Assembly (NCBI GenBank): GCA_937141935.1
Contig: CAKZQS010000045.1
Location: forward strand, 1 to 64,000
Direction of reading: 5' to 3'
Source: an uncultured Ectothiorhodospiraceae bacterium
Lineage (GTDB): Bacteria; Pseudomonadota; Gammaproteobacteria; Nevskiales; Oceanococcaceae
DNA length: 64,000 bases
Under the pieces are notes generated by a model that ran no database searches, was not told the origin of the DNA, and worked only from the letters and a program-made list of their open reading frames with translations. Below are positions 1 to 64,000 of this stretch, in pieces; positions within the stretch are counted from its first letter, which is position 1; every line of letters begins with the position of its first letter. The translations under genes and the position numbers were made by a program.

Positions 1-141
1 GAGGCGGCGGACAGCGGCGAGCTGCACGCGCTGTGGCGCCACTGCCGCCGCGGCAAGCTGGAGCGCGCCGAGCGGCTGGTGCTCAAGCTGCTGCAGGAAC
101 CGGCCGCCGCAGCCGGCCGCCCGCTGGCGCAGGCGGCCTGA
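1..141 (+). CDS. 3' end of a CDS of unknown function (truncated by window start)
   Basis: Frame 1 open from base 1 (EAADSGELHALWRHCRRGKLERAERLVLKLLQEP...) to TGA at 139-141; no family recognised. Confidence 0.5.
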   Translation, partial: EAADSGELHALWRHCRRGKLERAERLVLKLLQEPAAAAGRPLAQAA

Positions 142-192
142 GCGCCCCCGGCCGGCCTCGGCGGGGCACCGCGAGGCCGGCCGGGGGCGCTA

Positions 193-1575
193 TCAGGACT
201 TGCCGACCAGCACCGTTTTCACGTTGCAGAAGGCCCGGATGCCCTCGATGCTCAGCTCGCGGCCCATGCCCGAGTCTTTGATGCCGCCAAAGGGCAGGCG
301 CGGGTCGGATTGCACCATCGTGTTGACGACGCAGTTGCCGGCGCGCAGCTCCTGGGCGGCAATGCGCCGTCCGCGCTCCAGGTCCTGCGTGAAGACCGCG
401 GCGCCCAGGCCGAAGCTGGTGTCGTTGGCGATCTGAATCGCGTGCGCCTCGTCGTCGGCGGGGATGATGGCGGCCACCGGGCCAAACAGCTCCTCGCCGT
501 AGGCGGGCATGCCCGGGGCGACGTCGGTCAGCACGCTGGCGGGGTAGTAATGGCCGTCGCCCTCGCCCATCTGGCAGCCCAGCAGGCAACGGGCGCCGGC
601 CTCGACGCTGTCCTCCACCTGGCGGTGCAGTTCGTCGCGCAGATCCGGGCGCGCCATGGGCCCAAGGTCGGGGTCGTCCAGCGGGTCGCCGTGGGCCTTG
701 TTGCGCATCGCCTCGACCATCGCATCCTCAAAGCGCTCACGCAGCGCGCGCGACACGATGAAGCGCTTGGCGGCAATGCAGCTCTGGCCGGTGTTCTGCA
801 AGCGACTGGCCACGCAGGTCTCGACGGCGAGGTCGAGGTCGGCGTCTTCCAGAATCACATAGGGGTCCGAGCCACCCAGTTCGAGCACGCAGGGCTTGAG
901 CGCGCGCCCGGCCTGTTCGGCCACCTTGCGCCCCGCTGCGGTGCTGCCGGTCAGCGTGACCGCGGCGATGGTGTCGTCGCCGATCAGCTTGCCGGCCGTC
1001 TCGCCTTCGACCAGCAGCGTCTGGAAGCAGCCGGGCGCGAAACCGGCCTCGGTCAGCAAGGACTCGATGGCCAGCGCGCAGCCGCTGACATTGGAGGCAT
1101 GCTTGAGCAGGCCGACATTGCCCGCCAGCAGGTTAGGTGCGGCGAAGCGAAACACCTGCCACAGCGGGAAGTTCCAGGGCATGATCGCCAGCACCACGCC
1201 CAGCGGGGCGTAGTGGACGAAGCTGTCGCCCTTGTCGGTGTCGATGTCGCGCCCCTGCAGGAACTGCTCGCCCTGCTCGGCGTAGTACTCGCAGACCCAG
1301 GCGCATTTTTCGGCCTCGCCGCGGCCCTGCCCGACCGGCTTGCCCATCTCGCGGGCCATCAGTTCGGCCAGGCTGTCGGCGCGCTGGCGCAGCAGCTCGG
1401 CGGCGCTGCGCAGCAGGCCGGCACGCAGCGCGATATCGGTGCCGCGCCAGGTGTGGGCCGCACGTCCGGCGGCCTCCAGGCGGCGCCCGACTTCGGCCGG
1501 GGTATGGCCGACATAGCTCTCCAGCAGCGCCCCGGTGGCCGGGTTGCGGCTTTCAAACAGTGGCGCCTTGCTCAT
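193..1575 (-). CDS. NAD(P)-dependent aldehyde dehydrogenase, succinate-semialdehyde dehydrogenase-like
   Basis: MSKAPLFESRNPATG...; MPWNFPLWQ, VLELGGSDPYV, NTGQSCIAAKRF, GEELFGPV, PFGGIKDSGMGRE motifs of the ALDH superfamily; start overlaps PfpI stop (ATGA). Confidence 0.93.
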   Translation of the reverse strand: MSKAPLFESRNPATGALLESYVGHTPAEVGRRLEAAGRAAHTWRGTDIALRAGLLRSAAELLRQRADSLAELMAREMGKPVGQGRGEAEKCAWVCEYYAEQGEQFLQGRDIDTDKGDSFVHYAPLGVVLAIMPWNFPLWQVFRFAAPNLLAGNVGLLKHASNVSGCALAIESLLTEAGFAPGCFQTLLVEGETAGKLIGDDTIAAVTLTGSTAAGRKVAEQAGRALKPCVLELGGSDPYVILEDADLDLAVETCVASRLQNTGQSCIAAKRFIVSRALRERFEDAMVEAMRNKAHGDPLDDPDLGPMARPDLRDELHRQVEDSVEAGARCLLGCQMGEGDGHYYPASVLTDVAPGMPAYGEELFGPVAAIIPADDEAHAIQIANDTSFGLGAAVFTQDLERGRRIAAQELRAGNCVVNTMVQSDPRLPFGGIKDSGMGRELSIEGIRAFCNVKTVLVGKS

Positions 1576-2096
1576 CCGGCGGTCGCCTCGATGATGGCCC
1601 GGCAGAACACGCCCAGGTCCGGCGGGAAGCGCGAGGTGATCAGGTTGCGGTCGATGACCACCTCCTTGTCGTGCCAGATGCCGCCGGCATTGACCACGTC
1701 GTCCTTGATCGACGAGTAGCTGGTGACATTGCGCCCGCCGAGAACACCGGCCGAACACAGCACCCAGGGGGCATGGCAGATCGCCGCCAGCGGCTTGCCG
1801 GCCTTGTCGATGCCGCGCACCAGTGCCAACACGGCCTCGTGCGTGCGCAGGTGGTCGGGGCAGTAGCCGCCGGGCACCACCAGCGCATCGAATTGCTCCG
1901 CGGCTGATTGTTCGGCGCTGCGGGTCGCCTCGACGCTCAGGCCATGCTTGCCCTGGTAGCGGCCCACCTCCGGGCCCACGACGGTGACCTCCGCCCCTTC
2001 CTCGCGCAGGCGCAGCAAGGGGTAGTGCAGTTCGATGTCTTCATAGTCGTTCTCGGCCAGCAGCGCGATGTGCTTGCCGTCCAGCTGTCTGCTCAT
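1572..2096 (-). CDS. DJ-1/PfpI family type 1 glutamine amidotransferase-like protein
   Basis: DALVVPGGYCPDHLR, LAAICHAPWVL nucleophile-elbow motif typical of PfpI/YhbO proteins. Confidence 0.93.
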   Translation of the reverse strand: MSRQLDGKHIALLAENDYEDIELHYPLLRLREEGAEVTVVGPEVGRYQGKHGLSVEATRSAEQSAAEQFDALVVPGGYCPDHLRTHEAVLALVRGIDKAGKPLAAICHAPWVLCSAGVLGGRNVTSYSSIKDDVVNAGGIWHDKEVVIDRNLITSRFPPDLGVFCRAIIEATAG

Positions 2097-2316
2097 GGGA
2101 GATCTCCGTCCGGTGGATAAGCGCCGCGGGCCCATGGGCGTGCGGGCGCGGCGAGACAAGCCCACGCTAAGGCGTGGGGGCACGCGCAGCCGCCCGCGAT
2201 GACGAAGGTCACCCGCTTCCCAACGCGCCGAGCGCTCGCGGCGACACCCGTGATTCTCGGGGTTTCGCCGGCGCCACGGCTTAGTAGTCTGATCAGGCGA
2301 CGGGAGCGGCACGGGC

Positions 2317-3039
2317 ATGACGCGCGACGCGGGAGCCGAGATGCAGGAGACACCAAGACCACACGTTGGCCAGCCGGGCGCTATCGCCCAGTGGAGCCCC
2401 CACCTTGCGGCGGCCGCACAGCCGCTGTACCTGAGTTTTTTCGGCGGGCCGGACCCGCGCTACACGCCACAGCTGCTGGCGCTGCTTGAGCGACACCAGG
2501 CCAAGGCCACCTTTTTCGTCAGCGGCCGACGGGCCGCCCGCTTCGACTACCTGATACGACGCCTGCTGCGCGAAGGCCACGCGCTGGGCCACTGCGGCTA
2601 CAGCGGCCGCCCCGCGCTGGCACAAATCCCTGGCCAGGCCCGCGCCGACGTTCGTCTGGGGGTGGAGGTGCTGCGGAACCTGACCGGCCGCGCGCCAATG
2701 TTGTACTGCCCCCCGGCCCGTCTGGGCAGCCGGGCGATGCAGGCCGAGGCGCGGGCACTGGGCGCCGCCGTGCTGTCCGGGGCGCGGCGGCTGCCCCGCC
2801 CCGGGCCACAGGCCGAGCCGCAGGTCTTGCTGCGCGCGCTGCACGCGGCCGCACCCGGCGACATCCTGCTGGCCAGCGATGCCGGCGGGCTGTGGCACCA
2901 GCCGCAGGGCCTGCTGGACGCGCTGCCCCGTTTTTTGACCAGCCTGCGCTTTCACGGTGGCGAGGCCGCCGTGCTGCAGCCGCAAATGCTGGCCGCCCCC
3001 CACGCCGCCGCCCCCAGCGGCGTGCGCGCCGCCTGCTAG
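2317..3039 (+). CDS. NodB-fold polysaccharide deacetylase homologue with degenerate active site
   Basis: LYLSFFGGPDPRYTPQLLALLERHQAKATFFVSGR aligns with NodB motif 1 region; catalytic DD and HxxxH residues replaced (see finding). Confidence 0.75.
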   Translation: MTRDAGAEMQETPRPHVGQPGAIAQWSPHLAAAAQPLYLSFFGGPDPRYTPQLLALLERHQAKATFFVSGRRAARFDYLIRRLLREGHALGHCGYSGRPALAQIPGQARADVRLGVEVLRNLTGRAPMLYCPPARLGSRAMQAEARALGAAVLSGARRLPRPGPQAEPQVLLRALHAAAPGDILLASDAGGLWHQPQGLLDALPRFLTSLRFHGGEAAVLQPQMLAAPHAAAPSGVRAAC

Positions 3040-3111
3040 CGGACGCGCTTGACCGGGCCGGTGTGCCCGCGGCCGCCCCCGGCCGCGCCCCACCCCACCG
3101 GCCATGCCGGA

Positions 3112-3141
3112 ACGGAGCCCTCGAGGCTCCGTTTTTTTTTT
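3112..3141 (+). terminator. Rho-independent terminator
   Basis: acggagcc-ctcga-ggctccgt followed by run of T. Confidence 0.85.
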
Positions 3142-3283
3142 GCGGCAGCCCCGGAGCGGGCCTGCGCCCCGGACATCGCCGGCCGGTCGTCGCCAATATT
3201 GTGGGCGCGCACAAAGCGGGCTAAGGTGACGCCATACGGGGGTAGCCCCGACAAGGCACCCCTACGGCTGGAAGGAGGAGCGC

Positions 3284-3937
3284 GTGCCGTCTCGACACCA
3301 TGCGGATTCCACGCTGGACGGCGCGGCCAACCGCGCCAAGGTTGTGCTGGTGGAGGACGATCGCGGCTGCCGCGAGGTCTACAGCCGCCTGCTGGCCTAT
3401 GCCGGCCACCGGGTGCTGCCCTACAGTGCCGCACCGGATTTTTTGGCCGACGAGCTGGCCCACGACTGCGACTGCATCGTGGTCGACCTGCGCATGCCGG
3501 AGATGGACGGCCTGCAGATGCTGGAGGCCTACCAGCAGCGCTACAACCGCCTGCCGCCGGCGATCGTCGTCACCGGCGATGGCGATGTCTCCAGCGCCGT
3601 CAACGCGATGAAGCTCGGCGCCATCGACTTCATCGAAAAGCCCGTCTCGGCGCGTGATTTGCGCCGGCTCGTCGCCGCCGCCGTGGAACAATCGCGCCAG
3701 CAGCGCCGCGCCAACGGCATCGCCGACAAGCTGACGCCGCGCGAGCAGGAGATCCTGGAGCATGTGCTCGGCGGCGAGACCAGCAAGCAGATCGCCGACA
3801 AACTCGGCATCAGCCCGCGTACGGTCGAGGAGCATCGCGCCCGCATCCTGCAAAAATCCGGCGCGGCCAATACGGCGGAGCTGGTCAAGCTGGCCATGAG
3901 CGCGGCGCCGGCGCCGGAGACCCGCCCGCGCGCCTGA
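3284..3937 (+). CDS. FixJ/LuxR-family response regulator (orphan)
   Basis: REC domain (VVLVEDD, IVVDLRMPEMDG, VVTGDGD, EKPV) plus LuxR HTH (LTPREQEILEHVLGGETSKQIADKLGISPRTVEEHR); GTG start. Confidence 0.92.
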   Translation: MPSRHHADSTLDGAANRAKVVLVEDDRGCREVYSRLLAYAGHRVLPYSAAPDFLADELAHDCDCIVVDLRMPEMDGLQMLEAYQQRYNRLPPAIVVTGDGDVSSAVNAMKLGAIDFIEKPVSARDLRRLVAAAVEQSRQQRRANGIADKLTPREQEILEHVLGGETSKQIADKLGISPRTVEEHRARILQKSGAANTAELVKLAMSAAPAPETRPRA

Positions 3938-3952
3938 ACGCTCGCGCGACTA

Positions 3953-3992
3953 GGCGCTTGGGCGCTTGGGCGCTTGGGCGCCTGGGCGCCTA
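3953..3992. repeat. 8-bp tandem repeat x5 (ggcgcttg/ggcgcctg)
   Basis: ggcgcttg ggcgcttg ggcgcttg ggcgcctg ggcgccta read directly. Confidence 0.9.
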
Positions 3993-4193
3993 CGCGCTAC
4001 GGCCGCCGCAACCCAAACGCCGCCGATACCTGCGGCCAATCGCCGTGCGGGCCGGCGCAAACGACGACGCCCGCCAGGGCGAACCCGGGCGGGCGTCGGG
4101 GGTGCCGTAGGGGCACCCGGGGAGTGTGGCGCCTAAAGGCTCAAGACCTCGGGTCTCGGGGCCGTGGGCAGGCGCCAGAATCCGCGCAGTCGA

Positions 4194-4400
4194 TCAGTTG
4201 ACCTTGGCCATGATCTGGTCGACCTTCTCGCCGATCGATTCCTTGGTGTCACCGTACTTCTGCTTGATCTTGCCGATCAGCTCTTCACGGTTACCCTTGG
4301 CCTCTTCCAGCTCGTCGTCGGTCAGGTCGCCCCATTGCTGGCGCAGCTGACCCTTGACGCGGTCCCAACGGCCTTCGAATTGCTCGGAATTGGTATTCAT
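4194..4400 (-). CDS. CsbD family stress-response protein
   Basis: MNTNSEQFEGRWDRVKGQLRQQWGDLTDDELEEAKGNREELIGKIKQKYGDTKE typical CsbD. Confidence 0.95.
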   Translation of the reverse strand: MNTNSEQFEGRWDRVKGQLRQQWGDLTDDELEEAKGNREELIGKIKQKYGDTKESIGEKVDQIMAKVN

Positions 4401-4630
4401 AGAAAGCTCCTTTTTCACGTGGTGAATGAGCACCAGATTGGCTCGACAGTGACTGTTGCAAGCGCTGTGCCAATCTCACTGAACACGCATAATCAAGCAC
4501 TTAGAGCAAAGCCCGCGGACCTGACCAGGCATTTTTGTTGCGCTGCAGCGACAGCCTGCGACGGCATCGGGAGCGGGTCGCCGCGAAGCGCCCCCTGACG
4601 GGGTTTGGCGCTGTCTCCAAAGAGCGACAA

Positions 4631-5662
4631 TCAGCGGGCGATCAGCCGGGCCAGGCGCGGCGCGTTGCCGCCCAGGTGGGTCAGGACCTCCTTGGTGAAG
4701 ACCAGCAGCGGCACCGCAATGAACATGCCGCCCACGCCCCAGAGCCAGCCCAGCGCGATGATGGCCAGGAAAACAAAGAGCGGATTGACGGAGAAGCGAC
4801 CGCCCAGCACCGTCGGGGTCAAAATCGTCGCCTCGATGCCATTGAGCAGCAGGTACAGCGCGCCGGGCGCGAGGATGTCGGCCATCGTCGGCTGACTGAC
4901 CAGTGCGGCGACGGTGATCGCGGCCACCGTGATGATCGTGCCGACATAGGGGATGTAGTTCAGCAGCCCGCCCAGGATGCCCCACAGCCAGGGGTCGGGC
5001 ACGCCCAGCCAGTACATGCCGGCCGTTGTCGCCAGGGCCAGACCGATGTTCATCACGGTGATGGTGGCGAGGTAATGCGCCACGCCGCTGCGCAGCGAAC
5101 GCACCACACGCACATAGCGCCGGCGCCGCTGCGGGTCCCGCGGCAGGCGCACCAGGCGGTGGGTCAACACATTGCCGGTCGCGAGCAGGAAGTACAGCAG
5201 CAACACCGCGATGGCAAAGCCCGAAGCCACCCCGCCCAGGTGGCGGGCGGCCTGCGAGGTCGGGTCCTCCTCGATTTCCACCGCCACCTTGTCCTCGCCG
5301 CCGCCGGCCATGCGCTCGGCCATGCGCTGCAGCGACTCGCGCGCATCGGTCAGGCTGCTCAGGCGGCTGTTGACGTCGGCGACATGCCGCTCCAGCGCGG
5401 TCATCGCCTCGGGTACACGCTGCATCCAGCCCTCAAGCGGCGTCGTCAGTTGCAGGGCCCCGGTGGCCACCATCGCCGCGAAGCCCAGCGTGACGAAGAT
5501 GGCCGCCAGCGGGCGCGGCAGGCGCCGGCCCAGCAGGTCGACCATCGGGCTGAGCATGAAGGACAGAAACACCGCGATGGTCAGCGGCAGCATGAAGGGC
5601 TTGGCCTCGCGCAGCAGCAGCACGACCGCCACGGCGGCCAACACGATCAGGGCCCGGTTCAT
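4631..5662 (-). CDS. AI-2E family transporter (PerM/YhhT-like)
   Basis: Multi-TM protein; PWLWGILGGLLNYIPYVGTIITV and LGGRFSVNPLFVFLAIIALGWLWGVGGMFIAVPLLV motifs. Confidence 0.93.
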   Translation of the reverse strand: MNRALIVLAAVAVVLLLREAKPFMLPLTIAVFLSFMLSPMVDLLGRRLPRPLAAIFVTLGFAAMVATGALQLTTPLEGWMQRVPEAMTALERHVADVNSRLSSLTDARESLQRMAERMAGGGEDKVAVEIEEDPTSQAARHLGGVASGFAIAVLLLYFLLATGNVLTHRLVRLPRDPQRRRRYVRVVRSLRSGVAHYLATITVMNIGLALATTAGMYWLGVPDPWLWGILGGLLNYIPYVGTIITVAAITVAALVSQPTMADILAPGALYLLLNGIEATILTPTVLGGRFSVNPLFVFLAIIALGWLWGVGGMFIAVPLLVFTKEVLTHLGGNAPRLARLIAR

Positions 5663-5932
5663 TAGCGGTCTCCTCGTTGGCCTGTGCGCAAGCACGCACG
5701 CATGCCCGCAGCTTAGACGGAGTGGGCGCGGCCGGCCGACGGCGGGCCGGCGGGAGCGCAGGTATCGGGCAGCGCGGCATCCCGTGCGGCGCGGCTTGTG
5801 GCCGGCGCCGCCGGCTTCGGCGGTGCTGGCTTCGGCCGGCGGCGTGGGAAGGCGGCCGCGCGCTGCGGGAAGCGCGGCTCGCGACGGGGCGCGCGCCGGG
5901 CGTTCGCTGGCGCTACTAGGCCGCGCCGGGCT

Positions 5933-6169
5933 TCAGGCGCAGTCGGGGCACAGGGGCGTGCGCTGCCCCGCCACCCAGACACAGTCCGGGCACAGCGGCG
6001 TGGCGCAGTCCAGGCAGTGGGCGGCCAGCGCGGCCGCGAAGGGCTGCTGGCAATGGGTGCAGGGCCGGCCCTCACCGCGCCACAACGGGCTGCGCAGCGC
6101 CGGAGTGGTGGTCGCCACGAAAGGCTGCGCGCTGCGCGCCACCGCCGGTGCGCCGAGCAGGGCCCTCAT
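5933..6169 (-). CDS. small Cys-rich zinc-ribbon-like protein
   Basis: CTHCQQPFAAALAAHCLDCATPLCPDCVWVAGQRTPLCPDC: four CxxC pairs; start overlaps upstream Rho_N gene stop (6166-6169). Confidence 0.6.
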   Translation of the reverse strand: MRALLGAPAVARSAQPFVATTTPALRSPLWRGEGRPCTHCQQPFAAALAAHCLDCATPLCPDCVWVAGQRTPLCPDCA

Positions 6170-6465
6170 TGCGCGCTCCGGATCGCGTCGACCAGCTCGG
6201 CCTTGCGCATGCGGCTGCGGCCGTCGATGTCCAGCGCCGCGGCCCGGTTGCGCAGCTGTTCCACCGTGCGCTGCTCGAGGCGGGTGCGCGGGTTGCCGCT
6301 GCCCTGCGTGGTCCGGTTGGGCGTGCGACCCTCGTCGCGGCGCTGGCTGTTGACCGTGCGGGCCGCGATCTCCTTGGCCTTGGCGGGCGAGCGGCCGCGC
6401 TGGCGCTCGCTGCGTTTGACGTGCTCGTACTGGCGTTCGTCCTTGTCGCTCCAGGCTTGGGGCAT
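6166..6465 (-). CDS. Rho termination factor N-terminal (SAP-like) domain small basic protein
   Basis: MPQAWSDKDERQYEHVKRSERQRGRSPAKAKEIAARTVN...TVEQLRNRAAALDIDGRSRMRKAELVDAIR. Confidence 0.8.
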   Translation of the reverse strand: MPQAWSDKDERQYEHVKRSERQRGRSPAKAKEIAARTVNSQRRDEGRTPNRTTQGSGNPRTRLEQRTVEQLRNRAAALDIDGRSRMRKAELVDAIRSAQ

Positions 6466-6495
6466 GACGGTCTCCGGTTCAGGCGTAGGGAGTCT

Positions 6496-7365
6496 TCAGG
6501 CGGCGGTCGTGCCGCCACCGAGCAGCGGCAGCACATGGCCGCTGATGTAACGGGAGTCGGCTTCGGAGGCGAAAAAGACATAGGCCGGCGCCACCTCCTC
6601 GGGCTGCGCGGGGCGCCCCAGGGGCGTGCCCTCGCCAAAGTCTTCGATGTCGCCCTCGGCACGCTCGGCCGGATTCAAGGGCGTCCACACCGGGCCGGGC
6701 GCCACGCAGTTCACGCGGATGCCGCGCTCCACCAGGTTTTGCGCCAGCGACTTGGTGAAGGCGTGGATGGCCCCTTTGGTCGCCGAGTAATCGAGCAGAC
6801 CCTTGTTGCCCTCCAGGCCCGTGATCGACCCGGTGTTGATGATTGCGCCACCGGCCTTCAGGTGCGGCAAGGCCGCCCGGCTCAGGTGGTAGTAGGCGTC
6901 GATGTTGGTGCGGAAGGTGCGCTCCCATTGGTCCGGGCTGACGGCATCCAGATCCGGCTGGTGGCACTGGTAGGCGGCATTGTTGACCAGGATGTCCAAG
7001 CCGCCCAGCGTCTGCACCGTGCGCTCGACCACCTGCTGGCAGAAGGCCGGGTCGCGCAGGTCGCCGGGCAGGCACAGGCAGCGCCGCGACAGCGACTCGA
7101 TCTGCTGCGCGATCTCGCGCGCGTCCTCCTCTTCCTCCGGGGTGTAGACGATGGCCACGTCGGCACCTTCGCGGGCATAGAGCCAGGCCACCGCCCGGCC
7201 GATGCCGGAGTCGCCACCGGTGATCAGCGCCCGCTTGCCATAGAGCTTGCCGGCGGCGCAGTAAGCCCGGGCGGCGTAGCGCGGCGCCGGGTCCATGCGC
7301 GCCTCCAGGCCCGGCGGCTCCAGGCCCTGTTCGGCGAAGGGCGGTTGGGGTTCCTTGGCGGCCAT
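6496..7365 (-). CDS. SDR family oxidoreductase (YghA/general-stress type)
   Basis: ALITGGDSGIGRAVAWLYAREGADV, LVNNAAYQ, NTGSITGLEG, DYSATKGAIHAFTKSLA (YxxxK intact). Confidence 0.93.
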   Translation of the reverse strand: MAAKEPQPPFAEQGLEPPGLEARMDPAPRYAARAYCAAGKLYGKRALITGGDSGIGRAVAWLYAREGADVAIVYTPEEEEDAREIAQQIESLSRRCLCLPGDLRDPAFCQQVVERTVQTLGGLDILVNNAAYQCHQPDLDAVSPDQWERTFRTNIDAYYHLSRAALPHLKAGGAIINTGSITGLEGNKGLLDYSATKGAIHAFTKSLAQNLVERGIRVNCVAPGPVWTPLNPAERAEGDIEDFGEGTPLGRPAQPEEVAPAYVFFASEADSRYISGHVLPLLGGGTTAA

Positions 7366-7475
7366 GGTCCTCGGCGTCGGTGGTGCGGTGGGAGCGGGGA
7401 TGGGGGTCGGGGATGCGGGGTGCGCGCGGCACCTGAGGCGATGCTCCGTTGCGGCGCCGGGCGGCACCATCGCGT

Positions 7476-7489
7476 GTGACCTAGGTCAC
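7476..7489. promoter_or_regulatory. GTGACCTAGGTCAC perfect palindrome, motif site 2
   Basis: Perfect 14-bp palindrome 111 bp upstream of SDR start; member of recurrent motif. Confidence 0.7.
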
Positions 7490-7581
7490 CGCGCCGGCCG
7501 CCCGCGGGCCCGCGCCCGGGCGCCTGTACGCCCACTCGGCGTGGCGCATGCCGCGGGCCTGCGCCGCCCAGCCCCGGTCAT

Positions 7582-7644
7582 CTGTCCCCTGTCCCCTGTC
7601 CCCTGTCACCTGTCACCTGTCGCCTGTCGCCTGTCGCCTGTCCA
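7582..7644. repeat. 7-bp tandem repeat x9 (ctgtcNc)
   Basis: ctgtccc x3, ctgtcac x2, ctgtcgc x3, ctgtcca read directly. Confidence 0.95.
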
Positions 7645-7892
7645 CGGCCCCCTGTCCCCGCAGGGCGACGCCGTGCGAGGCCCGCATGTCGGGCTGAGCG
7701 GCGAATCCGCCGGCCGGCGTCGGCAAACGCAGACAGGGTTTTCGGCCAGGCGTCGGGAAACAGGAGCCAAAACCGCGTCGCCGGCGGCACGAAACGCACC
7801 GGCCGCAACCCGGTGTTCAATCTCATGACACTGTTTTTACTAGGTTTTTTTCGTTCTGGCACGGCGCTTGACGGACATAGGCCGAATCCACA

Positions 7893-8483
7893 ATGGAGCC
7901 TGTGATGACCACGAAGCTCATGACCCGCAAAACCCTGCTGCTTGGCACCCTGGCCGGGAGCCTGGGCCTGGCCACCCCCGCGCTGGCGCAGGAGTGGCAG
8001 AACCCGATCGCCGAAGGCTATGTCGGCGGCAGCTTTGGCTACCACACCTATGAAACCGAGGAATTCCCGGACAGCCGCGAAGAGTTCGACAACTTCGAGG
8101 ACGAGCACGAGTCCTGGAAGGTGCGTGCCGGCGCCCAGTTCAGCGAAGTCTGGGGCATCGAGGCCGGCTACACCGACTTCGGTGAGGTGGCCGACGACCG
8201 CGCCTCCTTCGAGGCCGCCGGTGTCACCGCCGGTGTAACGGCCGCGCTGCCGCTGACGCCGAAGTTCGCCCCCTACGCCAAGGGCGGCTACATGTTCTGG
8301 GACCGCAACGGCGAGGACCGCCTGCTGGGCAGCCGCGACGATGACGGCGAGGATCCCTACTACGGCGTGGGCCTGCGCGTCGGCCTGAGCGAGCAGCTGG
8401 ACATGCGCGTCGAATACGACCGCTACGCGCTCGATGAAGCCGACGTGGACATGGCCTCGGTGGGTCTGAACTACCTGTTCTGA
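7893..8483 (+). CDS. outer membrane beta-barrel (OmpA/OprF-barrel-like) protein
   Basis: Signal peptide ...LATPALAQ; alternating barrel strands ending in ASVGLNYLF. Confidence 0.88.
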   Translation: MEPVMTTKLMTRKTLLLGTLAGSLGLATPALAQEWQNPIAEGYVGGSFGYHTYETEEFPDSREEFDNFEDEHESWKVRAGAQFSEVWGIEAGYTDFGEVADDRASFEAAGVTAGVTAALPLTPKFAPYAKGGYMFWDRNGEDRLLGSRDDDGEDPYYGVGLRVGLSEQLDMRVEYDRYALDEADVDMASVGLNYLF

Positions 8484-8502
8484 TCCCGACCGGCGTCCTG
8501 CC

Positions 8503-8535
8503 AAAAAAAAGGGCCGCGATTGCGGCCCTTTTTTT
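8503..8535. terminator. bidirectional Rho-independent terminator
   Basis: aaaaaaaa-gggccgc-gatt-gcggccc-ttttttt between convergent genes. Confidence 0.9.
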
Positions 8536-8563
8536 ATGTGCGGTCCTGCCGGGGGCTATGCGC

Positions 8564-10555
8564 TTACTGCGCGGCGTCCTTGCCCTCGCGCAGCGCCTGC
8601 ATCACCGCCGGACAGTCGGCATCCTCGCCCTCCCCCGGCTCGATGAAGGCGGCCAGGGCCCCGACCGGGCCGAGCAGCGCGCCGGCCAGCGCACCCAGGG
8701 CCACGCGCCCACTGAGCGATTCGAAATCGGGCCGCACGGTGAAGTCGGCGAAGCGGCCCTCGACCTTCAGCGGCGCGCGGGCCGAGAACAGGCTGGAATC
8801 CTTGGGCTCGGCATCCAGGTCCAGGCGGAAGCGCTCGCGGGCGAAGTCCACCCGCAAGCCGCCGTGGATGTGGGTGTCGGTGGTATCCAGCAGCAACAGC
8901 TCGCTTTCCAGCACACCCTGATTGATGACGAAGCGTGTGCCACCGCAACGCACGGGCACGGTCTGGTCCTCTGTCAGCACCAGGCCCAGTGCCTCGGCCG
9001 CATCCATGCCCAGGATTTCCACCAGCAGCCCGCTCAGCTGGCCATTGCGCAGCGCGATATGGCCCTGGCCATCGGCCTGCGCCAAGGCGCTCGCAATCGT
9101 GGCGCCGCGGGTGTCGATGGCCACCGCCCCGCTGACGGTGCCGCTGGCCTCGCGCATGGTCTTGGGCAGCTGCGCCAGGCGACGCAGATCCAGTGACTCG
9201 ACGTCCAGGCGATAGCGCCAGGTGGGCGGCACCGCCTGGGAGTCAATGCCCAGCTTGCCGTCCAGGTCGCCGCCGGCCAGGCCAAAGCGAAAGGGGTCGA
9301 CCTGCAGCTGACCATCGCGCAGCGAGGCCTTGAAGACCAGGTCGTCAATGGGCAGCCGCGCCTCGACGCGCTGGGCCTCGAAGTCCACCTCGGCATTGAC
9401 CTTCTGCAGGCGGTCGACGCGCACGGCCGCCTGATCCGGCAGCACGCGGTCATCCTCGGCCTCGGCCTGCGCGGCGGCGCGCTGCTCCGGCGAGGCCGTC
9501 TCGCCTTCGCCGGTGGCGGGCGTGCCACCCAGCAGCGGCGCGAGGTCATCCAGATCAAGCAGGTCCGCGCGCAGGTTGGCCCGCAGCATGGGCTTGTCGC
9601 CACCGCGCTCCACGCTGAACTGGCCACGCAGGTCACTGTCGCCGATGCGGCCGGCAAAATCGGCCAGCCGCCAGGTCCGGCCCTCGTGTTCCACCTGACC
9701 GGAAATCTCATAGGGCGGGGTTGGCGGGAAGGGCAAGGTCGTCAACAGCGCCAGCTCGGCCAGGTCCGGCCCCGACAGCGTCAGCGCCAGATCCAGCCCC
9801 CGCAGGCGCAGCGGTTCGTTGACGTGTCCTTCGATGCGCGCCTCGGTGTCACCCACACGCGCCTGCGCCTGCAGGGAATACCGCCCATCACGGTCGTTGC
9901 CCACCGGCGGCGGGTCGCCCTGCGCGCTGGCCACGAACTTGCGGCCCTGAATGCGCCCCTGCGCCTCGATGCGCAAGCCGTCCTCGACCCCCGGCTCGGG
10001 CGCATCCAGCTCCGCCTCCGCGGGCGCCGCGGTGCGGACCTGGGCGCGAATGTCGACCTCGCGCTGGGCATCCTGCACATGCACCGTGCTGTCGTAGATG
10101 CGCAGGCGCCCAAAGCGTGGCCCCTTGCCCTGGCTGTCGCCGGAGGAGGAGGGCTGCTTGGGGTCGCCGCGGCGGAAGTGCCAGTTGCCCTGCCCCTGCG
10201 CATCGCGCTGCAGGTGGAGCTCGGCGCCATGCGCCTCGATCAGCGGCAACTTGAGCCGGCCGAACAGCAGCGACAGCGGGTCCACACGGATCAGCCCGCG
10301 CGGCACCGTCAGCATCCATTGCGGCTCGCGCTCGGGCAGGTTGGCGATGCGCAGCTCGGAAAATTCCACCCGCAGCGGCCAGCGGGCGTCGATATCCAGC
10401 TCGCCTTCGATGACCACCTCGCGGCCCAGCGCCTTGCTCAGGCGCTTGGTGATCGAGTCCTTGATGTCCTCCTCGCTCCAGACCAGTGGCGGCAGCAACA
10501 CGCCCACCAGCAGCAGCGCCAGCAGGCCCAGGCCGACGCCGCGCCGCCGGGTCAT
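8564..10555 (-). CDS. AsmA family protein
   Basis: MTRRRGVGLGLLALLLVGVLLPPLVWSEEDIKDSITKRLSKALGREVVIEGELDIDARWPLRVEFSELRIANLP; GxLxAxxxxxD-rich AsmA C-terminal region. Confidence 0.85.
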   Translation of the reverse strand: MTRRRGVGLGLLALLLVGVLLPPLVWSEEDIKDSITKRLSKALGREVVIEGELDIDARWPLRVEFSELRIANLPEREPQWMLTVPRGLIRVDPLSLLFGRLKLPLIEAHGAELHLQRDAQGQGNWHFRRGDPKQPSSSGDSQGKGPRFGRLRIYDSTVHVQDAQREVDIRAQVRTAAPAEAELDAPEPGVEDGLRIEAQGRIQGRKFVASAQGDPPPVGNDRDGRYSLQAQARVGDTEARIEGHVNEPLRLRGLDLALTLSGPDLAELALLTTLPFPPTPPYEISGQVEHEGRTWRLADFAGRIGDSDLRGQFSVERGGDKPMLRANLRADLLDLDDLAPLLGGTPATGEGETASPEQRAAAQAEAEDDRVLPDQAAVRVDRLQKVNAEVDFEAQRVEARLPIDDLVFKASLRDGQLQVDPFRFGLAGGDLDGKLGIDSQAVPPTWRYRLDVESLDLRRLAQLPKTMREASGTVSGAVAIDTRGATIASALAQADGQGHIALRNGQLSGLLVEILGMDAAEALGLVLTEDQTVPVRCGGTRFVINQGVLESELLLLDTTDTHIHGGLRVDFARERFRLDLDAEPKDSSLFSARAPLKVEGRFADFTVRPDFESLSGRVALGALAGALLGPVGALAAFIEPGEGEDADCPAVMQALREGKDAAQ

Positions 10556-11640
10556 GGGGTGGCCTCCGGCGCCGCGCCGCAGCCGATGCGGCTGCGGGAG
10601 ATGACAAAGCGATCCACGTAGCGATCCTGCACCACCGGCGAGCCGGCGTTCCAGTAGCTTTCCAGCTGGATGCCGTTGATGCCGTAATCCCGCCAGGCCC
10701 CGGTGAAGTTCAGCCGCTGCGGCGGGTTGTCGAGCTGTGGCTCGCCGTCGACCCAGAACTGCTGCAGGCCGTCTGCGGCCACGGGATCGACGCGGTTCAA
10801 CCGAACGCGGGCCTCGATGCACTGCCAGGCCTGGTCATTGAGCGGCGTGCGCCCGAGCTGGCTGCCCGCGGGCCGGCCCTTGTTCAGCCAGCGGAACTGG
10901 CCCATGTCATTCCAGCGCCGCGTCAGCAGCCGGCCGCTGTCCGGGTCCACGCCGGAGACCGGGTCCACACCCAGGGTCGCACCCTGATCGATGGTCCACA
11001 GGTGCGCCACCATGGCCTGCGGGCCCCAGGGGTCACGGCCGTCCGCGAGCACGAAGGCCCGGGAGGATTTATCCGGCCAGCCGCCACGAAAGCCCGGCGC
11101 ATGGCGCAGGTAGTAGCGGTAGTAAATCTCGTCGAAATCCTCGTCGGCGTAGTGCGGCGGTGCGCCGCGGTAAGCCGGCTCGTCCGCAAAGGGCGCACGG
11201 CCGAAGTTGCGCCGCAGGCTGCCGGCGTCGCGACTGGCGTCGGAGCCGTCGAAGGCGGCATAGGTAAAGCGCAGCGCATGGCCACCGTCGGCCGCATAGC
11301 GGCTGCTGTGCTCCAGTGAATCGGCATGCGCGGCGGCCCCGATGTTGGCGCGGCCGTACTTCTCGGCCAGGCTGCGCCCGGATTCGAAATCGTCGCACCA
11401 GATCCAGTCGGGCTGCCGGCTTTGCCACTGCTGGCACTCGCCATGCCCCGCGCTCGTCGGGGCTTCGGCGCCCGCGGCGCTGGTCAGGGGTGCCGTCGCA
11501 CCGTCGCTCGGGTCGAAGTCGCTGCTGCCTCCGCCGCCACAGGCGACCAGCGTGATGGCGAGGGCAGACACAAGAAAGCGCGGGCCGTCCAAGGGACGAC
11601 CCGCGCCTTTGCGTCCGCGCAGCGGGCGCTTAGCTCCCAC
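10552..11640 (-). CDS. secreted lipoprotein, possible polysaccharide-lyase/concanavalin-like fold
   Basis: Lipobox-like LVACGGGG; WIWCDDFESG, RYYLRHAPGF, GQFRWLNKGRP...; start codon overlaps preceding gene, stop overlaps AsmA start by 4 nt. Confidence 0.6.
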   Translation of the reverse strand: MGAKRPLRGRKGAGRPLDGPRFLVSALAITLVACGGGGSSDFDPSDGATAPLTSAAGAEAPTSAGHGECQQWQSRQPDWIWCDDFESGRSLAEKYGRANIGAAAHADSLEHSSRYAADGGHALRFTYAAFDGSDASRDAGSLRRNFGRAPFADEPAYRGAPPHYADEDFDEIYYRYYLRHAPGFRGGWPDKSSRAFVLADGRDPWGPQAMVAHLWTIDQGATLGVDPVSGVDPDSGRLLTRRWNDMGQFRWLNKGRPAGSQLGRTPLNDQAWQCIEARVRLNRVDPVAADGLQQFWVDGEPQLDNPPQRLNFTGAWRDYGINGIQLESYWNAGSPVVQDRYVDRFVISRSRIGCGAAPEATP

Positions 11641-11863
11641 TACGCCGGGTGACGACGGCGCTGCGCACGTTGCGGGTTTGCAGCGTCACCGTCTCACCGG
11701 TGTCAGGGTCCGTGGCCGTCGCCGAGAGGTTGCGCAGCTCGAAAGTCTGCGCGCCCGGCGGGGTGATCGGCTCCTGAGCCTGCGGGTTGCTGTCCGACTC
11801 CGAACAGGCCGACAGGGCGACCACCGCGGTGGCCAGGAGTGTGGCTTTGCTGAGTTGCTTCAT
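11630..11863 (-). CDS. small lipoprotein
   Basis: MKQLSKATLLATAVVALSACSESDSNPQAQE lipobox; 10 nt after preceding stop. Confidence 0.65.
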   Translation of the reverse strand: MKQLSKATLLATAVVALSACSESDSNPQAQEPITPPGAQTFELRNLSATATDPDTGETVTLQTRNVRSAVVTRRSGS

Positions 11864-11873
11864 CGGTCTGTCC

Positions 11874-14800
11874 TTATTGGAAGTTGGCGAGGACGACGAA
11901 ACGCACCGTTTCGCCGGCAGTCATGCTCAGCGCCGGATCCAGCGTGAAGACGATGTTCACGTTGGCGGCAACCGCGTCGACGCTGGCCAGCATGGCTTCG
12001 CCGTCGTCCACTTGACCGTTGCCGTTGGCATCGACGAAGAGCTGGGCCGCGTTGATGCCGCCGGCCGCACTGGCCTGCGTGCTGATGCTGCTCAGGTCGA
12101 CGTCGCCGTCGGTCGGGTTGCGCAGGCCGAAGCTGAGCATCGGCACAAACTGCGCCCCGGCATCGACGATGGTCGACACGGGCGTGCCCGTCTCTTCCGG
12201 CGTGCGCTCACCCGGGGCCGGCTCGTCATCGTCGGCGATGCGGACCAGCAGCGTGCGCGGCGCACCCAGCGTGGCACCGGTGGCACTGTCGATACCCACC
12301 AGGATCAGCTCATCGGCCTCAAAGCTGGTGTCATCGGTGGCCGTCAGCGTCATGCTGGCGCTGGTCTGGCCGGCCGGGATGGTCAGGCTCTGCGTGCTGG
12401 CGCTGTAGTCGGTGCCAGCCGTCGCCGCACCACCCAGGGCCAGTGCGATGGTCACATCGGCGGTTGCCGGGCTGGACAGGTTGGCGCTCACCGTGGCCAC
12501 ACCGCCGTTCTCGGCGATGGTGCCGGTGTCACCGGACAGGCTCAGCGTCGGCGTGCCGTCGTTGTCGGTGATCTGCACCGACACGCTGTCGATGTTGCCC
12601 GCCGTCGCGCCCACGACGCTGTCGATACCGATCGAGATCGTCTCGTTGTTCTCGTCGGCGTCGTCGTCGATGGCGGTGACGGTGGTTTGCGCACCCAGCG
12701 AACCGGCCGGGATCGTCAGCGTGGTCTCGGCCAGCGTGTAGTCGCTGTCGAGCGTGGCGTCACCCGAGGTGATCAGCGTCACGATCACGTCGTTGTCCAG
12801 CGCCGCATCCAGGCTGGCCGTGATCGTCGCGCTGGCACCGCTTTCCAGAATGAAGCCGGTCGAGGTCGACAGGTTCACTTCCGGATCGGCCGCCTCGTCG
12901 TCGTCGTTGATGACGACTTCAACGCTGTCGGGGCTGCCAACCTCTGCGCCGGTGGCCGAGTCGATCGCGATCAGGATCGTCTCGTTGCCTTCGACCAGGC
13001 TGTCGTTCTGCGCGGTCAGCGTCAGGTTCGCCGCCAGGCTGCCAGCCGGGATGGTGACCTGCGCGGCCTGGCCGCTGTAGTCACTGCCCGCGGTGGCGGT
13101 GCCGCCGAAGCTCAGCGCGACGGTGACGTCCTGCGTGCTTTCCTCGGACAGGGCGACGGTCAGCACGGTGCTGCTGTCGGCCTCTTCCAGGCTCGGCAGC
13201 GACACACTGAGCGACACGCTGGGCGTGGCCGGGGCCGGCGTCGGCGTGGCCGTGGGCTGCACCGTCGGCTGCACGACCGGCGTCGGCGTGGCCGTGGGCT
13301 GCGCGGTCGGCGCCGGCGTGGCGGTCGGCGTTGCGGTCGGCTGCTGCGTCGGGGTCGGCGTCACGACCGGCGTGGCGGTCGCCGTCGGCGTCGGGGTCAC
13401 AACCGGCGTGGCGGTCGCGGTCGGCGTCGGGGTGGCGGTCGCCGTCGGCGTCGGCGTCGCGGTGGCCGTCGGCGTCGGCGTGGCCGTCGCAGTCGGCGTC
13501 ACGGTCGGCGTCGGCGTGGCCGTGGCCGTCGGGGTCGGCGTTGCAGTCGGCGTGGCGGTCGGCGTCGGCGTCGCGGTGGCCGTCGGCGTCGGCGTCGGCG
13601 TGGCCGCCGTTTGCTGCAGCGTGAAGACGTAGGCCGAGCCCGAGTCATCCGTGCTCTGCAGATCGGCGTCGCCCTTCAGCGCGCCGACCACGGCGGTGCT
13701 GCCGTCCAGGCCCACCGCAAAACCGAACTCGTCGCCGCTATCGGCATCGTTCGGCTTGATCTTGGCACCTTCGGCCCAGCCATCGGCGGCGGTGAAGGCA
13801 TAGACCGCGCCCACGGTGCCTTTGCCACCAACGGCGGGGTCGTTGTCGTCCTCGGCGCGGGCGCCAACCAGCGCGGTCGTGCCGCTGATGGCGACGGCCG
13901 AACCGAAGTCGTCGCCCGTGACCAGATCGTCGGGGTCGGCCACGAGCAGCTCGGTTTCGCTCAGCGAGGGGCCGACGAAGACGTAGGCCGTACCGTTATT
14001 GCTGCGCGTATTGCGGTCGGCGAGCGGGGCGCCCACGACCACATTGCTGCCGTCGATATCGACGGCCGTACCAAAGGCATCGCCGCCAACCGAGTTGGAG
14101 CCGATCAGCGTGCCGCTGTTGCCCCAGGCATCGGCACCACCGACGTTTTGGCCGAAGAGGTAGGCCACGCCGGAGCCGGCGCCGGTTTCGTTGTGCCCAG
14201 GAGCACCAACAACCGCCGTCATGCCGGACACCGCCACGGACTTACCAAAGTTGTCGCCGGCCGCATCGGCGGGGTTGACGATCTCCGTGGTCAGGGACCA
14301 CATGCCCGCGTTGTCGTCGAAGACGAAGACCGAGCCGGAGTCCGTGTTCGTGTTGTCGCGCTGGGGCGCGCCGGCCAGCACCGTGGTGCCGGTGATCGCA
14401 ACGTCGGTACCAAGGCGGTCGCCCGTCACCGGGTTCGCCAGGGCCAAGATAGCGACTTCGCCCCACATGTTGGAGCCGCCTTGGTTGCGGCTGTACACAT
14501 AGGCCGCACCGGCGTTATTAGCGCCAACGCCCCCGGCGCGCGGCGCGCCAACGACGATCAGATCGCCGTCGATGTCGACCGCGGTCCCGAATTCGTCGAA
14601 GCCCTGCGCATCGCTCGCACCCAGCGTCGCCACCAGGTTCCAGCTGTTGCCGCTGCCCTGGAAGACGAAAGCGCGGCCGGCGTTATCGCCGCCATCGGCG
14701 GCGGCGGGATTCGTATCCTGCTTCGCGCCCACAACGACGGTGTTGCCGCTGATGGCGGCGGCCGAACCGAAGTGATCAAAGCCGGCCGCCTCGGGGTTAT

Positions 14801-15518
14801 CCAGCTTGGCCTGCTGGTTGCTGATAACCGGGTCGACCGTCAGCGGGTAGACGGCGTCGCTGTCGTCAACGGCAATGACCACGCGGGCCTTGTCGTCGAG
14901 TTCCAGCGCCACCGGCAGGTCGCGACCATGGGCGTCCCAGGCGATCGGCGCGCCGTAGGCCAGCTCCTCGCCAGCCGCGCTGCGCAGCGCCAGGCCACCC
15001 GTCGGGGCGGACTGCGCCTCGTAGCCGGCGATGGCGACGACGATCTGCACCGGGTCCGCATCACCCTGCGGGCGCTCCAGCAGGGTCCAGCCCTGCTCCA
15101 GGCCGCGGCGGTCGTTGCGGTACCACTCGATGACATCGGCGCGGCGGAATTCCACGCCGTCCTCACCGAGCGCAGGTGCCACGGCCGGCAGATCGGCCAG
15201 GGCGGCGCCGCGACCCCAGGCCACGGTGCGCAGGCCCAGCGCGTGGTCGGCATGCGACTCGCGGGTCCAGATGCGCACGCCCTCACGGTCGAAGCGGGCG
15301 CTCAGCCCCTGCGCGGGGTTGTCCACGGCGAAGGCGTCGCGCTCCAGGCCGACCGGCCGGGCGGCGTAGCGCACGGCCTCGAGCTGGGCAGAAATGTTGT
15401 TCCATTCGGCGGCGCTGAGCTCCGGCGATGGCGTGGCGGCCTGTGCGGCCCCGATGCTGGCCGCGGCTGAGATCAGCCCGGCGCAGAATGCGATTTTGTG
15501 GGGTATGCGCCCGATCAT
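11874..15518 (-). CDS. large secreted FG-GAP (integrin-alpha-like) / Thr-Pro linker / Calx-beta repeat protein
   Basis: Signal peptide ([27 protein letters not shown]); repeated GDxFGxAVxxxGxxxVVGA FG-GAP units; (TPTPTA)n linker; Calx-beta units ending [24 protein letters not shown]. Confidence 0.88.
13218..13613 (-). repeat. coding minisatellite: Thr-Pro/Ala-rich hexanucleotide-derived linker
   Basis: Repeated ggcgtcggcgtggcggtcgccgtc on + strand = [10 protein letters not shown]... on the minus-strand protein. Confidence 0.9.
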
Positions 15519-15591
15519 CGTGTCACTCCCAATGTAGGCAGGTTGCGGGTGGGGCGAAATTAGAAGCCCCGCAAGCGCGCAGCCACGCTGT

Positions 15592-15605
15592 GTGACAAAG
15601 GTCAG
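15592..15605. promoter_or_regulatory. GTGACAAAGGTCAG, motif site 3
   Basis: 74 bp upstream of the FG-GAP gene start. Confidence 0.6.
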
Positions 15606-15634
15606 GGTGCCGACAGTCACGGTCGGCCGGGCGC

Positions 15635-16726
15635 TCAGGCGCGGCGATCCAGCCAGATTGCGGCCGAACGGGGGCAGTCCGCCGGAGGCCCCGCCTCGAT
15701 GCTCAGCGTCTCGATCCACTGCCCCAGCGCAGTGCGCAGGCGCCGCGCATAGTCCTGCGGCGCCCACACCCGGCTGGGATCGGCCTCGGTCTCGGGCGCC
15801 AGCAGGCGCTGTGCCAGCCGCGTGTGCAGCACCGGCGAGTAGTGCTCCCCGTCGTAGGTCACGGCCGTATCCGCCGTCGCCGCCGAGGGCAGCGCGAAGT
15901 CGTGGAAGCGGTCGAAGATCGTGGCCGCGGCACTCAGGGTCGTCGCATAGCTGTCCAGCGTGCCCTCGAAATGCAGCGGCGCCATATCCCACACCGAGAC
16001 CGGCGGCACGAAGCCCACGGCCCGCGCCTCGGGAAAGACGGCGCGCAGCTCGCGGTAGACCTGCAGCCGCTGGCCCACGTAGGGCGTGGGCTGCGGGCGG
16101 CGCATCACGCAGGCCGGGGGCGCGAACACCGGCGCATCCGGGCGAATCGTGGCCTCCAGCGCCGCGTTGTACTGGCGTGGCAAGGGGCTGTCGTCGATCA
16201 GCGTGCGCAGCGAGAAGAGCAGCGCATCGATCGACAGATAATCCCGCCACCACGCGGGGGGCTCGCGCTGTGCCAGCACAAATGGGGGAATCGCGAGGTC
16301 GTGCGGGTGGGTCGCGAAGTCGCGGGCATCCACCCCGACCAGCAGCAGGCGCGGCCGGGTACCCATCGCGCGGGCGTAGCGGGCGAAGGCCAGCATCTCT
16401 TCGGGCTGGGCGGCCGAGAAGGCGAAGTTGAAGCAGCGGTAGCCGGCCAGATCCTGCGCCCGCATCAGCGTCGCCCGGGAGCTGCCCAGGATCAGACAGT
16501 CGAAGCTCTCCGGCCCCGCGCGCAGGAAGGCATTGGCCTTGCTGATGCGCTCGTTGAAGGCGAAGTTCGGCCCGCCGACCTGGTTGCCGCCGAAGTGCCA
16601 CAGCGGGTCGACCAGCCGGTTCAGCAACACGACCAGCGCCAGGGCCAGCAGCAAGGTGGCCACGAAGCTGTGCAGGAAGCGCCGCGGGTCGGCGCCCCCG
16701 CTCTGCGGGTGCGGTGTAGCGGCCAT
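15635..16726 (-). CDS. SGNH-hydrolase-like membrane-anchored protein (MBOAT partner, AlgJ/AlgX-like)
   Basis: N-terminal [16 protein letters not shown] (GxS block) and YDGEHYSP (DxxH block); directly downstream of MBOAT gene. Confidence 0.7.
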
Positions 16727-16728
16727 GC

Positions 16729-18258
16729 TCAGAACTGGAAGTAGAGGAACTCGCTGACGCGGTGCAGGCACAGGATATTCGCCGTGGCCAGCAGGCCCAG
16801 GGCCACGCCCCAGGCCGGCGTCGGCGCCCAGTAGGGCAGCGGTCGGCGCGGGCCGAGGTGCGGCCACACGCCCAGCGCCGGACGCGCGCGGCGCATGATC
16901 TGCTGCGTCGTCGGCAACAGCCACAACAGCGCGATGCCCAGCGGCAGCGCCAGCATCAGCTGGTAGTCCTCGGGGCCGATCCAGCCGCCGTAGTAGTTGA
17001 AGCCCAGCGCCGTCAGGACCGGCGCTACCGGCCCCAGCAACTCGCCCACCGCCGGCGGCAGCGTCAGCATCGCCGCGTACATCGCCATCGCCCCGTCAAA
17101 GGTCTCGGCGCGGAACAGCACCCAGGCCATGCACACCGCAAACAGCGTCAACAGGCGGCTGCAGGCCAGCCCCAGCGCGCCAAAGCGCGGCCGCGGCCCC
17201 AGGCGTTGCCAGAGGTGATTGATGACCAGATACAAGCCGTGCAACCCGCCCCAGAGCACAAAGTTCCAGCTGGCACCGTGCCACAGCCCGCCAAGCAGCA
17301 TCGTGATCATCAGATTCACATGCCGCCGCCAGGGCCCCTGGCGGTTGCCGCCCAGCGGGATGTAGAGGTAGTCGCGCAGAAAGTGCGACAGCGTGATGTG
17401 CCAGCGGCGCCAGAAGTCGATGATGTTGCGGGCGCGGTAGGGCGCGTCGAAGTTCAGCGGCAAGCGGATGCCGAACAGCCGCGCCAGCCCGATGGCCATG
17501 TCCGAATAGCCGGAAAAATCAAAGTACAGCTGCAGGCTGTAGGCCAGCGTGCCGCGCCAGGCATCCAGCGCGTCCAGCCGCATCCCGGCCTCGGCGGCCT
17601 CGAAGATCGGCGTGGCCTGCGTCGCCATCGGGTCGGCAATCAGCAGTTTCTTGCCCAGGCCGAGCATGAAGATCGACAGGCCAATGGCGACGTTGCGCGC
17701 CTGCGGCGAGAAGGTGGAGGCCCGGGCGAACTGTGGCAGCACCTGACGGTGGTGGACGATCGGCCCGGCGATCAGCTGCGGGAAGAAGACCACGAACAGG
17801 CTGTAGTCCAGCGCGCGATAGGGCCGGTGCGGCGGCGCGCGGTACACATCCACCAGATAGGCGATCTGCTGGAAGGTGTAGAAGGAGATCCCGATCGGCA
17901 GCGTGATGTCGACCAGCTCGGGCAGCCCGAAACCCATGTGGCGCAGGTTCAGGCTCAGAAAACCGGCATATTTGAACCAGCCCAGCAGCGCGAGATTGCC
18001 GCTGACGCCAATGGTCAGCAGCGCCCGGCCGCTGCGCGCCGGGCGCGCGCGCAGGCTGCGCCCGATCAGCAGGTTGAAGCCCACCGAGCCCAGAATCAGC
18101 CACAGGAAGGCCGGCTCCCACCAGCCATAGAAAAACAGCGAGGCCAGCACCAAGACACCCAGTGCGGCCCGGGCTCCCTGCCAGCGTGCCGCCAGATAGA
18201 ACAGCAGCAGCGTGGCCGGCAGAAAGCCGAATAAGAAGGGAACGCTGTTGAACAGCAT
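16729..18258 (-). CDS. MBOAT family O-acyltransferase (AlgI-like)
   Basis: [58 protein letters not shown] signature motifs. Confidence 0.95.
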
Positions 18259-18349
18259 CGCGCCTCAGTCCTTGTTGGCCCGGTCGGTTGCCGCGCGCGC
18301 CCGGCAACCCAGTCGGGGCGCGGCCTTGCGGCCGCGCCCCGGATCGTCG

Positions 18350-19426
18350 CTAAGCCGCGAGCGGCTTCTTGGCGTCGGCGTCGCGCGGCGCGGCGGCGGC
18401 CTTGGCCCCGGCGCTGCCGGACGCGGACGCCGGCGCGGCCTGCGCCGGCGGCGCCAGCAGCAGCAGGCCTTCACGCGCCAGACGACGGACGCGGCGCAGC
18501 ATCTCGGCCTCCGAGCGGCGCGCCTGTGCCAGCAGCAGCTCGACCGCCTGCGGGCCCTGCAGCGACTTCAGCAGCAGGAAGTCGCAGCGGCGCAGCGGCC
18601 GCGCGCCTTCGGCGCCGATGTGGGCGTAATACAGCGCCTGCCAGCTGTCGCGGCTGTGCCCCACGGTGAGCTGCTCCAGTCGCGGCGACAAATCCACCGT
18701 CAAGCGGCGCAGGTCGGCGTCGTCGGTCGATTCCTCGAGCAGCTGCGAGGCCTTCAGGCGGTGCGCGGTGCGCGGGTCCTCGCCCAGGCCATCCAGGCCC
18801 AGCGCATTCATCTTCAAATACAGAATGCGCGTGTGCGCCGGCTTCAGCCGCTCATGAAAGACCGAAGACCCGGGGAACATCGCGATGTCGCCGGGGCGGA
18901 TGTCGAGCAGCGTCGGCTGGTAGTTGCGCAGCACCTGCTCGGGCGTTTCCGGCTCCGGCATGTGCTGCTTCCACTCGGCGGTGGTGTTGTAGGGGTTCAC
19001 CTTCTGGCAGGCCTCGGGGTACAGCGCCAGGCGCGACTCCGCGGGCACCGACAGCGGCACGGCCATCGCCACCTCGGAGGCCAGCCGGTCCTTGTGCGGC
19101 GGCGGCAGCTCGCTCGCATCCTCGGTGTAGACCTTGATGTGGCGCTCGCACAGCGTCAGCCGGCTCAGATCCAGCCCGGTCAGCTCGGACACCGGCCGCA
19201 TCAGGGCCTGCTCGATATCCATGCCCTCCGGGAACTCGAAGAGGTACTGCTCCTTCTTGCTCTTGAAGGCGAAGTTGTCCAGCGCGCGGCGCTCGGCCAT
19301 CGCGGCATCGAGAAAGGCATTGCAGTAGGCCAGAAACTCCGGATCGACGCCGCCGGAGAGATGCACATAGCCCTGCTTGTCGTAGGCCTCGGTCGTGCGG
19401 GATTGCGTAGGCGCGAAGATGTTCAT
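18350..19426 (-). CDS. phytanoyl-CoA dioxygenase-like Fe(II)/2-oxoglutarate oxygenase
   Basis: PPPHKDRLAS (HxD) and FPGSSVFHERLKPAHTRILY (distal His/Arg) motifs. Confidence 0.75.
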   Translation of the reverse strand: MNIFAPTQSRTTEAYDKQGYVHLSGGVDPEFLAYCNAFLDAAMAERRALDNFAFKSKKEQYLFEFPEGMDIEQALMRPVSELTGLDLSRLTLCERHIKVYTEDASELPPPHKDRLASEVAMAVPLSVPAESRLALYPEACQKVNPYNTTAEWKQHMPEPETPEQVLRNYQPTLLDIRPGDIAMFPGSSVFHERLKPAHTRILYLKMNALGLDGLGEDPRTAHRLKASQLLEESTDDADLRRLTVDLSPRLEQLTVGHSRDSWQALYYAHIGAEGARPLRRCDFLLLKSLQGPQAVELLLAQARRSEAEMLRRVRRLAREGLLLLAPPAQAAPASASGSAGAKAAAAPRDADAKKPLAA

Positions 19427-20451
19427 CAGAGACTCCTGCGTTGCGAGCGCGCCTGCGCGCGCAAGGTATCGAGGGTGGTTTGGGTGTCGGGGTCGAGGGC
19501 CACGCCCTCGCTGCGGGCGCGCTGCAGCGCCGCCATGCGCTGCTCGCCCGGGTAGCGGTCGCCCGCGGCGCCGACCTGCTCCAGCAGCGTCGTCAGCGCG
19601 GTCGCGAATTGCTCGGCATCGCCGACCACGGCGGGGTCGATGGCGATCATGCAGTGGCCATTGCCGCCGGGCTGGCCCGGCTCGCCGTACATCGAGCGCA
19701 CCTGGGCGCCCACGCCGGCACCGGCGAGCGCGCCGGCCAGCAGCTCGACCAGCAGGCCCAGGCCAAAGCCCTTGCCGCCCGCCAGTGGGCGCAGCAGCGA
19801 GGCCTGCGCGTCGGCCATGGCCTCGGCCGGCGGCACCTCGCCGCGCTGCTGCATGCCGCGCAGCGCCGAACCCGCCAGCGCGGCGGTGGCCAGGTCCACG
19901 ATCAGATGGCGGCCGTCCTCACGCGGCGCGGCGAAACCGATGGGGTTGGTGCCCAGCAGCGCCTCGCGGCCCTCGGGCCCGGCCACCTTGGGGAAGGAGT
20001 TGCTCAGCGCCAGGCCCAGCAGCCCGTTCTCGGCCGCGATCCAGGCGTAGTAGCCGGTGGCGCCGAGATAATTGCTGTTGCGGGCCAGCGCCAGGCCAAT
20101 GCCGGCACGGCGGGCCCGGCTGCAGGCCTCCTGCATGCAGGCGGTGCCGACGTGGTGGCCGAGCCCGTTGCGGCCATCGACTTCAGCGATCGCCTCGCCG
20201 CGGGGCGTTGCGGCGGCAGTCGCCGTGCCATCGATGCCGCCTTCACGCAGGCGCTGCAGCAGGATCGGCAAACGTGCCAGGCCCTGGGTCGGGCGCCCAC
20301 AGGCATCGGCCCAGACCAGCGCGCGCGCCGTATCGGCGGCGGCCAGTTCGCAGGCGCCGGCGGCGGTCAGCAGCGCGACCGCCTGGCCTTCCAGCTCGGC
20401 GATCGCCGGCTGCGCCAGCTGCTGGGCGGGGGTGGCGGCATCAAGGCCCAT
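19426..20451 (-). CDS. Ldh family (malate/L-sulfolactate/ureidoglycolate-type) oxidoreductase
   Basis: NSNYLGATGYYAWIAAENGLLGLALSNSFPKVAG, LGTNPIGFAAP, GGKGFGLGLLVELLAGAL family motifs. Confidence 0.9.
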   Translation of the reverse strand: MGLDAATPAQQLAQPAIAELEGQAVALLTAAGACELAAADTARALVWADACGRPTQGLARLPILLQRLREGGIDGTATAAATPRGEAIAEVDGRNGLGHHVGTACMQEACSRARRAGIGLALARNSNYLGATGYYAWIAAENGLLGLALSNSFPKVAGPEGREALLGTNPIGFAAPREDGRHLIVDLATAALAGSALRGMQQRGEVPPAEAMADAQASLLRPLAGGKGFGLGLLVELLAGALAGAGVGAQVRSMYGEPGQPGGNGHCMIAIDPAVVGDAEQFATALTTLLEQVGAAGDRYPGEQRMAALQRARSEGVALDPDTQTTLDTLRAQARSQRRSL

Positions 20452-21610
20452 AGCGCGCCCGCAGTTCGGTTTTCGACATCGGGATGCCGGGCATGGGATC
20501 GCCCAGGCGGAAGTACGGCAGCACGATCGGCCGCAACAGGGTGCGCAACCAGGTGCGCAGCGCCTGCTGGCCACGCCGGGCCAGCTCGCGGCAGGCCCAG
20601 ATGTCGCGCCCCGGGTACCACAGGCGCAGCCCCTCGCGGTAGCTGCTTGGCGCCGGCTCGGCGTGGCCGAGCAGGTGCCGATAGACGATCCAGGCCATGT
20701 CGATGCCGGCCTGCACCACCAGCTCCTGGGCGGCGGTGTAGCGCGGGTTGCACTCGATCAGCTTGAGTTCGCCGTCGCGCGGGTCACGCTTGAACTCCAC
20801 GTTGCCCAAGCCGCGAAAACCGATGCCCTCGAAGAAGCGTCGGCCGGCCTCGGCGGTTTCCGGCAGCCACTGGGTGGCGTGGCAGGTTCCGCCGCCGCTG
20901 TTGTAGGGGTAGCGACGCTCGACCCGCTTGGTGAACTCAAAGAGCTTGCGGCCCGAGTCGTCGATGTAGGTGTAATAGCTCGACAGCGCCGTATCCGGGC
21001 CCGGGATCTGCTCGCAGATCATGAAGCCCAGCTCGGCGTCGAGCGTACGCTGGCCGTATTCGCGCAACTGCTGCGCGCCCTCGACCAGCCAGTATTTCTT
21101 GCGGAAGACCTGCTGGAAGCGATGCGAATGCAGCGGCTTGATCAGGCAGGGATAGGGGATGTCGGCCGGCAGGCTGTCCAGGTCGGCCGCCGTGTCCACC
21201 TGCCACCAGCGCGGCGTGCCCACGCCGGCGGCGCGGCCCAGCTCCAGCGTGCGCTGCTTGTCGAGCATGGCCAAGTGCAGGGCCGGGTCGTGGTCGTCCA
21301 GGCGATAGATCGCCGACAGCTCGGCATGCGCCTGGGCCACGAACTCGATCGCGGCATCGCTGCCGCAGAGCAGCACCGCGCCGCGCAGCGCGGCCGGCGG
21401 ATCGTCGATCAGGCGCTCGCGCCAGTAGCCGGCGGGCGTGCGCCCCTCGGGCGTGGCATAGCGCCAACGGCAATAGCGTGAGCGCAGGGCGGCGCAGTGG
21501 CGGCCCGCCGCAACGGCGACGGGCACGCCACGGCGGCCAAAGCTGCGCGCCATCGACAGGGCGTTTTCCTGCCCGTCGAGTATCAGCACCGGGGTCGGCG
21601 CCTCGCTCAT
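20441..21610 (-). CDS. ATP-grasp ligase
   Basis: PCLIKPLHSH, LGNVEFKRDPRDGELKLIECNPRYTAAQELV (ExNPR) typical ATP-grasp. Confidence 0.9.
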   Translation of the reverse strand: MSEAPTPVLILDGQENALSMARSFGRRGVPVAVAAGRHCAALRSRYCRWRYATPEGRTPAGYWRERLIDDPPAALRGAVLLCGSDAAIEFVAQAHAELSAIYRLDDHDPALHLAMLDKQRTLELGRAAGVGTPRWWQVDTAADLDSLPADIPYPCLIKPLHSHRFQQVFRKKYWLVEGAQQLREYGQRTLDAELGFMICEQIPGPDTALSSYYTYIDDSGRKLFEFTKRVERRYPYNSGGGTCHATQWLPETAEAGRRFFEGIGFRGLGNVEFKRDPRDGELKLIECNPRYTAAQELVVQAGIDMAWIVYRHLLGHAEPAPSSYREGLRLWYPGRDIWACRELARRGQQALRTWLRTLLRPIVLPYFRLGDPMPGIPMSKTELRARYGP

Positions 21611-22716
21611 TGGGCGTCCTCCAGCAGGCGCTCGACGACGATGGCCGCCGGGCCCCGCCGCGGCGCGCCGCCACGGATCAGGTAGTGGTGGTGCAGGCCC
21701 GGGGTCGTGTTCAGTTCGTTGATCACACCCCCCGAGGCGGCCAGCGACACGTCCAGGGTTGGCGCGATCAGATCGACGCCGGCGAAGCGCAACTGCAGCG
21801 TGGCGCAGGCCTGGCGACCCAGCTCCTCCACCTCCGGGCAGACCCGGCCGGTGATGTCGACGTTGTCCTGCGCGCTGTTCTGGTTGCAGGCGCCCTTGAC
21901 CGGCAGCGTGTGCCCGGCCGACAGCCGGTGCTGCACGTGCAGGCCGTGAAATTCGAGGAAGTTGCGCGCATCCAGGTCGCACTGCAGCGGGCTCAGCGCC
22001 CGAGGCGTGTCGCTGCCCAGCCGCGCTTCGGTCTCGGCCCGCATCAGCTCGCGGATCGTGTGCTTGCCGTCACCGGTCACGCGCGGGCGCTCGCGGCGAA
22101 TGGCGCTGATCAGCTCGCCATCGAGGTACAGCAGGCGGTAGGAATGCCCCTCCACCTGCGGCTCGATCATGATCTGGCTGTCACAGCGGGCCGCCGCGCG
22201 CACGGCGGTGCGCAGCTGCTCCTCGCTGCAGACATAGGTGCTGACGCCACGGCCGGCGCCGCTGTCGGCGGCGGGCTTGACCACCACCGGGCCCTGCTCA
22301 AGCATCGGCAGCGCCTCGGTCCAGCGCTCGGCCGCCAGCAGGCGACCCTGCGGCAAGGGACCCAGGCCGGCCTGCTCGAGCAGCTTCAAACTCAGCGGCT
22401 TGTGCCCGGCCAGGCGATAGCTGACGACGTTGTCGACCATCAGCGCCGAGCCGTGCACCACCGTCGAGGCGCTGCCGCGCGACAGGCGGTAGAAGCCGGC
22501 GCCAAGATCTTCGAAGCGCGCTTCGAGCTCGCTGGCCACGCCGCGCCAGAGATCCTCGGCGAAGCGGGCGCGCAACTGGGGAAAGCCGCGCTCGCAGCGG
22601 CGCACATGCTGGTCCAGCGTGGGCATCGCGCGATCCAGCGCGCGATCCAGCTGCATCCAGCGCGCCGTCAAGCCGGCGCGCAAGCTGTTCCGGGCCTCAG
22701 GCCGACTTCGCAACAT
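21607..22716 (-). CDS. ATP-grasp ligase, cyanophycin-synthetase/glutathione-synthetase-like
   Basis: GPVVVKPAADSGAGRGVSTYV, EGHSYRLLYLDGELISAIRRERPRVTGDGKHTIREL, GGVINELNTTPGLHHHYL. Confidence 0.9.
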   Translation of the reverse strand: MLRSRPEARNSLRAGLTARWMQLDRALDRAMPTLDQHVRRCERGFPQLRARFAEDLWRGVASELEARFEDLGAGFYRLSRGSASTVVHGSALMVDNVVSYRLAGHKPLSLKLLEQAGLGPLPQGRLLAAERWTEALPMLEQGPVVVKPAADSGAGRGVSTYVCSEEQLRTAVRAAARCDSQIMIEPQVEGHSYRLLYLDGELISAIRRERPRVTGDGKHTIRELMRAETEARLGSDTPRALSPLQCDLDARNFLEFHGLHVQHRLSAGHTLPVKGACNQNSAQDNVDITGRVCPEVEELGRQACATLQLRFAGVDLIAPTLDVSLAASGGVINELNTTPGLHHHYLIRGGAPRRGPAAIVVERLLEDAQ

Positions 22717-23428
22717 CGCCTTTCATCTCGCAACCGTTGCGGGCCAGAACGTCATCGACCCAGGCATTGGAAAACTGGCCGCGTTTGACGTTGGCCACGT
22801 ATTCGGCGAGCGAGGAGCGCTGGGCCCGCAGGCGCTCCAGCACATCGCTGGCGAAATCCTTGCGCACCACGACAACGCCGCTGGCGTCGCCGACGACGAT
22901 GTCGCCCGGCATCACCACAATGCCGCCGCAGCTCACCGGGTAGTTCAGCTCGCCCGGGCCGCGGTGCAGCGGGCCGATGGGCGTAATGCCGCGGGCGAAG
23001 ACCGGCAGCCCAACCTCACGCATCTCCGGCAGGTCACGGACCAGGCCGTCGATGACAAAGCCGGCGATGCCGCGGTGCTTGGCCTTCGACGCCACCAGGT
23101 CGCCGATGACGGCGGTCATCTCCGAGGCCGAGGCGTCGACCACGATGATGTCGCCCGGCTGGGCGACGTCCAGCGCCTTGTGCACCATCAGGTTGTCGCC
23201 CGGGAACACCTTGACCGTCACGGCGCTGCCGACAATCGGCGTGTCGTTGATCACGTTGTGAATCGCGCTGTGCATCGTGTACAGCCGGTTCAGCATGTCC
23301 GAAATGTCCGGCGTCTCGTAGTCGCCAAAGGCGCGAACGATGTCGGCCTCGGTGCGCGTGATTTCGGTCTCGACCCGGAAGCCGGGGCCGGCATGCAGGT
23401 CGGCGGATTGGGGGCGTCGCTGGCTCAT
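22697..23428 (-). CDS. RraA-type 4-hydroxy-4-methyl-2-oxoglutarate aldolase-like protein
   Basis: MVHKALDVAQPGDIIVVDAS, RGIAGFVIDGLVRDLPEM, VMPGDIVVGDASGVVVV. Confidence 0.92.
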   Translation of the reverse strand: MSQRRPQSADLHAGPGFRVETEITRTEADIVRAFGDYETPDISDMLNRLYTMHSAIHNVINDTPIVGSAVTVKVFPGDNLMVHKALDVAQPGDIIVVDASASEMTAVIGDLVASKAKHRGIAGFVIDGLVRDLPEMREVGLPVFARGITPIGPLHRGPGELNYPVSCGGIVVMPGDIVVGDASGVVVVRKDFASDVLERLRAQRSSLAEYVANVKRGQFSNAWVDDVLARNGCEMKGDVAKSA

Positions 23429-23505
23429 CGCGAGGACTCCTGCGCGGGGGCAGTGGAATGTGCGGTGGAGCATGCCCGCCCCCCCCCTGAGGCGGCCTCG
23501 ATCTG

Positions 23506-23519
23506 GTGACGAAGGTCAT
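23506..23519. promoter_or_regulatory. GTGACGAAGGTCAT, motif site 4
   Basis: 78 bp upstream of RraA-type gene. Confidence 0.65.
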
Positions 23520-23572
23520 CCGGATTTCGGGCTTTTTGGCGCCCGCAAGTGCCCGTGCGCAAAGGCATTGTT

Positions 23573-23609
23573 ATGCCGAAGGTCATCGGCGATTCGTGCC
23601 GAAGGTAAC
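23573..23609. promoter_or_regulatory. paired motif sites 5 and 6 (ATGCCGAAGGTCAT, GTGCCGAAGGTAAC)
   Basis: Two copies spaced 23 bp apart, 100-123 bp upstream of epimerase-like gene. Confidence 0.6.
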
Positions 23610-23708
23610 GCTCGGAAAGGCCCCGCGCACTGGCAGTATGGACCCCGCAATCTCGCCGGCCCGGGTCATGCCCGACGCCCCCACTCAATGCCTCTGCAGG
23701 AGCTGTTC

Positions 23709-24662
23709 ATGGCCACGCCAAAAACGCCACAGCCGAAGCGACCCGACCCCCGCCCGGTGCTCGTCACTGGCGGCGCGGGCTTCATCGGGTCGCATACGGT
23801 CGAGGCGCTGCTGGCCGCCGGTCACTGTGTGCGCGTGCTCGACAACTTCAGCGGCGGCCGGGCGGAGAGCCTGCCCGAAGGCCACCCCCAGCTCGACATC
23901 ATGGACGGCGATGTCACCCGCGTCGCCGATGTGCAAGCCGCCGTTCGCGGCTGCCGTCAGGCGATCCACCTCGCCGCCGGCAGCGCCGAGGAGCCGAGCC
24001 CGGCCGCGCTGGCGCAAGCCAACATCGTCGGCTTCCTGACGCTGCGCGAAGCGGCCGTGGCCGCCCAGCTCGAGCGCGTCGTGTACGCCTCCAGTGCCGC
24101 CGTCTACGGCCGGGCCTGCGAGCGCCCCTGCGCCGAGTCGGCCCCCAAGGTGCCCTGCTCGCCGCGGGGCCTCGAAGCGCTGGTCTGTGAGCAGTACGCC
24201 GCGATGCTGGGCGCGCAGACGCGCACTCGCTTCGCCGCGCTGCGCTACTTCAATGTCTACGGCCCGCGTCAGGCCACGCGCGGCCCTCGCGCCGGCGTGA
24301 TCGGTCGCTGGCACGAGCGCCAGCAGCAGGGCCGCGCCCCGCTGCTGCACGGCGACGGCGAGCAGAGCCGCGACTTCATTTATGTGAAGGATGCCGCCCG
24401 CGCCACGCTGGCCGCGCTGTACAGCCCCTACCAGGGCGCCATCAACGTGTGCACCGGCCGCAGCACCACATTGCAAGAGCTGGCCGACCTCTTCGGCCGC
24501 ATCAGCGGGGCCGCCAGTGCCCAGTACGCCCCGGAGCGTGACGGTGATATCCGCCACGTGGCCGGCCACAACGATCGCCTGAAAGAAGTCCTGCAGACGC
24601 CCCCGGTCTGGTCGCTGGAGGACGGTCTTACCGCCATGGCCCCGCGGGCCCTAGCCGCTTAA
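23709..24662 (+). CDS. NAD-dependent epimerase/dehydratase family (extended SDR) protein, catalytic YxxxK lost
   Basis: VLVTGGAGFIGSHTVEALLAAGHCVRVLDNFSGG; VVYASSAAVYGR; LRYFNVYGPRQ; DFIYVKDAARA. Confidence 0.9.
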   Translation: MATPKTPQPKRPDPRPVLVTGGAGFIGSHTVEALLAAGHCVRVLDNFSGGRAESLPEGHPQLDIMDGDVTRVADVQAAVRGCRQAIHLAAGSAEEPSPAALAQANIVGFLTLREAAVAAQLERVVYASSAAVYGRACERPCAESAPKVPCSPRGLEALVCEQYAAMLGAQTRTRFAALRYFNVYGPRQATRGPRAGVIGRWHERQQQGRAPLLHGDGEQSRDFIYVKDAARATLAALYSPYQGAINVCTGRSTTLQELADLFGRISGAASAQYAPERDGDIRHVAGHNDRLKEVLQTPPVWSLEDGLTAMAPRALAA

Positions 24663-24675
24663 CGGAGCCCATCCC

Positions 24676-26088
24676 ATGACCTCCATCCGCGTGTTCCAGC
24701 ACTACACCCACCACCTGTATGCGGCCGCCGCCCTGTTCGAGGCCAGCCTGGCCTTCGCCGCCATGATGGGCGCGCTGCAACTGTCGGCCGCCGGCCATCT
24801 GCCCGGCCCGGCCGCCGGCACGCCGCTGATGATGATCTGGCAGGCCGGCGTGGTCGCGCTGGCCTTCGTCGTCGCCTCCGATGCGATGGGCCAGTACTCG
24901 CCGCTGCGCGCCGAGGAAGGCTTTGCCAGCCATGCCAAGCATGGCGCCGGCGCCTTCGTGCTGGCGCTGTTCGGCCTGCTGCTGCTGGGCCTGCTGCTGC
25001 CGTCGCTGCGGATGAACCCGCTGCTGCCGGGCGGCGCGCTGCTGCTCACCACCGGCCTGATCGTCGGCCTGCGCACGCCCTTCTTCCTGGGCATGGCCCA
25101 GCGCGGCGCGCTGCGCCAGAAGGTCATGATCGTCGGCGCCGGCCGCAACGCCCAGCATGCGCTGGAGGTGCTGCGCCAGCGCCCCGAGCGCCTCGACTTC
25201 GACGTGGTCGGCTGCGTGCCGCTGCCGGGTGAAGCCGTGCGCATCAGCGGCGAAAAGCTGCTGCCCGGCAACCTGCCGCTGACGACGCTGGCCAAGCGCC
25301 TGAACGTGGCGCAGATGATCGTGGTGCCCGACCACGAAACCGAGTTCCCGCTGAACGATTTGATCGGCTGCCGCTTCGACGGCCGCCAGGTCGTCAGCGG
25401 CGTGCAGTTCTTCGAGCGCGAGGCCCGCATTCTCGACGTCGACCTGCTGCCGCCCGATGCGCTGGCCTTCGGCGACGGCTTCTACCAGCCGCCGCTGTCG
25501 CGTGCGCTCAAGCGCGCCTTCGACATCGCGGCCAGCGGCGCCGTGCTGGCGCTGGCCTGGCCGCTGATGCTGGTGGCCGTCGTGGCCATCAAGCTGGAAG
25601 AAGGCCTGCGCGCGCCGGTGCTGTACAAGCAGACCCGCGTTGGCCAGAACGGCAAGCCCTTCTCGGTGCTCAAGTTCCGCAGCATGCGGGTGGACGCCGA
25701 GGCCGATGGCAAGGCGCGCTGGGCGCGCAAGGGTGACAACCGCATCACCCGCGTGGGCCGCGTGATGCGCCTGTCGCGCGTCGACGAACTGCCGCAGCTG
25801 TGGAATATCTTCAGCGGCCAGATGAGCCTGGTCGGCCCGCGCCCCGAACGCCCGGAGTTCACCGAGGCGCTGGCCAAGCAGATCCCCTATTACGAGCAGC
25901 GCCACCGCGTGAAGCCCGGCCTGTCCGGCTGGGCCCAGCTCTGCCACCCCTACGGCGATACCGCCGAGCACGCGCGGCAGAAGCTGCAGTTCGACCTGTA
26001 CTACGTCAAGAACCGCTCGCTGTTCCTCGACGCCCTGATCCTGCTGCGCACGCTGGAAGTCGTGCTCTTCCGCCGCGGCGCGCACTGA
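24676..26088 (+). CDS. polyisoprenyl-phosphate hexose-1-phosphate transferase, XrtA/PEP-CTERM-system sugar transferase type (TIGR03013-like)
   Basis: VLYKQTRVGQNGKPFSVLKFRSMR, RLSRVDELPQLWNIFSGQMSLVGPRPERPEF, RHRVKPGLSGWAQ; N-terminal TM + CoA-binding-like domain. Confidence 0.95.
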   Translation: MTSIRVFQHYTHHLYAAAALFEASLAFAAMMGALQLSAAGHLPGPAAGTPLMMIWQAGVVALAFVVASDAMGQYSPLRAEEGFASHAKHGAGAFVLALFGLLLLGLLLPSLRMNPLLPGGALLLTTGLIVGLRTPFFLGMAQRGALRQKVMIVGAGRNAQHALEVLRQRPERLDFDVVGCVPLPGEAVRISGEKLLPGNLPLTTLAKRLNVAQMIVVPDHETEFPLNDLIGCRFDGRQVVSGVQFFEREARILDVDLLPPDALAFGDGFYQPPLSRALKRAFDIAASGAVLALAWPLMLVAVVAIKLEEGLRAPVLYKQTRVGQNGKPFSVLKFRSMRVDAEADGKARWARKGDNRITRVGRVMRLSRVDELPQLWNIFSGQMSLVGPRPERPEFTEALAKQIPYYEQRHRVKPGLSGWAQLCHPYGDTAEHARQKLQFDLYYVKNRSLFLDALILLRTLEVVLFRRGAH

Positions 26089-26108
26089 ATCTCGACCCGG
26101 AGCCTTCG

Positions 26109-26789
26109 ATGAAGATTGTTACCGCCTTGCGCATCCCCGCGATTCTGCTGCCCCTGTTTCTAGGGCTGGCCGGTTGTGCTGAGACGCCGGCCAAGCCCCC
26201 GCCTGCCGCGGAAGAGCTCGAGGTGCCGGAGTACCGCATCGGCGTGGATGACCAGCTGCAGGTCAACGTGTGGCGCAACCCGGAGCTGTCGGTCAACGTC
26301 CCGGTGCGCCAGGACGGCATGATTTCCGTGCCGCTGATCGGCGATGTCACCGCCGGTGGCCGCACGCCGGAAGATCTGGCCGGCGAGATCGAAAAGCGCA
26401 TCGGCAAGTACGTGCTGGACCCCAACGTCACCGTGCTGGTGACGCAGATGCGCAGCCACGAATTCCTGTCCCGGGTGCGCATTGCCGGGGCCGTTTATGA
26501 GCCGGTGTCGCTGCCCTACCGCCGCGGCATGACGGTGCTGGACCTCTTCCTGGCGGCCGGTGGCGCCACCGAGTTCGCCTCGCTGAACCGCACCAAGCTT
26601 TTCCGCCGCGCCATGCCCACGGCCAGCAGCGGCGAGCCGGCGGATGAGGGCGAGAAGGCCGACAAGCCCGAGTCCGGCGCGCAAACGATGCGGGTGCGAC
26701 TGGAGGACATCATCGAAGACGGTGACCTCAGTACCAACTACTCGCTGCGCCCCGGCGACATCGTCACCGTTCCCCAGCAAGTGTTTTAG
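26109..26789 (+). CDS. polysaccharide export outer membrane lipoprotein (Wza/EpsD-like)
   Basis: Lipobox LGLAGCAE; YRIGVDDQLQVNVWRNPELS; SLPYRRGMTVLDLFLAAGG; LRPGDIVTVPQ. Confidence 0.94.
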   Translation: MKIVTALRIPAILLPLFLGLAGCAETPAKPPPAAEELEVPEYRIGVDDQLQVNVWRNPELSVNVPVRQDGMISVPLIGDVTAGGRTPEDLAGEIEKRIGKYVLDPNVTVLVTQMRSHEFLSRVRIAGAVYEPVSLPYRRGMTVLDLFLAAGGATEFASLNRTKLFRRAMPTASSGEPADEGEKADKPESGAQTMRVRLEDIIEDGDLSTNYSLRPGDIVTVPQQVF

Positions 26790-26798
26790 GAGCGCGTC

Positions 26799-28355
26799 GT
26801 GCTGAGCAAACTGAACCCGCAGGAGATGATCGGCGTGCTGCGCCGCGACGCCTGGCACCACCGCCGGGCGCTGGCAGCGGTCTTCGCCGTGGTCCTGGTC
26901 ACCCTGCCGCTGATCGGCGGCGGCGTGCCCAAGCAATACACCTCCTCCACCACGATCTATGTCGAGGAGCGCAACATTCTCGGCCCGCTGATGAAGGGCA
27001 CCGCCGTGCAGGGCGAGGTCGCCGACCGCGCCCGGGTGGCCCAGGAGATGATCTCCGGGCGCAAGCTGATGGCCCAGGTGCTGCGCGAAAACGGTTTCAT
27101 TGGCCCGCAGACCACGGCCAAGGAAAAAGAGGCGCTGATCAACGCGATGGTGGCGCGCACCGAAATCACCAATCGCGGCAAGAACCTGATCCACATCGAA
27201 TACAGCGACGGCGACCCCGAGCGCGCCGCCGCCGTGACGCAGGATCTGGCCGAGCAGTTCATCGCCGCGAGCCACGAGGCCAAGGTCGAGGAAAGCCAGG
27301 CCGCCTATGACTTCATCACCGAACAGGTGCGCGAGTACGAAACTTCGCTGGCCGGCTCCGAAGGCAAGCTGAAGAGCTTTATCGAGAGCGAATCCGGCGC
27401 GCGCCCTGGCGCCGACGTCGAGGTCGCCCGCCGGGTGGCCGACCTGCGCACCCGCGAGGAGCAGATCGCCCAGGAGCTGCGCGAGGCCCGCATCCTGGCC
27501 AGCACGCTGGAGCAGCAGCTGTCGGCCAAGGCCTCCAGCAGCGCCGCCCAGGCCCGCACCCAGGGCCTGCGCGCCCGGGAAAGCGAGCTGCTCGGGCGTC
27601 TGGCCGACCTGCGCCTGAGTTATACGGATGAGCACCCGGACGTGCGCCGCACCGAGCGCCAGCTGGCCAACGTGCGCGCGCAGATCCAGCAGGTGCAGTC
27701 CAGCCCGGCCAGTGCCGGCAGCAACGTGGCCAGCGCGGGTGGCGGTGGCGAGCTGCAGACGGTACTGGGCGATCTGGAGCGAGAGTCCTATCGCGTCAAC
27801 GCCGAGATCGAAACCCTGGAGTCGCGCCTGGCCGAGACCCGCGAACGCCTGGACGAAGAGAGCGGCCGCCAACGTCAGATCAGCGCGGTGGAACGCAAGC
27901 TCTCCGGTCTGGAGCGCGATTTCGAAATGAACGAGAACTTCCACCGCGACCTGCTACAGCGTCGCGAGATGGCCAAGGTCTCGCTGGATCTGGCCCGTGC
28001 CGGCAAGGGCATCACGTTGCGTATCGACGAGCCCGCCCACGTGCCGCAGCGCCCCAGCGGCCTGCAGCCGATCCACTTCATCGCCGCCGCGCCGTTGCTG
28101 GCGCTGGCCTTCCCCTTCGGTGCCGTCGTCGCGCTGAACCAGTTCGACCCGCGGGTTCGCCATTCGAGCCTGCTGGTGCGGGAGTTCCAGCTGCACGACG
28201 TCATCGAAATTCCCCAGCACCGCACCCGCTGGGAACTGCTGCGCCAGCAGTCGGCCACGGTGGCCGCCGTGCTGATCGCCGCAGCCGGCATCGGCGGCTT
28301 CATTGTCGCCAGCCTCTGGATTAACCCCGGACTCATCTCGCAGGTGATCGCATGA
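26799..28355 (+). CDS. XrtA-associated polysaccharide chain-length determinant (Wzz/GNVR family)
   Basis: N- and C-terminal TM; coiled coil; IRIDEPAHVPQRPSGLQ (P-rich Wzz C-terminal motif); GTG start. Confidence 0.92.
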   Translation: MLSKLNPQEMIGVLRRDAWHHRRALAAVFAVVLVTLPLIGGGVPKQYTSSTTIYVEERNILGPLMKGTAVQGEVADRARVAQEMISGRKLMAQVLRENGFIGPQTTAKEKEALINAMVARTEITNRGKNLIHIEYSDGDPERAAAVTQDLAEQFIAASHEAKVEESQAAYDFITEQVREYETSLAGSEGKLKSFIESESGARPGADVEVARRVADLRTREEQIAQELREARILASTLEQQLSAKASSSAAQARTQGLRARESELLGRLADLRLSYTDEHPDVRRTERQLANVRAQIQQVQSSPASAGSNVASAGGGGELQTVLGDLERESYRVNAEIETLESRLAETRERLDEESGRQRQISAVERKLSGLERDFEMNENFHRDLLQRREMAKVSLDLARAGKGITLRIDEPAHVPQRPSGLQPIHFIAAAPLLALAFPFGAVVALNQFDPRVRHSSLLVREFQLHDVIEIPQHRTRWELLRQQSATVAAVLIAAAGIGGFIVASLWINPGLISQVIA

Positions 28356-29257
28356 GAAGCAACGCCGCCCTTGCCCGCCGCATGGACAGCCCCGCCGAGG
28401 ACGCCGAGCTGCGCCCCGAGACGGAGCTGCCGCCGACCCCCGAGGAGGCCAGCGCCGAGCCCGCCGCGCCGAAGCCGGCCGAGGAGCCGCGCATGCATTT
28501 GCCGGCCAACCGGCCAACCCGGCTGCCGACCGCCGTCGGCGAGCGGGCGCTGACCCGGCGCCAGATCGCCAGCCGGCGCGAGCCGCGGCCGGTCAGCCCC
28601 TCGGTGCTGACGCGCCTGCGCTGCATCCACCCGCAAACGCCGGACCAGGACGTGCTGCAGGCCTTCCTGGCGCTGCGCTCGCTGGCCGTGCAGAAGAACG
28701 CGGTGCGCAACAAGCTGATCATGGTGACGGGCATCGACGAGGGCGCCGGCGCCAGCTATGTGTCGATGAATCTGGCCGCCGCCTTCGCCATGGACACCAG
28801 CCGTACGGCGGTCATCGTCGAGGCCGACATGGCGCACGGTAGCCCCTACGAGCCGCTGCTGCCCAAGAACGCCGCCGGCATCTCCGACCTGATCGAGGAC
28901 GAGAAGCTGGGCGTGGCCGACGTGCTGCATGCGCTGCCGGTGCCGCGCCTGAGCGCCGTGCCCGCCGGGCAGCGCCGCAATACCCCGATCGAGGTCTTCA
29001 CCGAGCCCGCGGCCGCCGACGCGCTGCAGGAGCTGGCCGAGCGCTACCCCGACCGCAGTGTCATCGTCGACGCGCCGCCGATAGGCAGCAGCTACGACGC
29101 GCGCGTGCTGCGCGACCTCTGCGACGTGGTGATCCTGGTCGTGCCGCATGCCGGCGCGACGCTGCAGCAGATCGAGGACGCGCTGGCGCAGATCCCGGCC
29201 GAGAAGCACCTGGCCGTGGTCTACAACCAGCTGCCGCGCACGGGCAACGAACGCTAG
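28352..29257 (+). CDS. CpsD/CapB-type tyrosine-kinase-like protein with degenerate Walker A (pseudokinase candidate)
   Basis: MVTGIDEGAGASYVSMNLAAAFAMDTSRTAVIVEADMAHGS; VIVDAPPIGSSYDARVLRDLCDVVILVV; no Tyr cluster at C-terminus. Confidence 0.85.
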   Translation: MRSNAALARRMDSPAEDAELRPETELPPTPEEASAEPAAPKPAEEPRMHLPANRPTRLPTAVGERALTRRQIASRREPRPVSPSVLTRLRCIHPQTPDQDVLQAFLALRSLAVQKNAVRNKLIMVTGIDEGAGASYVSMNLAAAFAMDTSRTAVIVEADMAHGSPYEPLLPKNAAGISDLIEDEKLGVADVLHALPVPRLSAVPAGQRRNTPIEVFTEPAAADALQELAERYPDRSVIVDAPPIGSSYDARVLRDLCDVVILVVPHAGATLQQIEDALAQIPAEKHLAVVYNQLPRTGNER

Positions 29258-29259
29258 CC

Positions 29260-30795
29260 ATGCCACACCCGGGCGCCCCTCTTCCCCTGCGGCTGCGCCG
29301 CGTCAGCGGCCTGGCCCTGGCGCTGGCTCTGATGGCGGGCACCGACCTCGCCTCCGCCCAGCCAACGGCCGACGCGGCCGGCGCCGCGCCCACGGGCGCC
29401 GCCGACCCTTGCGCGGCCGGCGGCCAGGATGGCGGGGCCGGCGCCGATCAGGCGGCCAGCGAGGCCTGCCGCGACCAGGATCCGGGCGAGCGCCGCCTGC
29501 GCCCGCAGCGCGCCGCGCAGAACCCCGAACGTGGCGGTTTTGAAGGCTTCGCGGTGGCGGGCGGCGTGTCCGGCCTGTACACCGACAACCTGGCCGGCAC
29601 GGCCGAGGGCGAGGAGGCCAGCGCCTATGCCCCGCAAGTCGCCGTGGTCTTTGCCCAGCGCCGGCACAACTGGCGCGCCAACATCGAGGCCGCCGTCCAG
29701 CAGCTGATCTACGACGACGAGCGCTTTGAGGACGAAACCGTCCCCGCGGCCACGGCGCTGCTGGGCGTCGAAAGCCCGGGTGCCGACGTCGAGTGGATTC
29801 TGGCCAACCGCACCGGCCAGGCGGTGGTGGACCCGCTGGCCGCCAACAACCCCGAAAACCGCGAGACCGTGTCCTCGACGCTGGCCGGGCCGGTGGCCAA
29901 CTTCCAGCCCTTCGAGCGCACGCAGATTCAGCTGGGCGCCTTTGCCGGCGACTACCGCCGCCTGGACGAGGGCGACTCCAGCCGGCGCTGGATCGGCCAG
30001 GCCGCCATCGTGCGCCAGGTCCGGCCCACGATCTGGCTGGGCCTGGAAGGCGAATACCTCGACGCGCAGGCGCGCAGCGAGATGGAAGAGGACTACAACC
30101 GCGAGGCGGCCTATGTGACCGGCCGCGCGGTGGGCGCGTTTACCGAAGTGGAAGGCGCGGTGGGCCACGTCTGGATCGAAACCGACGCCGGCCTGGAGGA
30201 TTCCGGCACGGCCGGCTGGCTGGCTGCGCAGCGCGAGCTGGGTGCCCACAGCCTGCGCATGGACTTGCGCCGCGACACCACCGACCCGGGCTTTCGCCTG
30301 GTCGAAACCCTGGGCGCGCAGGCGCGCGGCGGCCCCGAGCTGCTGAGCGTGCTGACGGCAACGGCGCAGATCAGCACCAGCGAGGAGGCCGAGCTGGCCT
30401 GGCTGTGGTCGGCGCCGCGGGTCGGCACCCGCCTGGGCACCCGCTGGCGCGACGAGAATTATCTGGACGCGCCCTTCGACCGCAAGCAAACCCGCACGAC
30501 GCTGTCGGCGCGCTACGAGCTGCTGCCCACGCAAACGGTGCGGGGCGCGATCAGCCGCGGCGAGATCACCTTCCAGGCCAACGAGCGCGAGGACACCTTT
30601 GACGAGGTCGGCCTGGCCTACCTGTGGCGCGTAGGCGCGCTGACGCGGCTGTCACTCGAGGCCGGTTATCGCGAGGTGGAGAGCAGCAACCCGCTGTTCA
30701 ACTTCGAGGAAACGGCCGTGGCCCTGACCCTGGTCTACGGCGCGCCGGTGGCCGCCGACGCGCTGACGCCGCTGAGCTCAGGCGCGCCCCGTTAG
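29260..30795 (+). CDS. XrtA/PEP-CTERM-associated outer-membrane beta-barrel protein (TIGR03016-like)
   Basis: Signal peptide; GGFEGFAVAGGVSGLYTDNLAGT; long beta-barrel-like repeats; position in cluster. Confidence 0.75.
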   Translation: MPHPGAPLPLRLRRVSGLALALALMAGTDLASAQPTADAAGAAPTGAADPCAAGGQDGGAGADQAASEACRDQDPGERRLRPQRAAQNPERGGFEGFAVAGGVSGLYTDNLAGTAEGEEASAYAPQVAVVFAQRRHNWRANIEAAVQQLIYDDERFEDETVPAATALLGVESPGADVEWILANRTGQAVVDPLAANNPENRETVSSTLAGPVANFQPFERTQIQLGAFAGDYRRLDEGDSSRRWIGQAAIVRQVRPTIWLGLEGEYLDAQARSEMEEDYNREAAYVTGRAVGAFTEVEGAVGHVWIETDAGLEDSGTAGWLAAQRELGAHSLRMDLRRDTTDPGFRLVETLGAQARGGPELLSVLTATAQISTSEEAELAWLWSAPRVGTRLGTRWRDENYLDAPFDRKQTRTTLSARYELLPTQTVRGAISRGEITFQANEREDTFDEVGLAYLWRVGALTRLSLEAGYREVESSNPLFNFEETAVALTLVYGAPVAADALTPLSSGAPR

Positions 30796-31566
30796 CAGGG
30801 ACAGACCCAGATGATGCGGGCTCACATACCAGTCGGACACCGGCACGCGCTGCAGGTGGAAGGCATCCGCGTCCAGCGCGTTGGTGCCCCCGTGGCAGGA
30901 CACGCAGCAGCGAAAGCCGAGCTCGCGAACCACCTCGCGGTTGGCCTCGCTGAGGTTGCGCTCGCCGCCGAAGGGATAGGCGAAGAGATCGATATCCACG
31001 CCCAGTTCCTGCTGCAGCCGCGCCCGCGACTCGGTCAGTTCCTCCCGCGTCTGCTCCGGCGGCAGCGTGCCCAGGTCGGGGTGGTTGACGGTGTGCGCGC
31101 CGATCTCGAAACCGGCCGCGTGCATGGCGCGGACCTCCTCCCAGCTCATCCACGCGGGCGGCGGCGTGATGTCGCGGTCCCATGGCGCCACGCGCTGCGT
31201 GCCGATGAAGCCGGTCGAGATGAAAAAGGTTGCCGGCAGCCCGTGCTTTTGCAGCACCGGGGCGGCCAGGCGCCAGTTGTCCTGGTAGCCGTCGTCAAAG
31301 GTGATCGCCAGCGGCCGACGCGGCAGCGTGCCGGCGTCGCGTCGCGACAGCAGCTCGCCCAGGCTCAGCACGTCGTAGTGCCGGGCCAAAAAGGCGCAGT
31401 AGCGGTCGAATTCGGCCACCCCGCAGGTCAGCCCGTCGCGCATCGCGTCGTTGACCCGGTGAAAGGCCAGGATGACCAGCTGCTCCGGCGCGAGCCAACG
31501 GCCCAGCCCGGCGGCAAACAGCGGCCGGCCGGCCAGATCCTGAACAGAACGCGTATCGAACGCCAC
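30778..31566 (-). CDS. polysaccharide deacetylase (NodB family)
   Basis: LAITFDDGYQDNW, FEIGAHTVNHPDLG, FAYPFGG: complete active site. Confidence 0.93.
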   Translation of the reverse strand: MAFDTRSVQDLAGRPLFAAGLGRWLAPEQLVILAFHRVNDAMRDGLTCGVAEFDRYCAFLARHYDVLSLGELLSRRDAGTLPRRPLAITFDDGYQDNWRLAAPVLQKHGLPATFFISTGFIGTQRVAPWDRDITPPPAWMSWEEVRAMHAAGFEIGAHTVNHPDLGTLPPEQTREELTESRARLQQELGVDIDLFAYPFGGERNLSEANREVVRELGFRCCVSCHGGTNALDADAFHLQRVPVSDWYVSPHHLGLSLLTGRA

Positions 31567-31634
31567 CTTACACCTCGCTGCGGGGGGCTAAACCGCCCCA
31601 GTTTCGCAGCTTGCTCGCCCGACCTGAGGCCCGA

Positions 31635-31648
31635 ATGACCAAGGTAAC
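31635..31648. promoter_or_regulatory. ATGACCAAGGTAAC, motif site 7
   Basis: Between divergent deacetylases, 69 bp upstream of the minus-strand one. Confidence 0.6.
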
Positions 31649-31763
31649 ACCCGCCCCGCGCGACCCGAGCCCCGCGCCGCCGCCGCAGACGCCGACGACG
31701 CCCCGCTCGCCGACGCCGGCCACGGACGCCGGCCGGAACGCGGATACGACCGCCGCCGGCCCG

Positions 31764-32642
31764 GTGCCCAACGCGCTGACCATCGACGTCGAGGACTACT
31801 TCCACGTGGCCTCGCTGGCCGAAGTGATCCGCCCCGACGACTGGCAGGGCCAGGAACAGCGCTGCGTGGCCAGCACCGAGCGCCTGCTGGCGCTGCTGGA
31901 GACGCAGCAGGTGCGCGCCACCTTCTTCGTGCTGGGCTGGGTGGCCGAGCGCGAACCGGCGCTGGTGCGCCGCATCCAGGCGCAGGGCCACGAGATCGCC
32001 TGCCATGGCTACAGCCACCAGCTGGTCTACAACCAGAGCCAGGCCACCTTCCGCGAGGAAACCCGGCGCAGCAAGGCGCTGCTGGAGGACATCACCGGCG
32101 AGCCGGTGCTGGGCTACCGCGCCGCAAGCTATTCGATCACCAAGCGCTCGCTGTGGGCGCTGGACGAGCTGGCCGAGGCCGGCTTTGTTTACGACTCGAG
32201 CATCTTCCCGATTCGCCACGACCGCTACGGCATCCCCGACGCGCCGCCGCAGCCGCATCTGCTGTCGACGCCCAAGGGCTACCCGCTGATCGAGTTCCCG
32301 ATGTCGGCGGCACGCCTGCTGGGCGCCCGCCTGCCGGTCTGCGGCGGCGGCTACTTCCGCCTGCTGCCCTACTGGCTGACCCGCTGGGGCCTGCGCCAGA
32401 TCAACCGTCGCGGCCAGCCCTTCGTGTTTTACCTGCACCCCTGGGAAGTGGACCCGGGCCAGCCGCGGGTCGAGGGCCTGTCCAAGCTCTCGCGCTTCCG
32501 CCACTACAACAACCTCGACCGCACGCTGCCGCGCCTGGAGCAGTTGCTGGGCGAGTTCGACTTTGCCACCGCGCGCACCACGCTGGAGCGGCTGAAGCTG
32601 ATGCCGCGCGAGCCGCTGACCCAACGCATCGAGATCCACTAG
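31764..32642 (+). CDS. XrtA-system polysaccharide deacetylase (DUF3473-type)
   Basis: VPNALTIDVEDYFHVASLAEVI, ATFFVLGWVAEREPALVRRIQAQGHEIACHGYSHQLVYNQS; in-frame ATG also at 31635 but GTG 31764 fits the domain start. Confidence 0.88.
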   Translation: MPNALTIDVEDYFHVASLAEVIRPDDWQGQEQRCVASTERLLALLETQQVRATFFVLGWVAEREPALVRRIQAQGHEIACHGYSHQLVYNQSQATFREETRRSKALLEDITGEPVLGYRAASYSITKRSLWALDELAEAGFVYDSSIFPIRHDRYGIPDAPPQPHLLSTPKGYPLIEFPMSAARLLGARLPVCGGGYFRLLPYWLTRWGLRQINRRGQPFVFYLHPWEVDPGQPRVEGLSKLSRFRHYNNLDRTLPRLEQLLGEFDFATARTTLERLKLMPREPLTQRIEIH

Positions 32643-32644
32643 CC

Positions 32645-33673
32645 ATGAACATCACCCGCATTCCGCCCCGGCAAATCGCCGAATGGGACGCCTACGTGGC
32701 CGCGCATGCCGAGGGCAGCCCCTGGCACCTGAGCTGCTGGGCCGGCCTGATTCAGACCCTGTTCGGCCACGAGCCGCATTACCTGATGGCCGTCGACGAC
32801 GCGGGGCAGACCCGCGGCGTGCTGCCGATGATCGAGATGCGCTCGCGGCTATTCGGCCACTTCCTGTGCTCCGTGCCCTATTTCAACTACGGCGGCGTAC
32901 TGGCCGACGACCGCGACACCCGCGCGGCGCTGATCGACAAGGCCTGCCGGCTGACCCGCGAGCGCGGCGCCGAGCACCTGGAGCTGCGCCACCAGACGCC
33001 CTTTGGCGAAGACCTGGCGCAAAAGACGCACAAGCTGTCGATGTGGCTGGAGCTGCCCGAGTCCAGCGAGGCGCTGTGGAAGGGCTTCAAGAGCAAGCTG
33101 CGCTCGCAGATTCGCCGCCCCGGCAAGGAGGGCGCCACGGCCCGCGTCGGCGGCCCGGAGCTGCTGGATGATTTTTACGCCGTGTTCAGCCGCAACATGC
33201 GCGACCTGGGCACGCCGGTGTACCCGAAGGATTTTTTCCGCCACGTCATGGGCACGCCACCGGAGGCCGTGCTGGTCGTCGTCTACCTGGAGCAGCAGCC
33301 GGTCGCCGCCGGCATGCTGGTGGGCTTTGGCGACCGCATCGAGATCCCCTGGGCCTCCTCGCTGCGCGAGTACAACCGCCAGTCGGTCAACATGCTGCTG
33401 TACTGGCAGGCGCTGCAGTACGCCTGCGAGCAGGGCTATCGCATCTTCGATTTCGGCCGCAGCAGCCGCGACGAGAGCACCCACCGCTTCAAAAAGCAAT
33501 GGGGCGCCGAGGAGGTGCCGCTGACCTGGGAGTACTGGCTGCCCGAGGGCCATGCCCTGCCGGAGCTGAACAAGGACAACCCCAAGTACGCGCTGGCCAT
33601 CCGCGCCTGGCAGCACCTGCCGCTGGCCGTGGCCAATCGCATCGGCCCGCCGCTGGTTCGCAACCTGCCCTAA
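32645..33673 (+). CDS. FemAB family XrtA/PEP-CTERM-system-associated protein
   Basis: SPWHLSCWAGLIQTLFGHEPHYL; KLRSQIRRPGKEG; RIFDFGRSSRDESTHRFKKQWGAEEVPLTWEYWL. Confidence 0.93.
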   Translation: MNITRIPPRQIAEWDAYVAAHAEGSPWHLSCWAGLIQTLFGHEPHYLMAVDDAGQTRGVLPMIEMRSRLFGHFLCSVPYFNYGGVLADDRDTRAALIDKACRLTRERGAEHLELRHQTPFGEDLAQKTHKLSMWLELPESSEALWKGFKSKLRSQIRRPGKEGATARVGGPELLDDFYAVFSRNMRDLGTPVYPKDFFRHVMGTPPEAVLVVVYLEQQPVAAGMLVGFGDRIEIPWASSLREYNRQSVNMLLYWQALQYACEQGYRIFDFGRSSRDESTHRFKKQWGAEEVPLTWEYWLPEGHALPELNKDNPKYALAIRAWQHLPLAVANRIGPPLVRNLP

Positions 33674-33676
33674 TCG

Positions 33677-35152
33677 ATGGAGCCGCCTCCACAGACGGCC
33701 GACCGCTCCATCCGCCACAAGGTTATTCACGGCTTCGCCTGGCTCGGCTCGGCGAAGCTGGTGGCGCAGATCGGCTCCTGGGCCGCGACGCTGATCGTCG
33801 CCCGCATCCTCGACCCGGCCGATTACGGCCTGGTCGCGATTGCGGGCGTGTTCCTGGGCCTGGCCGACATGCTGGTCGAGATGGGCGTGACCGAGGGCCT
33901 GATCCAGCGTTCGCGCAGCACGCGCCGGCAGGAGGACGGGCTCTTTTACATCAACCTCGGCGCCGCGGTGGTGATCTACGCGGCGTTGTGGAGCCTGGCG
34001 CCGTGGATCGGCGCGCTTTATGACAACGCCGAGCTGAGCGACGTGCTGCGCGTGGCCGGCCTGGGCATGATCCTGCTGGCGCTGCGCTCGGTGCCCTACG
34101 CGCTGACGATGCAGCAGCTCGACTACCGCTACGCGGCGATCACCGAAACCATCGGCCAGCTGCTCGGTGCGGCGGCCGCCATCGGGCTGGCGATTGCCGG
34201 CTTTGGCGTGTGGAGCCTGATCCTGTCCTTTCTGCTGCGCAACGCGATCCTGGCGCTGGTCTACCTGCACCGCCTGGGGCGGCTGCCACGGCTGGCCTTC
34301 TCCTGGCCGGAGGTGGCGCCGCTGCTGGCCTTCGCCTGGAAGCTGATGAACTCGCGGCTGATGCGCTTTACCTACATGCGCGCCGACATCTTCGTCATCG
34401 GTAAGGCGCTGGGCGAGAAGGCCGCCGGCTTTTTCGACATGGCCGCCCAGTTCGCCACGATTCCGCTGGACAAGATCGGCACGCTGTTCAACCGCGTGGC
34501 CATGCCGGCGGTGTCGCGCATCAAGGAGTCGCGCGACGAGGCCCGCGAGCTGTTCCTGGACATGCACCACTACCTGCTGCTGCTGGCCGCGCCGCCGTTG
34601 ATCGGCCTGGCGCTGGTGGCCGAAGACCTGATCGTGCTGCTGCTGACCGACAAGTGGCTGCCGGCCGCACAGGTGCTGCAGCTGCTGTGCCTGGTCAACC
34701 TGCTGCGGCTGTCCGGCATGCTGGTCTCGCCGATCCTGATCGCACGGGGTCAGCCCAACCGCATCGTGGTCTTCAACTTGGCCTGCCTGCTGTTGCTGCC
34801 ACCCGCCTTTTACCTGGGCGTGCAGTGGGGCGTGATCGGCGTGGCGCTGGCCTGGCTGCTGGCCTACCCGCTGCCCTACACCATGCTGCTGCGCGACGTG
34901 TTCGCCGACCTGGCCATCACGCCGCGCCGCTTCGTGGCCTCGATCGCGGTGCCCGCGGCCACCTGCGCCGGCATGGCGCTGGCGGTGTGGGCGGCGCAGC
35001 AGTTCGTGGCGCCCGGTCTCATGCGGTTGGTCACGAGCGTTTTGGTGGGGGTGGCGGCCTATGTTGTTCTAATCGCCGGGCTTTTTCCTCAAGAAATCCA
35101 GCGTGCACGCGAAGGCATCGCCGTACTCCGCAATCCGCAAACGGCCGGCTGA
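33677..35152 (+). CDS. lipopolysaccharide/EPS flippase (MOP superfamily, Wzx-like)
   Basis: Polytopic; WLGSAKLVAQIGSWAATLIVARILDPADYGLVAIAGVF; FATIPLDKIGTLFNRVAMPAVSRI. Confidence 0.93.
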   Translation: MEPPPQTADRSIRHKVIHGFAWLGSAKLVAQIGSWAATLIVARILDPADYGLVAIAGVFLGLADMLVEMGVTEGLIQRSRSTRRQEDGLFYINLGAAVVIYAALWSLAPWIGALYDNAELSDVLRVAGLGMILLALRSVPYALTMQQLDYRYAAITETIGQLLGAAAAIGLAIAGFGVWSLILSFLLRNAILALVYLHRLGRLPRLAFSWPEVAPLLAFAWKLMNSRLMRFTYMRADIFVIGKALGEKAAGFFDMAAQFATIPLDKIGTLFNRVAMPAVSRIKESRDEARELFLDMHHYLLLLAAPPLIGLALVAEDLIVLLLTDKWLPAAQVLQLLCLVNLLRLSGMLVSPILIARGQPNRIVVFNLACLLLLPPAFYLGVQWGVIGVALAWLLAYPLPYTMLLRDVFADLAITPRRFVASIAVPAATCAGMALAVWAAQQFVAPGLMRLVTSVLVGVAAYVVLIAGLFPQEIQRAREGIAVLRNPQTAG

Positions 35153-36446
35153 GCCGCGCCGCCGCCAGCCGCGTGCGAGCGCCGCCAGCGCGGGCGGCAG
35201 CGCGGGCCTGATCGAGTCCGGCCCGCGCTGGATGTTCCTGCTCTATTGCGGCTATTTCTTCGTCGAATTCATGCGCCCGCAGGATCTGCTGCCGGCGCTG
35301 GGCGCGGCCAAGCCGGGCATGCTGATGGCCCTGCCGCTGGCCGCCGCCTGGGTCATCAAGGGCGACAAGAGCGTGCTAGGCGACCGGCTGGTCAAGCTGT
35401 ACATCGCGCTACTCGCCCTGACGGCCCTGTCGACGCTGTATGCCGTCAACACCTTCTGGCCGGTGTCCAGCGCGAAGACGCTGACGCTGTACCTGCTGTG
35501 CGCGGCGCTGCCGGCCTCCTTTCTGCTCAGCGACGCCTTTCGGCTGCGGCGCTTCTTCGACCTCTTCCTGCTGATCAACTGCGGCCTGTCGGTCTATGCG
35601 CTGACCCATGCGGGCCGCGGGCCCGGGTCCTTCCTCGGCGACGAAAACGACCTGGCGCTGTGCGTGAACTTTGCGATGCCCTTCGCGATGTACTTCGCGC
35701 TGTTGCCCGGCACGCCACTGCGCCAGCGGCTGCTCTACGGCGCCGCCACCGGGCTGATGATCGCCGCCGTGGTGGCCTCCGGTTCGCGCGGCGGTTTTGT
35801 GACCACGGTAGCCGTGCTGCTCGGCGTGGTGCTGCTGTCCAAGCGGCCGGTGCGCTACCTGCTGGTGGTGGGCCTGGTCGCCGGCATCGCGGCGCTGAGC
35901 CTGCCCGATCAGTACGTCAGCGAGATGGAAACGATCTCCGACACCGGCGACAGCACCCGCCAGGACCGCATCTGGTCCTGGAAGATGGGCTATCGCATGT
36001 GGCAGGACAACCCCTGGCTGGGCGTGGGCGCCGGCAACTACCCCTGGCGCGTGGCCGAGTACGAATGGCAATCGCCGGAGTTCGACCCGCAAACAATGAA
36101 ACTGCACGCCGGCCGCGCCGCACACAGCTTTTATGTGTCGGTGCTCTCGGAACTGGGCCTGGTCGGCAGCGTGCTGATGACCTGGCTGCTGTGGTCGATG
36201 TGGCGCCGCCAGCGGCGCTGCGCGCGCGCGGCCCGCGACAGCCAGGGCGACGCCGAGCTGGAGTTCCTCGACGCGCTGTCGCGCGGCCTGCAGGTGGCGC
36301 TGGGGGCCTTTTTGGCCGGCGGCCTGTTTCTCACCGTGCATTTCTACCCCTACCCCTGGGTGCTCGTGGGCTGGACGCTGGCCGTCGAACGCGTCATCCG
36401 GCTGCGCCTGCGCGCGCTGGGTCGCAGCGATGAGGCCTTCGCATGA
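35103..36446 (+). CDS. O-antigen ligase/polymerase family, exosortase-A-system-associated type
   Basis: Polytopic; FVEFMRPQDLLP; VASGSRGGFVTTVAVL; NPWLGVGAGNYPWRV; HSFYVSVLSELGLVG. Start uncertain (overlaps flippase end by 50 nt). Confidence 0.88.
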   Translation: MHAKASPYSAIRKRPAEPRRRQPRASAASAGGSAGLIESGPRWMFLLYCGYFFVEFMRPQDLLPALGAAKPGMLMALPLAAAWVIKGDKSVLGDRLVKLYIALLALTALSTLYAVNTFWPVSSAKTLTLYLLCAALPASFLLSDAFRLRRFFDLFLLINCGLSVYALTHAGRGPGSFLGDENDLALCVNFAMPFAMYFALLPGTPLRQRLLYGAATGLMIAAVVASGSRGGFVTTVAVLLGVVLLSKRPVRYLLVVGLVAGIAALSLPDQYVSEMETISDTGDSTRQDRIWSWKMGYRMWQDNPWLGVGAGNYPWRVAEYEWQSPEFDPQTMKLHAGRAAHSFYVSVLSELGLVGSVLMTWLLWSMWRRQRRCARAARDSQGDAELEFLDALSRGLQVALGAFLAGGLFLTVHFYPYPWVLVGWTLAVERVIRLRLRALGRSDEAFA

Positions 36447-37453
36447 GCGCCCGGGCACTGGTCAAGCGCGGGCTGCGCCGCACGCTGAGCCTGGCGGGGC
36501 GCCACCGCTGGCCGGCCTCACGGCCAACGCTGACGGTCCTGTGCTACCACCGCGTGCTGCCGCAGGGCCACCCGGATACCGCCTGGCTGCAGCCGGGCAT
36601 GCAGCTGCGGCCGGAGACGCTGGCCGCGCAGCTGCGCTGGCTGCGCGAGGCCGGATTCACGCCGGTCGATCTGGACGACTGGCTGCTGCGCGCGCAACAG
36701 GGCGAGTCGCTGCCCGAGCGCGCGGTGGCGCTGACCTTCGACGACGGCTGGGCCGATGGCTATGAGCACGCGCTGCCGGTGCTGGTCGATGCCGATGCGC
36801 CCGCCACCATATTCCTCGTCACCCGCTATATCGACACCCCGCGCAGCTTCTGGCCGGAGCGCCTCGCGCGCACGCTGCACGACGCCGACGACCCGGCGCA
36901 TGCGCGGCTGCTGGACACGCTGCGCGGCGATGGCCTGAGCCCGCCCAGCCCCCCGCGCTGGGAGCGTGCCGCCATTGACGGCTATACCGAAACGCTGAAA
37001 TCGCAGCGCAGCGATCAGCAGATCGACGCGCTGCTGGACGCGGCGATGGTCGGCCCCGGCGGCGCCGGTGCCCGGCGCCCGGACCTGCTGTCCTGGGCCC
37101 AGGTCCAGGCCATGGAAGACACCGGCCTGATCCGCTTTGGCTCGCATACCCGCCGCCACCGCCGCGTGACCCACTTGCGGGATGCCGGTGCGCGGCGCGA
37201 GGAACTGGCCGAGTCCTGTGCCGACCTGCAATCCCGCCTGAAGCGCCCCTCGGCCGTGTTCTGTTACCCCAATGGCGACACCGACGCGGCCGCCGAGCCG
37301 CTGATCCGCGCGCACTACCGCGCGGCCTGCACGCTGCAATACGGCTGGAACACCGCCAGCACCCCGCCCTATGCGCTGCGCCGCATTCCGCTGCATGAGG
37401 ACGTCAGCGCCGACCGCGACGCCTTCTATGCCCGCCTGAACCTGCCGGTCTGA
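36443..37453 (+). CDS. polysaccharide deacetylase
   Basis: LTVLCYHRVLP, VALTFDDGWADGYEHALPVL, IRFGSHTRRHRRVTHL, FCYPNGD. Confidence 0.93.
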   Translation: MSARALVKRGLRRTLSLAGRHRWPASRPTLTVLCYHRVLPQGHPDTAWLQPGMQLRPETLAAQLRWLREAGFTPVDLDDWLLRAQQGESLPERAVALTFDDGWADGYEHALPVLVDADAPATIFLVTRYIDTPRSFWPERLARTLHDADDPAHARLLDTLRGDGLSPPSPPRWERAAIDGYTETLKSQRSDQQIDALLDAAMVGPGGAGARRPDLLSWAQVQAMEDTGLIRFGSHTRRHRRVTHLRDAGARREELAESCADLQSRLKRPSAVFCYPNGDTDAAAEPLIRAHYRAACTLQYGWNTASTPPYALRRIPLHEDVSADRDAFYARLNLPV

Positions 37454-37457
37454 TCCG

Positions 37458-38687
37458 ATGAGCCCCGATACCCCCACCACGCCCCGCGCCCCTACGGGCC
37501 CTGCCTCCGCGTCTGGCCACACGCCGCGTGTGCTGCTGCTGTTCCCCGGCGTGCAGTACGACCTGGAGCACAATTTCCGCAACCGCCTGGAGCGGCTGTC
37601 GGCGCACTTCCGCGGCGGCGTGTTCGCCCCCGGCGACCGCCAGGAGATCGTGCGCTGGGGCGATTTCACGGTCGCCACCTATGCGCACCGGCCGGGCCAG
37701 TACACGCGCAACCCGATCCGCTACTTCCGCCAGGGCGTGGACTTCGCCCGGCACATGGCCGAAAAGCTCGGCGGCATCGACCTGATCGTGACCTACGACC
37801 CGCTCAAGTCCGGCCTGCTCGGCGCCTACCTGGCGCGCGAACTGGGCGCCAAGCTGGTCACCGAGGTCAACGGCGACTTTCTCGACCCGCACATTTACGC
37901 CGACATCCGCCACCCGGCCGTGCGCCGGGCCAAGCAGCGCCTGTACCCGCAGATCATGCGCCAGGTGCTGCGCCGCGCCGATGGCGTCAAGCTGCTCTTC
38001 CCCGGCCAGCTGCGCGAGCTGGAGGCGGATTGCCGCAAGGCCACCGTCGAGGCCTTCCCGGATTTCTGCGACACCGAGGCCTTCTACACCGGCCCCTCGC
38101 GACCCGTCATTTTGTTTGCCGGCTTTCCCTATCAGCTGAAGGGCGTGGACGTGCTGATCCGCGCCTTCCAGCGCGTCGCGGACGACTTCCCGGAGTGGCG
38201 GCTTCGCATCCTGGGCTGGTTCCCGGACCGCGCGCAGATCGAGGCCGACATCGACGGCCACCCGCGCATCGACCTGGTCGGCCCGGTGCCACGCGCCGAC
38301 ATGCCGGCGCAAATGGCGCAATCGGCGCTGTTCGTGCTGCCCTCGCGCAGCGAGGCCATGGGCCGCGTGCTGATCGAAGCCATGGCGGCGGGCAAGCCGC
38401 GCATCGGCAGCCGCGTCGGCGGCATCCCCACGCTGATCGACGACGGCCGCGACGGTCTGCTGGTCGGCCCGGGCGCGGTGGACGAGCTGGCCGACGCGCT
38501 GCGCGAACTGCTGGCCGATGAGGGCCTGCGTGAGCGCATGGGCGCGCGCGCCCGCGCCCGCTATGAGGAAGAACTGACGCTGGATGCCTATTTCGAGCGG
38601 CTGCGCGCCTTCTACAGCCGGGTGCTCAATCAGTCGGGGTCGGCGCAGGCCGGCCTGACGCGGCTGCATGCGCAGCGAGCCCGCTGA
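37458..38687 (+). CDS. glycosyltransferase family 4
   Basis: VILFAGFPYQLKGVDVLIRAFQRV, FVLPSRSEAMGRVLIEAMAAGKPRIGSRVGGIP. Confidence 0.94.
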   Translation: MSPDTPTTPRAPTGPASASGHTPRVLLLFPGVQYDLEHNFRNRLERLSAHFRGGVFAPGDRQEIVRWGDFTVATYAHRPGQYTRNPIRYFRQGVDFARHMAEKLGGIDLIVTYDPLKSGLLGAYLARELGAKLVTEVNGDFLDPHIYADIRHPAVRRAKQRLYPQIMRQVLRRADGVKLLFPGQLRELEADCRKATVEAFPDFCDTEAFYTGPSRPVILFAGFPYQLKGVDVLIRAFQRVADDFPEWRLRILGWFPDRAQIEADIDGHPRIDLVGPVPRADMPAQMAQSALFVLPSRSEAMGRVLIEAMAAGKPRIGSRVGGIPTLIDDGRDGLLVGPGAVDELADALRELLADEGLRERMGARARARYEEELTLDAYFERLRAFYSRVLNQSGSAQAGLTRLHAQRAR

Positions 38688-39219
38688 GGCATGCGTCGAT
38701 ATAGCCAAAACAGAAGTCGAAATAGCCAGGGCCCCGGCCATAGGGGTCCTGCAGGTGCGGCCGTGGCCGCGTGGGGTGCCACAGCCCCAGCAGGCTCAGT
38801 TGCGCCGCGCTGCGGCCGCGCAGCGCTTGCAGCTGCCCCGGCTCCATCGCCAGGATCAGATCGCCCGGCCCTGCCTGCGCCAGCGCCGTCGGCGCATCGC
38901 AGGCCGCATGCGCATCCAGGCTCAGCCCGCGTCGCTGCGCCGCGGCCACGGCGGCCGGGTTGGCCGGCTTGCCGGGGCGCGCATCCAGCCCGAAGGACGC
39001 CGTGGCCCAGCCCTGCTCGCGCGCGCGCCAGTGCGCATAGGCGCTGCGACAGATATTGCCCTTGCAACAGAACACCAGCCGCTCGACCCGGCCGAAATCC
39101 ACGGCCCGCTCCGCGTCAAAGCGACCGCCTACGCGGTCGAGCAGCGTCCAGCCCAGGAGCCTGAGCCATGGTCGCCAGCCCCCAAAATCATCCCGAATTC
39201 GTGCCCGCAGGGCCTGCAT
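38626..39219 (-). CDS. low-molecular-weight protein tyrosine phosphatase-like
   Basis: VERLVFCCKGNICRSAYA (CX5RS P-loop), DLILAMEPGQ, LQDPYGRG (general acid Asp). Confidence 0.9.
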   Translation of the reverse strand: MQALRARIRDDFGGWRPWLRLLGWTLLDRVGGRFDAERAVDFGRVERLVFCCKGNICRSAYAHWRAREQGWATASFGLDARPGKPANPAAVAAAQRRGLSLDAHAACDAPTALAQAGPGDLILAMEPGQLQALRGRSAAQLSLLGLWHPTRPRPHLQDPYGRGPGYFDFCFGYIDACLSGLAAHAAASGRPAPTPTD

Positions 39220-40382
39220 CGTTGCACTCCAAGACTGCGACCAACACGCCGCGCCGCGATGGTGACACAGCCGCGCCGGCCCGGCCGCGACGGCTGCTGC
39301 AGCTGATCGAGACCGGCGGCCCCGGCGGCGCCGAAAACGTGCTGCGCAACCTCAGTCGCTGCGCCCGGGCGCATGACATTCCAGTCGAGGTCGGCCTGCT
39401 GCGCGAGGGCTGGCTGGCCGATGCCCTGCGCGAGGAGGGCATCGAGCCCTGGATCCTGCCCGAGCCCGGCCGCATGGATGTGGGCTGGGCCTGGCGCACG
39501 GCCCGCGAGGTGCGCCGCCGCGGCATCGATGTCATTCACGCGCACGAGTTCGCGATGAACTGTGCGGGCAGCCTGGTCGCGCGCCTGGCCGGCGCCCGCT
39601 GCATCGCCACCGTGCACGGCAACAACTATTACCCGGACAAGTGGCGCCGGCGCATGGCCTACCGCGCCGTGGCCTTCGGCGCGCAAATGGTGGCGGTGTC
39701 CTGCCATACCCGCGAGCACCTGGCCGTGACCCTCGGGGTGGACCGCGAGCGCATCGCGGTGGTGCCCAATGGCCTGGACACGGCGGCCCACGCCCCCGCC
39801 CCGCAGGCCCGCGCGCGGCTGCGCGCCGAGCTGGGCCTGGCGCCGGACACCACGCTGATCGGCGCCACCGGCAACCTGTACACGGTCAAGGGCCATGCCT
39901 ACCTGGTGCAGGCGCTGGCCCAGCTGCGCCAGCGCGGCCACAAGGTCGCGGTGGCCATTGCCGGCCGCGGGCCCGAGGAGGCGCCGCTGCGCGCGCTGGC
40001 ACAGCAACACGGCGTGGCCGATGCGTTGCACCTGCTGGGCTTTCGCGAGGACGTGCCCGCGCTGCTGCAGGCCTTCGACCTCTACGCGATGCCCTCGCTC
40101 TCCGAGGGCATGCCCCTGGCGCTGATCGAGGCCATGGCGGCCGGCAAGCCTATCGTCGCCAGCGCCGCCGGCGGCATCCCCGAAATCGCCAGCGCGCACG
40201 ACACCGCGCTGCTGGTGCCCCCGGCCGATGCCACCGCGCTGGCCGCCGCGCTGGGCCGGCTGCTCGAGGAGCCGGCGCTGGCGGACAGCCTGGCGCGCAA
40301 GGGCCGCGAGCGCGCCCGCGAGCGCTTCAGCCTGAACGCGATGTTCGAGGCCTACATGGACCTGTACCGCCACGATGACTGA
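39168..40382 (+). CDS. glycosyltransferase family 4
   Basis: RLLQLIETGGPGGAENVLRNLSR; DLYAMPSLSEGMPLALIEAMAAGKPIVASAAGGIPE; true start may be downstream of 39168. Confidence 0.93.
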   Translation: MVASPQNHPEFVPAGPASLHSKTATNTPRRDGDTAAPARPRRLLQLIETGGPGGAENVLRNLSRCARAHDIPVEVGLLREGWLADALREEGIEPWILPEPGRMDVGWAWRTAREVRRRGIDVIHAHEFAMNCAGSLVARLAGARCIATVHGNNYYPDKWRRRMAYRAVAFGAQMVAVSCHTREHLAVTLGVDRERIAVVPNGLDTAAHAPAPQARARLRAELGLAPDTTLIGATGNLYTVKGHAYLVQALAQLRQRGHKVAVAIAGRGPEEAPLRALAQQHGVADALHLLGFREDVPALLQAFDLYAMPSLSEGMPLALIEAMAAGKPIVASAAGGIPEIASAHDTALLVPPADATALAAALGRLLEEPALADSLARKGRERARERFSLNAMFEAYMDLYRHDD

Positions 40383-41547
40383 GCCCCGTGTCCTGGTTCT
40401 GGACGGCGAGCAGCGCAGCGCGCTGGCCGTCACCCGCTCGCTTGGCGCCGCCGGCCTGCGGGTCGACGTGGGCGCCGCCGCCGAGCCCTGCCTGGCCAGC
40501 CGCTCGCGCCATGCCGCGCACACCCACACGCTGCCGGCCCCGGCGCAGGACGCCGCGGGCTTTGCTGCGGCGGTCGAGGCGCTGTGCCGGCAGCACGACT
40601 ACGCGCTGGTGATTCCGGTCACCGACCCCAGCGTCACGGCGCTGCTGACCCACGTCGACCGCGGCCGCGTGCCGCTGCCGCTGCCCGCGGCGCGGGTGCA
40701 CGCGCAACTGGTGGACAAGGGGCAGGCGCTGGAGCTGGGTCGCCAGTGCGGCCTGGATGCCCCACCCAGCTGGCATGCCCGCGAGCGCGAGGATCTCTGC
40801 GCGCTGGCCGAGGAGGCCGGCTACCCGCTGATCGTCAAGCCGGTGCGCTCGGCCACGCTGGTCGATAACCGCCTGCGCAGCCACAAGGTGCGGCGCGTGG
40901 CCTCGCCCGCGGCGCTGAGCGACTTCGCCCGCGAGGAGTGGCCGCCGGGCGGCGTGCTCCTGCAGCGCGTGCTGCGCGGCGAAGGCCGCGGCGTGTTCGT
41001 GCTTTGCCGGCACGGCGAGGTGCTGGCGCAGTTCGCCCACCGCCGCCTGCGCGAAAAACCGCCCAGCGGCGGCGTCAGCGTGCTCTGCGAAAGCGCGCCC
41101 GTGCCGGCCGAGGTCGGCGCCGCCGTGCGCAAGCTGGTGGCGGCCGTGGGCTGGCATGGCGTGGCCATGTTCGAGTTCAAGCTCGACGACGCGGGCCGCT
41201 ATTGCCTGATGGAGGTCAACGGCCGCTTCTGGGGCTCCCTGCAGCTGGCCATCGATGCCGGGGTCGATTTCCCCCGGTTGCTCTGGGCCATGAGCCAGGG
41301 CCGCACGCCGGCCCCGCACGAGCTGGGCTACCGCGTTGGCCTGCGCGAGCGCTGGTGGCTGGGCGACCTGGATCATCTCTACCTGCGCCTGCGCCACGAC
41401 TCCGGCCTGCGCGCGCGCTGGCAGGCGCTGCGCGTCTTCCTCGCCGGCGGCGGCCCGCAGGTCATCAACGAAGTGCGTCGCCCGGACGACGCCGCCCCCT
41501 TCTGGTTCGAACTGCGCAGCTGGCTGCGCCGCCTGATACATGTCTGA
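40375..41547 (+). CDS. ATP-grasp family protein
   Basis: YPLIVKPVRSATLVDNRL; YCLMEVNGRFWGSLQLAIDAG; paralogous in layout to 20441-21610. Confidence 0.9.
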   Translation: MTEPRVLVLDGEQRSALAVTRSLGAAGLRVDVGAAAEPCLASRSRHAAHTHTLPAPAQDAAGFAAAVEALCRQHDYALVIPVTDPSVTALLTHVDRGRVPLPLPAARVHAQLVDKGQALELGRQCGLDAPPSWHAREREDLCALAEEAGYPLIVKPVRSATLVDNRLRSHKVRRVASPAALSDFAREEWPPGGVLLQRVLRGEGRGVFVLCRHGEVLAQFAHRRLREKPPSGGVSVLCESAPVPAEVGAAVRKLVAAVGWHGVAMFEFKLDDAGRYCLMEVNGRFWGSLQLAIDAGVDFPRLLWAMSQGRTPAPHELGYRVGLRERWWLGDLDHLYLRLRHDSGLRARWQALRVFLAGGGPQVINEVRRPDDAAPFWFELRSWLRRLIHV

Positions 41548-42499
41548 ACCCCGCCCCGATTTCTCCTTCGTCGTTCCGGCCTACCAGGAGGCGGCGAATC
41601 TGCCGGCCCTGCTCGACAGCCTGAAACTGTTGCCGGCGCAGCGCTATGAGGTGCTGGTTGCCGACAACGGCTCGACCGACGGCACCCAGGGCATCGCCCG
41701 CAAGGCCGGCGCCAAGCTGCTGCACCGCCCGGACCTGAACATCGGCGGGCTGCGCAACGCGGCCGTGCGCGAATCCCGCGCGCCGATCCTGGTCTTTCTG
41801 GATGCCGACGTGCGCATCACGCCGCAGTGGGCCGAGCAGGCCGACGCGCTGGCCAGCACGCTGCGTGAGGAGCCCATGCAGCTCACCGGCTGCCGCGGCC
41901 AGCCCTCCGGCGGCTCGTGGATCGAGCGCGTGTGGTTCAAGCCGCTCTGCGACAAGCCGCTGAAGTACCTGGTCAGCAGCCACCTGATCACCACGCGCCT
42001 GGTTTTTGACCGCATCGGCGGCTTTGACGAGGCGCTGGACACCGGCGAGGACGTCGACTTTTGCGAGCGCGGCCGCGCCGCCGGCGCCCGCCTGCAGATC
42101 CGCCGCGAACTGGCCGCCGTGGATACCGGCTTCCCACCGACGCTGCGCGACTTCGCCCGCCGCGAGTGCTGGCATGGCCTGGGCGACATGCGCGACTGGC
42201 AAACGCTGGCCGGTTCCAAGGTCGCGCTGGCCAGCCTGCTCTGGGCCGGGCTGCAGCTCGCGGTGCTGCTGAGCCTGGCGGGCGGGCAGTTCTATCTGAG
42301 CGCGGCCCTGGTCGCGATGCTGGCGGCGCTGTGCCTGGCCCTGTCGCTGTACAAGCGCGATGGCGCCGGTCTGCGCGAGCGGCTGCAGCACGCCTGGCTG
42401 TGCTATGTGTACCTGGGCGCGCGCTTCGCCGCCCTGCCCCGCCGGCTGCTGGCCGGCACCCGCGGCAAGCGCACGCGCAAAGCCAGCGCTGCGGCGTAA
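41540..42499 (+). CDS. glycosyltransferase family 2
   Basis: FSFVVPAYQEAANLPALLDSL, EVLVADNGSTDGTQ, ILVFLDADVRI. Confidence 0.94.
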   Translation: MSEPRPDFSFVVPAYQEAANLPALLDSLKLLPAQRYEVLVADNGSTDGTQGIARKAGAKLLHRPDLNIGGLRNAAVRESRAPILVFLDADVRITPQWAEQADALASTLREEPMQLTGCRGQPSGGSWIERVWFKPLCDKPLKYLVSSHLITTRLVFDRIGGFDEALDTGEDVDFCERGRAAGARLQIRRELAAVDTGFPPTLRDFARRECWHGLGDMRDWQTLAGSKVALASLLWAGLQLAVLLSLAGGQFYLSAALVAMLAALCLALSLYKRDGAGLRERLQHAWLCYVYLGARFAALPRRLLAGTRGKRTRKASAAA

Positions 42500-42644
42500 T
42501 TGCCAGCGCCGCGGCGTGAATGCCGGCGCCGCAGCGTGATTTTCGTCGCCGCGGCGTGACATTCGTCGCGGCGGCGCGAGTGTCCGCGCAGCGTCGTGGT
42601 CAGCTTCGCGGCTGCGAGATTGTCATCGCCGCGGCTTGAATCGA
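42485..42644. repeat. degenerate tandem repeat, exact 20-bp period x8
   Basis: Units from 42485 every 20 bp: agcgctgcggcgtaattgcc / agcgccgcggcgtgaatgcc / ggcgccgcagcgtgattttc / gtcgccgcggcgtgacattc / gtcgcggcggcgcgagtgtc / cgcgcagcgtcgtggtcagc / ttcgcggctgcgagattgtc / atcgccgcggcttgaatcga. Confidence 0.88.
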
Positions 42645-43039
42645 GCCGGGCCGGCTGGCAAGCCGTCGCCGCATACGCAACCCCGCGGCCCCGGGTGCCG
42701 CGCTCGCCCCGCTCACCGCGGTGCCGGCGCCGCCACACAGGCATCCGGTCCAAATTCCGGTCGAAAGCCGCGTCGGGCCGCATTGCCAGCCCCGATCGCG
42801 GCCCCGGTCGCGGCCCTCATCCCCGCCCCGACCCAGGTCCTCCACGCAGCTCGCTTATGCGCCGGCGGCGACATTGATGCTCACCCGCGCATGTTGTCCG
42901 GCGGCGCGGCGCGGCGCTGCCTGGGCGCCCGCGCGCCTGCGGCGGGCCCGCGCCGGGGCGCAGGCTTCCCGCCGATGGCGCGGGCCGGTCAAGGCCCCGC
43001 CCGCGGGCGCCGGGTCGATGCGGCGACCGGCCGAAACCC

Positions 43040-43082
43040 AAAAAAATCGCCGCCGGCCCGGTGGGGAGGGCGCGGCGGCGAT
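43040..43082 (-). terminator. Rho-independent terminator for the minus-strand beta-helix gene
   Basis: aaaaaaa-tcgccgccg...cggcggcga hairpin read on minus strand ends in T7. Confidence 0.75.
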
Positions 43083-43133
43083 GCGGGGGGGATGGGGCGT
43101 GCAGGTGCGGTGGCCTGCCACGTTTGCGGGGCG

Positions 43134-44498
43134 CTAGCGCCAGTCGGTGCTGAGCTGCAGGCCCAGCGGCGCCGGCGGTGCGACGAAACTCGAGGGGCCC
43201 AGCACCTGCTCCTCAACCGGATGCGGGCCGATGTTCAGGCCAGCCTCGCCGGCGCCCAGCGCCGGGGAGCTCAGCTCCAGCCAGCTCTGCTCGGCGGAGG
43301 TGGCGCGAAACTCGACCTCCTCCTCCAGGCTCTGCTGGTCAAAGCCCATGTCGCGGCGCCAGCTACGCAGGCCCTGATAGCGGCGCTCGTTGTCGGCAAA
43401 GCGGTTGCTGATGAAGACCACGGCGCCATCAAACATGTTGAAGTCGGAGCGGCTGATGCGCACCGGTCGGCGCTCGTCGCCGATGGTGACGATGGCCGCC
43501 TCGTCAACGCGGAAGATGTTGTTCAGCAGCGTCACATCATCCACGCCGAGCAGGCTGATGCCCTCGCGGCAGTCGATGAAGGCGTTGTTGCGGATCATCA
43601 GGTCACGGCTCGGCTCTTCGGTCTCGTGCACCGTGGCCACGATGCCGCGGCCGCACTGCACGAATTCGTTCTCGCTGACCAGCGCATTGCGGTGCGCGGG
43701 GTCGCCGCCGCCGGCCACCGAATAGAGCACGCCGATATTGGTGTCGCGCAGCAGGTTGCGCGTGATCTGCGCCCCCGGGCCGCCGCTGGAGCGCTTGTGG
43801 TAAATGCCGGCGTGCACATCGTTGATCAGGTTGTCGGCGATCAGCGTGTTCTCCATGTCGAAGCTGTGCAGCCCGGCGCTGTTCAGCTCGCGCTCGCCAC
43901 CGACGCGGACCTTGTGCAGCCAGTTGCGCTGCACGGTGCAATCCTGGCAGCCATCGAGCTTGATGGCGCCGGTGTTGCTGCCGCGCGGGCCGTCCACGTC
44001 GTGGATGTTGTTGTCCAGCAGCGTGATATCGCGGGCGCCATCGACGGCCGTCCAGATGCCGGCCATCTCGACATTGCGGATCTCAAAACCCTGAATGACG
44101 ATGTGGTTGCGCTTGAAGATGTAGAAGCCCGTGCCCTGGCCCAGCTGGTCGATGACGGGCGTGTGGCCGGGGGCCGCGGCGAAGATGATCGGCGCGCTGG
44201 GCGTGCCGGACTCCTGCGGCTTGATGCCGGCCACCTGGGTGTTCGGCGTGCCCTGGTAGAGCTCGGTGTAGACGCCGCTCTTGACCAGCACCTGCTCGCC
44301 AGGCTGCAGCACATCGGCGGCGTGCTGGATGGTGCGCCAAGGCTCGGATTCGGTGCCGGCATTGCCATCGCTGGCGGCGGGGTGGCCGGCATCGACCCAG
44401 TAGGTCTGGGTCGGCTCGGCCTGGAAGGGGCTGGTGATACCCAGGGTGCCGATCAGCGCGAGGCCGATGGCGGTCAGTAGCAGAATGCGGGAAGACAT
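43134..44498 (-). CDS. secreted right-handed parallel beta-helix repeat protein
   Basis: Signal-like N-terminus; GTESEPWRTIQHAADVLQPGEQVLVKSGVY; repeated NxI/NxF beta-helix rungs (DITLLDNNIHDV, LIADNLINDV, ITRNLLRDT, LMIRNNAFIDC). Confidence 0.9.
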   Translation of the reverse strand: MSSRILLLTAIGLALIGTLGITSPFQAEPTQTYWVDAGHPAASDGNAGTESEPWRTIQHAADVLQPGEQVLVKSGVYTELYQGTPNTQVAGIKPQESGTPSAPIIFAAAPGHTPVIDQLGQGTGFYIFKRNHIVIQGFEIRNVEMAGIWTAVDGARDITLLDNNIHDVDGPRGSNTGAIKLDGCQDCTVQRNWLHKVRVGGERELNSAGLHSFDMENTLIADNLINDVHAGIYHKRSSGGPGAQITRNLLRDTNIGVLYSVAGGGDPAHRNALVSENEFVQCGRGIVATVHETEEPSRDLMIRNNAFIDCREGISLLGVDDVTLLNNIFRVDEAAIVTIGDERRPVRISRSDFNMFDGAVVFISNRFADNERRYQGLRSWRRDMGFDQQSLEEEVEFRATSAEQSWLELSSPALGAGEAGLNIGPHPVEEQVLGPSSFVAPPAPLGLQLSTDWR

Positions 44499-44507
44499 GG
44501 GGTACTC

Positions 44508-45041
44508 CTAGCGACCCGCGCCTGCGGCGTCGCTGTCGGCATTGGGGCCCAGCGCCAGGTGCTGGACGGGGCTGCAGGGGCCCTCGCCGCCACCGGCGCT
44601 GACGGCGCTCACGCACACGCGGTAATCACCCGGGTAGGGGATGCCTTTGAGCTTGAGCTGGGATTGGGTCGGCGGCAGTTCAAAGCGCTCCGAGACCTTG
44701 TTGCCCGGGCCCAGCACATAGACGTGGTAGGCGATCAGCTCGTTCTCGGCCTTGGTGCCGGCCTTGGTGCTCGGCGCCGGGTGCTGCCACTCGACGATCA
44801 GGGTCGGCTTGGGCGCGGGCGCCTGTGCGGCACGGGTGGCGGCCGGCGTGGGCGTCAGTGAGACGGCCGCAGGCTCGTCGGCGTCGCCGCCGCAGGCGGC
44901 CAGGCCCAACACCAGCCCGAGCACGGGCACTCGGGCCGCGGCGCGGACTCGCGCGGCGCAGGTCGCAGGTGCCGTCGCGGCAGGCCGCGGCCGGCGCGCA
45001 ATGGGCTTCGAGGGGAAGGCGTTGTTGGGCTCCACGGCCAC
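44508..45041 (-). CDS. small lipoprotein, possible fibronectin type III-like domain
   Basis: VLGLVLGLAACGGDADEP lipobox; LIVEWQHP...YHVYVLGPGNKVSERFELPPTQSQLKLKGIPYPGDYRVCVSAV. Confidence 0.65.
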   Translation of the reverse strand: MAVEPNNAFPSKPIARRPRPAATAPATCAARVRAAARVPVLGLVLGLAACGGDADEPAAVSLTPTPAATRAAQAPAPKPTLIVEWQHPAPSTKAGTKAENELIAYHVYVLGPGNKVSERFELPPTQSQLKLKGIPYPGDYRVCVSAVSAGGGEGPCSPVQHLALGPNADSDAAGAGR

Positions 45042-45101
45042 GGACTCGGTTCAGGCTTGGGCACCATGCTGCGCGCCTGCTCGCGGCCCCCTCAATCCCG
45101 T

Positions 45102-45115
45102 ATGCCGAAGGTCAC
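45102..45115. promoter_or_regulatory. ATGCCGAAGGTCAC, motif site 8
   Basis: 61 bp upstream of the 45041 lipoprotein start. Confidence 0.55.
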
Positions 45116-45122
45116 CGCTGTC

Positions 45123-46295
45123 TCAGAAGCGCGACAAGTCCTTGTACAGACTGAGATATTCCGCGGCCTGACGGGGCAGGTCATAGGCCCGTACGACGCG
45201 CTGCGCAGCCCGCTCCACGCGGGCCTCGACGGCCGCGCCACCGGCCAGAATCTCACGCAGCGGGGCCTGCGCGGCAGCCGCCTCGGACCCGGCCGGCAGC
45301 AACCAGCCCGCGGCCCCCTGCTCCAGCACCTCGGGCACGCCGCCCACGGCCTGGGCCAGCACCGGCACGCGCAGCGCCATGGCCTCAAGCACCGCGGTCG
45401 GCAGCCCCTCGTGGCGCGAGGTCAGCAGCAGCACCCGCGCGCGGCCCAGCCAGGCCGCTGGGCGCTCCTGGAAGCCGGCGAAATGCACATTGCTCAGGCC
45501 ATCCCGCCGCACCTGCGCCTGCAACTCCTCGCGCAACGCGCCATCGCCCACCAGCACGAAGCGCTGCTCGGGCAGCGCGGCGGCCAGGGCCAGCACGCGA
45601 TCCGGCCGCTTGACCGGCGCCAGACGGCCCAGAAAGATTGCGGCACCCGCGGCTGCGTCGGCCGCCGGCGTCGGCGCCTGCGCGGCCTCGCGCACCGCCG
45701 CGACGTCGATGGCGTTCTCGATGACCCGTGGCGCCCGCCAGCCTTGCGCGCGCAGCCGCTGCGCCAGATCCGCGCTGACCGCCACGCAGCCCTGCTGCAG
45801 GCGCTCGCCCACCCAGCGGTCCAGCCACAGGCGCAGGCGGCGCCAGTCCCAGCGGCCCGGCGACTGCTCGACATCGCCGTGCACGGTCCGCAGGCACAGC
45901 GGCACGCCGGCTGCCTTCGCCGCCAGCGCGCCCAGGATGTTCTCCTTATAGCGGTGCGTATGCAGCACCTGCGGCCGCCAGTCGCGCAGGCAGCGATGGA
46001 TGGCCCGCAGCAGGGCCGGCGCGCTCAAAACGAGCTCGTCCAGCAGGCGGACTTCGATGCCGGCGGCGGCCAGCCGTTCGGCCAGCGCGCCGCGGTTGCA
46101 GACGATGGCCCGCACCCGCCAGCCAGGCACCGCCGCCTGCGCCCGGCAGAGCCCGTAGACCTGCTGCTCGGCGCCCGCCCACAGGTCGCCGGAGACCAGA
46201 TGCACGACTAGACGCACGGGTTGTTGCGCGCCCGGGGCGGCTGCCGGGATCGTGGCGGCACCTTCCTGATCCGAGGCCCTCGGAGTTGCGCCCAT
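45123..46295 (-). CDS. glycosyltransferase family 4
   Basis: VVHLVSGDLWAGAEQQVYGL; IFLGRLAPVKRPDRVLALAAALP; LLTSRHEGLPTAVLEAMALRVPVLAQAVGGVPE. Confidence 0.93.
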   Translation of the reverse strand: MGATPRASDQEGAATIPAAAPGAQQPVRLVVHLVSGDLWAGAEQQVYGLCRAQAAVPGWRVRAIVCNRGALAERLAAAGIEVRLLDELVLSAPALLRAIHRCLRDWRPQVLHTHRYKENILGALAAKAAGVPLCLRTVHGDVEQSPGRWDWRRLRLWLDRWVGERLQQGCVAVSADLAQRLRAQGWRAPRVIENAIDVAAVREAAQAPTPAADAAAGAAIFLGRLAPVKRPDRVLALAAALPEQRFVLVGDGALREELQAQVRRDGLSNVHFAGFQERPAAWLGRARVLLLTSRHEGLPTAVLEAMALRVPVLAQAVGGVPEVLEQGAAGWLLPAGSEAAAAQAPLREILAGGAAVEARVERAAQRVVRAYDLPRQAAEYLSLYKDLSRF

Positions 46296-47424
46296 GACCA
46301 TCCTGTTGCTACTGCTGTTGATCGGTTGCGGCTATAGCTACTTTTTGTACCCGCTGCTGCTGCGGGCGCTGCTGCGGCACCCGCCCCCGCAGGGCGAGGA
46401 GCCGGCCGAGCTGCCGCGGCTCAGCGTCATCATCACCGCTTATAACGAAGAAGAGCGGATCGCCGCGAAGATCGAGGATACGCTGGCACTGGATTACCCT
46501 GCCGAGCGGCTCGAGCTGATGGTCTGCTCGGATGCCTCCGACGACGCCACCGACACCATCGTCGGCCGCTACGCCGATCAGGGCGTGCGCTTGGTGCGCG
46601 CGACCGAGCGCCGCGGCAAGGAGCACGCCCAGCTGCTGGGCATCCGCGCCGCGCAGGGCGAAATCCTGGTCTTTACCGATGTCGCCACCCGCATCGGCCG
46701 CGACAGCCTGCTGCGGCTTGTGCGCTATTTCACCAACCCGCAGATCGGCGCGGTGTCCAGCGAAGACCGCTGCCTGGGCGCCGACGGCCGGGTGCAGGGC
46801 GAAGGCGCCTATGTGCGCTATGAAATGTGGCTGCGCGGGCTGGAGTCGCGGGCCGCGGGCTTGGTCGGCCTGTCCGGCTCCTATTTCGCCGCCCGCCGCG
46901 AGATTTGCGAGACCGAGTGGGACATCGCCGCTCCGAGCGACTTCAACACCGCGATGGCCTGCGCACGCCATGGCCTGCGCGCGATCAGTGCGCCGGACAT
47001 CCTGGGCTATTACCCCAGCATCGCCGACGAGCGCCGCGAGTACGCGCGCAAGCACCGCACGGCCCTGCGCGGCATGACGGCGCTGCGCCGCCACCCCGAC
47101 TTCCTCTCGCCGCGCCGCTACGGCCTGTTCGCCTTCCAGCTGTTCAGCCACAAGATCATGCGCTGGGCGGTGCCCTGGTTCATGCTGGCCACGCTGCTGC
47201 TCAGCGGCGCGATGATGGCCGGCGGTTCGGCCTTCGCGACCCTGGTCTTCTGCGGCGAGCTGGCCTTCCTGGCGCTGGCCGCGCTGGGCGCGCTGACCCG
47301 CAAGCTGCCCGGCAGCGCCCGGCTGCCCTATTACTTCACTCAGGTGAACCTGGCGCTGGCCAATGCCGCCGTCTCGCTGGCCCGCGGCCAGACGATGGTG
47401 ACCTGGCAGCCCTCACGGCGCTAA
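46294..47424 (+). CDS. glycosyltransferase family 2 (membrane)
   Basis: LSVIITAYNEEERIAAKIEDTLALDYP, VCSDASDDATD, VFTDVATRIG; C-terminal TMs. Confidence 0.93.
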   Translation: MTILLLLLLIGCGYSYFLYPLLLRALLRHPPPQGEEPAELPRLSVIITAYNEEERIAAKIEDTLALDYPAERLELMVCSDASDDATDTIVGRYADQGVRLVRATERRGKEHAQLLGIRAAQGEILVFTDVATRIGRDSLLRLVRYFTNPQIGAVSSEDRCLGADGRVQGEGAYVRYEMWLRGLESRAAGLVGLSGSYFAARREICETEWDIAAPSDFNTAMACARHGLRAISAPDILGYYPSIADERREYARKHRTALRGMTALRRHPDFLSPRRYGLFAFQLFSHKIMRWAVPWFMLATLLLSGAMMAGGSAFATLVFCGELAFLALAALGALTRKLPGSARLPYYFTQVNLALANAAVSLARGQTMVTWQPSRR

Positions 47425-47442
47425 GCCACGGCGGGCGCAAGC

Positions 47443-48552
47443 ATGCTCTGGCGCATGACGCCGCCGGCGGGCGAGCCCTGCCGGCTGTCCACCGTGGCCG
47501 GCCACACCGGCCTGGGCGCGCTCTACCCGGCGCAGGCGGTGCTGCTGACCGACAGCGGCAGCAGCGCATTGCAGCTGGCGCTGCGCGCCGCGCTGGCCCG
47601 GCATGACAGCCGCCGCCCGGAGGTGATCCTGCCAGCCTATGGCTGCCCGCATCTGGTCGCCGCCGTGTACGCGGTCGGCGCGCGGCCCCGCCTGGCCGAC
47701 CTGCGCGCCGAATCGCCGCGCATGAGCCTGCAGGCGGTGCGCGCCTTGCTCAGCCCCGACACCGTGGCCGTCATCGCGGCGCATTTTTGCGGCATTCCGG
47801 AAGATCTGCCGGGGCTGCGCAGCCTGCTGCCCGGCGCCGTGAGCCTGATCGAGGACAGCGCCCAGGCGCTGGCCTTGCAGCCGCAGGCCCCGCCCCCCGG
47901 CGTGCAGGCCACCGTGCTCAGCTTTGGCCGCGGCAAGCCGCTGACCCTGCTGGGTGGGGGCGCCCTGCTCAGCGCCGACCCCGCCTTCGCCCAGGCGGCA
48001 CGCGCGGCGCTGCCCGGCGCGCCGCCAGCGGGCGACGCGCGCGGCCTGCGGCTGCGCGCCGCCGCCTACAACCGGCTGCGCCACCCGCTGCTTTATGGCC
48101 TGCTCGAGCGCTTGCCGCTGGGCCTGGGCCAGACCCGCTATCGGCCGCTGGCACCGCCCGCGCCGCTGGATGCCGCGCGCGCCGCCGCCCTGCCGGGGGC
48201 GCTGGCACGCTGGCAGGCCACGCCACCGCCGCTGTGGCGGCCGCGCCTGCCCTCCCGCTGTGTGGATCTGCCGCGTCAGTGCCACGCGCCCGGGCCCTGG
48301 CTGCGCTACCCGATCCTGGCCGCGAGCCCCACCGATGCCGTGGCCACGCTGGCGCGGCTGCGGGCCGCCGGCATCGGTGCCACCCGCATGTATGGTGCCG
48401 CCCAGCCGGACCTCGCCGACATGCCGCAGGCGCTGTCGCAACCGGGGCTGACGGCGGCGCGCGACTTCGCTGGCCGCCTGCTGACCCTGCCCTGCCACAG
48501 CGAGATCGACCGCGCCGCGCGCGCCCGCATCGAGGCCGCCCTGCACGACTGA
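47443..48552 (+). CDS. DegT/DnrJ/EryC1/StrS-family PLP aminotransferase-like protein
   Basis: LLTDSGSSALQLALRAAL, EVILPAYGCPHLVAAVYAVGARPRLADL, LIEDSAQAL, LSFGRGKPLTLLGGG. Confidence 0.85.
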   Translation: MLWRMTPPAGEPCRLSTVAGHTGLGALYPAQAVLLTDSGSSALQLALRAALARHDSRRPEVILPAYGCPHLVAAVYAVGARPRLADLRAESPRMSLQAVRALLSPDTVAVIAAHFCGIPEDLPGLRSLLPGAVSLIEDSAQALALQPQAPPPGVQATVLSFGRGKPLTLLGGGALLSADPAFAQAARAALPGAPPAGDARGLRLRAAAYNRLRHPLLYGLLERLPLGLGQTRYRPLAPPAPLDAARAAALPGALARWQATPPPLWRPRLPSRCVDLPRQCHAPGPWLRYPILAASPTDAVATLARLRAAGIGATRMYGAAQPDLADMPQALSQPGLTAARDFAGRLLTLPCHSEIDRAARARIEAALHD

Positions 48553-48683
48553 TCGACGCCGTTGCGGCAAGCCCGATCACCATGACGGCGCGCATTGTCG
48601 GCGACTGGTAACGCCAAAGTCGCCACCTGCCAACACAAGAATCGTTCTGCTGACAACGCTCTCGGCCTTTTCACGCGCAAAGC

Positions 48684-48699
48684 GTCTGCCCTAGCAGAC
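48684..48699. promoter_or_regulatory. dyad GTCTGCCCTAGCAGAC, candidate enhancer-binding site
   Basis: Inverted repeat GTCTGC-N4-GCAGAC located 66 bp upstream of the sigma-54 -24 element. Confidence 0.55.
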
Positions 48700-48764
48700 A
48701 CTATCCCCCGAATGACCGCGCTTGCAGCGTGGGTTTTCATTCTAAGTCGTTGTTTATAAAGGAT

Positions 48765-48779
48765 TGGCACAGCGTTTGC
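48765..48779 (+). promoter_or_regulatory. sigma-54 (RpoN) -24/-12 promoter
   Basis: TGGCAC-agcgt-TTGC, full consensus TGGCAC-N5-TTGC, 66 bp upstream of ATG 48846. Confidence 0.8.
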
Positions 48780-48845
48780 CCTGGAAGTGAGGAAAACGCC
48801 CTGGGCCCTTGCTGCCCCGAACCGAAAGTCCACCTGGGAGGACTT

Positions 48846-49322
48846 ATGAACGCCAACACACCGCATAACCCGACAGCCTTCGACGCCGACAGCGATGCGC
48901 CCACGCGGCCGCAGCCGTCGCCGCAGGGGTCTACGCAACGGTCAGGGCGCAGCCGCGTGCTGCGCCATGTGCGCACGACGATGCGCTTTGTCGATCTGGG
49001 CTTTTACGCCCTCTACGGGCTGATCCTGCTGCAAATCGCCCTGGAAGGCCTGGGCGCGCGCGACGGCAATGCCTTCAAGCAATTCCTGGACCGGGTCTCC
49101 GCGCCCTTCCTCGACCCCTTCCGCGGCCTGCTGCAGGACCCGGCGATGGAGAACCACCAGGTGATGCTGTCCTTCATTGCCGCGCTGATCATCTATGCGC
49201 TGCTGCAGGGCCTGATCCGGAAAACCGTGGGCGTGATCGTCGCGACCACGCTGCAATCCACGAGCGCAAAGGCGCAGGTCCAGCCGCGCTCGACCTGGGC
49301 CGAGTCCGAGCGGCTGTCCTGA
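48846..49322 (+). CDS. small inner-membrane protein of unknown function (YggT-like topology)
   Basis: Two predicted TM segments (FVDLGFYALYGLILLQIALEGLG; VMLSFIAALIIYALLQGLI). Confidence 0.7.
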   Translation: MNANTPHNPTAFDADSDAPTRPQPSPQGSTQRSGRSRVLRHVRTTMRFVDLGFYALYGLILLQIALEGLGARDGNAFKQFLDRVSAPFLDPFRGLLQDPAMENHQVMLSFIAALIIYALLQGLIRKTVGVIVATTLQSTSAKAQVQPRSTWAESERLS

Positions 49323-49419
49323 GCGCCGACGGCGTCCGCGACCCGCCTGCCGATTTCAACCCCAAGCGGTCGCGACCTCAACCGAGGTCCCAACCGCGAA
49401 ACACCCCAAGGAGTTCGTT

Positions 49420-49641
49420 ATGGAAACCAAGACCGAAAACCGCGGCAACAGCAATGTCGCCATCGTGGCCATTCTGGCCGTCGTGATCCTCGCCGCGGGC
49501 GGGATCTACATGTTCACGCAGGGTGAGCCCAGCGAGGGGGCGCAAAACAGCGCGCCGGCCCAGCAGGAAGAGGACTCCGGCTTCTCCTTCGAATACCAGG
49601 ATGACGACGGCGAAGGCGTCAAGTTCGAGGGCGACGGCTGA
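49420..49641 (+). CDS. small single-TM acidic-tailed protein
   Basis: METKTENRGNSNVAIVAILAVVILAAGGIYMFTQG...FEYQDDDGEGVKFEGDG; aaggag RBS. Confidence 0.7.
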   Translation: METKTENRGNSNVAIVAILAVVILAAGGIYMFTQGEPSEGAQNSAPAQQEEDSGFSFEYQDDDGEGVKFEGDG

Positions 49642-49980
49642 TCCACCCCCGCTTCCGTTGACCCCTGGGTCGCGGCGAGGCCAGCCCCGCCGCGGCCTTT
49701 TTTGTGCCCGTCGCTCTGCCGTGCGGGCCTCGCTTCGAGGTCGCGCCGCCGGGTATGCAGCCCGCCGCCCATCCTCAGCGCGGGTAGCGCGGCCGCACGG
49801 CACCTGGTGCCGCCACCGAACATCGCGGCGTCCATCGCGCCCCTGCACGGCAGGTCTAGCCCAAACCCGAACCCCTTCGACATGCCGCGGGTGCGGCCCG
49901 CCCCGCGCGCGGATGCGGCCACGCCCCGTGCACGGCGGCAGCGAGTCGCGGCACCTGGAATCCAGGGCCAAGAGCCAGGC

Positions 49981-50085
49981 TCGCGATACCGGGTGACGAA
50001 GCAGTGTCAGGATCCAGGGCCGCGAACCATCCGCACTGGCGGCTACCGAAGCCCGGTATCGCGACCCTCGATCGCGGCCTTGGAT
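49981..50085. repeat. nested inverted repeats in intergenic region
   Basis: TCGCGATACCGGG (49981-49993) / CCCGGTATCGCGA (50052-50064); ATCCAGGGCCGCGA (50012-50025) / TCGCGGCCTTGGAT (50072-50085). Confidence 0.75.
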
Positions 50086-50237
50086 GGCTACCCGGCATTG
50101 CGCCCCGAAATCGCGACTTTGCGTGGCGGCGCTGGGGCGGGAGACCGGACGCCGCTGCGCACGGCGCGGCGCTCGGCCCTCAGGCCGGCCCTATGCGGCA
50201 ATGCCGCGCCCCGCCGCGCTTCGAAGAACCTGGGGGC

Positions 50238-50264
50238 AAAAAAAAACGACGCCCGGGGGCGTCG
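50238..50264 (-). terminator. Rho-independent terminator for EF-hand gene
   Basis: aaaaaaaaa-cgacgcc-cggg-ggcgtcg read on minus strand. Confidence 0.85.
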
Positions 50265-50386
50265 CTCAACAAAGTGGCGCTCCCGGAGCAGGAGCGACGA
50301 CCGGGCGAAATCGTCTGAACTCCGGGAGCGCCTGTTGACTGGGGGGCGGCACACGACCCACGCGGGGCCGTGTGCCGGGGCAGGAC

Positions 50387-50782
50387 TTAGTAGTCGAAGC
50401 CGTAGTCGATCGGGCTTTCCTCGGTGTCCAGCGCCTCGTCGTTATCGACGCCGAGGCCGTCGCTGCTTTCCGGGGTGTCGATCGGGTCGTCCTCGATCTC
50501 GAACTGGGCGAATTCACCCTCGTCGAGCACGCCGTCTTCGTTGACATCCAGGTCACCGAAGTCCGCATCCACGCCGGCATCGGCGGTGGCTTCGTCCTTG
50601 CTGATCTGGCCGTCGCCGTTGGCATCGATGTCGGCCATCGTCGGCGCGCTCATCGAGGTCTGGGCGTCACCACCAGCTTGCGGATCCATCATGTCGCCTT
50701 CAGCGAAGGCGGCACCGGCGAAACCCAGCGCACCAATGGCGATGGCAATCGGACTCAGTTTGAAGCGGTTATTGCGTTGCAT
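50387..50782 (-). CDS. secreted EF-hand domain protein
   Basis: Signal peptide; DIDANGDGQISKDEA, DVNEDGVLDEGEF EF-hand loops. Confidence 0.9.
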   Translation of the reverse strand: MQRNNRFKLSPIAIAIGALGFAGAAFAEGDMMDPQAGGDAQTSMSAPTMADIDANGDGQISKDEATADAGVDADFGDLDVNEDGVLDEGEFAQFEIEDDPIDTPESSDGLGVDNDEALDTEESPIDYGFDY

Positions 50783-51172
50783 TACAGACTCCTTAGGGGG
50801 GAAGTGTCAGTGCCTCTCGGGCTGACTGGACTGTCGCAACCGGCGTGCCAATGCCGCGCAAATGCCGTCATGCCGGGTTTTTCGCGGTCGCGCGGCGGCG
50901 CTCATGGCCCGACAAGGCCGCGTTAGGGGCCTGGCGGCCGCGAAAGTGTGTGCTTTCGACCACAACTGCGCCGCGGGCCGCGCGTGCAATTCGCGACAGA
51001 CGGCGCCCAGGCCCCGCATGGCGCACCGCAGCGGCGGCAAAGCGCTGTCGCGCCAACGCAACACAGCGCCCGCAAAGCTGCGCGGAGGCGGCCGATTCCG
51101 CCGCCCCGGGCCCCGTGGCCACGGCCGCGGCGGCGGCGCAAGCCCATGACCCCACTGCAAAGCCGGCGCGGC

Positions 51173-51186
51173 ATGACCAAGGTCAT
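51173..51186. promoter_or_regulatory. ATGACCAAGGTCAT, motif site 9
   Basis: Palindromic except centre; 133 bp upstream of hybrid kinase. Confidence 0.65.
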
Positions 51187-51318
51187 GTTGTTTGCCGCGG
51201 CGCAGGCGCGTCAGATGGCGCTCCGTTTTGTCGACCGGGCCCATATGGAGGGAAGCAGGCACACGATCCGGCGACGGCCGGGCTTTGGCCTGCGTGCGCC
51301 GCGGCTTAGGATGCCGAT

Positions 51319-54300
51319 ATGCACGGCATTCTGATCGCGCTGCGCGACGCCGAGCGTCGCGAGGCCTTCGCCTCCACCCTGGCCCGAGCCGGGTGGCCGG
51401 TCGCGGCCTGCGCGGACGTTGAGGCGGCGGCGCAGATCCTCGGCGCCGAGCAGACGGCCCTGCTGATCGGCGATGCCCGCAGCCTGCGCGGCGAGGAGGA
51501 CGACCCGGACCTGCTCACGGCCGCCGGCCACCGCGGCCTGCCCTGCCTGCTGCTGGGTGGAATCGACGCGCCCGACCAGGACGCCGCGCCGGCCGCCTCA
51601 TGCCATGTCCTGCCGGGCGACCCCGATGCGCAAGCGCTGCTGGACGCCGTGCGCGGCCTGCTGCCGGAGCCACCGGCCCCGCCAGCCGCGGCGGACGGCG
51701 CCGAGGACGACGCAGAAGCCAACGCAGGCGACGAGGCCGGCGACGAGGCCATGCCCGGGCTGGCCGACGAGGCGCCGGCGCGCTTGCTCTGCTGCGGCCT
51801 CGGGGCCGAGTCGGCGGCCACGCTGGCCCGTGACCTGGGGCCGCTGAGCGAGGGCCTGGAGACCTGTGCCGACGGGGCGGCGCTGCGTGCGGCGCTGGCC
51901 CGTGGCCCGGCCGCGCTGCTGCTCCTGGGCCCCGCGCTGGCCGCGCAGGCACAGGAGCTGCTGGCCCACGTGCGCGACGCCGCCTTGCTGCAAAGCCTTC
52001 CGGTCGTGGTGCTGTGGCCGGATACGCCCCCGCCCTGGGAGGCGCTCTTCGCCGCCGGCGCCAGCGATGTGCTGCCCGCCGCAGTCGCCGGGGCGGAGCT
52101 GGCGGCGCGCCTGCGCGGCCATCTGCAGCGCCGCCTGCAAGCAGCCGAGCAGGCGGCGGCCAGCGCCGCCAGCCAGTACGGCCTGGGGCAAGCCCGCACC
52201 GCCACCGGCCCGGCGCCCACGCCGACGCACGCCGCGGAGACCGCCCGCGCCGACGCGGTGAGCGCGGAGGCGCGCACGCTGGCCGAGGCCAACCGCGAGC
52301 TGGAGCGCAAGAACCGCGAACTGGACGAGGCCCGTGGCCAGGCCCTGGCGGCGGCCAGCAACCGCTCGGCCTTCATCGCCAATATTTCGCACGAGATCCG
52401 CACGCCGCTGAACGCGGTGCTGGGCATGATCGAGTTGCTTGGCGAGACCGAACTGAACCGCGAGCAGCGCGAGTGGCTGCACCTGGTCGAACACAGCGGC
52501 CAGCAACTGCTGCACCTGGTGCGCGACGTGCTCGACTTCAGCAAGATCGAAGCCGGCGAGATCACCGTCAACGACGAGCCCTTCGACATCACCGACTGTG
52601 TCGAGGACGCGGTGACGCTGACGGCCTTCCAGTCCCAGCAGCAGGGCGTGGAGGTCGCTTATGACATCGGCGATGGCGTGCCCGCACAACTGCTCGGCGA
52701 CGGCTGGCGCGTACGCCAGATCCTGTTGAACTACCTGCAGAACGCCATCAAGCATGGCCGCGGCGGTCAGATCGAGGTGCGCATCACGCGGCACCCGGCG
52801 CCGGATGGGCAGGCTTTCATCCGTTTCTGCGTGCGCGACGACGGCCCCGGCATCCCCGAGCAGCAGTTGCGCCAGCTGTTCCAGCGCTTCAGCCAGCTCG
52901 CCGGCGGCGAACGCACCGACGGGGCCGGCCTGGGGCTGGCCATCAGCCGCCACCTGGCCGAGCTGATGGGCGGCCGCGTCTGGGGCAGCAGCGAGATGGG
53001 CGAGGGCTCGGCCTTTTACCTGGAACTCCCCGCACGCGAGGCGGCCTCGCCGCCCTCGCCGGAGGAGGAAGCGCAGCGGCGCTTCCTTGCGGGCCGGCGC
53101 GTGCTGGTCGCCGAACGCCAGCCGCTGACGCGGCAGCGGCTGCAGGGGCTGTTGCGGGGCTGGGGCGCCACCGTCGTCTGTGCCGAATCCGGCGAGGACG
53201 TGCTGACCCTCTTTGGCCGTGGCGAAGGCTTCGCCCTCGCGCTGATCGACCAGCAGTTGCCGGACATGGACTGCGAGGAGCTGGCCGGCGAGCTGCGCGG
53301 CAGCGGCCGCGCCGGCGACTGCGTGCTGCTGCTGGGCACCGGCATGGGCGATGCCAGCAGCTGCCCGCAGGACTATCGCGAGCGGTACAGCAAGCCGCTG
53401 CGACGGGCGGCGCTGCGGGCCACGCTCCAGGCGGCCCTGGGCCTGGGTGAGGGCCAGCCACGGCGCGATGGTGACCGCTTCGCACGGATGATGCGCTGGC
53501 TCTGGCCCGGCTTCGACAAGCGCGGGCTGGAGGCGCGCGACGGCCCGGCGCAGCGGGTGCTGCTGGTCGAGGACAACAAGCCCAACCAGCAGGTGGTCTC
53601 GCTGATGCTGCAGAGCCTGGGGGTGGAGGTGCGGCTGGCCGAGCACGGCCAGCAGGCGCTGCAGCAGCTGGATGAGCGGCCGGCCGACGTGGTGTTGATG
53701 GACATCAACATGCCGGTCATGGACGGCATCACGGCCGCCAAGGAAATCCACGACCGCCGCTGGCCCGGGGGCCGGCCCTACATCATCGCGCTGTCCGCCG
53801 ACCCCGCCCAGGACGACTCGCGGCTGCGCGACAGCGGCCTGATGGACGATTACCTGATGAAGCCAGTCGGCCGGGAGGCCTTGCAGCAGGCGCTGCAGCG
53901 GGCCCGCGGCGAGGACCGGGACGCGGAGCCGCCGCAGCCGGCCGCCGCGCCAGGCGGGACCGGCCTGCCGCAGGAGGCGCCGGAGGTCCTGCACAAGCTG
54001 GGCGCCGAGCTGGGCACGGCCGCCCTGGCCAGCATGCTGCAAACCTATGCGGACGACCTGCCCGAGCAGTTACGCACCGCCCGCAACGCGGCGGCCCGCG
54101 GCGACGTGCGCGAGCTGCGCCGGGTGTTTCATTCCACCAAGTCCAGCAGCCGCTTTTACGGCGAGGACGCGCTCAGCGACCTGTGCCAGCGCCTGGAGGG
54201 GCGCTGCCAGCGGCTGGGCCGCGGCCGCCTGGGTGAGTTGCTGGGCGAATTCGAGACGGCCTGCGCGGAGTCGGAGGCGCGGATGCGTGCCCTGCTGCCG

Positions 54301-54345
54301 CAACTCGCGGCCACAAGCCCCGGCCCCTCGGTTACACTGCGATGA
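51319..54345 (+). CDS. hybrid histidine kinase: two N-terminal pseudo-receivers, HisKA-HATPase, two receivers, HPt
   Basis: NISHEIRTPLNAVLGMIELLGE; DGPGIPEQQLRQLFQRFSQ; VLLVEDNKPNQQ..VVLMDINMPVMDG; HPt-like VFHSTKSSSRFYGEDAL. Confidence 0.92.
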   Translation: MHGILIALRDAERREAFASTLARAGWPVAACADVEAAAQILGAEQTALLIGDARSLRGEEDDPDLLTAAGHRGLPCLLLGGIDAPDQDAAPAASCHVLPGDPDAQALLDAVRGLLPEPPAPPAAADGAEDDAEANAGDEAGDEAMPGLADEAPARLLCCGLGAESAATLARDLGPLSEGLETCADGAALRAALARGPAALLLLGPALAAQAQELLAHVRDAALLQSLPVVVLWPDTPPPWEALFAAGASDVLPAAVAGAELAARLRGHLQRRLQAAEQAAASAASQYGLGQARTATGPAPTPTHAAETARADAVSAEARTLAEANRELERKNRELDEARGQALAAASNRSAFIANISHEIRTPLNAVLGMIELLGETELNREQREWLHLVEHSGQQLLHLVRDVLDFSKIEAGEITVNDEPFDITDCVEDAVTLTAFQSQQQGVEVAYDIGDGVPAQLLGDGWRVRQILLNYLQNAIKHGRGGQIEVRITRHPAPDGQAFIRFCVRDDGPGIPEQQLRQLFQRFSQLAGGERTDGAGLGLAISRHLAELMGGRVWGSSEMGEGSAFYLELPAREAASPPSPEEEAQRRFLAGRRVLVAERQPLTRQRLQGLLRGWGATVVCAESGEDVLTLFGRGEGFALALIDQQLPDMDCEELAGELRGSGRAGDCVLLLGTGMGDASSCPQDYRERYSKPLRRAALRATLQAALGLGEGQPRRDGDRFARMMRWLWPGFDKRGLEARDGPAQRVLLVEDNKPNQQVVSLMLQSLGVEVRLAEHGQQALQQLDERPADVVLMDINMPVMDGITAAKEIHDRRWPGGRPYIIALSADPAQDDSRLRDSGLMDDYLMKPVGREALQQALQRARGEDRDAEPPQPAAAPGGTGLPQEAPEVLHKLGAELGTAALASMLQTYADDLPEQLRTARNAAARGDVRELRRVFHSTKSSSRFYGEDALSDLCQRLEGRCQRLGRGRLGELLGEFETACAESEARMRALLPQLAATSPGPSVTLR

Positions 54346-54413
54346 TGGTGGCGACAGCGGGCCGCGGCCGCTCGCATCAGGCGCAGCCGGACCCGCAGGG
54401 AGGATAGGAACCG

Positions 54414-55085
54414 ATGTTCAGTATCGCGATTGTCGAAGACCACCCGGTATTCAAGGAAGCGCTGAAGCAGCTGCTGTCGCGCGTGACCGAGCGCATCAGC
54501 GTGACCGAGTCCTCGTCCTTCGATGAACTCAAGCGCCACCTGGAGGCCAACCCGCGTACCGACCTGATCCTGCTCGATCTGTCGATCCCGGGCGCCGAGG
54601 GCATGTCCGCGCTGGCCTTCGTGCGCTACCACTACCCGGAAACACGGGTCGCGGTGATCTCCGGCCACGAGGACGCCGGTACGGTGCGCAAGGCCATCGA
54701 CCTGGGCGCGCATTCCTACATCCCCAAGTCGCTGGCGCTGGAGCCCCTGCTGGCGGCCCTGCAGACGGTGGTCGAGGGCGGCAGTTACCGGCCCAAGTTC
54801 GACCCCAGCAATGTGCCGCCGGATGCCCAGGAGCGCCTGGCGCAGAAGGTCACGGCGCTGACGCCGCAAAAGCGGCGCATCCTGTACGGCCTGGCGGAAG
54901 GCAAGCTGAACAAGCAGATCGGCTATGACCTGGGCCTGTCGGAAGGCACCGTGAAGAATCATGTTACGGCCATCCTGCGCCACCTGGGCATGCGCCGCCG
55001 CACCGAGGTGGTGGCCGCCATGCAGCAGCTGCTGGCCGCGGAAAACGAAAGCTTCGACGCCGATCAGGGCCACACGGCCGCCTGA
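54414..55085 (+). CDS. NarL/LuxR-family response regulator
   Basis: IAIVEDHPVFKEAL, LILLDLSIPG, LTPQKRRILYGLAEGKLNKQIGYDLGLSEGTVKNHV. Confidence 0.94.
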   Translation: MFSIAIVEDHPVFKEALKQLLSRVTERISVTESSSFDELKRHLEANPRTDLILLDLSIPGAEGMSALAFVRYHYPETRVAVISGHEDAGTVRKAIDLGAHSYIPKSLALEPLLAALQTVVEGGSYRPKFDPSNVPPDAQERLAQKVTALTPQKRRILYGLAEGKLNKQIGYDLGLSEGTVKNHVTAILRHLGMRRRTEVVAAMQQLLAAENESFDADQGHTAA

Positions 55086-55178
55086 TCGCGACGGCAATGC
55101 CGGGCGGCCGCGCCGCCGCTCGCCGCGAAGCGCCGCAACAGCCGGCGCCTTGAACCCCAGCTCGCCCCTTCGGGCCGC

Positions 55179-57227
55179 CTAGTTCGCCTCTTCGGGCCGC
55201 AATCGCGACAGGATGCGGGCCAGCTCCTGCTTGCGCGCCGGCTTGGCCAGGTGGAAATCGAAACCCGAAGCCTGGGCCTCGTTGCGCGCCGCTTCGTGGC
55301 CGTAGCCGGACACGGCAATCAGCAGGCTCTCACAGCCCCCCGCGCGCAGCCGCCGGGCCACCTCGTAGCCGGAGATATCCGGCAGGCCCAGGTCGATCAA
55401 CATCGCGTCCGCCGGCAAGGCCTCGCCCAGGCGCACGCCCTCTTCGCCGGAACGGGCCAGGCGCACCACGCAGCCGGCGCCCTCCAGCAGCGTCGACATC
55501 GTTCCCGCCACGTGGTCGTTGTCCTCGACCACCACCAGCTCCAGGCCGCTGGGGATCGTGGCCTTCTCGCTGATCAGTTCTTCAGCCGGCTCGGCCTCTT
55601 CCAGCGCCGCCGGCAGCAGCAGCTCGAAGCAGGCCCCCTTCCCGGGGCCGTCACTGTGCGCGCTGATGCTGCCCCCGTGCAGGGCGGCCAGCGTCTTGAC
55701 GATGGTCAGGCCGATGCCCAGGCCCACGTTCATGCGCGCCGGCACCGGCACCTGGTAGAAGGCCTCGAAGACCCGCTCCAGCTCGGCCGGCGCCAGACCC
55801 ACACCATCGTCCTCGACGCGGATGCGGATCATGCCCTCGGCCGTGCTGGCCAGCACCCGCACCTCGCCATCGCCATCCTGCGCCTGGCTGGCGTTGACCA
55901 GCAGGTTGCTCAGCATCTGCTTGAGCCGCTCGGGGTCGGCGTAGACGCACAAGCTCTGATCGACGTCGATGTGCAGCGGCGGCGGCGCTTCCTCGCAGCG
56001 ATTGCGCGCGGCTTCGGCGGCCAGCGGCACCAGCTCGGCCAGGCGCACGCTGCGTCGCTTGAGCACGATGCGGTTGCGCGAGATGCGGGTGATATCCAGC
56101 AGCTCGTCGAGCAGCCGCGACATCGACGCGACACTGCCGGTCATGATGTCCATCAATTCGGCCGGGTCGCGCAGGTTCTCGTTGAGTATTTCCAGGCTGG
56201 CGCTCAGCGCCGCCAGCGGGTTACGCAGCTCGTGCCCGAGCACCGCCAGGAACTCATCCTTGCGGCGATCGGCCCGCTCCAGCTTGGACACGGCCTGGCG
56301 CAGCGAAAGCTGGTTGCGCTTGCGCTGGGTGATGTCGCGAATGGTGCCGACCATGCGCGTGGCCCAGCCCTCGCTGTCGTAGTGCGTCCGGGCGCGGGCT
56401 TCGACCCAGCGCTCGCGACCGTCGGCCTTGTTGATGACGCGATACTCGATGCGCAGCATGCCGTCCTGGCCGCCGCCGAGCACGCCGTCCACAACGCGCT
56501 GCGTGCGCTCGCGATCGTCCGGGTGCAGGCCCGCCTCGAAGTCCTCGTAGGTCACGGCGAGGTCCGGGGGCACACCCCAGATTTCACGGGTCATCGCATC
56601 CCAGTAGATGCGCCCCGAGTCGATATCCCAGTCGAAGATGCCGATGCGCGCCGCGGCCCGGGCCAGCTCCATGCGCTCTTCGCTCAAGCGCAGCGCATGG
56701 GTGATATGGGCATTGCGCAGCGCCGCCGTCAGCAGCTCGCAAAATTCGGCCAGAAATTCCGCATCAGCGGTATCGGCGTCGGGTTCTTCGGCATAACCGA
56801 CCAGCAGCAGCCCCATCGGCTGCTCGGCCGTGCCCAGTCGACCAACCAGCACCCAGGGCAGCCCGGCGTCCGCGAGCAGTGGCGGCCAGCCCGGCCGATT
56901 TTCCGAGCCATGCAGCAATTCGGGCAGGTCCAGCTGGATCCAGCCATAGGGCTGGCTGGCGGTTTCCAGGGGCTGCGCCGCCCCCTCGTCGCGCTCGGGT
57001 AGCGACGTGCTGCTGGCCTTGCGCCGCAGCAGGCCATCCTCGAGCAGATACAGCGAACAGCCCACGGCGCCCAGCGCGACACCGGCCTGATCCACGGCTA
57101 GCTGCAGAATGTCGTCAAGCGGCAGGCCCTGCAGCGCGCGCACGCTGAGTTGCGCAATCGCGTCTTGCTGAGCGTCGGCGACTTCAATGTGGCTCGGCGG
57201 CTGGCTCACACACTCCTCGATTGTCAT
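55179..57227 (-). CDS. GAF/PAS hybrid histidine kinase with C-terminal receiver
   Basis: PAS region IGIFDWDIDSGRIYWD; FLAVLGHELRNPLAALSASLEIL; GLGIGLTIVKTLAALHGGSI; LVVVEDNDHVAGTM..AMLIDLGLPDISG. Confidence 0.94.
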   Translation of the reverse strand: MTIEECVSQPPSHIEVADAQQDAIAQLSVRALQGLPLDDILQLAVDQAGVALGAVGCSLYLLEDGLLRRKASSTSLPERDEGAAQPLETASQPYGWIQLDLPELLHGSENRPGWPPLLADAGLPWVLVGRLGTAEQPMGLLLVGYAEEPDADTADAEFLAEFCELLTAALRNAHITHALRLSEERMELARAAARIGIFDWDIDSGRIYWDAMTREIWGVPPDLAVTYEDFEAGLHPDDRERTQRVVDGVLGGGQDGMLRIEYRVINKADGRERWVEARARTHYDSEGWATRMVGTIRDITQRKRNQLSLRQAVSKLERADRRKDEFLAVLGHELRNPLAALSASLEILNENLRDPAELMDIMTGSVASMSRLLDELLDITRISRNRIVLKRRSVRLAELVPLAAEAARNRCEEAPPPLHIDVDQSLCVYADPERLKQMLSNLLVNASQAQDGDGEVRVLASTAEGMIRIRVEDDGVGLAPAELERVFEAFYQVPVPARMNVGLGIGLTIVKTLAALHGGSISAHSDGPGKGACFELLLPAALEEAEPAEELISEKATIPSGLELVVVEDNDHVAGTMSTLLEGAGCVVRLARSGEEGVRLGEALPADAMLIDLGLPDISGYEVARRLRAGGCESLLIAVSGYGHEAARNEAQASGFDFHLAKPARKQELARILSRLRPEEAN

Positions 57228-57455
57228 CGCGGCGGCACTTTGACCGCCTCGCCTACGACGCGTCCCCGGTCGTGGCGTTCTCGCACATACCCTTCCCCCA
57301 TGGTACCCACCTGACCCCCTTTTCTCCACCGCGCCTGGCCGCGTTTTCGCCGCCCCCATGGCCGGCAGGCGGGCCGCGCGCCGCGTGCCTGGGGGCCACG
57401 TCCGAGGGCCAGGCCGGCGACGCCGCGCGCGGCGCGCGGGCCGCGGGCCGGAGGC

Positions 57456-57485
57456 AAAAAAAAAGCCCCGGCCGAGGCCGGGGCT
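57456..57485 (-). terminator. Rho-independent terminator
   Basis: aaaaaaaaagccccggcc-gaggccggggctt read on minus strand. Confidence 0.88.
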
Positions 57486-57525
57486 TGGTAGAGGCGGGGC
57501 GGCGCGGCATGCGCGCCGGCCACGC

Positions 57526-60500
57526 TTAAACGCGGGCGCGCGCCTGCCAGGTACGCAGCGTCAACAGCAGCAGCGCCGTCAGCGCCAACCACAGGTCCAG
57601 CGTACCGCTACCGCCGCCAGAGCCATTGCTGGCTGGTGCGGCGTTCGGGGCGTTCTGACGCTCCGCCGTCACGGTCTCCGGCTTGGAGTCCGTGCCGGAC
57701 TGCGCGGCCGAGTCGTTGCCGGCATCCGCGGAGGCGTCATCGGCAGCGCCCTCGGTCGAGCCGGTGTCGGTGTCGCCTTCGGTCCCAGTTTCGGTCCCGG
57801 TGTCGCCCTCGAGCTCGCCACCACCATTCGCCGGCGGTGCGGCGCCCGGTGCAGGCGTGGGGGTGGGCTGGGCATCGCTGCCCTGCGGCGAGGCCGGCTG
57901 CTCTTCAGCCGTACCGCCACCGCTCACGAGGCCGAGCAGACGGCCCAGCAAGCCGGGTTCGCCGGCCGGGTCCTGGCCACTGTCGGCGTTGCCGTCGTCT
58001 TGGCCGCCCTCGTGGCCGCCGTCGTGGCCGCCATCGGCATCGACATCCACGTCGACATCCACGTCGACATCGGCATTGGCCGGCGGCGGCTGATTCCCTT
58101 CGCCGTTGTTGCCGTTGTCACCGTTGTTGCCGTCGTCGCCGTTACCAGCGTCGCCGTTGTTGCCGTTACCGGTATCGCCGTTGCCAGCGTTGCCGTTACC
58201 AGCGTCGCCGTCGCCGGCATCACCGTTAGCGCCGTCACCATTACCGCCGTCGTCGGGGTCCTGGCCGCTGCCGCCACCGGCGTTGCCGCCGCCGGCCGCA
58301 GCCGTCACCGTCACCAGGACCTCGGCAGCCGCATCGCTGCGCAGGCCGCGCTCGTCGCGGACTTCCAGCGTGGCGGTGTAGTTGCCTTCGATCTCGTAGC
58401 GGTGGTTGACCGTCGCGGTGGCCGCGAAGATCGGGGCACTGCCGTCACCGGGATCGAAACGGAACTCGGTGATCGCATCGCCATCGGCGTCGACCGAAGC
58501 GCTGCCGTCGAACTCGACGTCCAGCGGGGCTTCGCCACTGTCGGGCAGCACGACCAGGTCCGGTTCCGGCGGGGTGTTGCCGTCCGCCGGCGGTGCCAGC
58601 AGCTGCGCGTCCGAGTGGGCCTCGGCAACACAGATCTGGCCGGTGGGCGCATTGGGCTCGCCCAGCGTCACCTCGATCATGCACACGTTGCACTCGACGT
58701 CGCCCGGGGCACAGCCACTCTGCGCATTCAGCACGATCTGCAACACGCCGGGGATGTTCGCCGGGAAGGCGGTGTTCGGCTCGGGCGTGCACAGCGACTC
58801 CAGACCCAGCGCCCGGCACACGTCGGTGCCCGCGATCTGCGCATTCAGCAGCAGGGACCCGGAGGTGTCGCTGCTGATGCCGTCCTGCGTGGCTTCGGTG
58901 CGGGTGCGGGCGACGACCTTGTCGGCGACGATCTCGCCGCCAAAGAGCTCCAGCTCCTGGACCTGCGCGAGGGCGTAGCCAAAGGCCGTTTGGCCGTCGA
59001 AGTCACCCTCGGCCTGGCTGAAGCCGGTGTCGAAGCTGCCTTCACCTTCGGGAATCTGCGTGTCCACCACGACGCGCGAGGAGTCGCCGCCGTCGGTCGG
59101 GATCGGGCCGCTGCGGGCGGTCCACGTCTCGGTTTGCAGAATCTCTTCCTGGGTATGCACGACGGCCGCATCGGCGCTGACCTTGTAGTTCAGCGGCTCC
59201 GAGCAAGCGTTGCGCGGGAAGCTGGCCTGCGCCTGGGCGTGGCCAATGATGATCTCGCCCTGCAGGTCCAGCCCTTCGGCGGTCAGCTCCAGACGCAGCA
59301 GGTTGACGGTGGTGCTGGCGGTGCGCGGGTTGGCCTGCAGGTCGCGGCTCTCGCGCTCCTCCATGATGTGCAGCGTGCCGACACCGGGGATGCGGATGGT
59401 TTCACCGGCACGGCTGACCTCGACGGGCTCGCCGTTAATGCGCAGCCCTTCGATAACCGAGTCCTCGATCGAGCTGCCGGCACCGAATTCGGTGGCACGG
59501 GCCACGGCCTTGGCGCGCAACACGTCGGCGGTGATGGTGCCGTCGAGCAGGTCGACATCGAGCACTTCGGCGGTGGCCGTCGTGCGCGCCAGATCCTCGT
59601 CGATCTCCGACTCGCTGCGCGAGCTGGCCAGCTCAACGCGGCCGACCTGCGGGATGGTCAGCTGCAGCGCCTCGTGGCTCTCGCGGTCTTCACCCGGGCC
59701 GTCCTGCGTGGAGTCGGCCTCACCACCCAGCGCCAGCTCGAGGTCGAGCAGGCCCAGCGTGGCCAGCCGTCCATCGACCGGCGCGGCTTCACCGCTGGTG
59801 GCCGCCTCGGCCGGGTTGATGGCGGGGTCGCAGACCTTCAGCGCGATGTCATCCACCGCGCCCGAGCCAAACAGCTCCAGGCGGGTGAAATCGGTCAGCT
59901 CCTCGGGGATCTGCACAATGCGCTCTTTCTCGGACTCGCCGGTAATCGGCAGGTTGAGCCGGGCGACCTCGACGCCGCCCCGGTAGAGCACGATGTTGTT
60001 GCGCGACTCATCCGGGTTCACATCGAAGAGCTTGAGCTCACGAATGCGCACCAGACCATCGTTCAGGCCAAAGCTGCTGAAGTCATAGTTGTTGATGGCG
60101 CCGAGCAGCTCGTCATCGGGGCCGTTGGCGCCATCGACAAAGCCGTCGCCATTCTGGTCGCCATTGACGTCGCAGATCTGGATGAAGTTCTGGTTCGGGA
60201 AGTACAGGTCTTCATCGTTGCCGCTGCAGTTCTCGGGCGAACCGTCGCAGGTGGCGTCGAAAGCCGCGGCCGAGTTGCCTTGGGTGCTTTCGCGCTTGCT
60301 CTCACAGAAAACACCGACCTCACCCGGGATCGGGCGGTCGGCGGTGATGCCGCGGCCGACCTCGACACTGTCGATGATCTGGCCTTCGACGAGGTTGTGG
60401 AAGTCGATGACCGCTTCCACGTTGTCGTTGCCGGGAGCCTGCGCGGTGGCCGTAGCCGTGGCCAGGCAGAGCCCGGTGATCATGCCGATGCGGCCGCGAG

Positions 60501-60534
60501 TGCGGCGCTCCGACATCCATGTCAATGGATTCAT
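57526..60534 (-). CDS. large secreted PKD-domain protein with Gly/Asn/Asp-rich linker and GlyGly-CTERM-like C-terminal anchor
   Basis: Signal peptide ...TATAQA; PKD: LVVLPDSGEAPLDVEFDGSASVDADGDAITEFRFDPGDGS; tail SNGSGGGSGTLDLWLALTALLLLTLRTWQARARV. Confidence 0.85.
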   Translation of the reverse strand: MNPLTWMSERRTRGRIGMITGLCLATATATAQAPGNDNVEAVIDFHNLVEGQIIDSVEVGRGITADRPIPGEVGVFCESKRESTQGNSAAAFDATCDGSPENCSGNDEDLYFPNQNFIQICDVNGDQNGDGFVDGANGPDDELLGAINNYDFSSFGLNDGLVRIRELKLFDVNPDESRNNIVLYRGGVEVARLNLPITGESEKERIVQIPEELTDFTRLELFGSGAVDDIALKVCDPAINPAEAATSGEAAPVDGRLATLGLLDLELALGGEADSTQDGPGEDRESHEALQLTIPQVGRVELASSRSESEIDEDLARTTATAEVLDVDLLDGTITADVLRAKAVARATEFGAGSSIEDSVIEGLRINGEPVEVSRAGETIRIPGVGTLHIMEERESRDLQANPRTASTTVNLLRLELTAEGLDLQGEIIIGHAQAQASFPRNACSEPLNYKVSADAAVVHTQEEILQTETWTARSGPIPTDGGDSSRVVVDTQIPEGEGSFDTGFSQAEGDFDGQTAFGYALAQVQELELFGGEIVADKVVARTRTEATQDGISSDTSGSLLLNAQIAGTDVCRALGLESLCTPEPNTAFPANIPGVLQIVLNAQSGCAPGDVECNVCMIEVTLGEPNAPTGQICVAEAHSDAQLLAPPADGNTPPEPDLVVLPDSGEAPLDVEFDGSASVDADGDAITEFRFDPGDGSAPIFAATATVNHRYEIEGNYTATLEVRDERGLRSDAAAEVLVTVTAAAGGGNAGGGSGQDPDDGGNGDGANGDAGDGDAGNGNAGNGDTGNGNNGDAGNGDDGNNGDNGNNGEGNQPPPANADVDVDVDVDVDADGGHDGGHEGGQDDGNADSGQDPAGEPGLLGRLLGLVSGGGTAEEQPASPQGSDAQPTPTPAPGAAPPANGGGELEGDTGTETGTEGDTDTGSTEGAADDASADAGNDSAAQSGTDSKPETVTAERQNAPNAAPASNGSGGGSGTLDLWLALTALLLLTLRTWQARARV

Positions 60535-60631
60535 GGCGTCCTCCTATTTGTCCGTTGACGGGCGGCGAAGCCAAGACAGCGCTTGAAAACTTCGTGGCTC
60601 CAGCCTGAGCCCTAAATGCCGCTTTGATAAG

Positions 60632-60645
60632 AGGACCTTGGTCAC
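60632..60645. promoter_or_regulatory. GTGACCAAGGTCCT (minus strand), motif site 10
   Basis: 98 bp upstream of PKD protein gene. Confidence 0.6.
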
Positions 60646-60696
60646 GTTTAGACGGTGACTTTTATCACTATCTTCAATTACTTACGCTCGTCCCAC

Positions 60697-60720
60697 AAAA
60701 AAACCCCGCGCACCGCGGGG
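60697..60720 (-). terminator. Rho-independent terminator
   Basis: aaaaaaa-ccccgcg-cac-cgcgggg read on minus strand, downstream of 60994-61545. Confidence 0.75.
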
Positions 60721-60993
60721 CCTCGGATCGCACATCCGATTTTGGCGTCGCACTGCAGCGACAGAGTGCGATTCCGCGCGCATGCGCGGCTCGCCTCAGG
60801 TCCGCGAGTCGGGAGGGGCCGGCGGGGCTAGACCACCCGCCCCCTCCGCCGCGCCACGGCGTCTACCCCGTGTGCGGTGGCTCGCGCAGCCGGTTGCTCG
60901 CAGCCGCTTGCACGGGCGTCACTTCTCCGGGCAGCCTTTACTCGGATATCACTGCCTCGGGCACCGCGGCCTCTGGCATCACCTGGTCGGGCA

Positions 60994-61545
60994 TCAGTGG
61001 CGCCACAGCCAGGCCTCCTCGTCCAGGCGAGCCTGGCCGTCGCTGACATCGTGGGCCTGAGCGTGCAGGCGCTCGCACAGGCTGTGCTGGTCGCGAATCA
61101 GCGCCGAACCTCGCGCGCCGCTGCTCGCCGTAGCGCGGGAACGCGGCCCGGCATTCCAGGCGCGGCCCGGTTGTCGGGCGAGGCTGTGCGCGCTTGCGGA
61201 CAGCGCACTGGCCGGCGGGCGGTACTCGAGCTCGCCGTCAGCGTCGACATCGGCGGCTTGCAGCGCGGGCGTGTAAGCCGCCCGCCAGCCGGCGGGCACC
61301 TGGCGCCATTCGCGCGCCTCGAGCAGGCCGTCGTTGTCGTCGTCCCAGTGCCGGAACAGGCCGCTGGCGATTTCCGCTTCGGCCAGCGCGCCGTCGCGAT
61401 CCTGGTCCCAGCGGGCCAACAGGCTGCTGTCGACACAGGCCTGGCGCCAGGTCGGCGCGCTGTCGGCCGCGAAGGCTTTGGGCAGGCTCAACAGGCCCAC
61501 GAACAGGCTGAGCAGCATGAACATCGTGTGTGTGCGTTGTTGCAT
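60994..61545 (-). CDS. secreted EF-hand domain protein
   Basis: Signal peptide ...LPKAFAAD; WDQDRDGALAEAEI, WDDDNDGLLEAREW, ADVDADGELEY. Confidence 0.88.
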   Translation of the reverse strand: MQQRTHTMFMLLSLFVGLLSLPKAFAADSAPTWRQACVDSSLLARWDQDRDGALAEAEIASGLFRHWDDDNDGLLEAREWRQVPAGWRAAYTPALQAADVDADGELEYRPPASALSASAHSLARQPGRAWNAGPRSRATASSGARGSALIRDQHSLCERLHAQAHDVSDGQARLDEEAWLWRH

Positions 61546-61554
61546 GGTTCCTCC

Positions 61555-62340
61555 TCAGTACGGCGTGCGTGCGACCTGGCCTTTGTCGGAGTGAATTTGC
61601 AGGGCATTGACGACGCGGATCACGCCGTCGGTCTTGCGCGCGATGGTTTCGGCCATCTCGCTTTGCGCCGGCGAGTCGACCGCGCCGCTGAGCGTGACCA
61701 CGCTGCGCTGCGTATCGACGTCGATAGCCATGCCCTCGGTGCTGTCGCTGGCGAGCAGGCGGGTTTTCACCTGCGCCGTTGTCGCCGCATCCGACACCGC
61801 TTGCGCGAAGCCGGCATTGGCGCTGGCATCGTTGCCGGCGCCGCTGCCGCGGGGGTCGCCGGGGGCCACGCGCAATTCGTTGCGAACCTGCGACACCTCC
61901 GTCATGCCCTTGGCGATCTCGGCGGCCAGGTCTTTCTCCACGGCCGAGTCCACGCGGCCTTGCAGCAGCACGGTGTCACCGTCGACGCCCACGCGGATAT
62001 CCAGCGGGTTGAGTTCGGGGCGCAGCGCATAGGCGCTGTTGAGCTTGCCGACGAGATAGGCCTCGCGGACCTCGCGGCTGGCCTTGGCCAAGAACTCGCC
62101 GCTGGCGTCGGCCGCGGAATATAGCCTGGGCGCGGGCTGGCTGGGCGCGGCCTGGCTGGGCGCGGGCTGCGTTGCCAACTCCGCCCGCGCCTCGACGCCT
62201 GCCGCGTCGCCATCGCGATCCGGGCTCCCAGCAGCGCGGCTCTCGGCCGCCTGCGCCTGCGGGCCCAGGGCGGCTAGCGCCAGCAGCAGGGCTGGCAGCA
62301 GGCGATCGGTCGGTCGGCGGGGGATCGGGCGGCGGTGCAC
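61555..62340 (-). CDS. BON domain periplasmic protein
   Basis: Two BON units: [42 protein letters not shown] and [45 protein letters not shown]. Confidence 0.93.
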
Positions 62341-62562
62341 GTGCGCGAACTCGCGTAAAACTTCAGGACCTCACGCGGCGCAAAGGCTGTGCCAGTGGCG
62401 CCCAAAGCCCGATGCGACGGGCTTTGCACGGCCATGGGCGCGGCGGCATTCACGTCGAAGACCGTGCAGTGGCGCGAATGTGTTGCAGCGGAGCGACAGC
62501 CGCGGCGCAGGACCGCGGGCCGCACGCAGGCGGATGGCCCCGCCAGCCCCGCGCTCACGGGC

Positions 62563-62576
62563 ATCACCTTGGTCAT
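62563..62576. promoter_or_regulatory. ATCACCTTGGTCAT (minus-strand ATGACCAAGGTGAT), motif site 11
   Basis: 88 bp upstream of DUF1328 gene. Confidence 0.6.
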
Positions 62577-62663
62577 GGCCCATGGTCGCGGCTGTTGCCA
62601 GAGGTCAACACTGGGGTCGCCATTCATCGAACCCGGTCCCCCCCGGTCAAGGAGTTAAGTCCG

Positions 62664-62840
62664 ATGTTGAAGCTGGCCCTGATCTTTCTGGTCGTTGCCA
62701 TCATCGCCGCGGTCTTCGGTTTTGGTGGCATCGCCGCCGCCGCCACCGATATTGCCGTGCTGCTGTTCTGGCTGTTCATCATTCTCTTCGTCATTTTCGC
62801 CGTCGCCCACGCGGTGACCGGACGCAAACCCCCGGTCTGA
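62664..62840 (+). CDS. DUF1328 small membrane protein (YtjA-like)
   Basis: [44 protein letters not shown]. Confidence 0.95.
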
Positions 62841-63085
62841 CCGGGGCTGCGCCCACCCAACCCGCTGTCGCAGTGCCCCCGGGCCTGCGCCACGGTCGGG
62901 CCACCCGGCCCACGACAAGGCCCTGCCCCGGCGGGGCCTTGTCGTGTCTGGCCCGTTTTGCCTGGCCGGTCCTGCCTGGCCGGCCTCCCGCGCAGGAAAG
63001 GTCGGCAACGTATCGCGCCGAGAGACCTCCAACGCGGATCACCGACAAAAATCATTGGCGACGATGACCCCAACCACCCCAGACC

Positions 63086-63123
<38 letters not shown>

Positions 63124-63152
63124 CCTGCCCCTGAGCGCAGGAGCCTGCCGGG

Positions 63153-63473
63153 ATGAGCCTGCGCGAGCTCTGGAAGCGGCTGCGCCGGGGGCGCGCCGGT
63201 GCCCGCTTCGCCGCCGTCGAGCGCGCCTACGCCGACGGGCCGCGCCGGCACCGCCCGCTGCGCCTACTCTTCGGCCTGCTGCTGCTCGTGATCGGCCTGC
63301 TGGCCTCGATCCCGCCCGGCGTCCCCGGCTTTCTGCTGTGGGTGCCGGGGCTGGCGCTGATCGCCTCCTGCAGCCGCCGGGTCGCCCGCGCGCTGGACCG
63401 CGCCGAGCTGGCCCTGCTGCGGAGCCGGCGCCGCTGGCGCGCCCGGCGACGGTCGCGGCGCCGCGCCAGATAG
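63153..63473 (+). CDS. small basic membrane protein (PGPGW-like)
   Basis: LFGLLLLVIGLLASIPPGVPGFLLWVPGLALIASCSRRVARALDRAE. Confidence 0.55.
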   Translation: MSLRELWKRLRRGRAGARFAAVERAYADGPRRHRPLRLLFGLLLLVIGLLASIPPGVPGFLLWVPGLALIASCSRRVARALDRAELALLRSRRRWRARRRSRRRAR

Positions 63474-63602
63474 CGCCCGCCGGCGTCGCAGAGCGGCTGT
63501 CCCAGGGGCCCACAGTCGCTTGGTCGCTGCCAGCCTTCGCGGCATCGCCGGCATCGGCGCCACGCACGCGGCGCCCCCTCTCCACCGTGTTCCCCGACGG
63601 CG

Positions 63603-63674
63603 CCGTTTGGGCCGGCTTGGCCGATTAGGCCGGTTGGGCCGTTTGGGCTGTTTGGGCTGTTTGCGCCGATTCTT
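63603..63674. repeat. degenerate 9-bp tandem repeat x8
   Basis: ccgtttggg ccggcttgg ccgattagg ccggttggg ccgtttggg ctgtttggg ctgtttgcg ccgattctt. Confidence 0.85.
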
Positions 63675-63947
63675 CCGCTCGGTCGGACGCCCGCAGCGAA
63701 GCCATCGCCGCTCAAGGGCCAGGGTCCACTGCCGCAGCGCCCAGGCCACCCGCTGCGGTGCTTTCGCGACAGCCTCTGCGCGAAATGTCGCCAAAGACCC
63801 ACAGTTTCGCCGCCGGAGCGGCGCCGGGCGCCGCACTTGGGGCTTGTGCCACCGCCGCAAAGCCCCTCGCGACAAGGCCTGGCGACGAATTGGCCCGGGC
63901 CTTGCCACTCACAGACACACCACAGCTATTTCCCCTCGGAGTTCACG

Positions 63948-64000
63948 ATGTTCCACCCCAAGCTTTCCCCCCAATGGACTCAACGCGGCCTGCGCGCGCT
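63948..64000 (+). CDS. 5' end of a CDS running off the window
   Basis: ATG ttccaccccaagctttcc... open to window end, preceded by ctcggag RBS-like. Confidence 0.4.
   Translation, partial: MFHPKLSPQWTQRGLRA

Follow-up and report, generated by a model that had tools for sequence, protein, structure and literature searches.

A CRP/FNR-type palindrome upstream of matrix and stress genes, with a CRP-like candidate regulator encoded beside the curli operon

In better-known bacteria, curli and XrtA-type exopolysaccharide (EPS) answer to regulators other than CRP-like proteins, CsgD controlling curli and PrsK/PrsR the EPS/PEP-CTERM genes. Among CRP/FNR-superfamily operators, the ChIP-defined FnrL sites have a TGA-N6-TCA layout and include TTGACCAAGGTCAA (PMC4634722), and the 14-bp core bound by Sinorhizobium meliloti Clr, GTNNCNNNNGNNAC, has C-N4-G inside (PMC10127613). 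The window analysed here, the whole 64,000-nucleotide stretch from an uncultured Ectothiorhodospiraceae bacterium (positions 1–64,000 of contig CAKZQS010000045.1, here C45), carries a recurrent palindrome that combines the TGA-N6-TCA layout with C-N4-G inside. A preliminary description of this DNA had regarded the CSAAGG core as unusual for the superfamily, which the FnrL and Clr sites contradict; nor is ‘AA’ read as such, the centre being two A/T-rich bases flanked by RTGACC and GGTCAY arms. A literature search with the exact motif words returned one relevant match, the FnrL site.

All 11 sequences listed in that description were found again, each at its position and on its strand. ATGACGAAGGTCAC (2199–2212, forward strand) lies between a PfpI/ALDH operon (reverse) and a polysaccharide deacetylase gene (forward), whose starts are 110 and 111 bp away, and the perfect palindrome GTGACCTAGGTCAC (7476–7489) lies 118 bp upstream of an SDR gene (6496–7365, reverse). 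GTGACAAAGGTCAG (15592–15605, forward) precedes by 81 bp the gene of an FG-GAP/Calx-beta/LapA secreted protein (11874–15518, reverse); a sigma54-like box was also seen nearby, at 15571 on the reverse strand. Three forward-strand sites separate an RraA-like operon (reverse) from the EPS locus (forward): GTGACGAAGGTCAT (23506–23519) and a tandem pair with 23-bp spacing, ATGCCGAAGGTCAT (23573–23586) and GTGCCGAAGGTAAC (23596–23609), the latter 85 bp upstream of the first EPS gene (23688). This locus (23688–37453, forward except for one gene at 30778–31566) is of the XrtA/PEP-CTERM type and encodes a glycosyltransferase (TIGR03013), export, chain-length and deacetylase proteins, a FemAB-like protein and a flippase. 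Within it, ATGACCAAGGTAAC (31635–31648, forward) sits between a PgaB-like deacetylase gene (reverse), 76 bp upstream of it, and the XrtA-system deacetylase gene (forward), whose called ATG it overlaps; the TIGR03006 match of the latter protein starts only at residue 46. ATGCCGAAGGTCAC (45102–45115, forward) lies about 185 bp upstream of a lipoprotein-like gene and a beta-helix/DUF1565 gene (reverse), and ATGACCAAGGTCAT (51173–51186) lies 139 bp upstream of a hybrid histidine kinase gene (51319–54345), which is followed by a LuxR-type response regulator gene (54414–55085). On the reverse strand, GTGACCAAGGTCCT (60632–60645) is 123 bp upstream of the gene of a PKD-domain secreted protein (57526–60516, reverse) and forms a tandem, 23 bp apart, with the weaker GTGATAAAAGTCAC (60655–60668), missed previously; ATGACCAAGGTGAT (62563–62576) is 94 bp upstream of a DUF1328 gene (62664, forward) and 230 bp upstream of a BON-domain gene (61555–62340, reverse). 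The sites had been placed 60–135 bp from start codons, all in non-coding DNA; the distances found are 76 to about 185 bp, and the non-coding placement holds for most sites, the exception being 31635.

The motif is real, appears to be placed in promoters and is virtually missing from genes. Allowing at most 2 mismatches, RTGACSAAGGTCAY matched the window 17 times, whereas 100 dinucleotide shuffles averaged 1.18 matches and never exceeded 4; genome-wide, with at most 1 mismatch, there were 34 matches, the reversed pattern giving 1. The strict palindrome RTGACSWWSGTCAY is found seven times in the whole genome, always intergenically, and was absent from the control and present 0–1 times per genome in three family members. 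The genome was read as stretches, about 2.34 Mb, and 1.97 Mb of it were scanned with a position weight matrix built from the 11 window sites. Although approximately 90% of the scanned sequence is coding, 17 of the 18 positions scoring at least 19 bits were non-coding and upstream of genes, the remaining one being 31635, over the called start codon; the -10-like boxes near the sites were picked by eye only. At this threshold Markov-shuffled intergenic DNA gave about 0.05 positions, and at 17 bits or more a mean of about 0.4 against 29 observed. In cross-validation, a matrix trained solely on sites outside the C45 stretch recovered the window sites: 10 of its 14 held-out intergenic positions of at least 16 bits fell in C45:1–80 kb, which holds 4.9% of the intergenic bases.

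Among 28 sites, T2 is conserved in 26, G3 in all 28, C12 in 25 and A13 in 27; C and G at positions 5 and 10 are nearly fixed, and position 1 is A or G, TTGAC....GTCAA having 0 copies. The spacing between the arms is also fixed, RTGAC-N4-GTCAY being enriched outside genes (12 of 17 cases), with no enrichment of other spacings. Three tandem pairs share a spacing of exactly 23 bp, for which the background is near 0.0005 per position. Judged by its inverted repeat with invariant TG...CA, the motif appears to be of the CRP/FNR-family type, and the compatibility with a CRP/FNR-type dimer proposed earlier is backed by the apparent promoter placement, the avoidance of genes, the fixed spacing and the 23-bp pairs.

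The preliminary description had proposed a window-wide regulon. A real regulon is supported, and it extends beyond the window. An exact copy at C45:78514 had been missed, and further copies elsewhere in the genome precede the curli operon, two more DUF1328 genes, a hemerythrin gene and others, so that none of the genome's three DUF1328 genes is without upstream sites; site-to-gene distances vary from 69 to 375 bp, which counts against the regulatory reading proposed below. Despite these outside copies, the best sites concentrate strongly in the stretch containing the window: 12 of the 18 positions of at least 19 bits lie within 77 kb (C45:2.2–78.5 kb), as do 5 of the 7 strict palindromes.

For the regulator, left unnamed previously, sequence and gene position now point to a strong candidate. 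Searches with PF00027 and PF13545 found only two proteins in the genome with both domains. One, encoded at C42:67509–68216 on another contig, scores above the cut-offs for PF00027 (71.8 bits), PF13545 (44.9 bits) and PF00325 (25.6 bits), so that it is assigned to the CRP/FNR family on its predicted N-terminal cyclic-nucleotide (cNMP) domain and C-terminal Crp-type winged helix–turn–helix. Its gene is divergent from a curli operon encoding CsgE/F/G and curlin repeats, and a consensus site, GTGACCAAGGTCAC, lies 207 bp upstream of it in the shared region. The protein is considered CRP-like rather than CRP because its recognition helix is RETVSR, compared with RE(T/M)VGR in the Escherichia coli CRP group, and because it scores 47.9 bits against the CRP equivalog model NF008732, for which the cut-off is 266. 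A strict CRP helix would not be expected to allow purine freedom at position 1 of the sites, which counts against the candidate. The predicted nucleotide-binding cassette, GDFAALDGLPRSA, keeps PRSA, with D replacing the usual E; Clr comes out as its best relative in the PDB (E = 3.6e-28), and the genome encodes eight class III cyclase domains.

The motif is probably a CRP/FNR-superfamily operator, and the C42 protein the likely regulator of these matrix and stress genes. The five-base arms RTGAC and GTCAY would be read by the two recognition helices of a dimer; the spacer between them is four bases long, and its A/T-rich centre probably makes bending easier. With cAMP or cGMP, or possibly c-di-GMP, as ligand, the protein would occupy the sites, probably upstream of weak sigma70-type promoters and at some of them as dimers that abut with 23-bp spacing. 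It probably acts as an activator of the matrix genes (curli, XrtA-type EPS and secreted adhesin-like proteins), with co-activation of envelope and stress genes (the three DUF1328 paralogues, PfpI/ALDH, SDR, hemerythrin and a PNPOx-like protein).

Other binders are less probable. The window encodes two LuxR-type response regulators with confirmed domains, the LuxR/NarL-type protein at 54414–55085 and a FixJ-type protein at 3284–3937, both inside the site cluster; either, phosphorylated by the hybrid kinase whose gene bears a site and precedes the former, could bind the sites in a self-controlling two-component system. An inverted repeat with a 2-bp centre is a form that NarL-type sites can take, but the TGA-N6-TCA half-site follows the CRP/FNR pattern, the 23-bp tandem spacing suits abutting dimers of CRP size and the curli site is found on a different contig, next to the CRP-like gene, leaving this reading unlikely. 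Still more doubtful is binding by the second CRP/FNR protein (C5:86148), the only other one in the genome that combines cNMP and Crp-type HTH domains, or by a regulator from a different family that recognises a similar palindrome: the C5 helix, RQAVSR, is missing the glutamate by which the G of TGA is read, no strong site was found in the 19 kb searched around the gene, and many relatives have homologues of its context, in which a DUF962-like gene is the neighbour, while the motif is specific to this genome.

The gathering of 12 of the 18 best sites in 77 kb could also reflect a chromosome-organising or repeat element resembling parS or matS, which would cluster owing to that role. Such elements occur within genes too, however, whereas these sites avoid genes, and the copies vary as operators do; outside the cluster, too, the sites precede genes, preferentially ones with related functions (DUF1328, curli, hemerythrin), and a repeat or parS-like element is rejected, as very improbable, because the sites precede functionally related genes. 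Chance or a compositional artefact of a 70% GC genome might be suspected from the one-mismatch matches, about 20 in most related genomes, counts that are uninformative because coding background dominates them; against the shuffles, reversed controls, coding/non-coding contrast and cross-validation, the probability of this explanation is negligible.

A second motif in the window appears to be of the sigma-54/GlrR type and separate from the RTGAC sites. Upstream of a CsbD gene, in the region 4458–4630 (reverse), a predicted sigma54 promoter, TGGCACAGCGCTTGC at 4458, accompanies TGTYGC-N6-GCRACA palindromes at 4536 and 4612 (the latter with 1 mismatch), and the RTGAC site is absent from this region. 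A role of the RTGAC sites as sigma54 enhancers was considered because several targets have -24/-12 promoters; it was rejected, as most genes with RTGAC sites are without such promoters, and it is also disfavoured by the palindrome that the sigma54 genes themselves carry.

The preliminary description had named missing conservation upstream of orthologues as one result that would refute it; a check for such sites, made in distant relatives only, failed. In 30 order-level relatives the site was not found in the promoters of DUF1328 orthologues. Synteny likewise gave no orthologue of the C42 regulator, the best matches being at 32–38% (same-genus best 32%), and no curli repeats were found near those best matches. 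There is thus no phylogenetic footprint, and the regulon looks lineage-specific.

A fuller picture is tentatively drawn: a lineage-specific CRP-like protein with a hybrid CRP/FNR helix (RE--SR) and the operator RTGACC-WW-GGTCAY, in tandem at 23 bp, may form a dedicated matrix switch tying curli and XrtA-type EPS to stress proteins, its targets gathered in 77 kb that also carry a separate sigma54/GlrR-type regulon. If the C42 protein is indeed the regulator, one CRP-like protein would couple cyclic-nucleotide signalling directly to curli and XrtA-type EPS. The regulon would be new, though of a known type, and would provide a clear example of targets gathered in one chromosomal neighbourhood, a case of sequence-to-specificity in which RE--SR reads RTGAC, and a defined promoter set testable in vitro with one purified protein.

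The targets are of the same kinds as those of PrsK/PrsR and CsgD (EPS/PEP-CTERM and curli, respectively), but PrsR is a sigma54 activator and CsgD is LuxR-type, and the sites differ from their known sites. Rhodospirillum centenum CgrA, a cGMP-dependent CRP homologue of encystment, also uses a CRP-like palindrome to control genes for surface and development (PMC4681086); it binds TGTGA-N6-TCACA and has approximately 295 ChIP peaks, whereas the regulon described here seems far smaller and is concentrated in one region. E. coli CRP/CAP (TGTGA-N6-TCACA) shares the GTGA-N6-TCAC spacing and, with the candidate, the RE--R residues and cNMP domain; here, in contrast, the outer TG...CA bases are unconserved, position 1 accepts A in place of G, the centre is constrained to A/T and C/G at positions 5/10 are nearly fixed. 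Rhodobacter capsulatus FnrL/FNR, with (T/C/A)TGA-N6-TCAA, matches in the invariant TG...CA, the inner Y..R, the spacing and one verified site, TTGACCAAGGTCAA, and differs in the outer base, here a purine (A/G). Clr, which is closest to the candidate among PDB entries, has no CRP glutamate in its recognition helix, where the candidate has RETVSR, and reads GTNNC rather than RTGAC arms in a regulon of different content, but it shares the 14-bp palindrome with C-N4-G inside and sites that often lie between divergent genes, from which it activates at -42 to -76.

The RTGAC sites, near-palindromic 14-bp words, form a real, small and promoter-specific CRP/FNR-type regulon that is strongly clustered by region. 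All 11 words of the preliminary description were confirmed in position and strand. Their consensus, with up to two mismatches, matched the window 17 times against 1.18 expected (maximum of 4 in 100 shuffles), and allowing one mismatch gave 34 matches across the genome (3.57 Mb in 52 contigs), compared with 1 for the reversed pattern. A matrix built from the 11 sites was run over genome stretches totalling 1.97 Mb at first and 2.34 Mb later, with genes called by a codon model. At 19 bits or more it returned 18 positions in the 1.97 Mb, of which approximately 90% is coding; 17 were non-coding and 1 (31635) lay over a called start. A larger set with slightly different background frequencies gave 20 positions at this threshold, 18 of them intergenic. 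Intergenic positions numbered 29 at 17 bits or more and 18 at 19 bits or more, against means of about 0.4 and 0.05 in Markov-shuffled intergenic DNA.

In cross-validation, a matrix of 16 sites taken only from outside C45:1–80 kb (C45 being the contig whose positions 1–64,000 are the window) found 14 further intergenic positions of at least 16 bits. Ten of these fell within C45:1–80 kb, although that stretch accounts for just 4.9% of the intergenic sequence scanned. The strict palindrome RTGACSWWSGTCAY has seven copies in the whole genome, all intergenic and five in C45:2.2–78.5 kb; its reversed control has none genome-wide, and three same-family genomes contain 0 or 1 copy.

Sites in the window adjoin a PfpI/ALDH operon and deacetylase (2199), an SDR gene (7476), an FG-GAP/LapA-type secreted protein (15592), an RraA-like operon and the entry of the XrtA-type exopolysaccharide locus (23506, 23573 and 23596), two polysaccharide deacetylases (31635), a beta-helix/lipoprotein pair (45102), a hybrid kinase and LuxR-type regulator (51173), a PKD/choice-of-anchor protein (60632), and DUF1328 and BON proteins (62563). 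The exopolysaccharide locus (23688–42499) encodes a TIGR03013 glycosyltransferase, a TIGR03097-like ligase and proteins matching TIGR03006, TIGR03019 and TIGR03027, and none of its scanned proteins was recognized as an exosortase. The long non-coding stretch that precedes the OmpA-like gene at 7893 contains, at 7620–7680, a short tandem repeat of about eight copies of CCTGTCNC.

The proposal of a window-wide regulon holds for the window promoters, but the sites are not confined to them, recurring elsewhere in the genome, including contigs C42 and C51 and C45:78514. These outer targets include a curli operon with CsgE/F/G and curlin repeats (site C42:68416), a Host_attach protein (C45:78514), two further DUF1328 genes, a hemerythrin, a PNPOx-like protein and a DUF1565 beta-helix protein. 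All three DUF1328 genes found by a PF07043 search of the genome have an upstream site. A second small cluster, at C51:15.7–23.4 kb, accompanies stress genes: DUF1328, DUF883-like, small acidic, cardiolipin-synthase-like and hemerythrin-like proteins and a GlrR-like activator. The curli region (C42:68685–78361) encodes several large curlin-repeat proteins besides CsgE/F/G; a CRP-like gene and one resembling a TonB receptor are transcribed divergently from its operon.

In a logo of 28 sites the signal is confined to 14 bp. RTGAC-N4-GTCAY has 17 copies, 12 of them intergenic, whereas arm spacers of 2, 3, 5 or 6 leave 0 or 1 intergenic copies. Of the two central A/T bases, AA and TT centres together count 42 intergenic to 22 coding, against roughly 1 to 10 for combinations containing G or C. 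By these counts, the core is a palindrome whose A/T centre is flexible rather than a CSAAGG word with a direction. Three tandem pairs (23573/23596, 60632/60655 and 78491/78514) have centres exactly 23 bp apart, against a background of 0.0005 such weak sites per position, a spacing that abutting CRP-size dimers would require. TAG/TAT-type −10 boxes, picked by eye, lie 20–35 bp beyond several gene-oriented sites; these sites would then be at about −40 to −55, where an activator binds.

Conservation upstream of orthologues was not found: none of 30 DUF1328 promoters from the order carries the site. As the relatives compared are distant, the missing footprint does not refute the regulon but suggests that it is peculiar to this lineage.

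The window holds a second regulon, separate from the RTGAC sites, of sigma54 promoters and a palindrome. Near-perfect −24/−12 promoters precede genes for CsbD (4458), an OmpA-like protein (7857), an EF-hand protein (50836) and a BON protein (62380), with another at 48765; a further sigma54-like box lies at 15571. Within the 2.34 Mb, TGTYGC-N6-GCRACA is matched exactly only at 4536, 51046 and 62481, each an intergenic position of the window 78–210 bp upstream of the CsbD, EF-hand and BON promoters; 4612 is a one-mismatch position of this type. The palindrome resembles the GlrR/QseF enhancer, TGTC-N10-GACA. Genes for GlrR-like activators lie at C51:23568 and C4:88118, and an RTGAC site precedes the former by 206 bp.

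Among proteins with PF00027 matches in ten genome stretches, only two add a Crp-type helix-turn-helix. One, at C42:67509–68216, has the recognition helix RETVSR (CRP group, RE(T/M)VGR; FNR group, E--SR); its gene is divergent from curli, with GTGACCAAGGTCAC 207 bp upstream, and Clr is the protein's best relative in the PDB. As the genome encodes eight class III cyclase domains, its ligand could plausibly be a cyclic nucleotide; D replaces the usual E in its cyclic-nucleotide cassette, a lead towards another ligand, perhaps c-di-GMP as for Clp of Xanthomonas. No syntenic orthologue was found among the relatives compared, and its closest matches (35–38% identity, helices HREAV[ST]RE) belong to other families. 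The second protein, at C5:86148, has the helix RQAVSR and no strong RTGAC site in the 19 kb around its gene. The helix, the curli and site adjacency, the Clr relationship and the cyclases, set against the helix and siteless surroundings of the C5 protein, therefore make the C42 protein the best candidate regulator, with moderate confidence. A live rival as binder of the sites is the LuxR-type regulator encoded downstream of the site-bearing kinase gene.

The CRP/FNR-compatible layout first suggested for the sites is borne out, TGA-N6-TCA with an inner C-N4-G being that of this superfamily. It is likened both to FnrL of Rhodobacter capsulatus, which recognizes (T/C/A)TGA-N6-TCAA with ChIP-supported sites including TTGACCAAGGTCAA (PMC4634722), and to the Clr site of Sinorhizobium meliloti, GTNNCNNNNGNNAC (PMC10127613).
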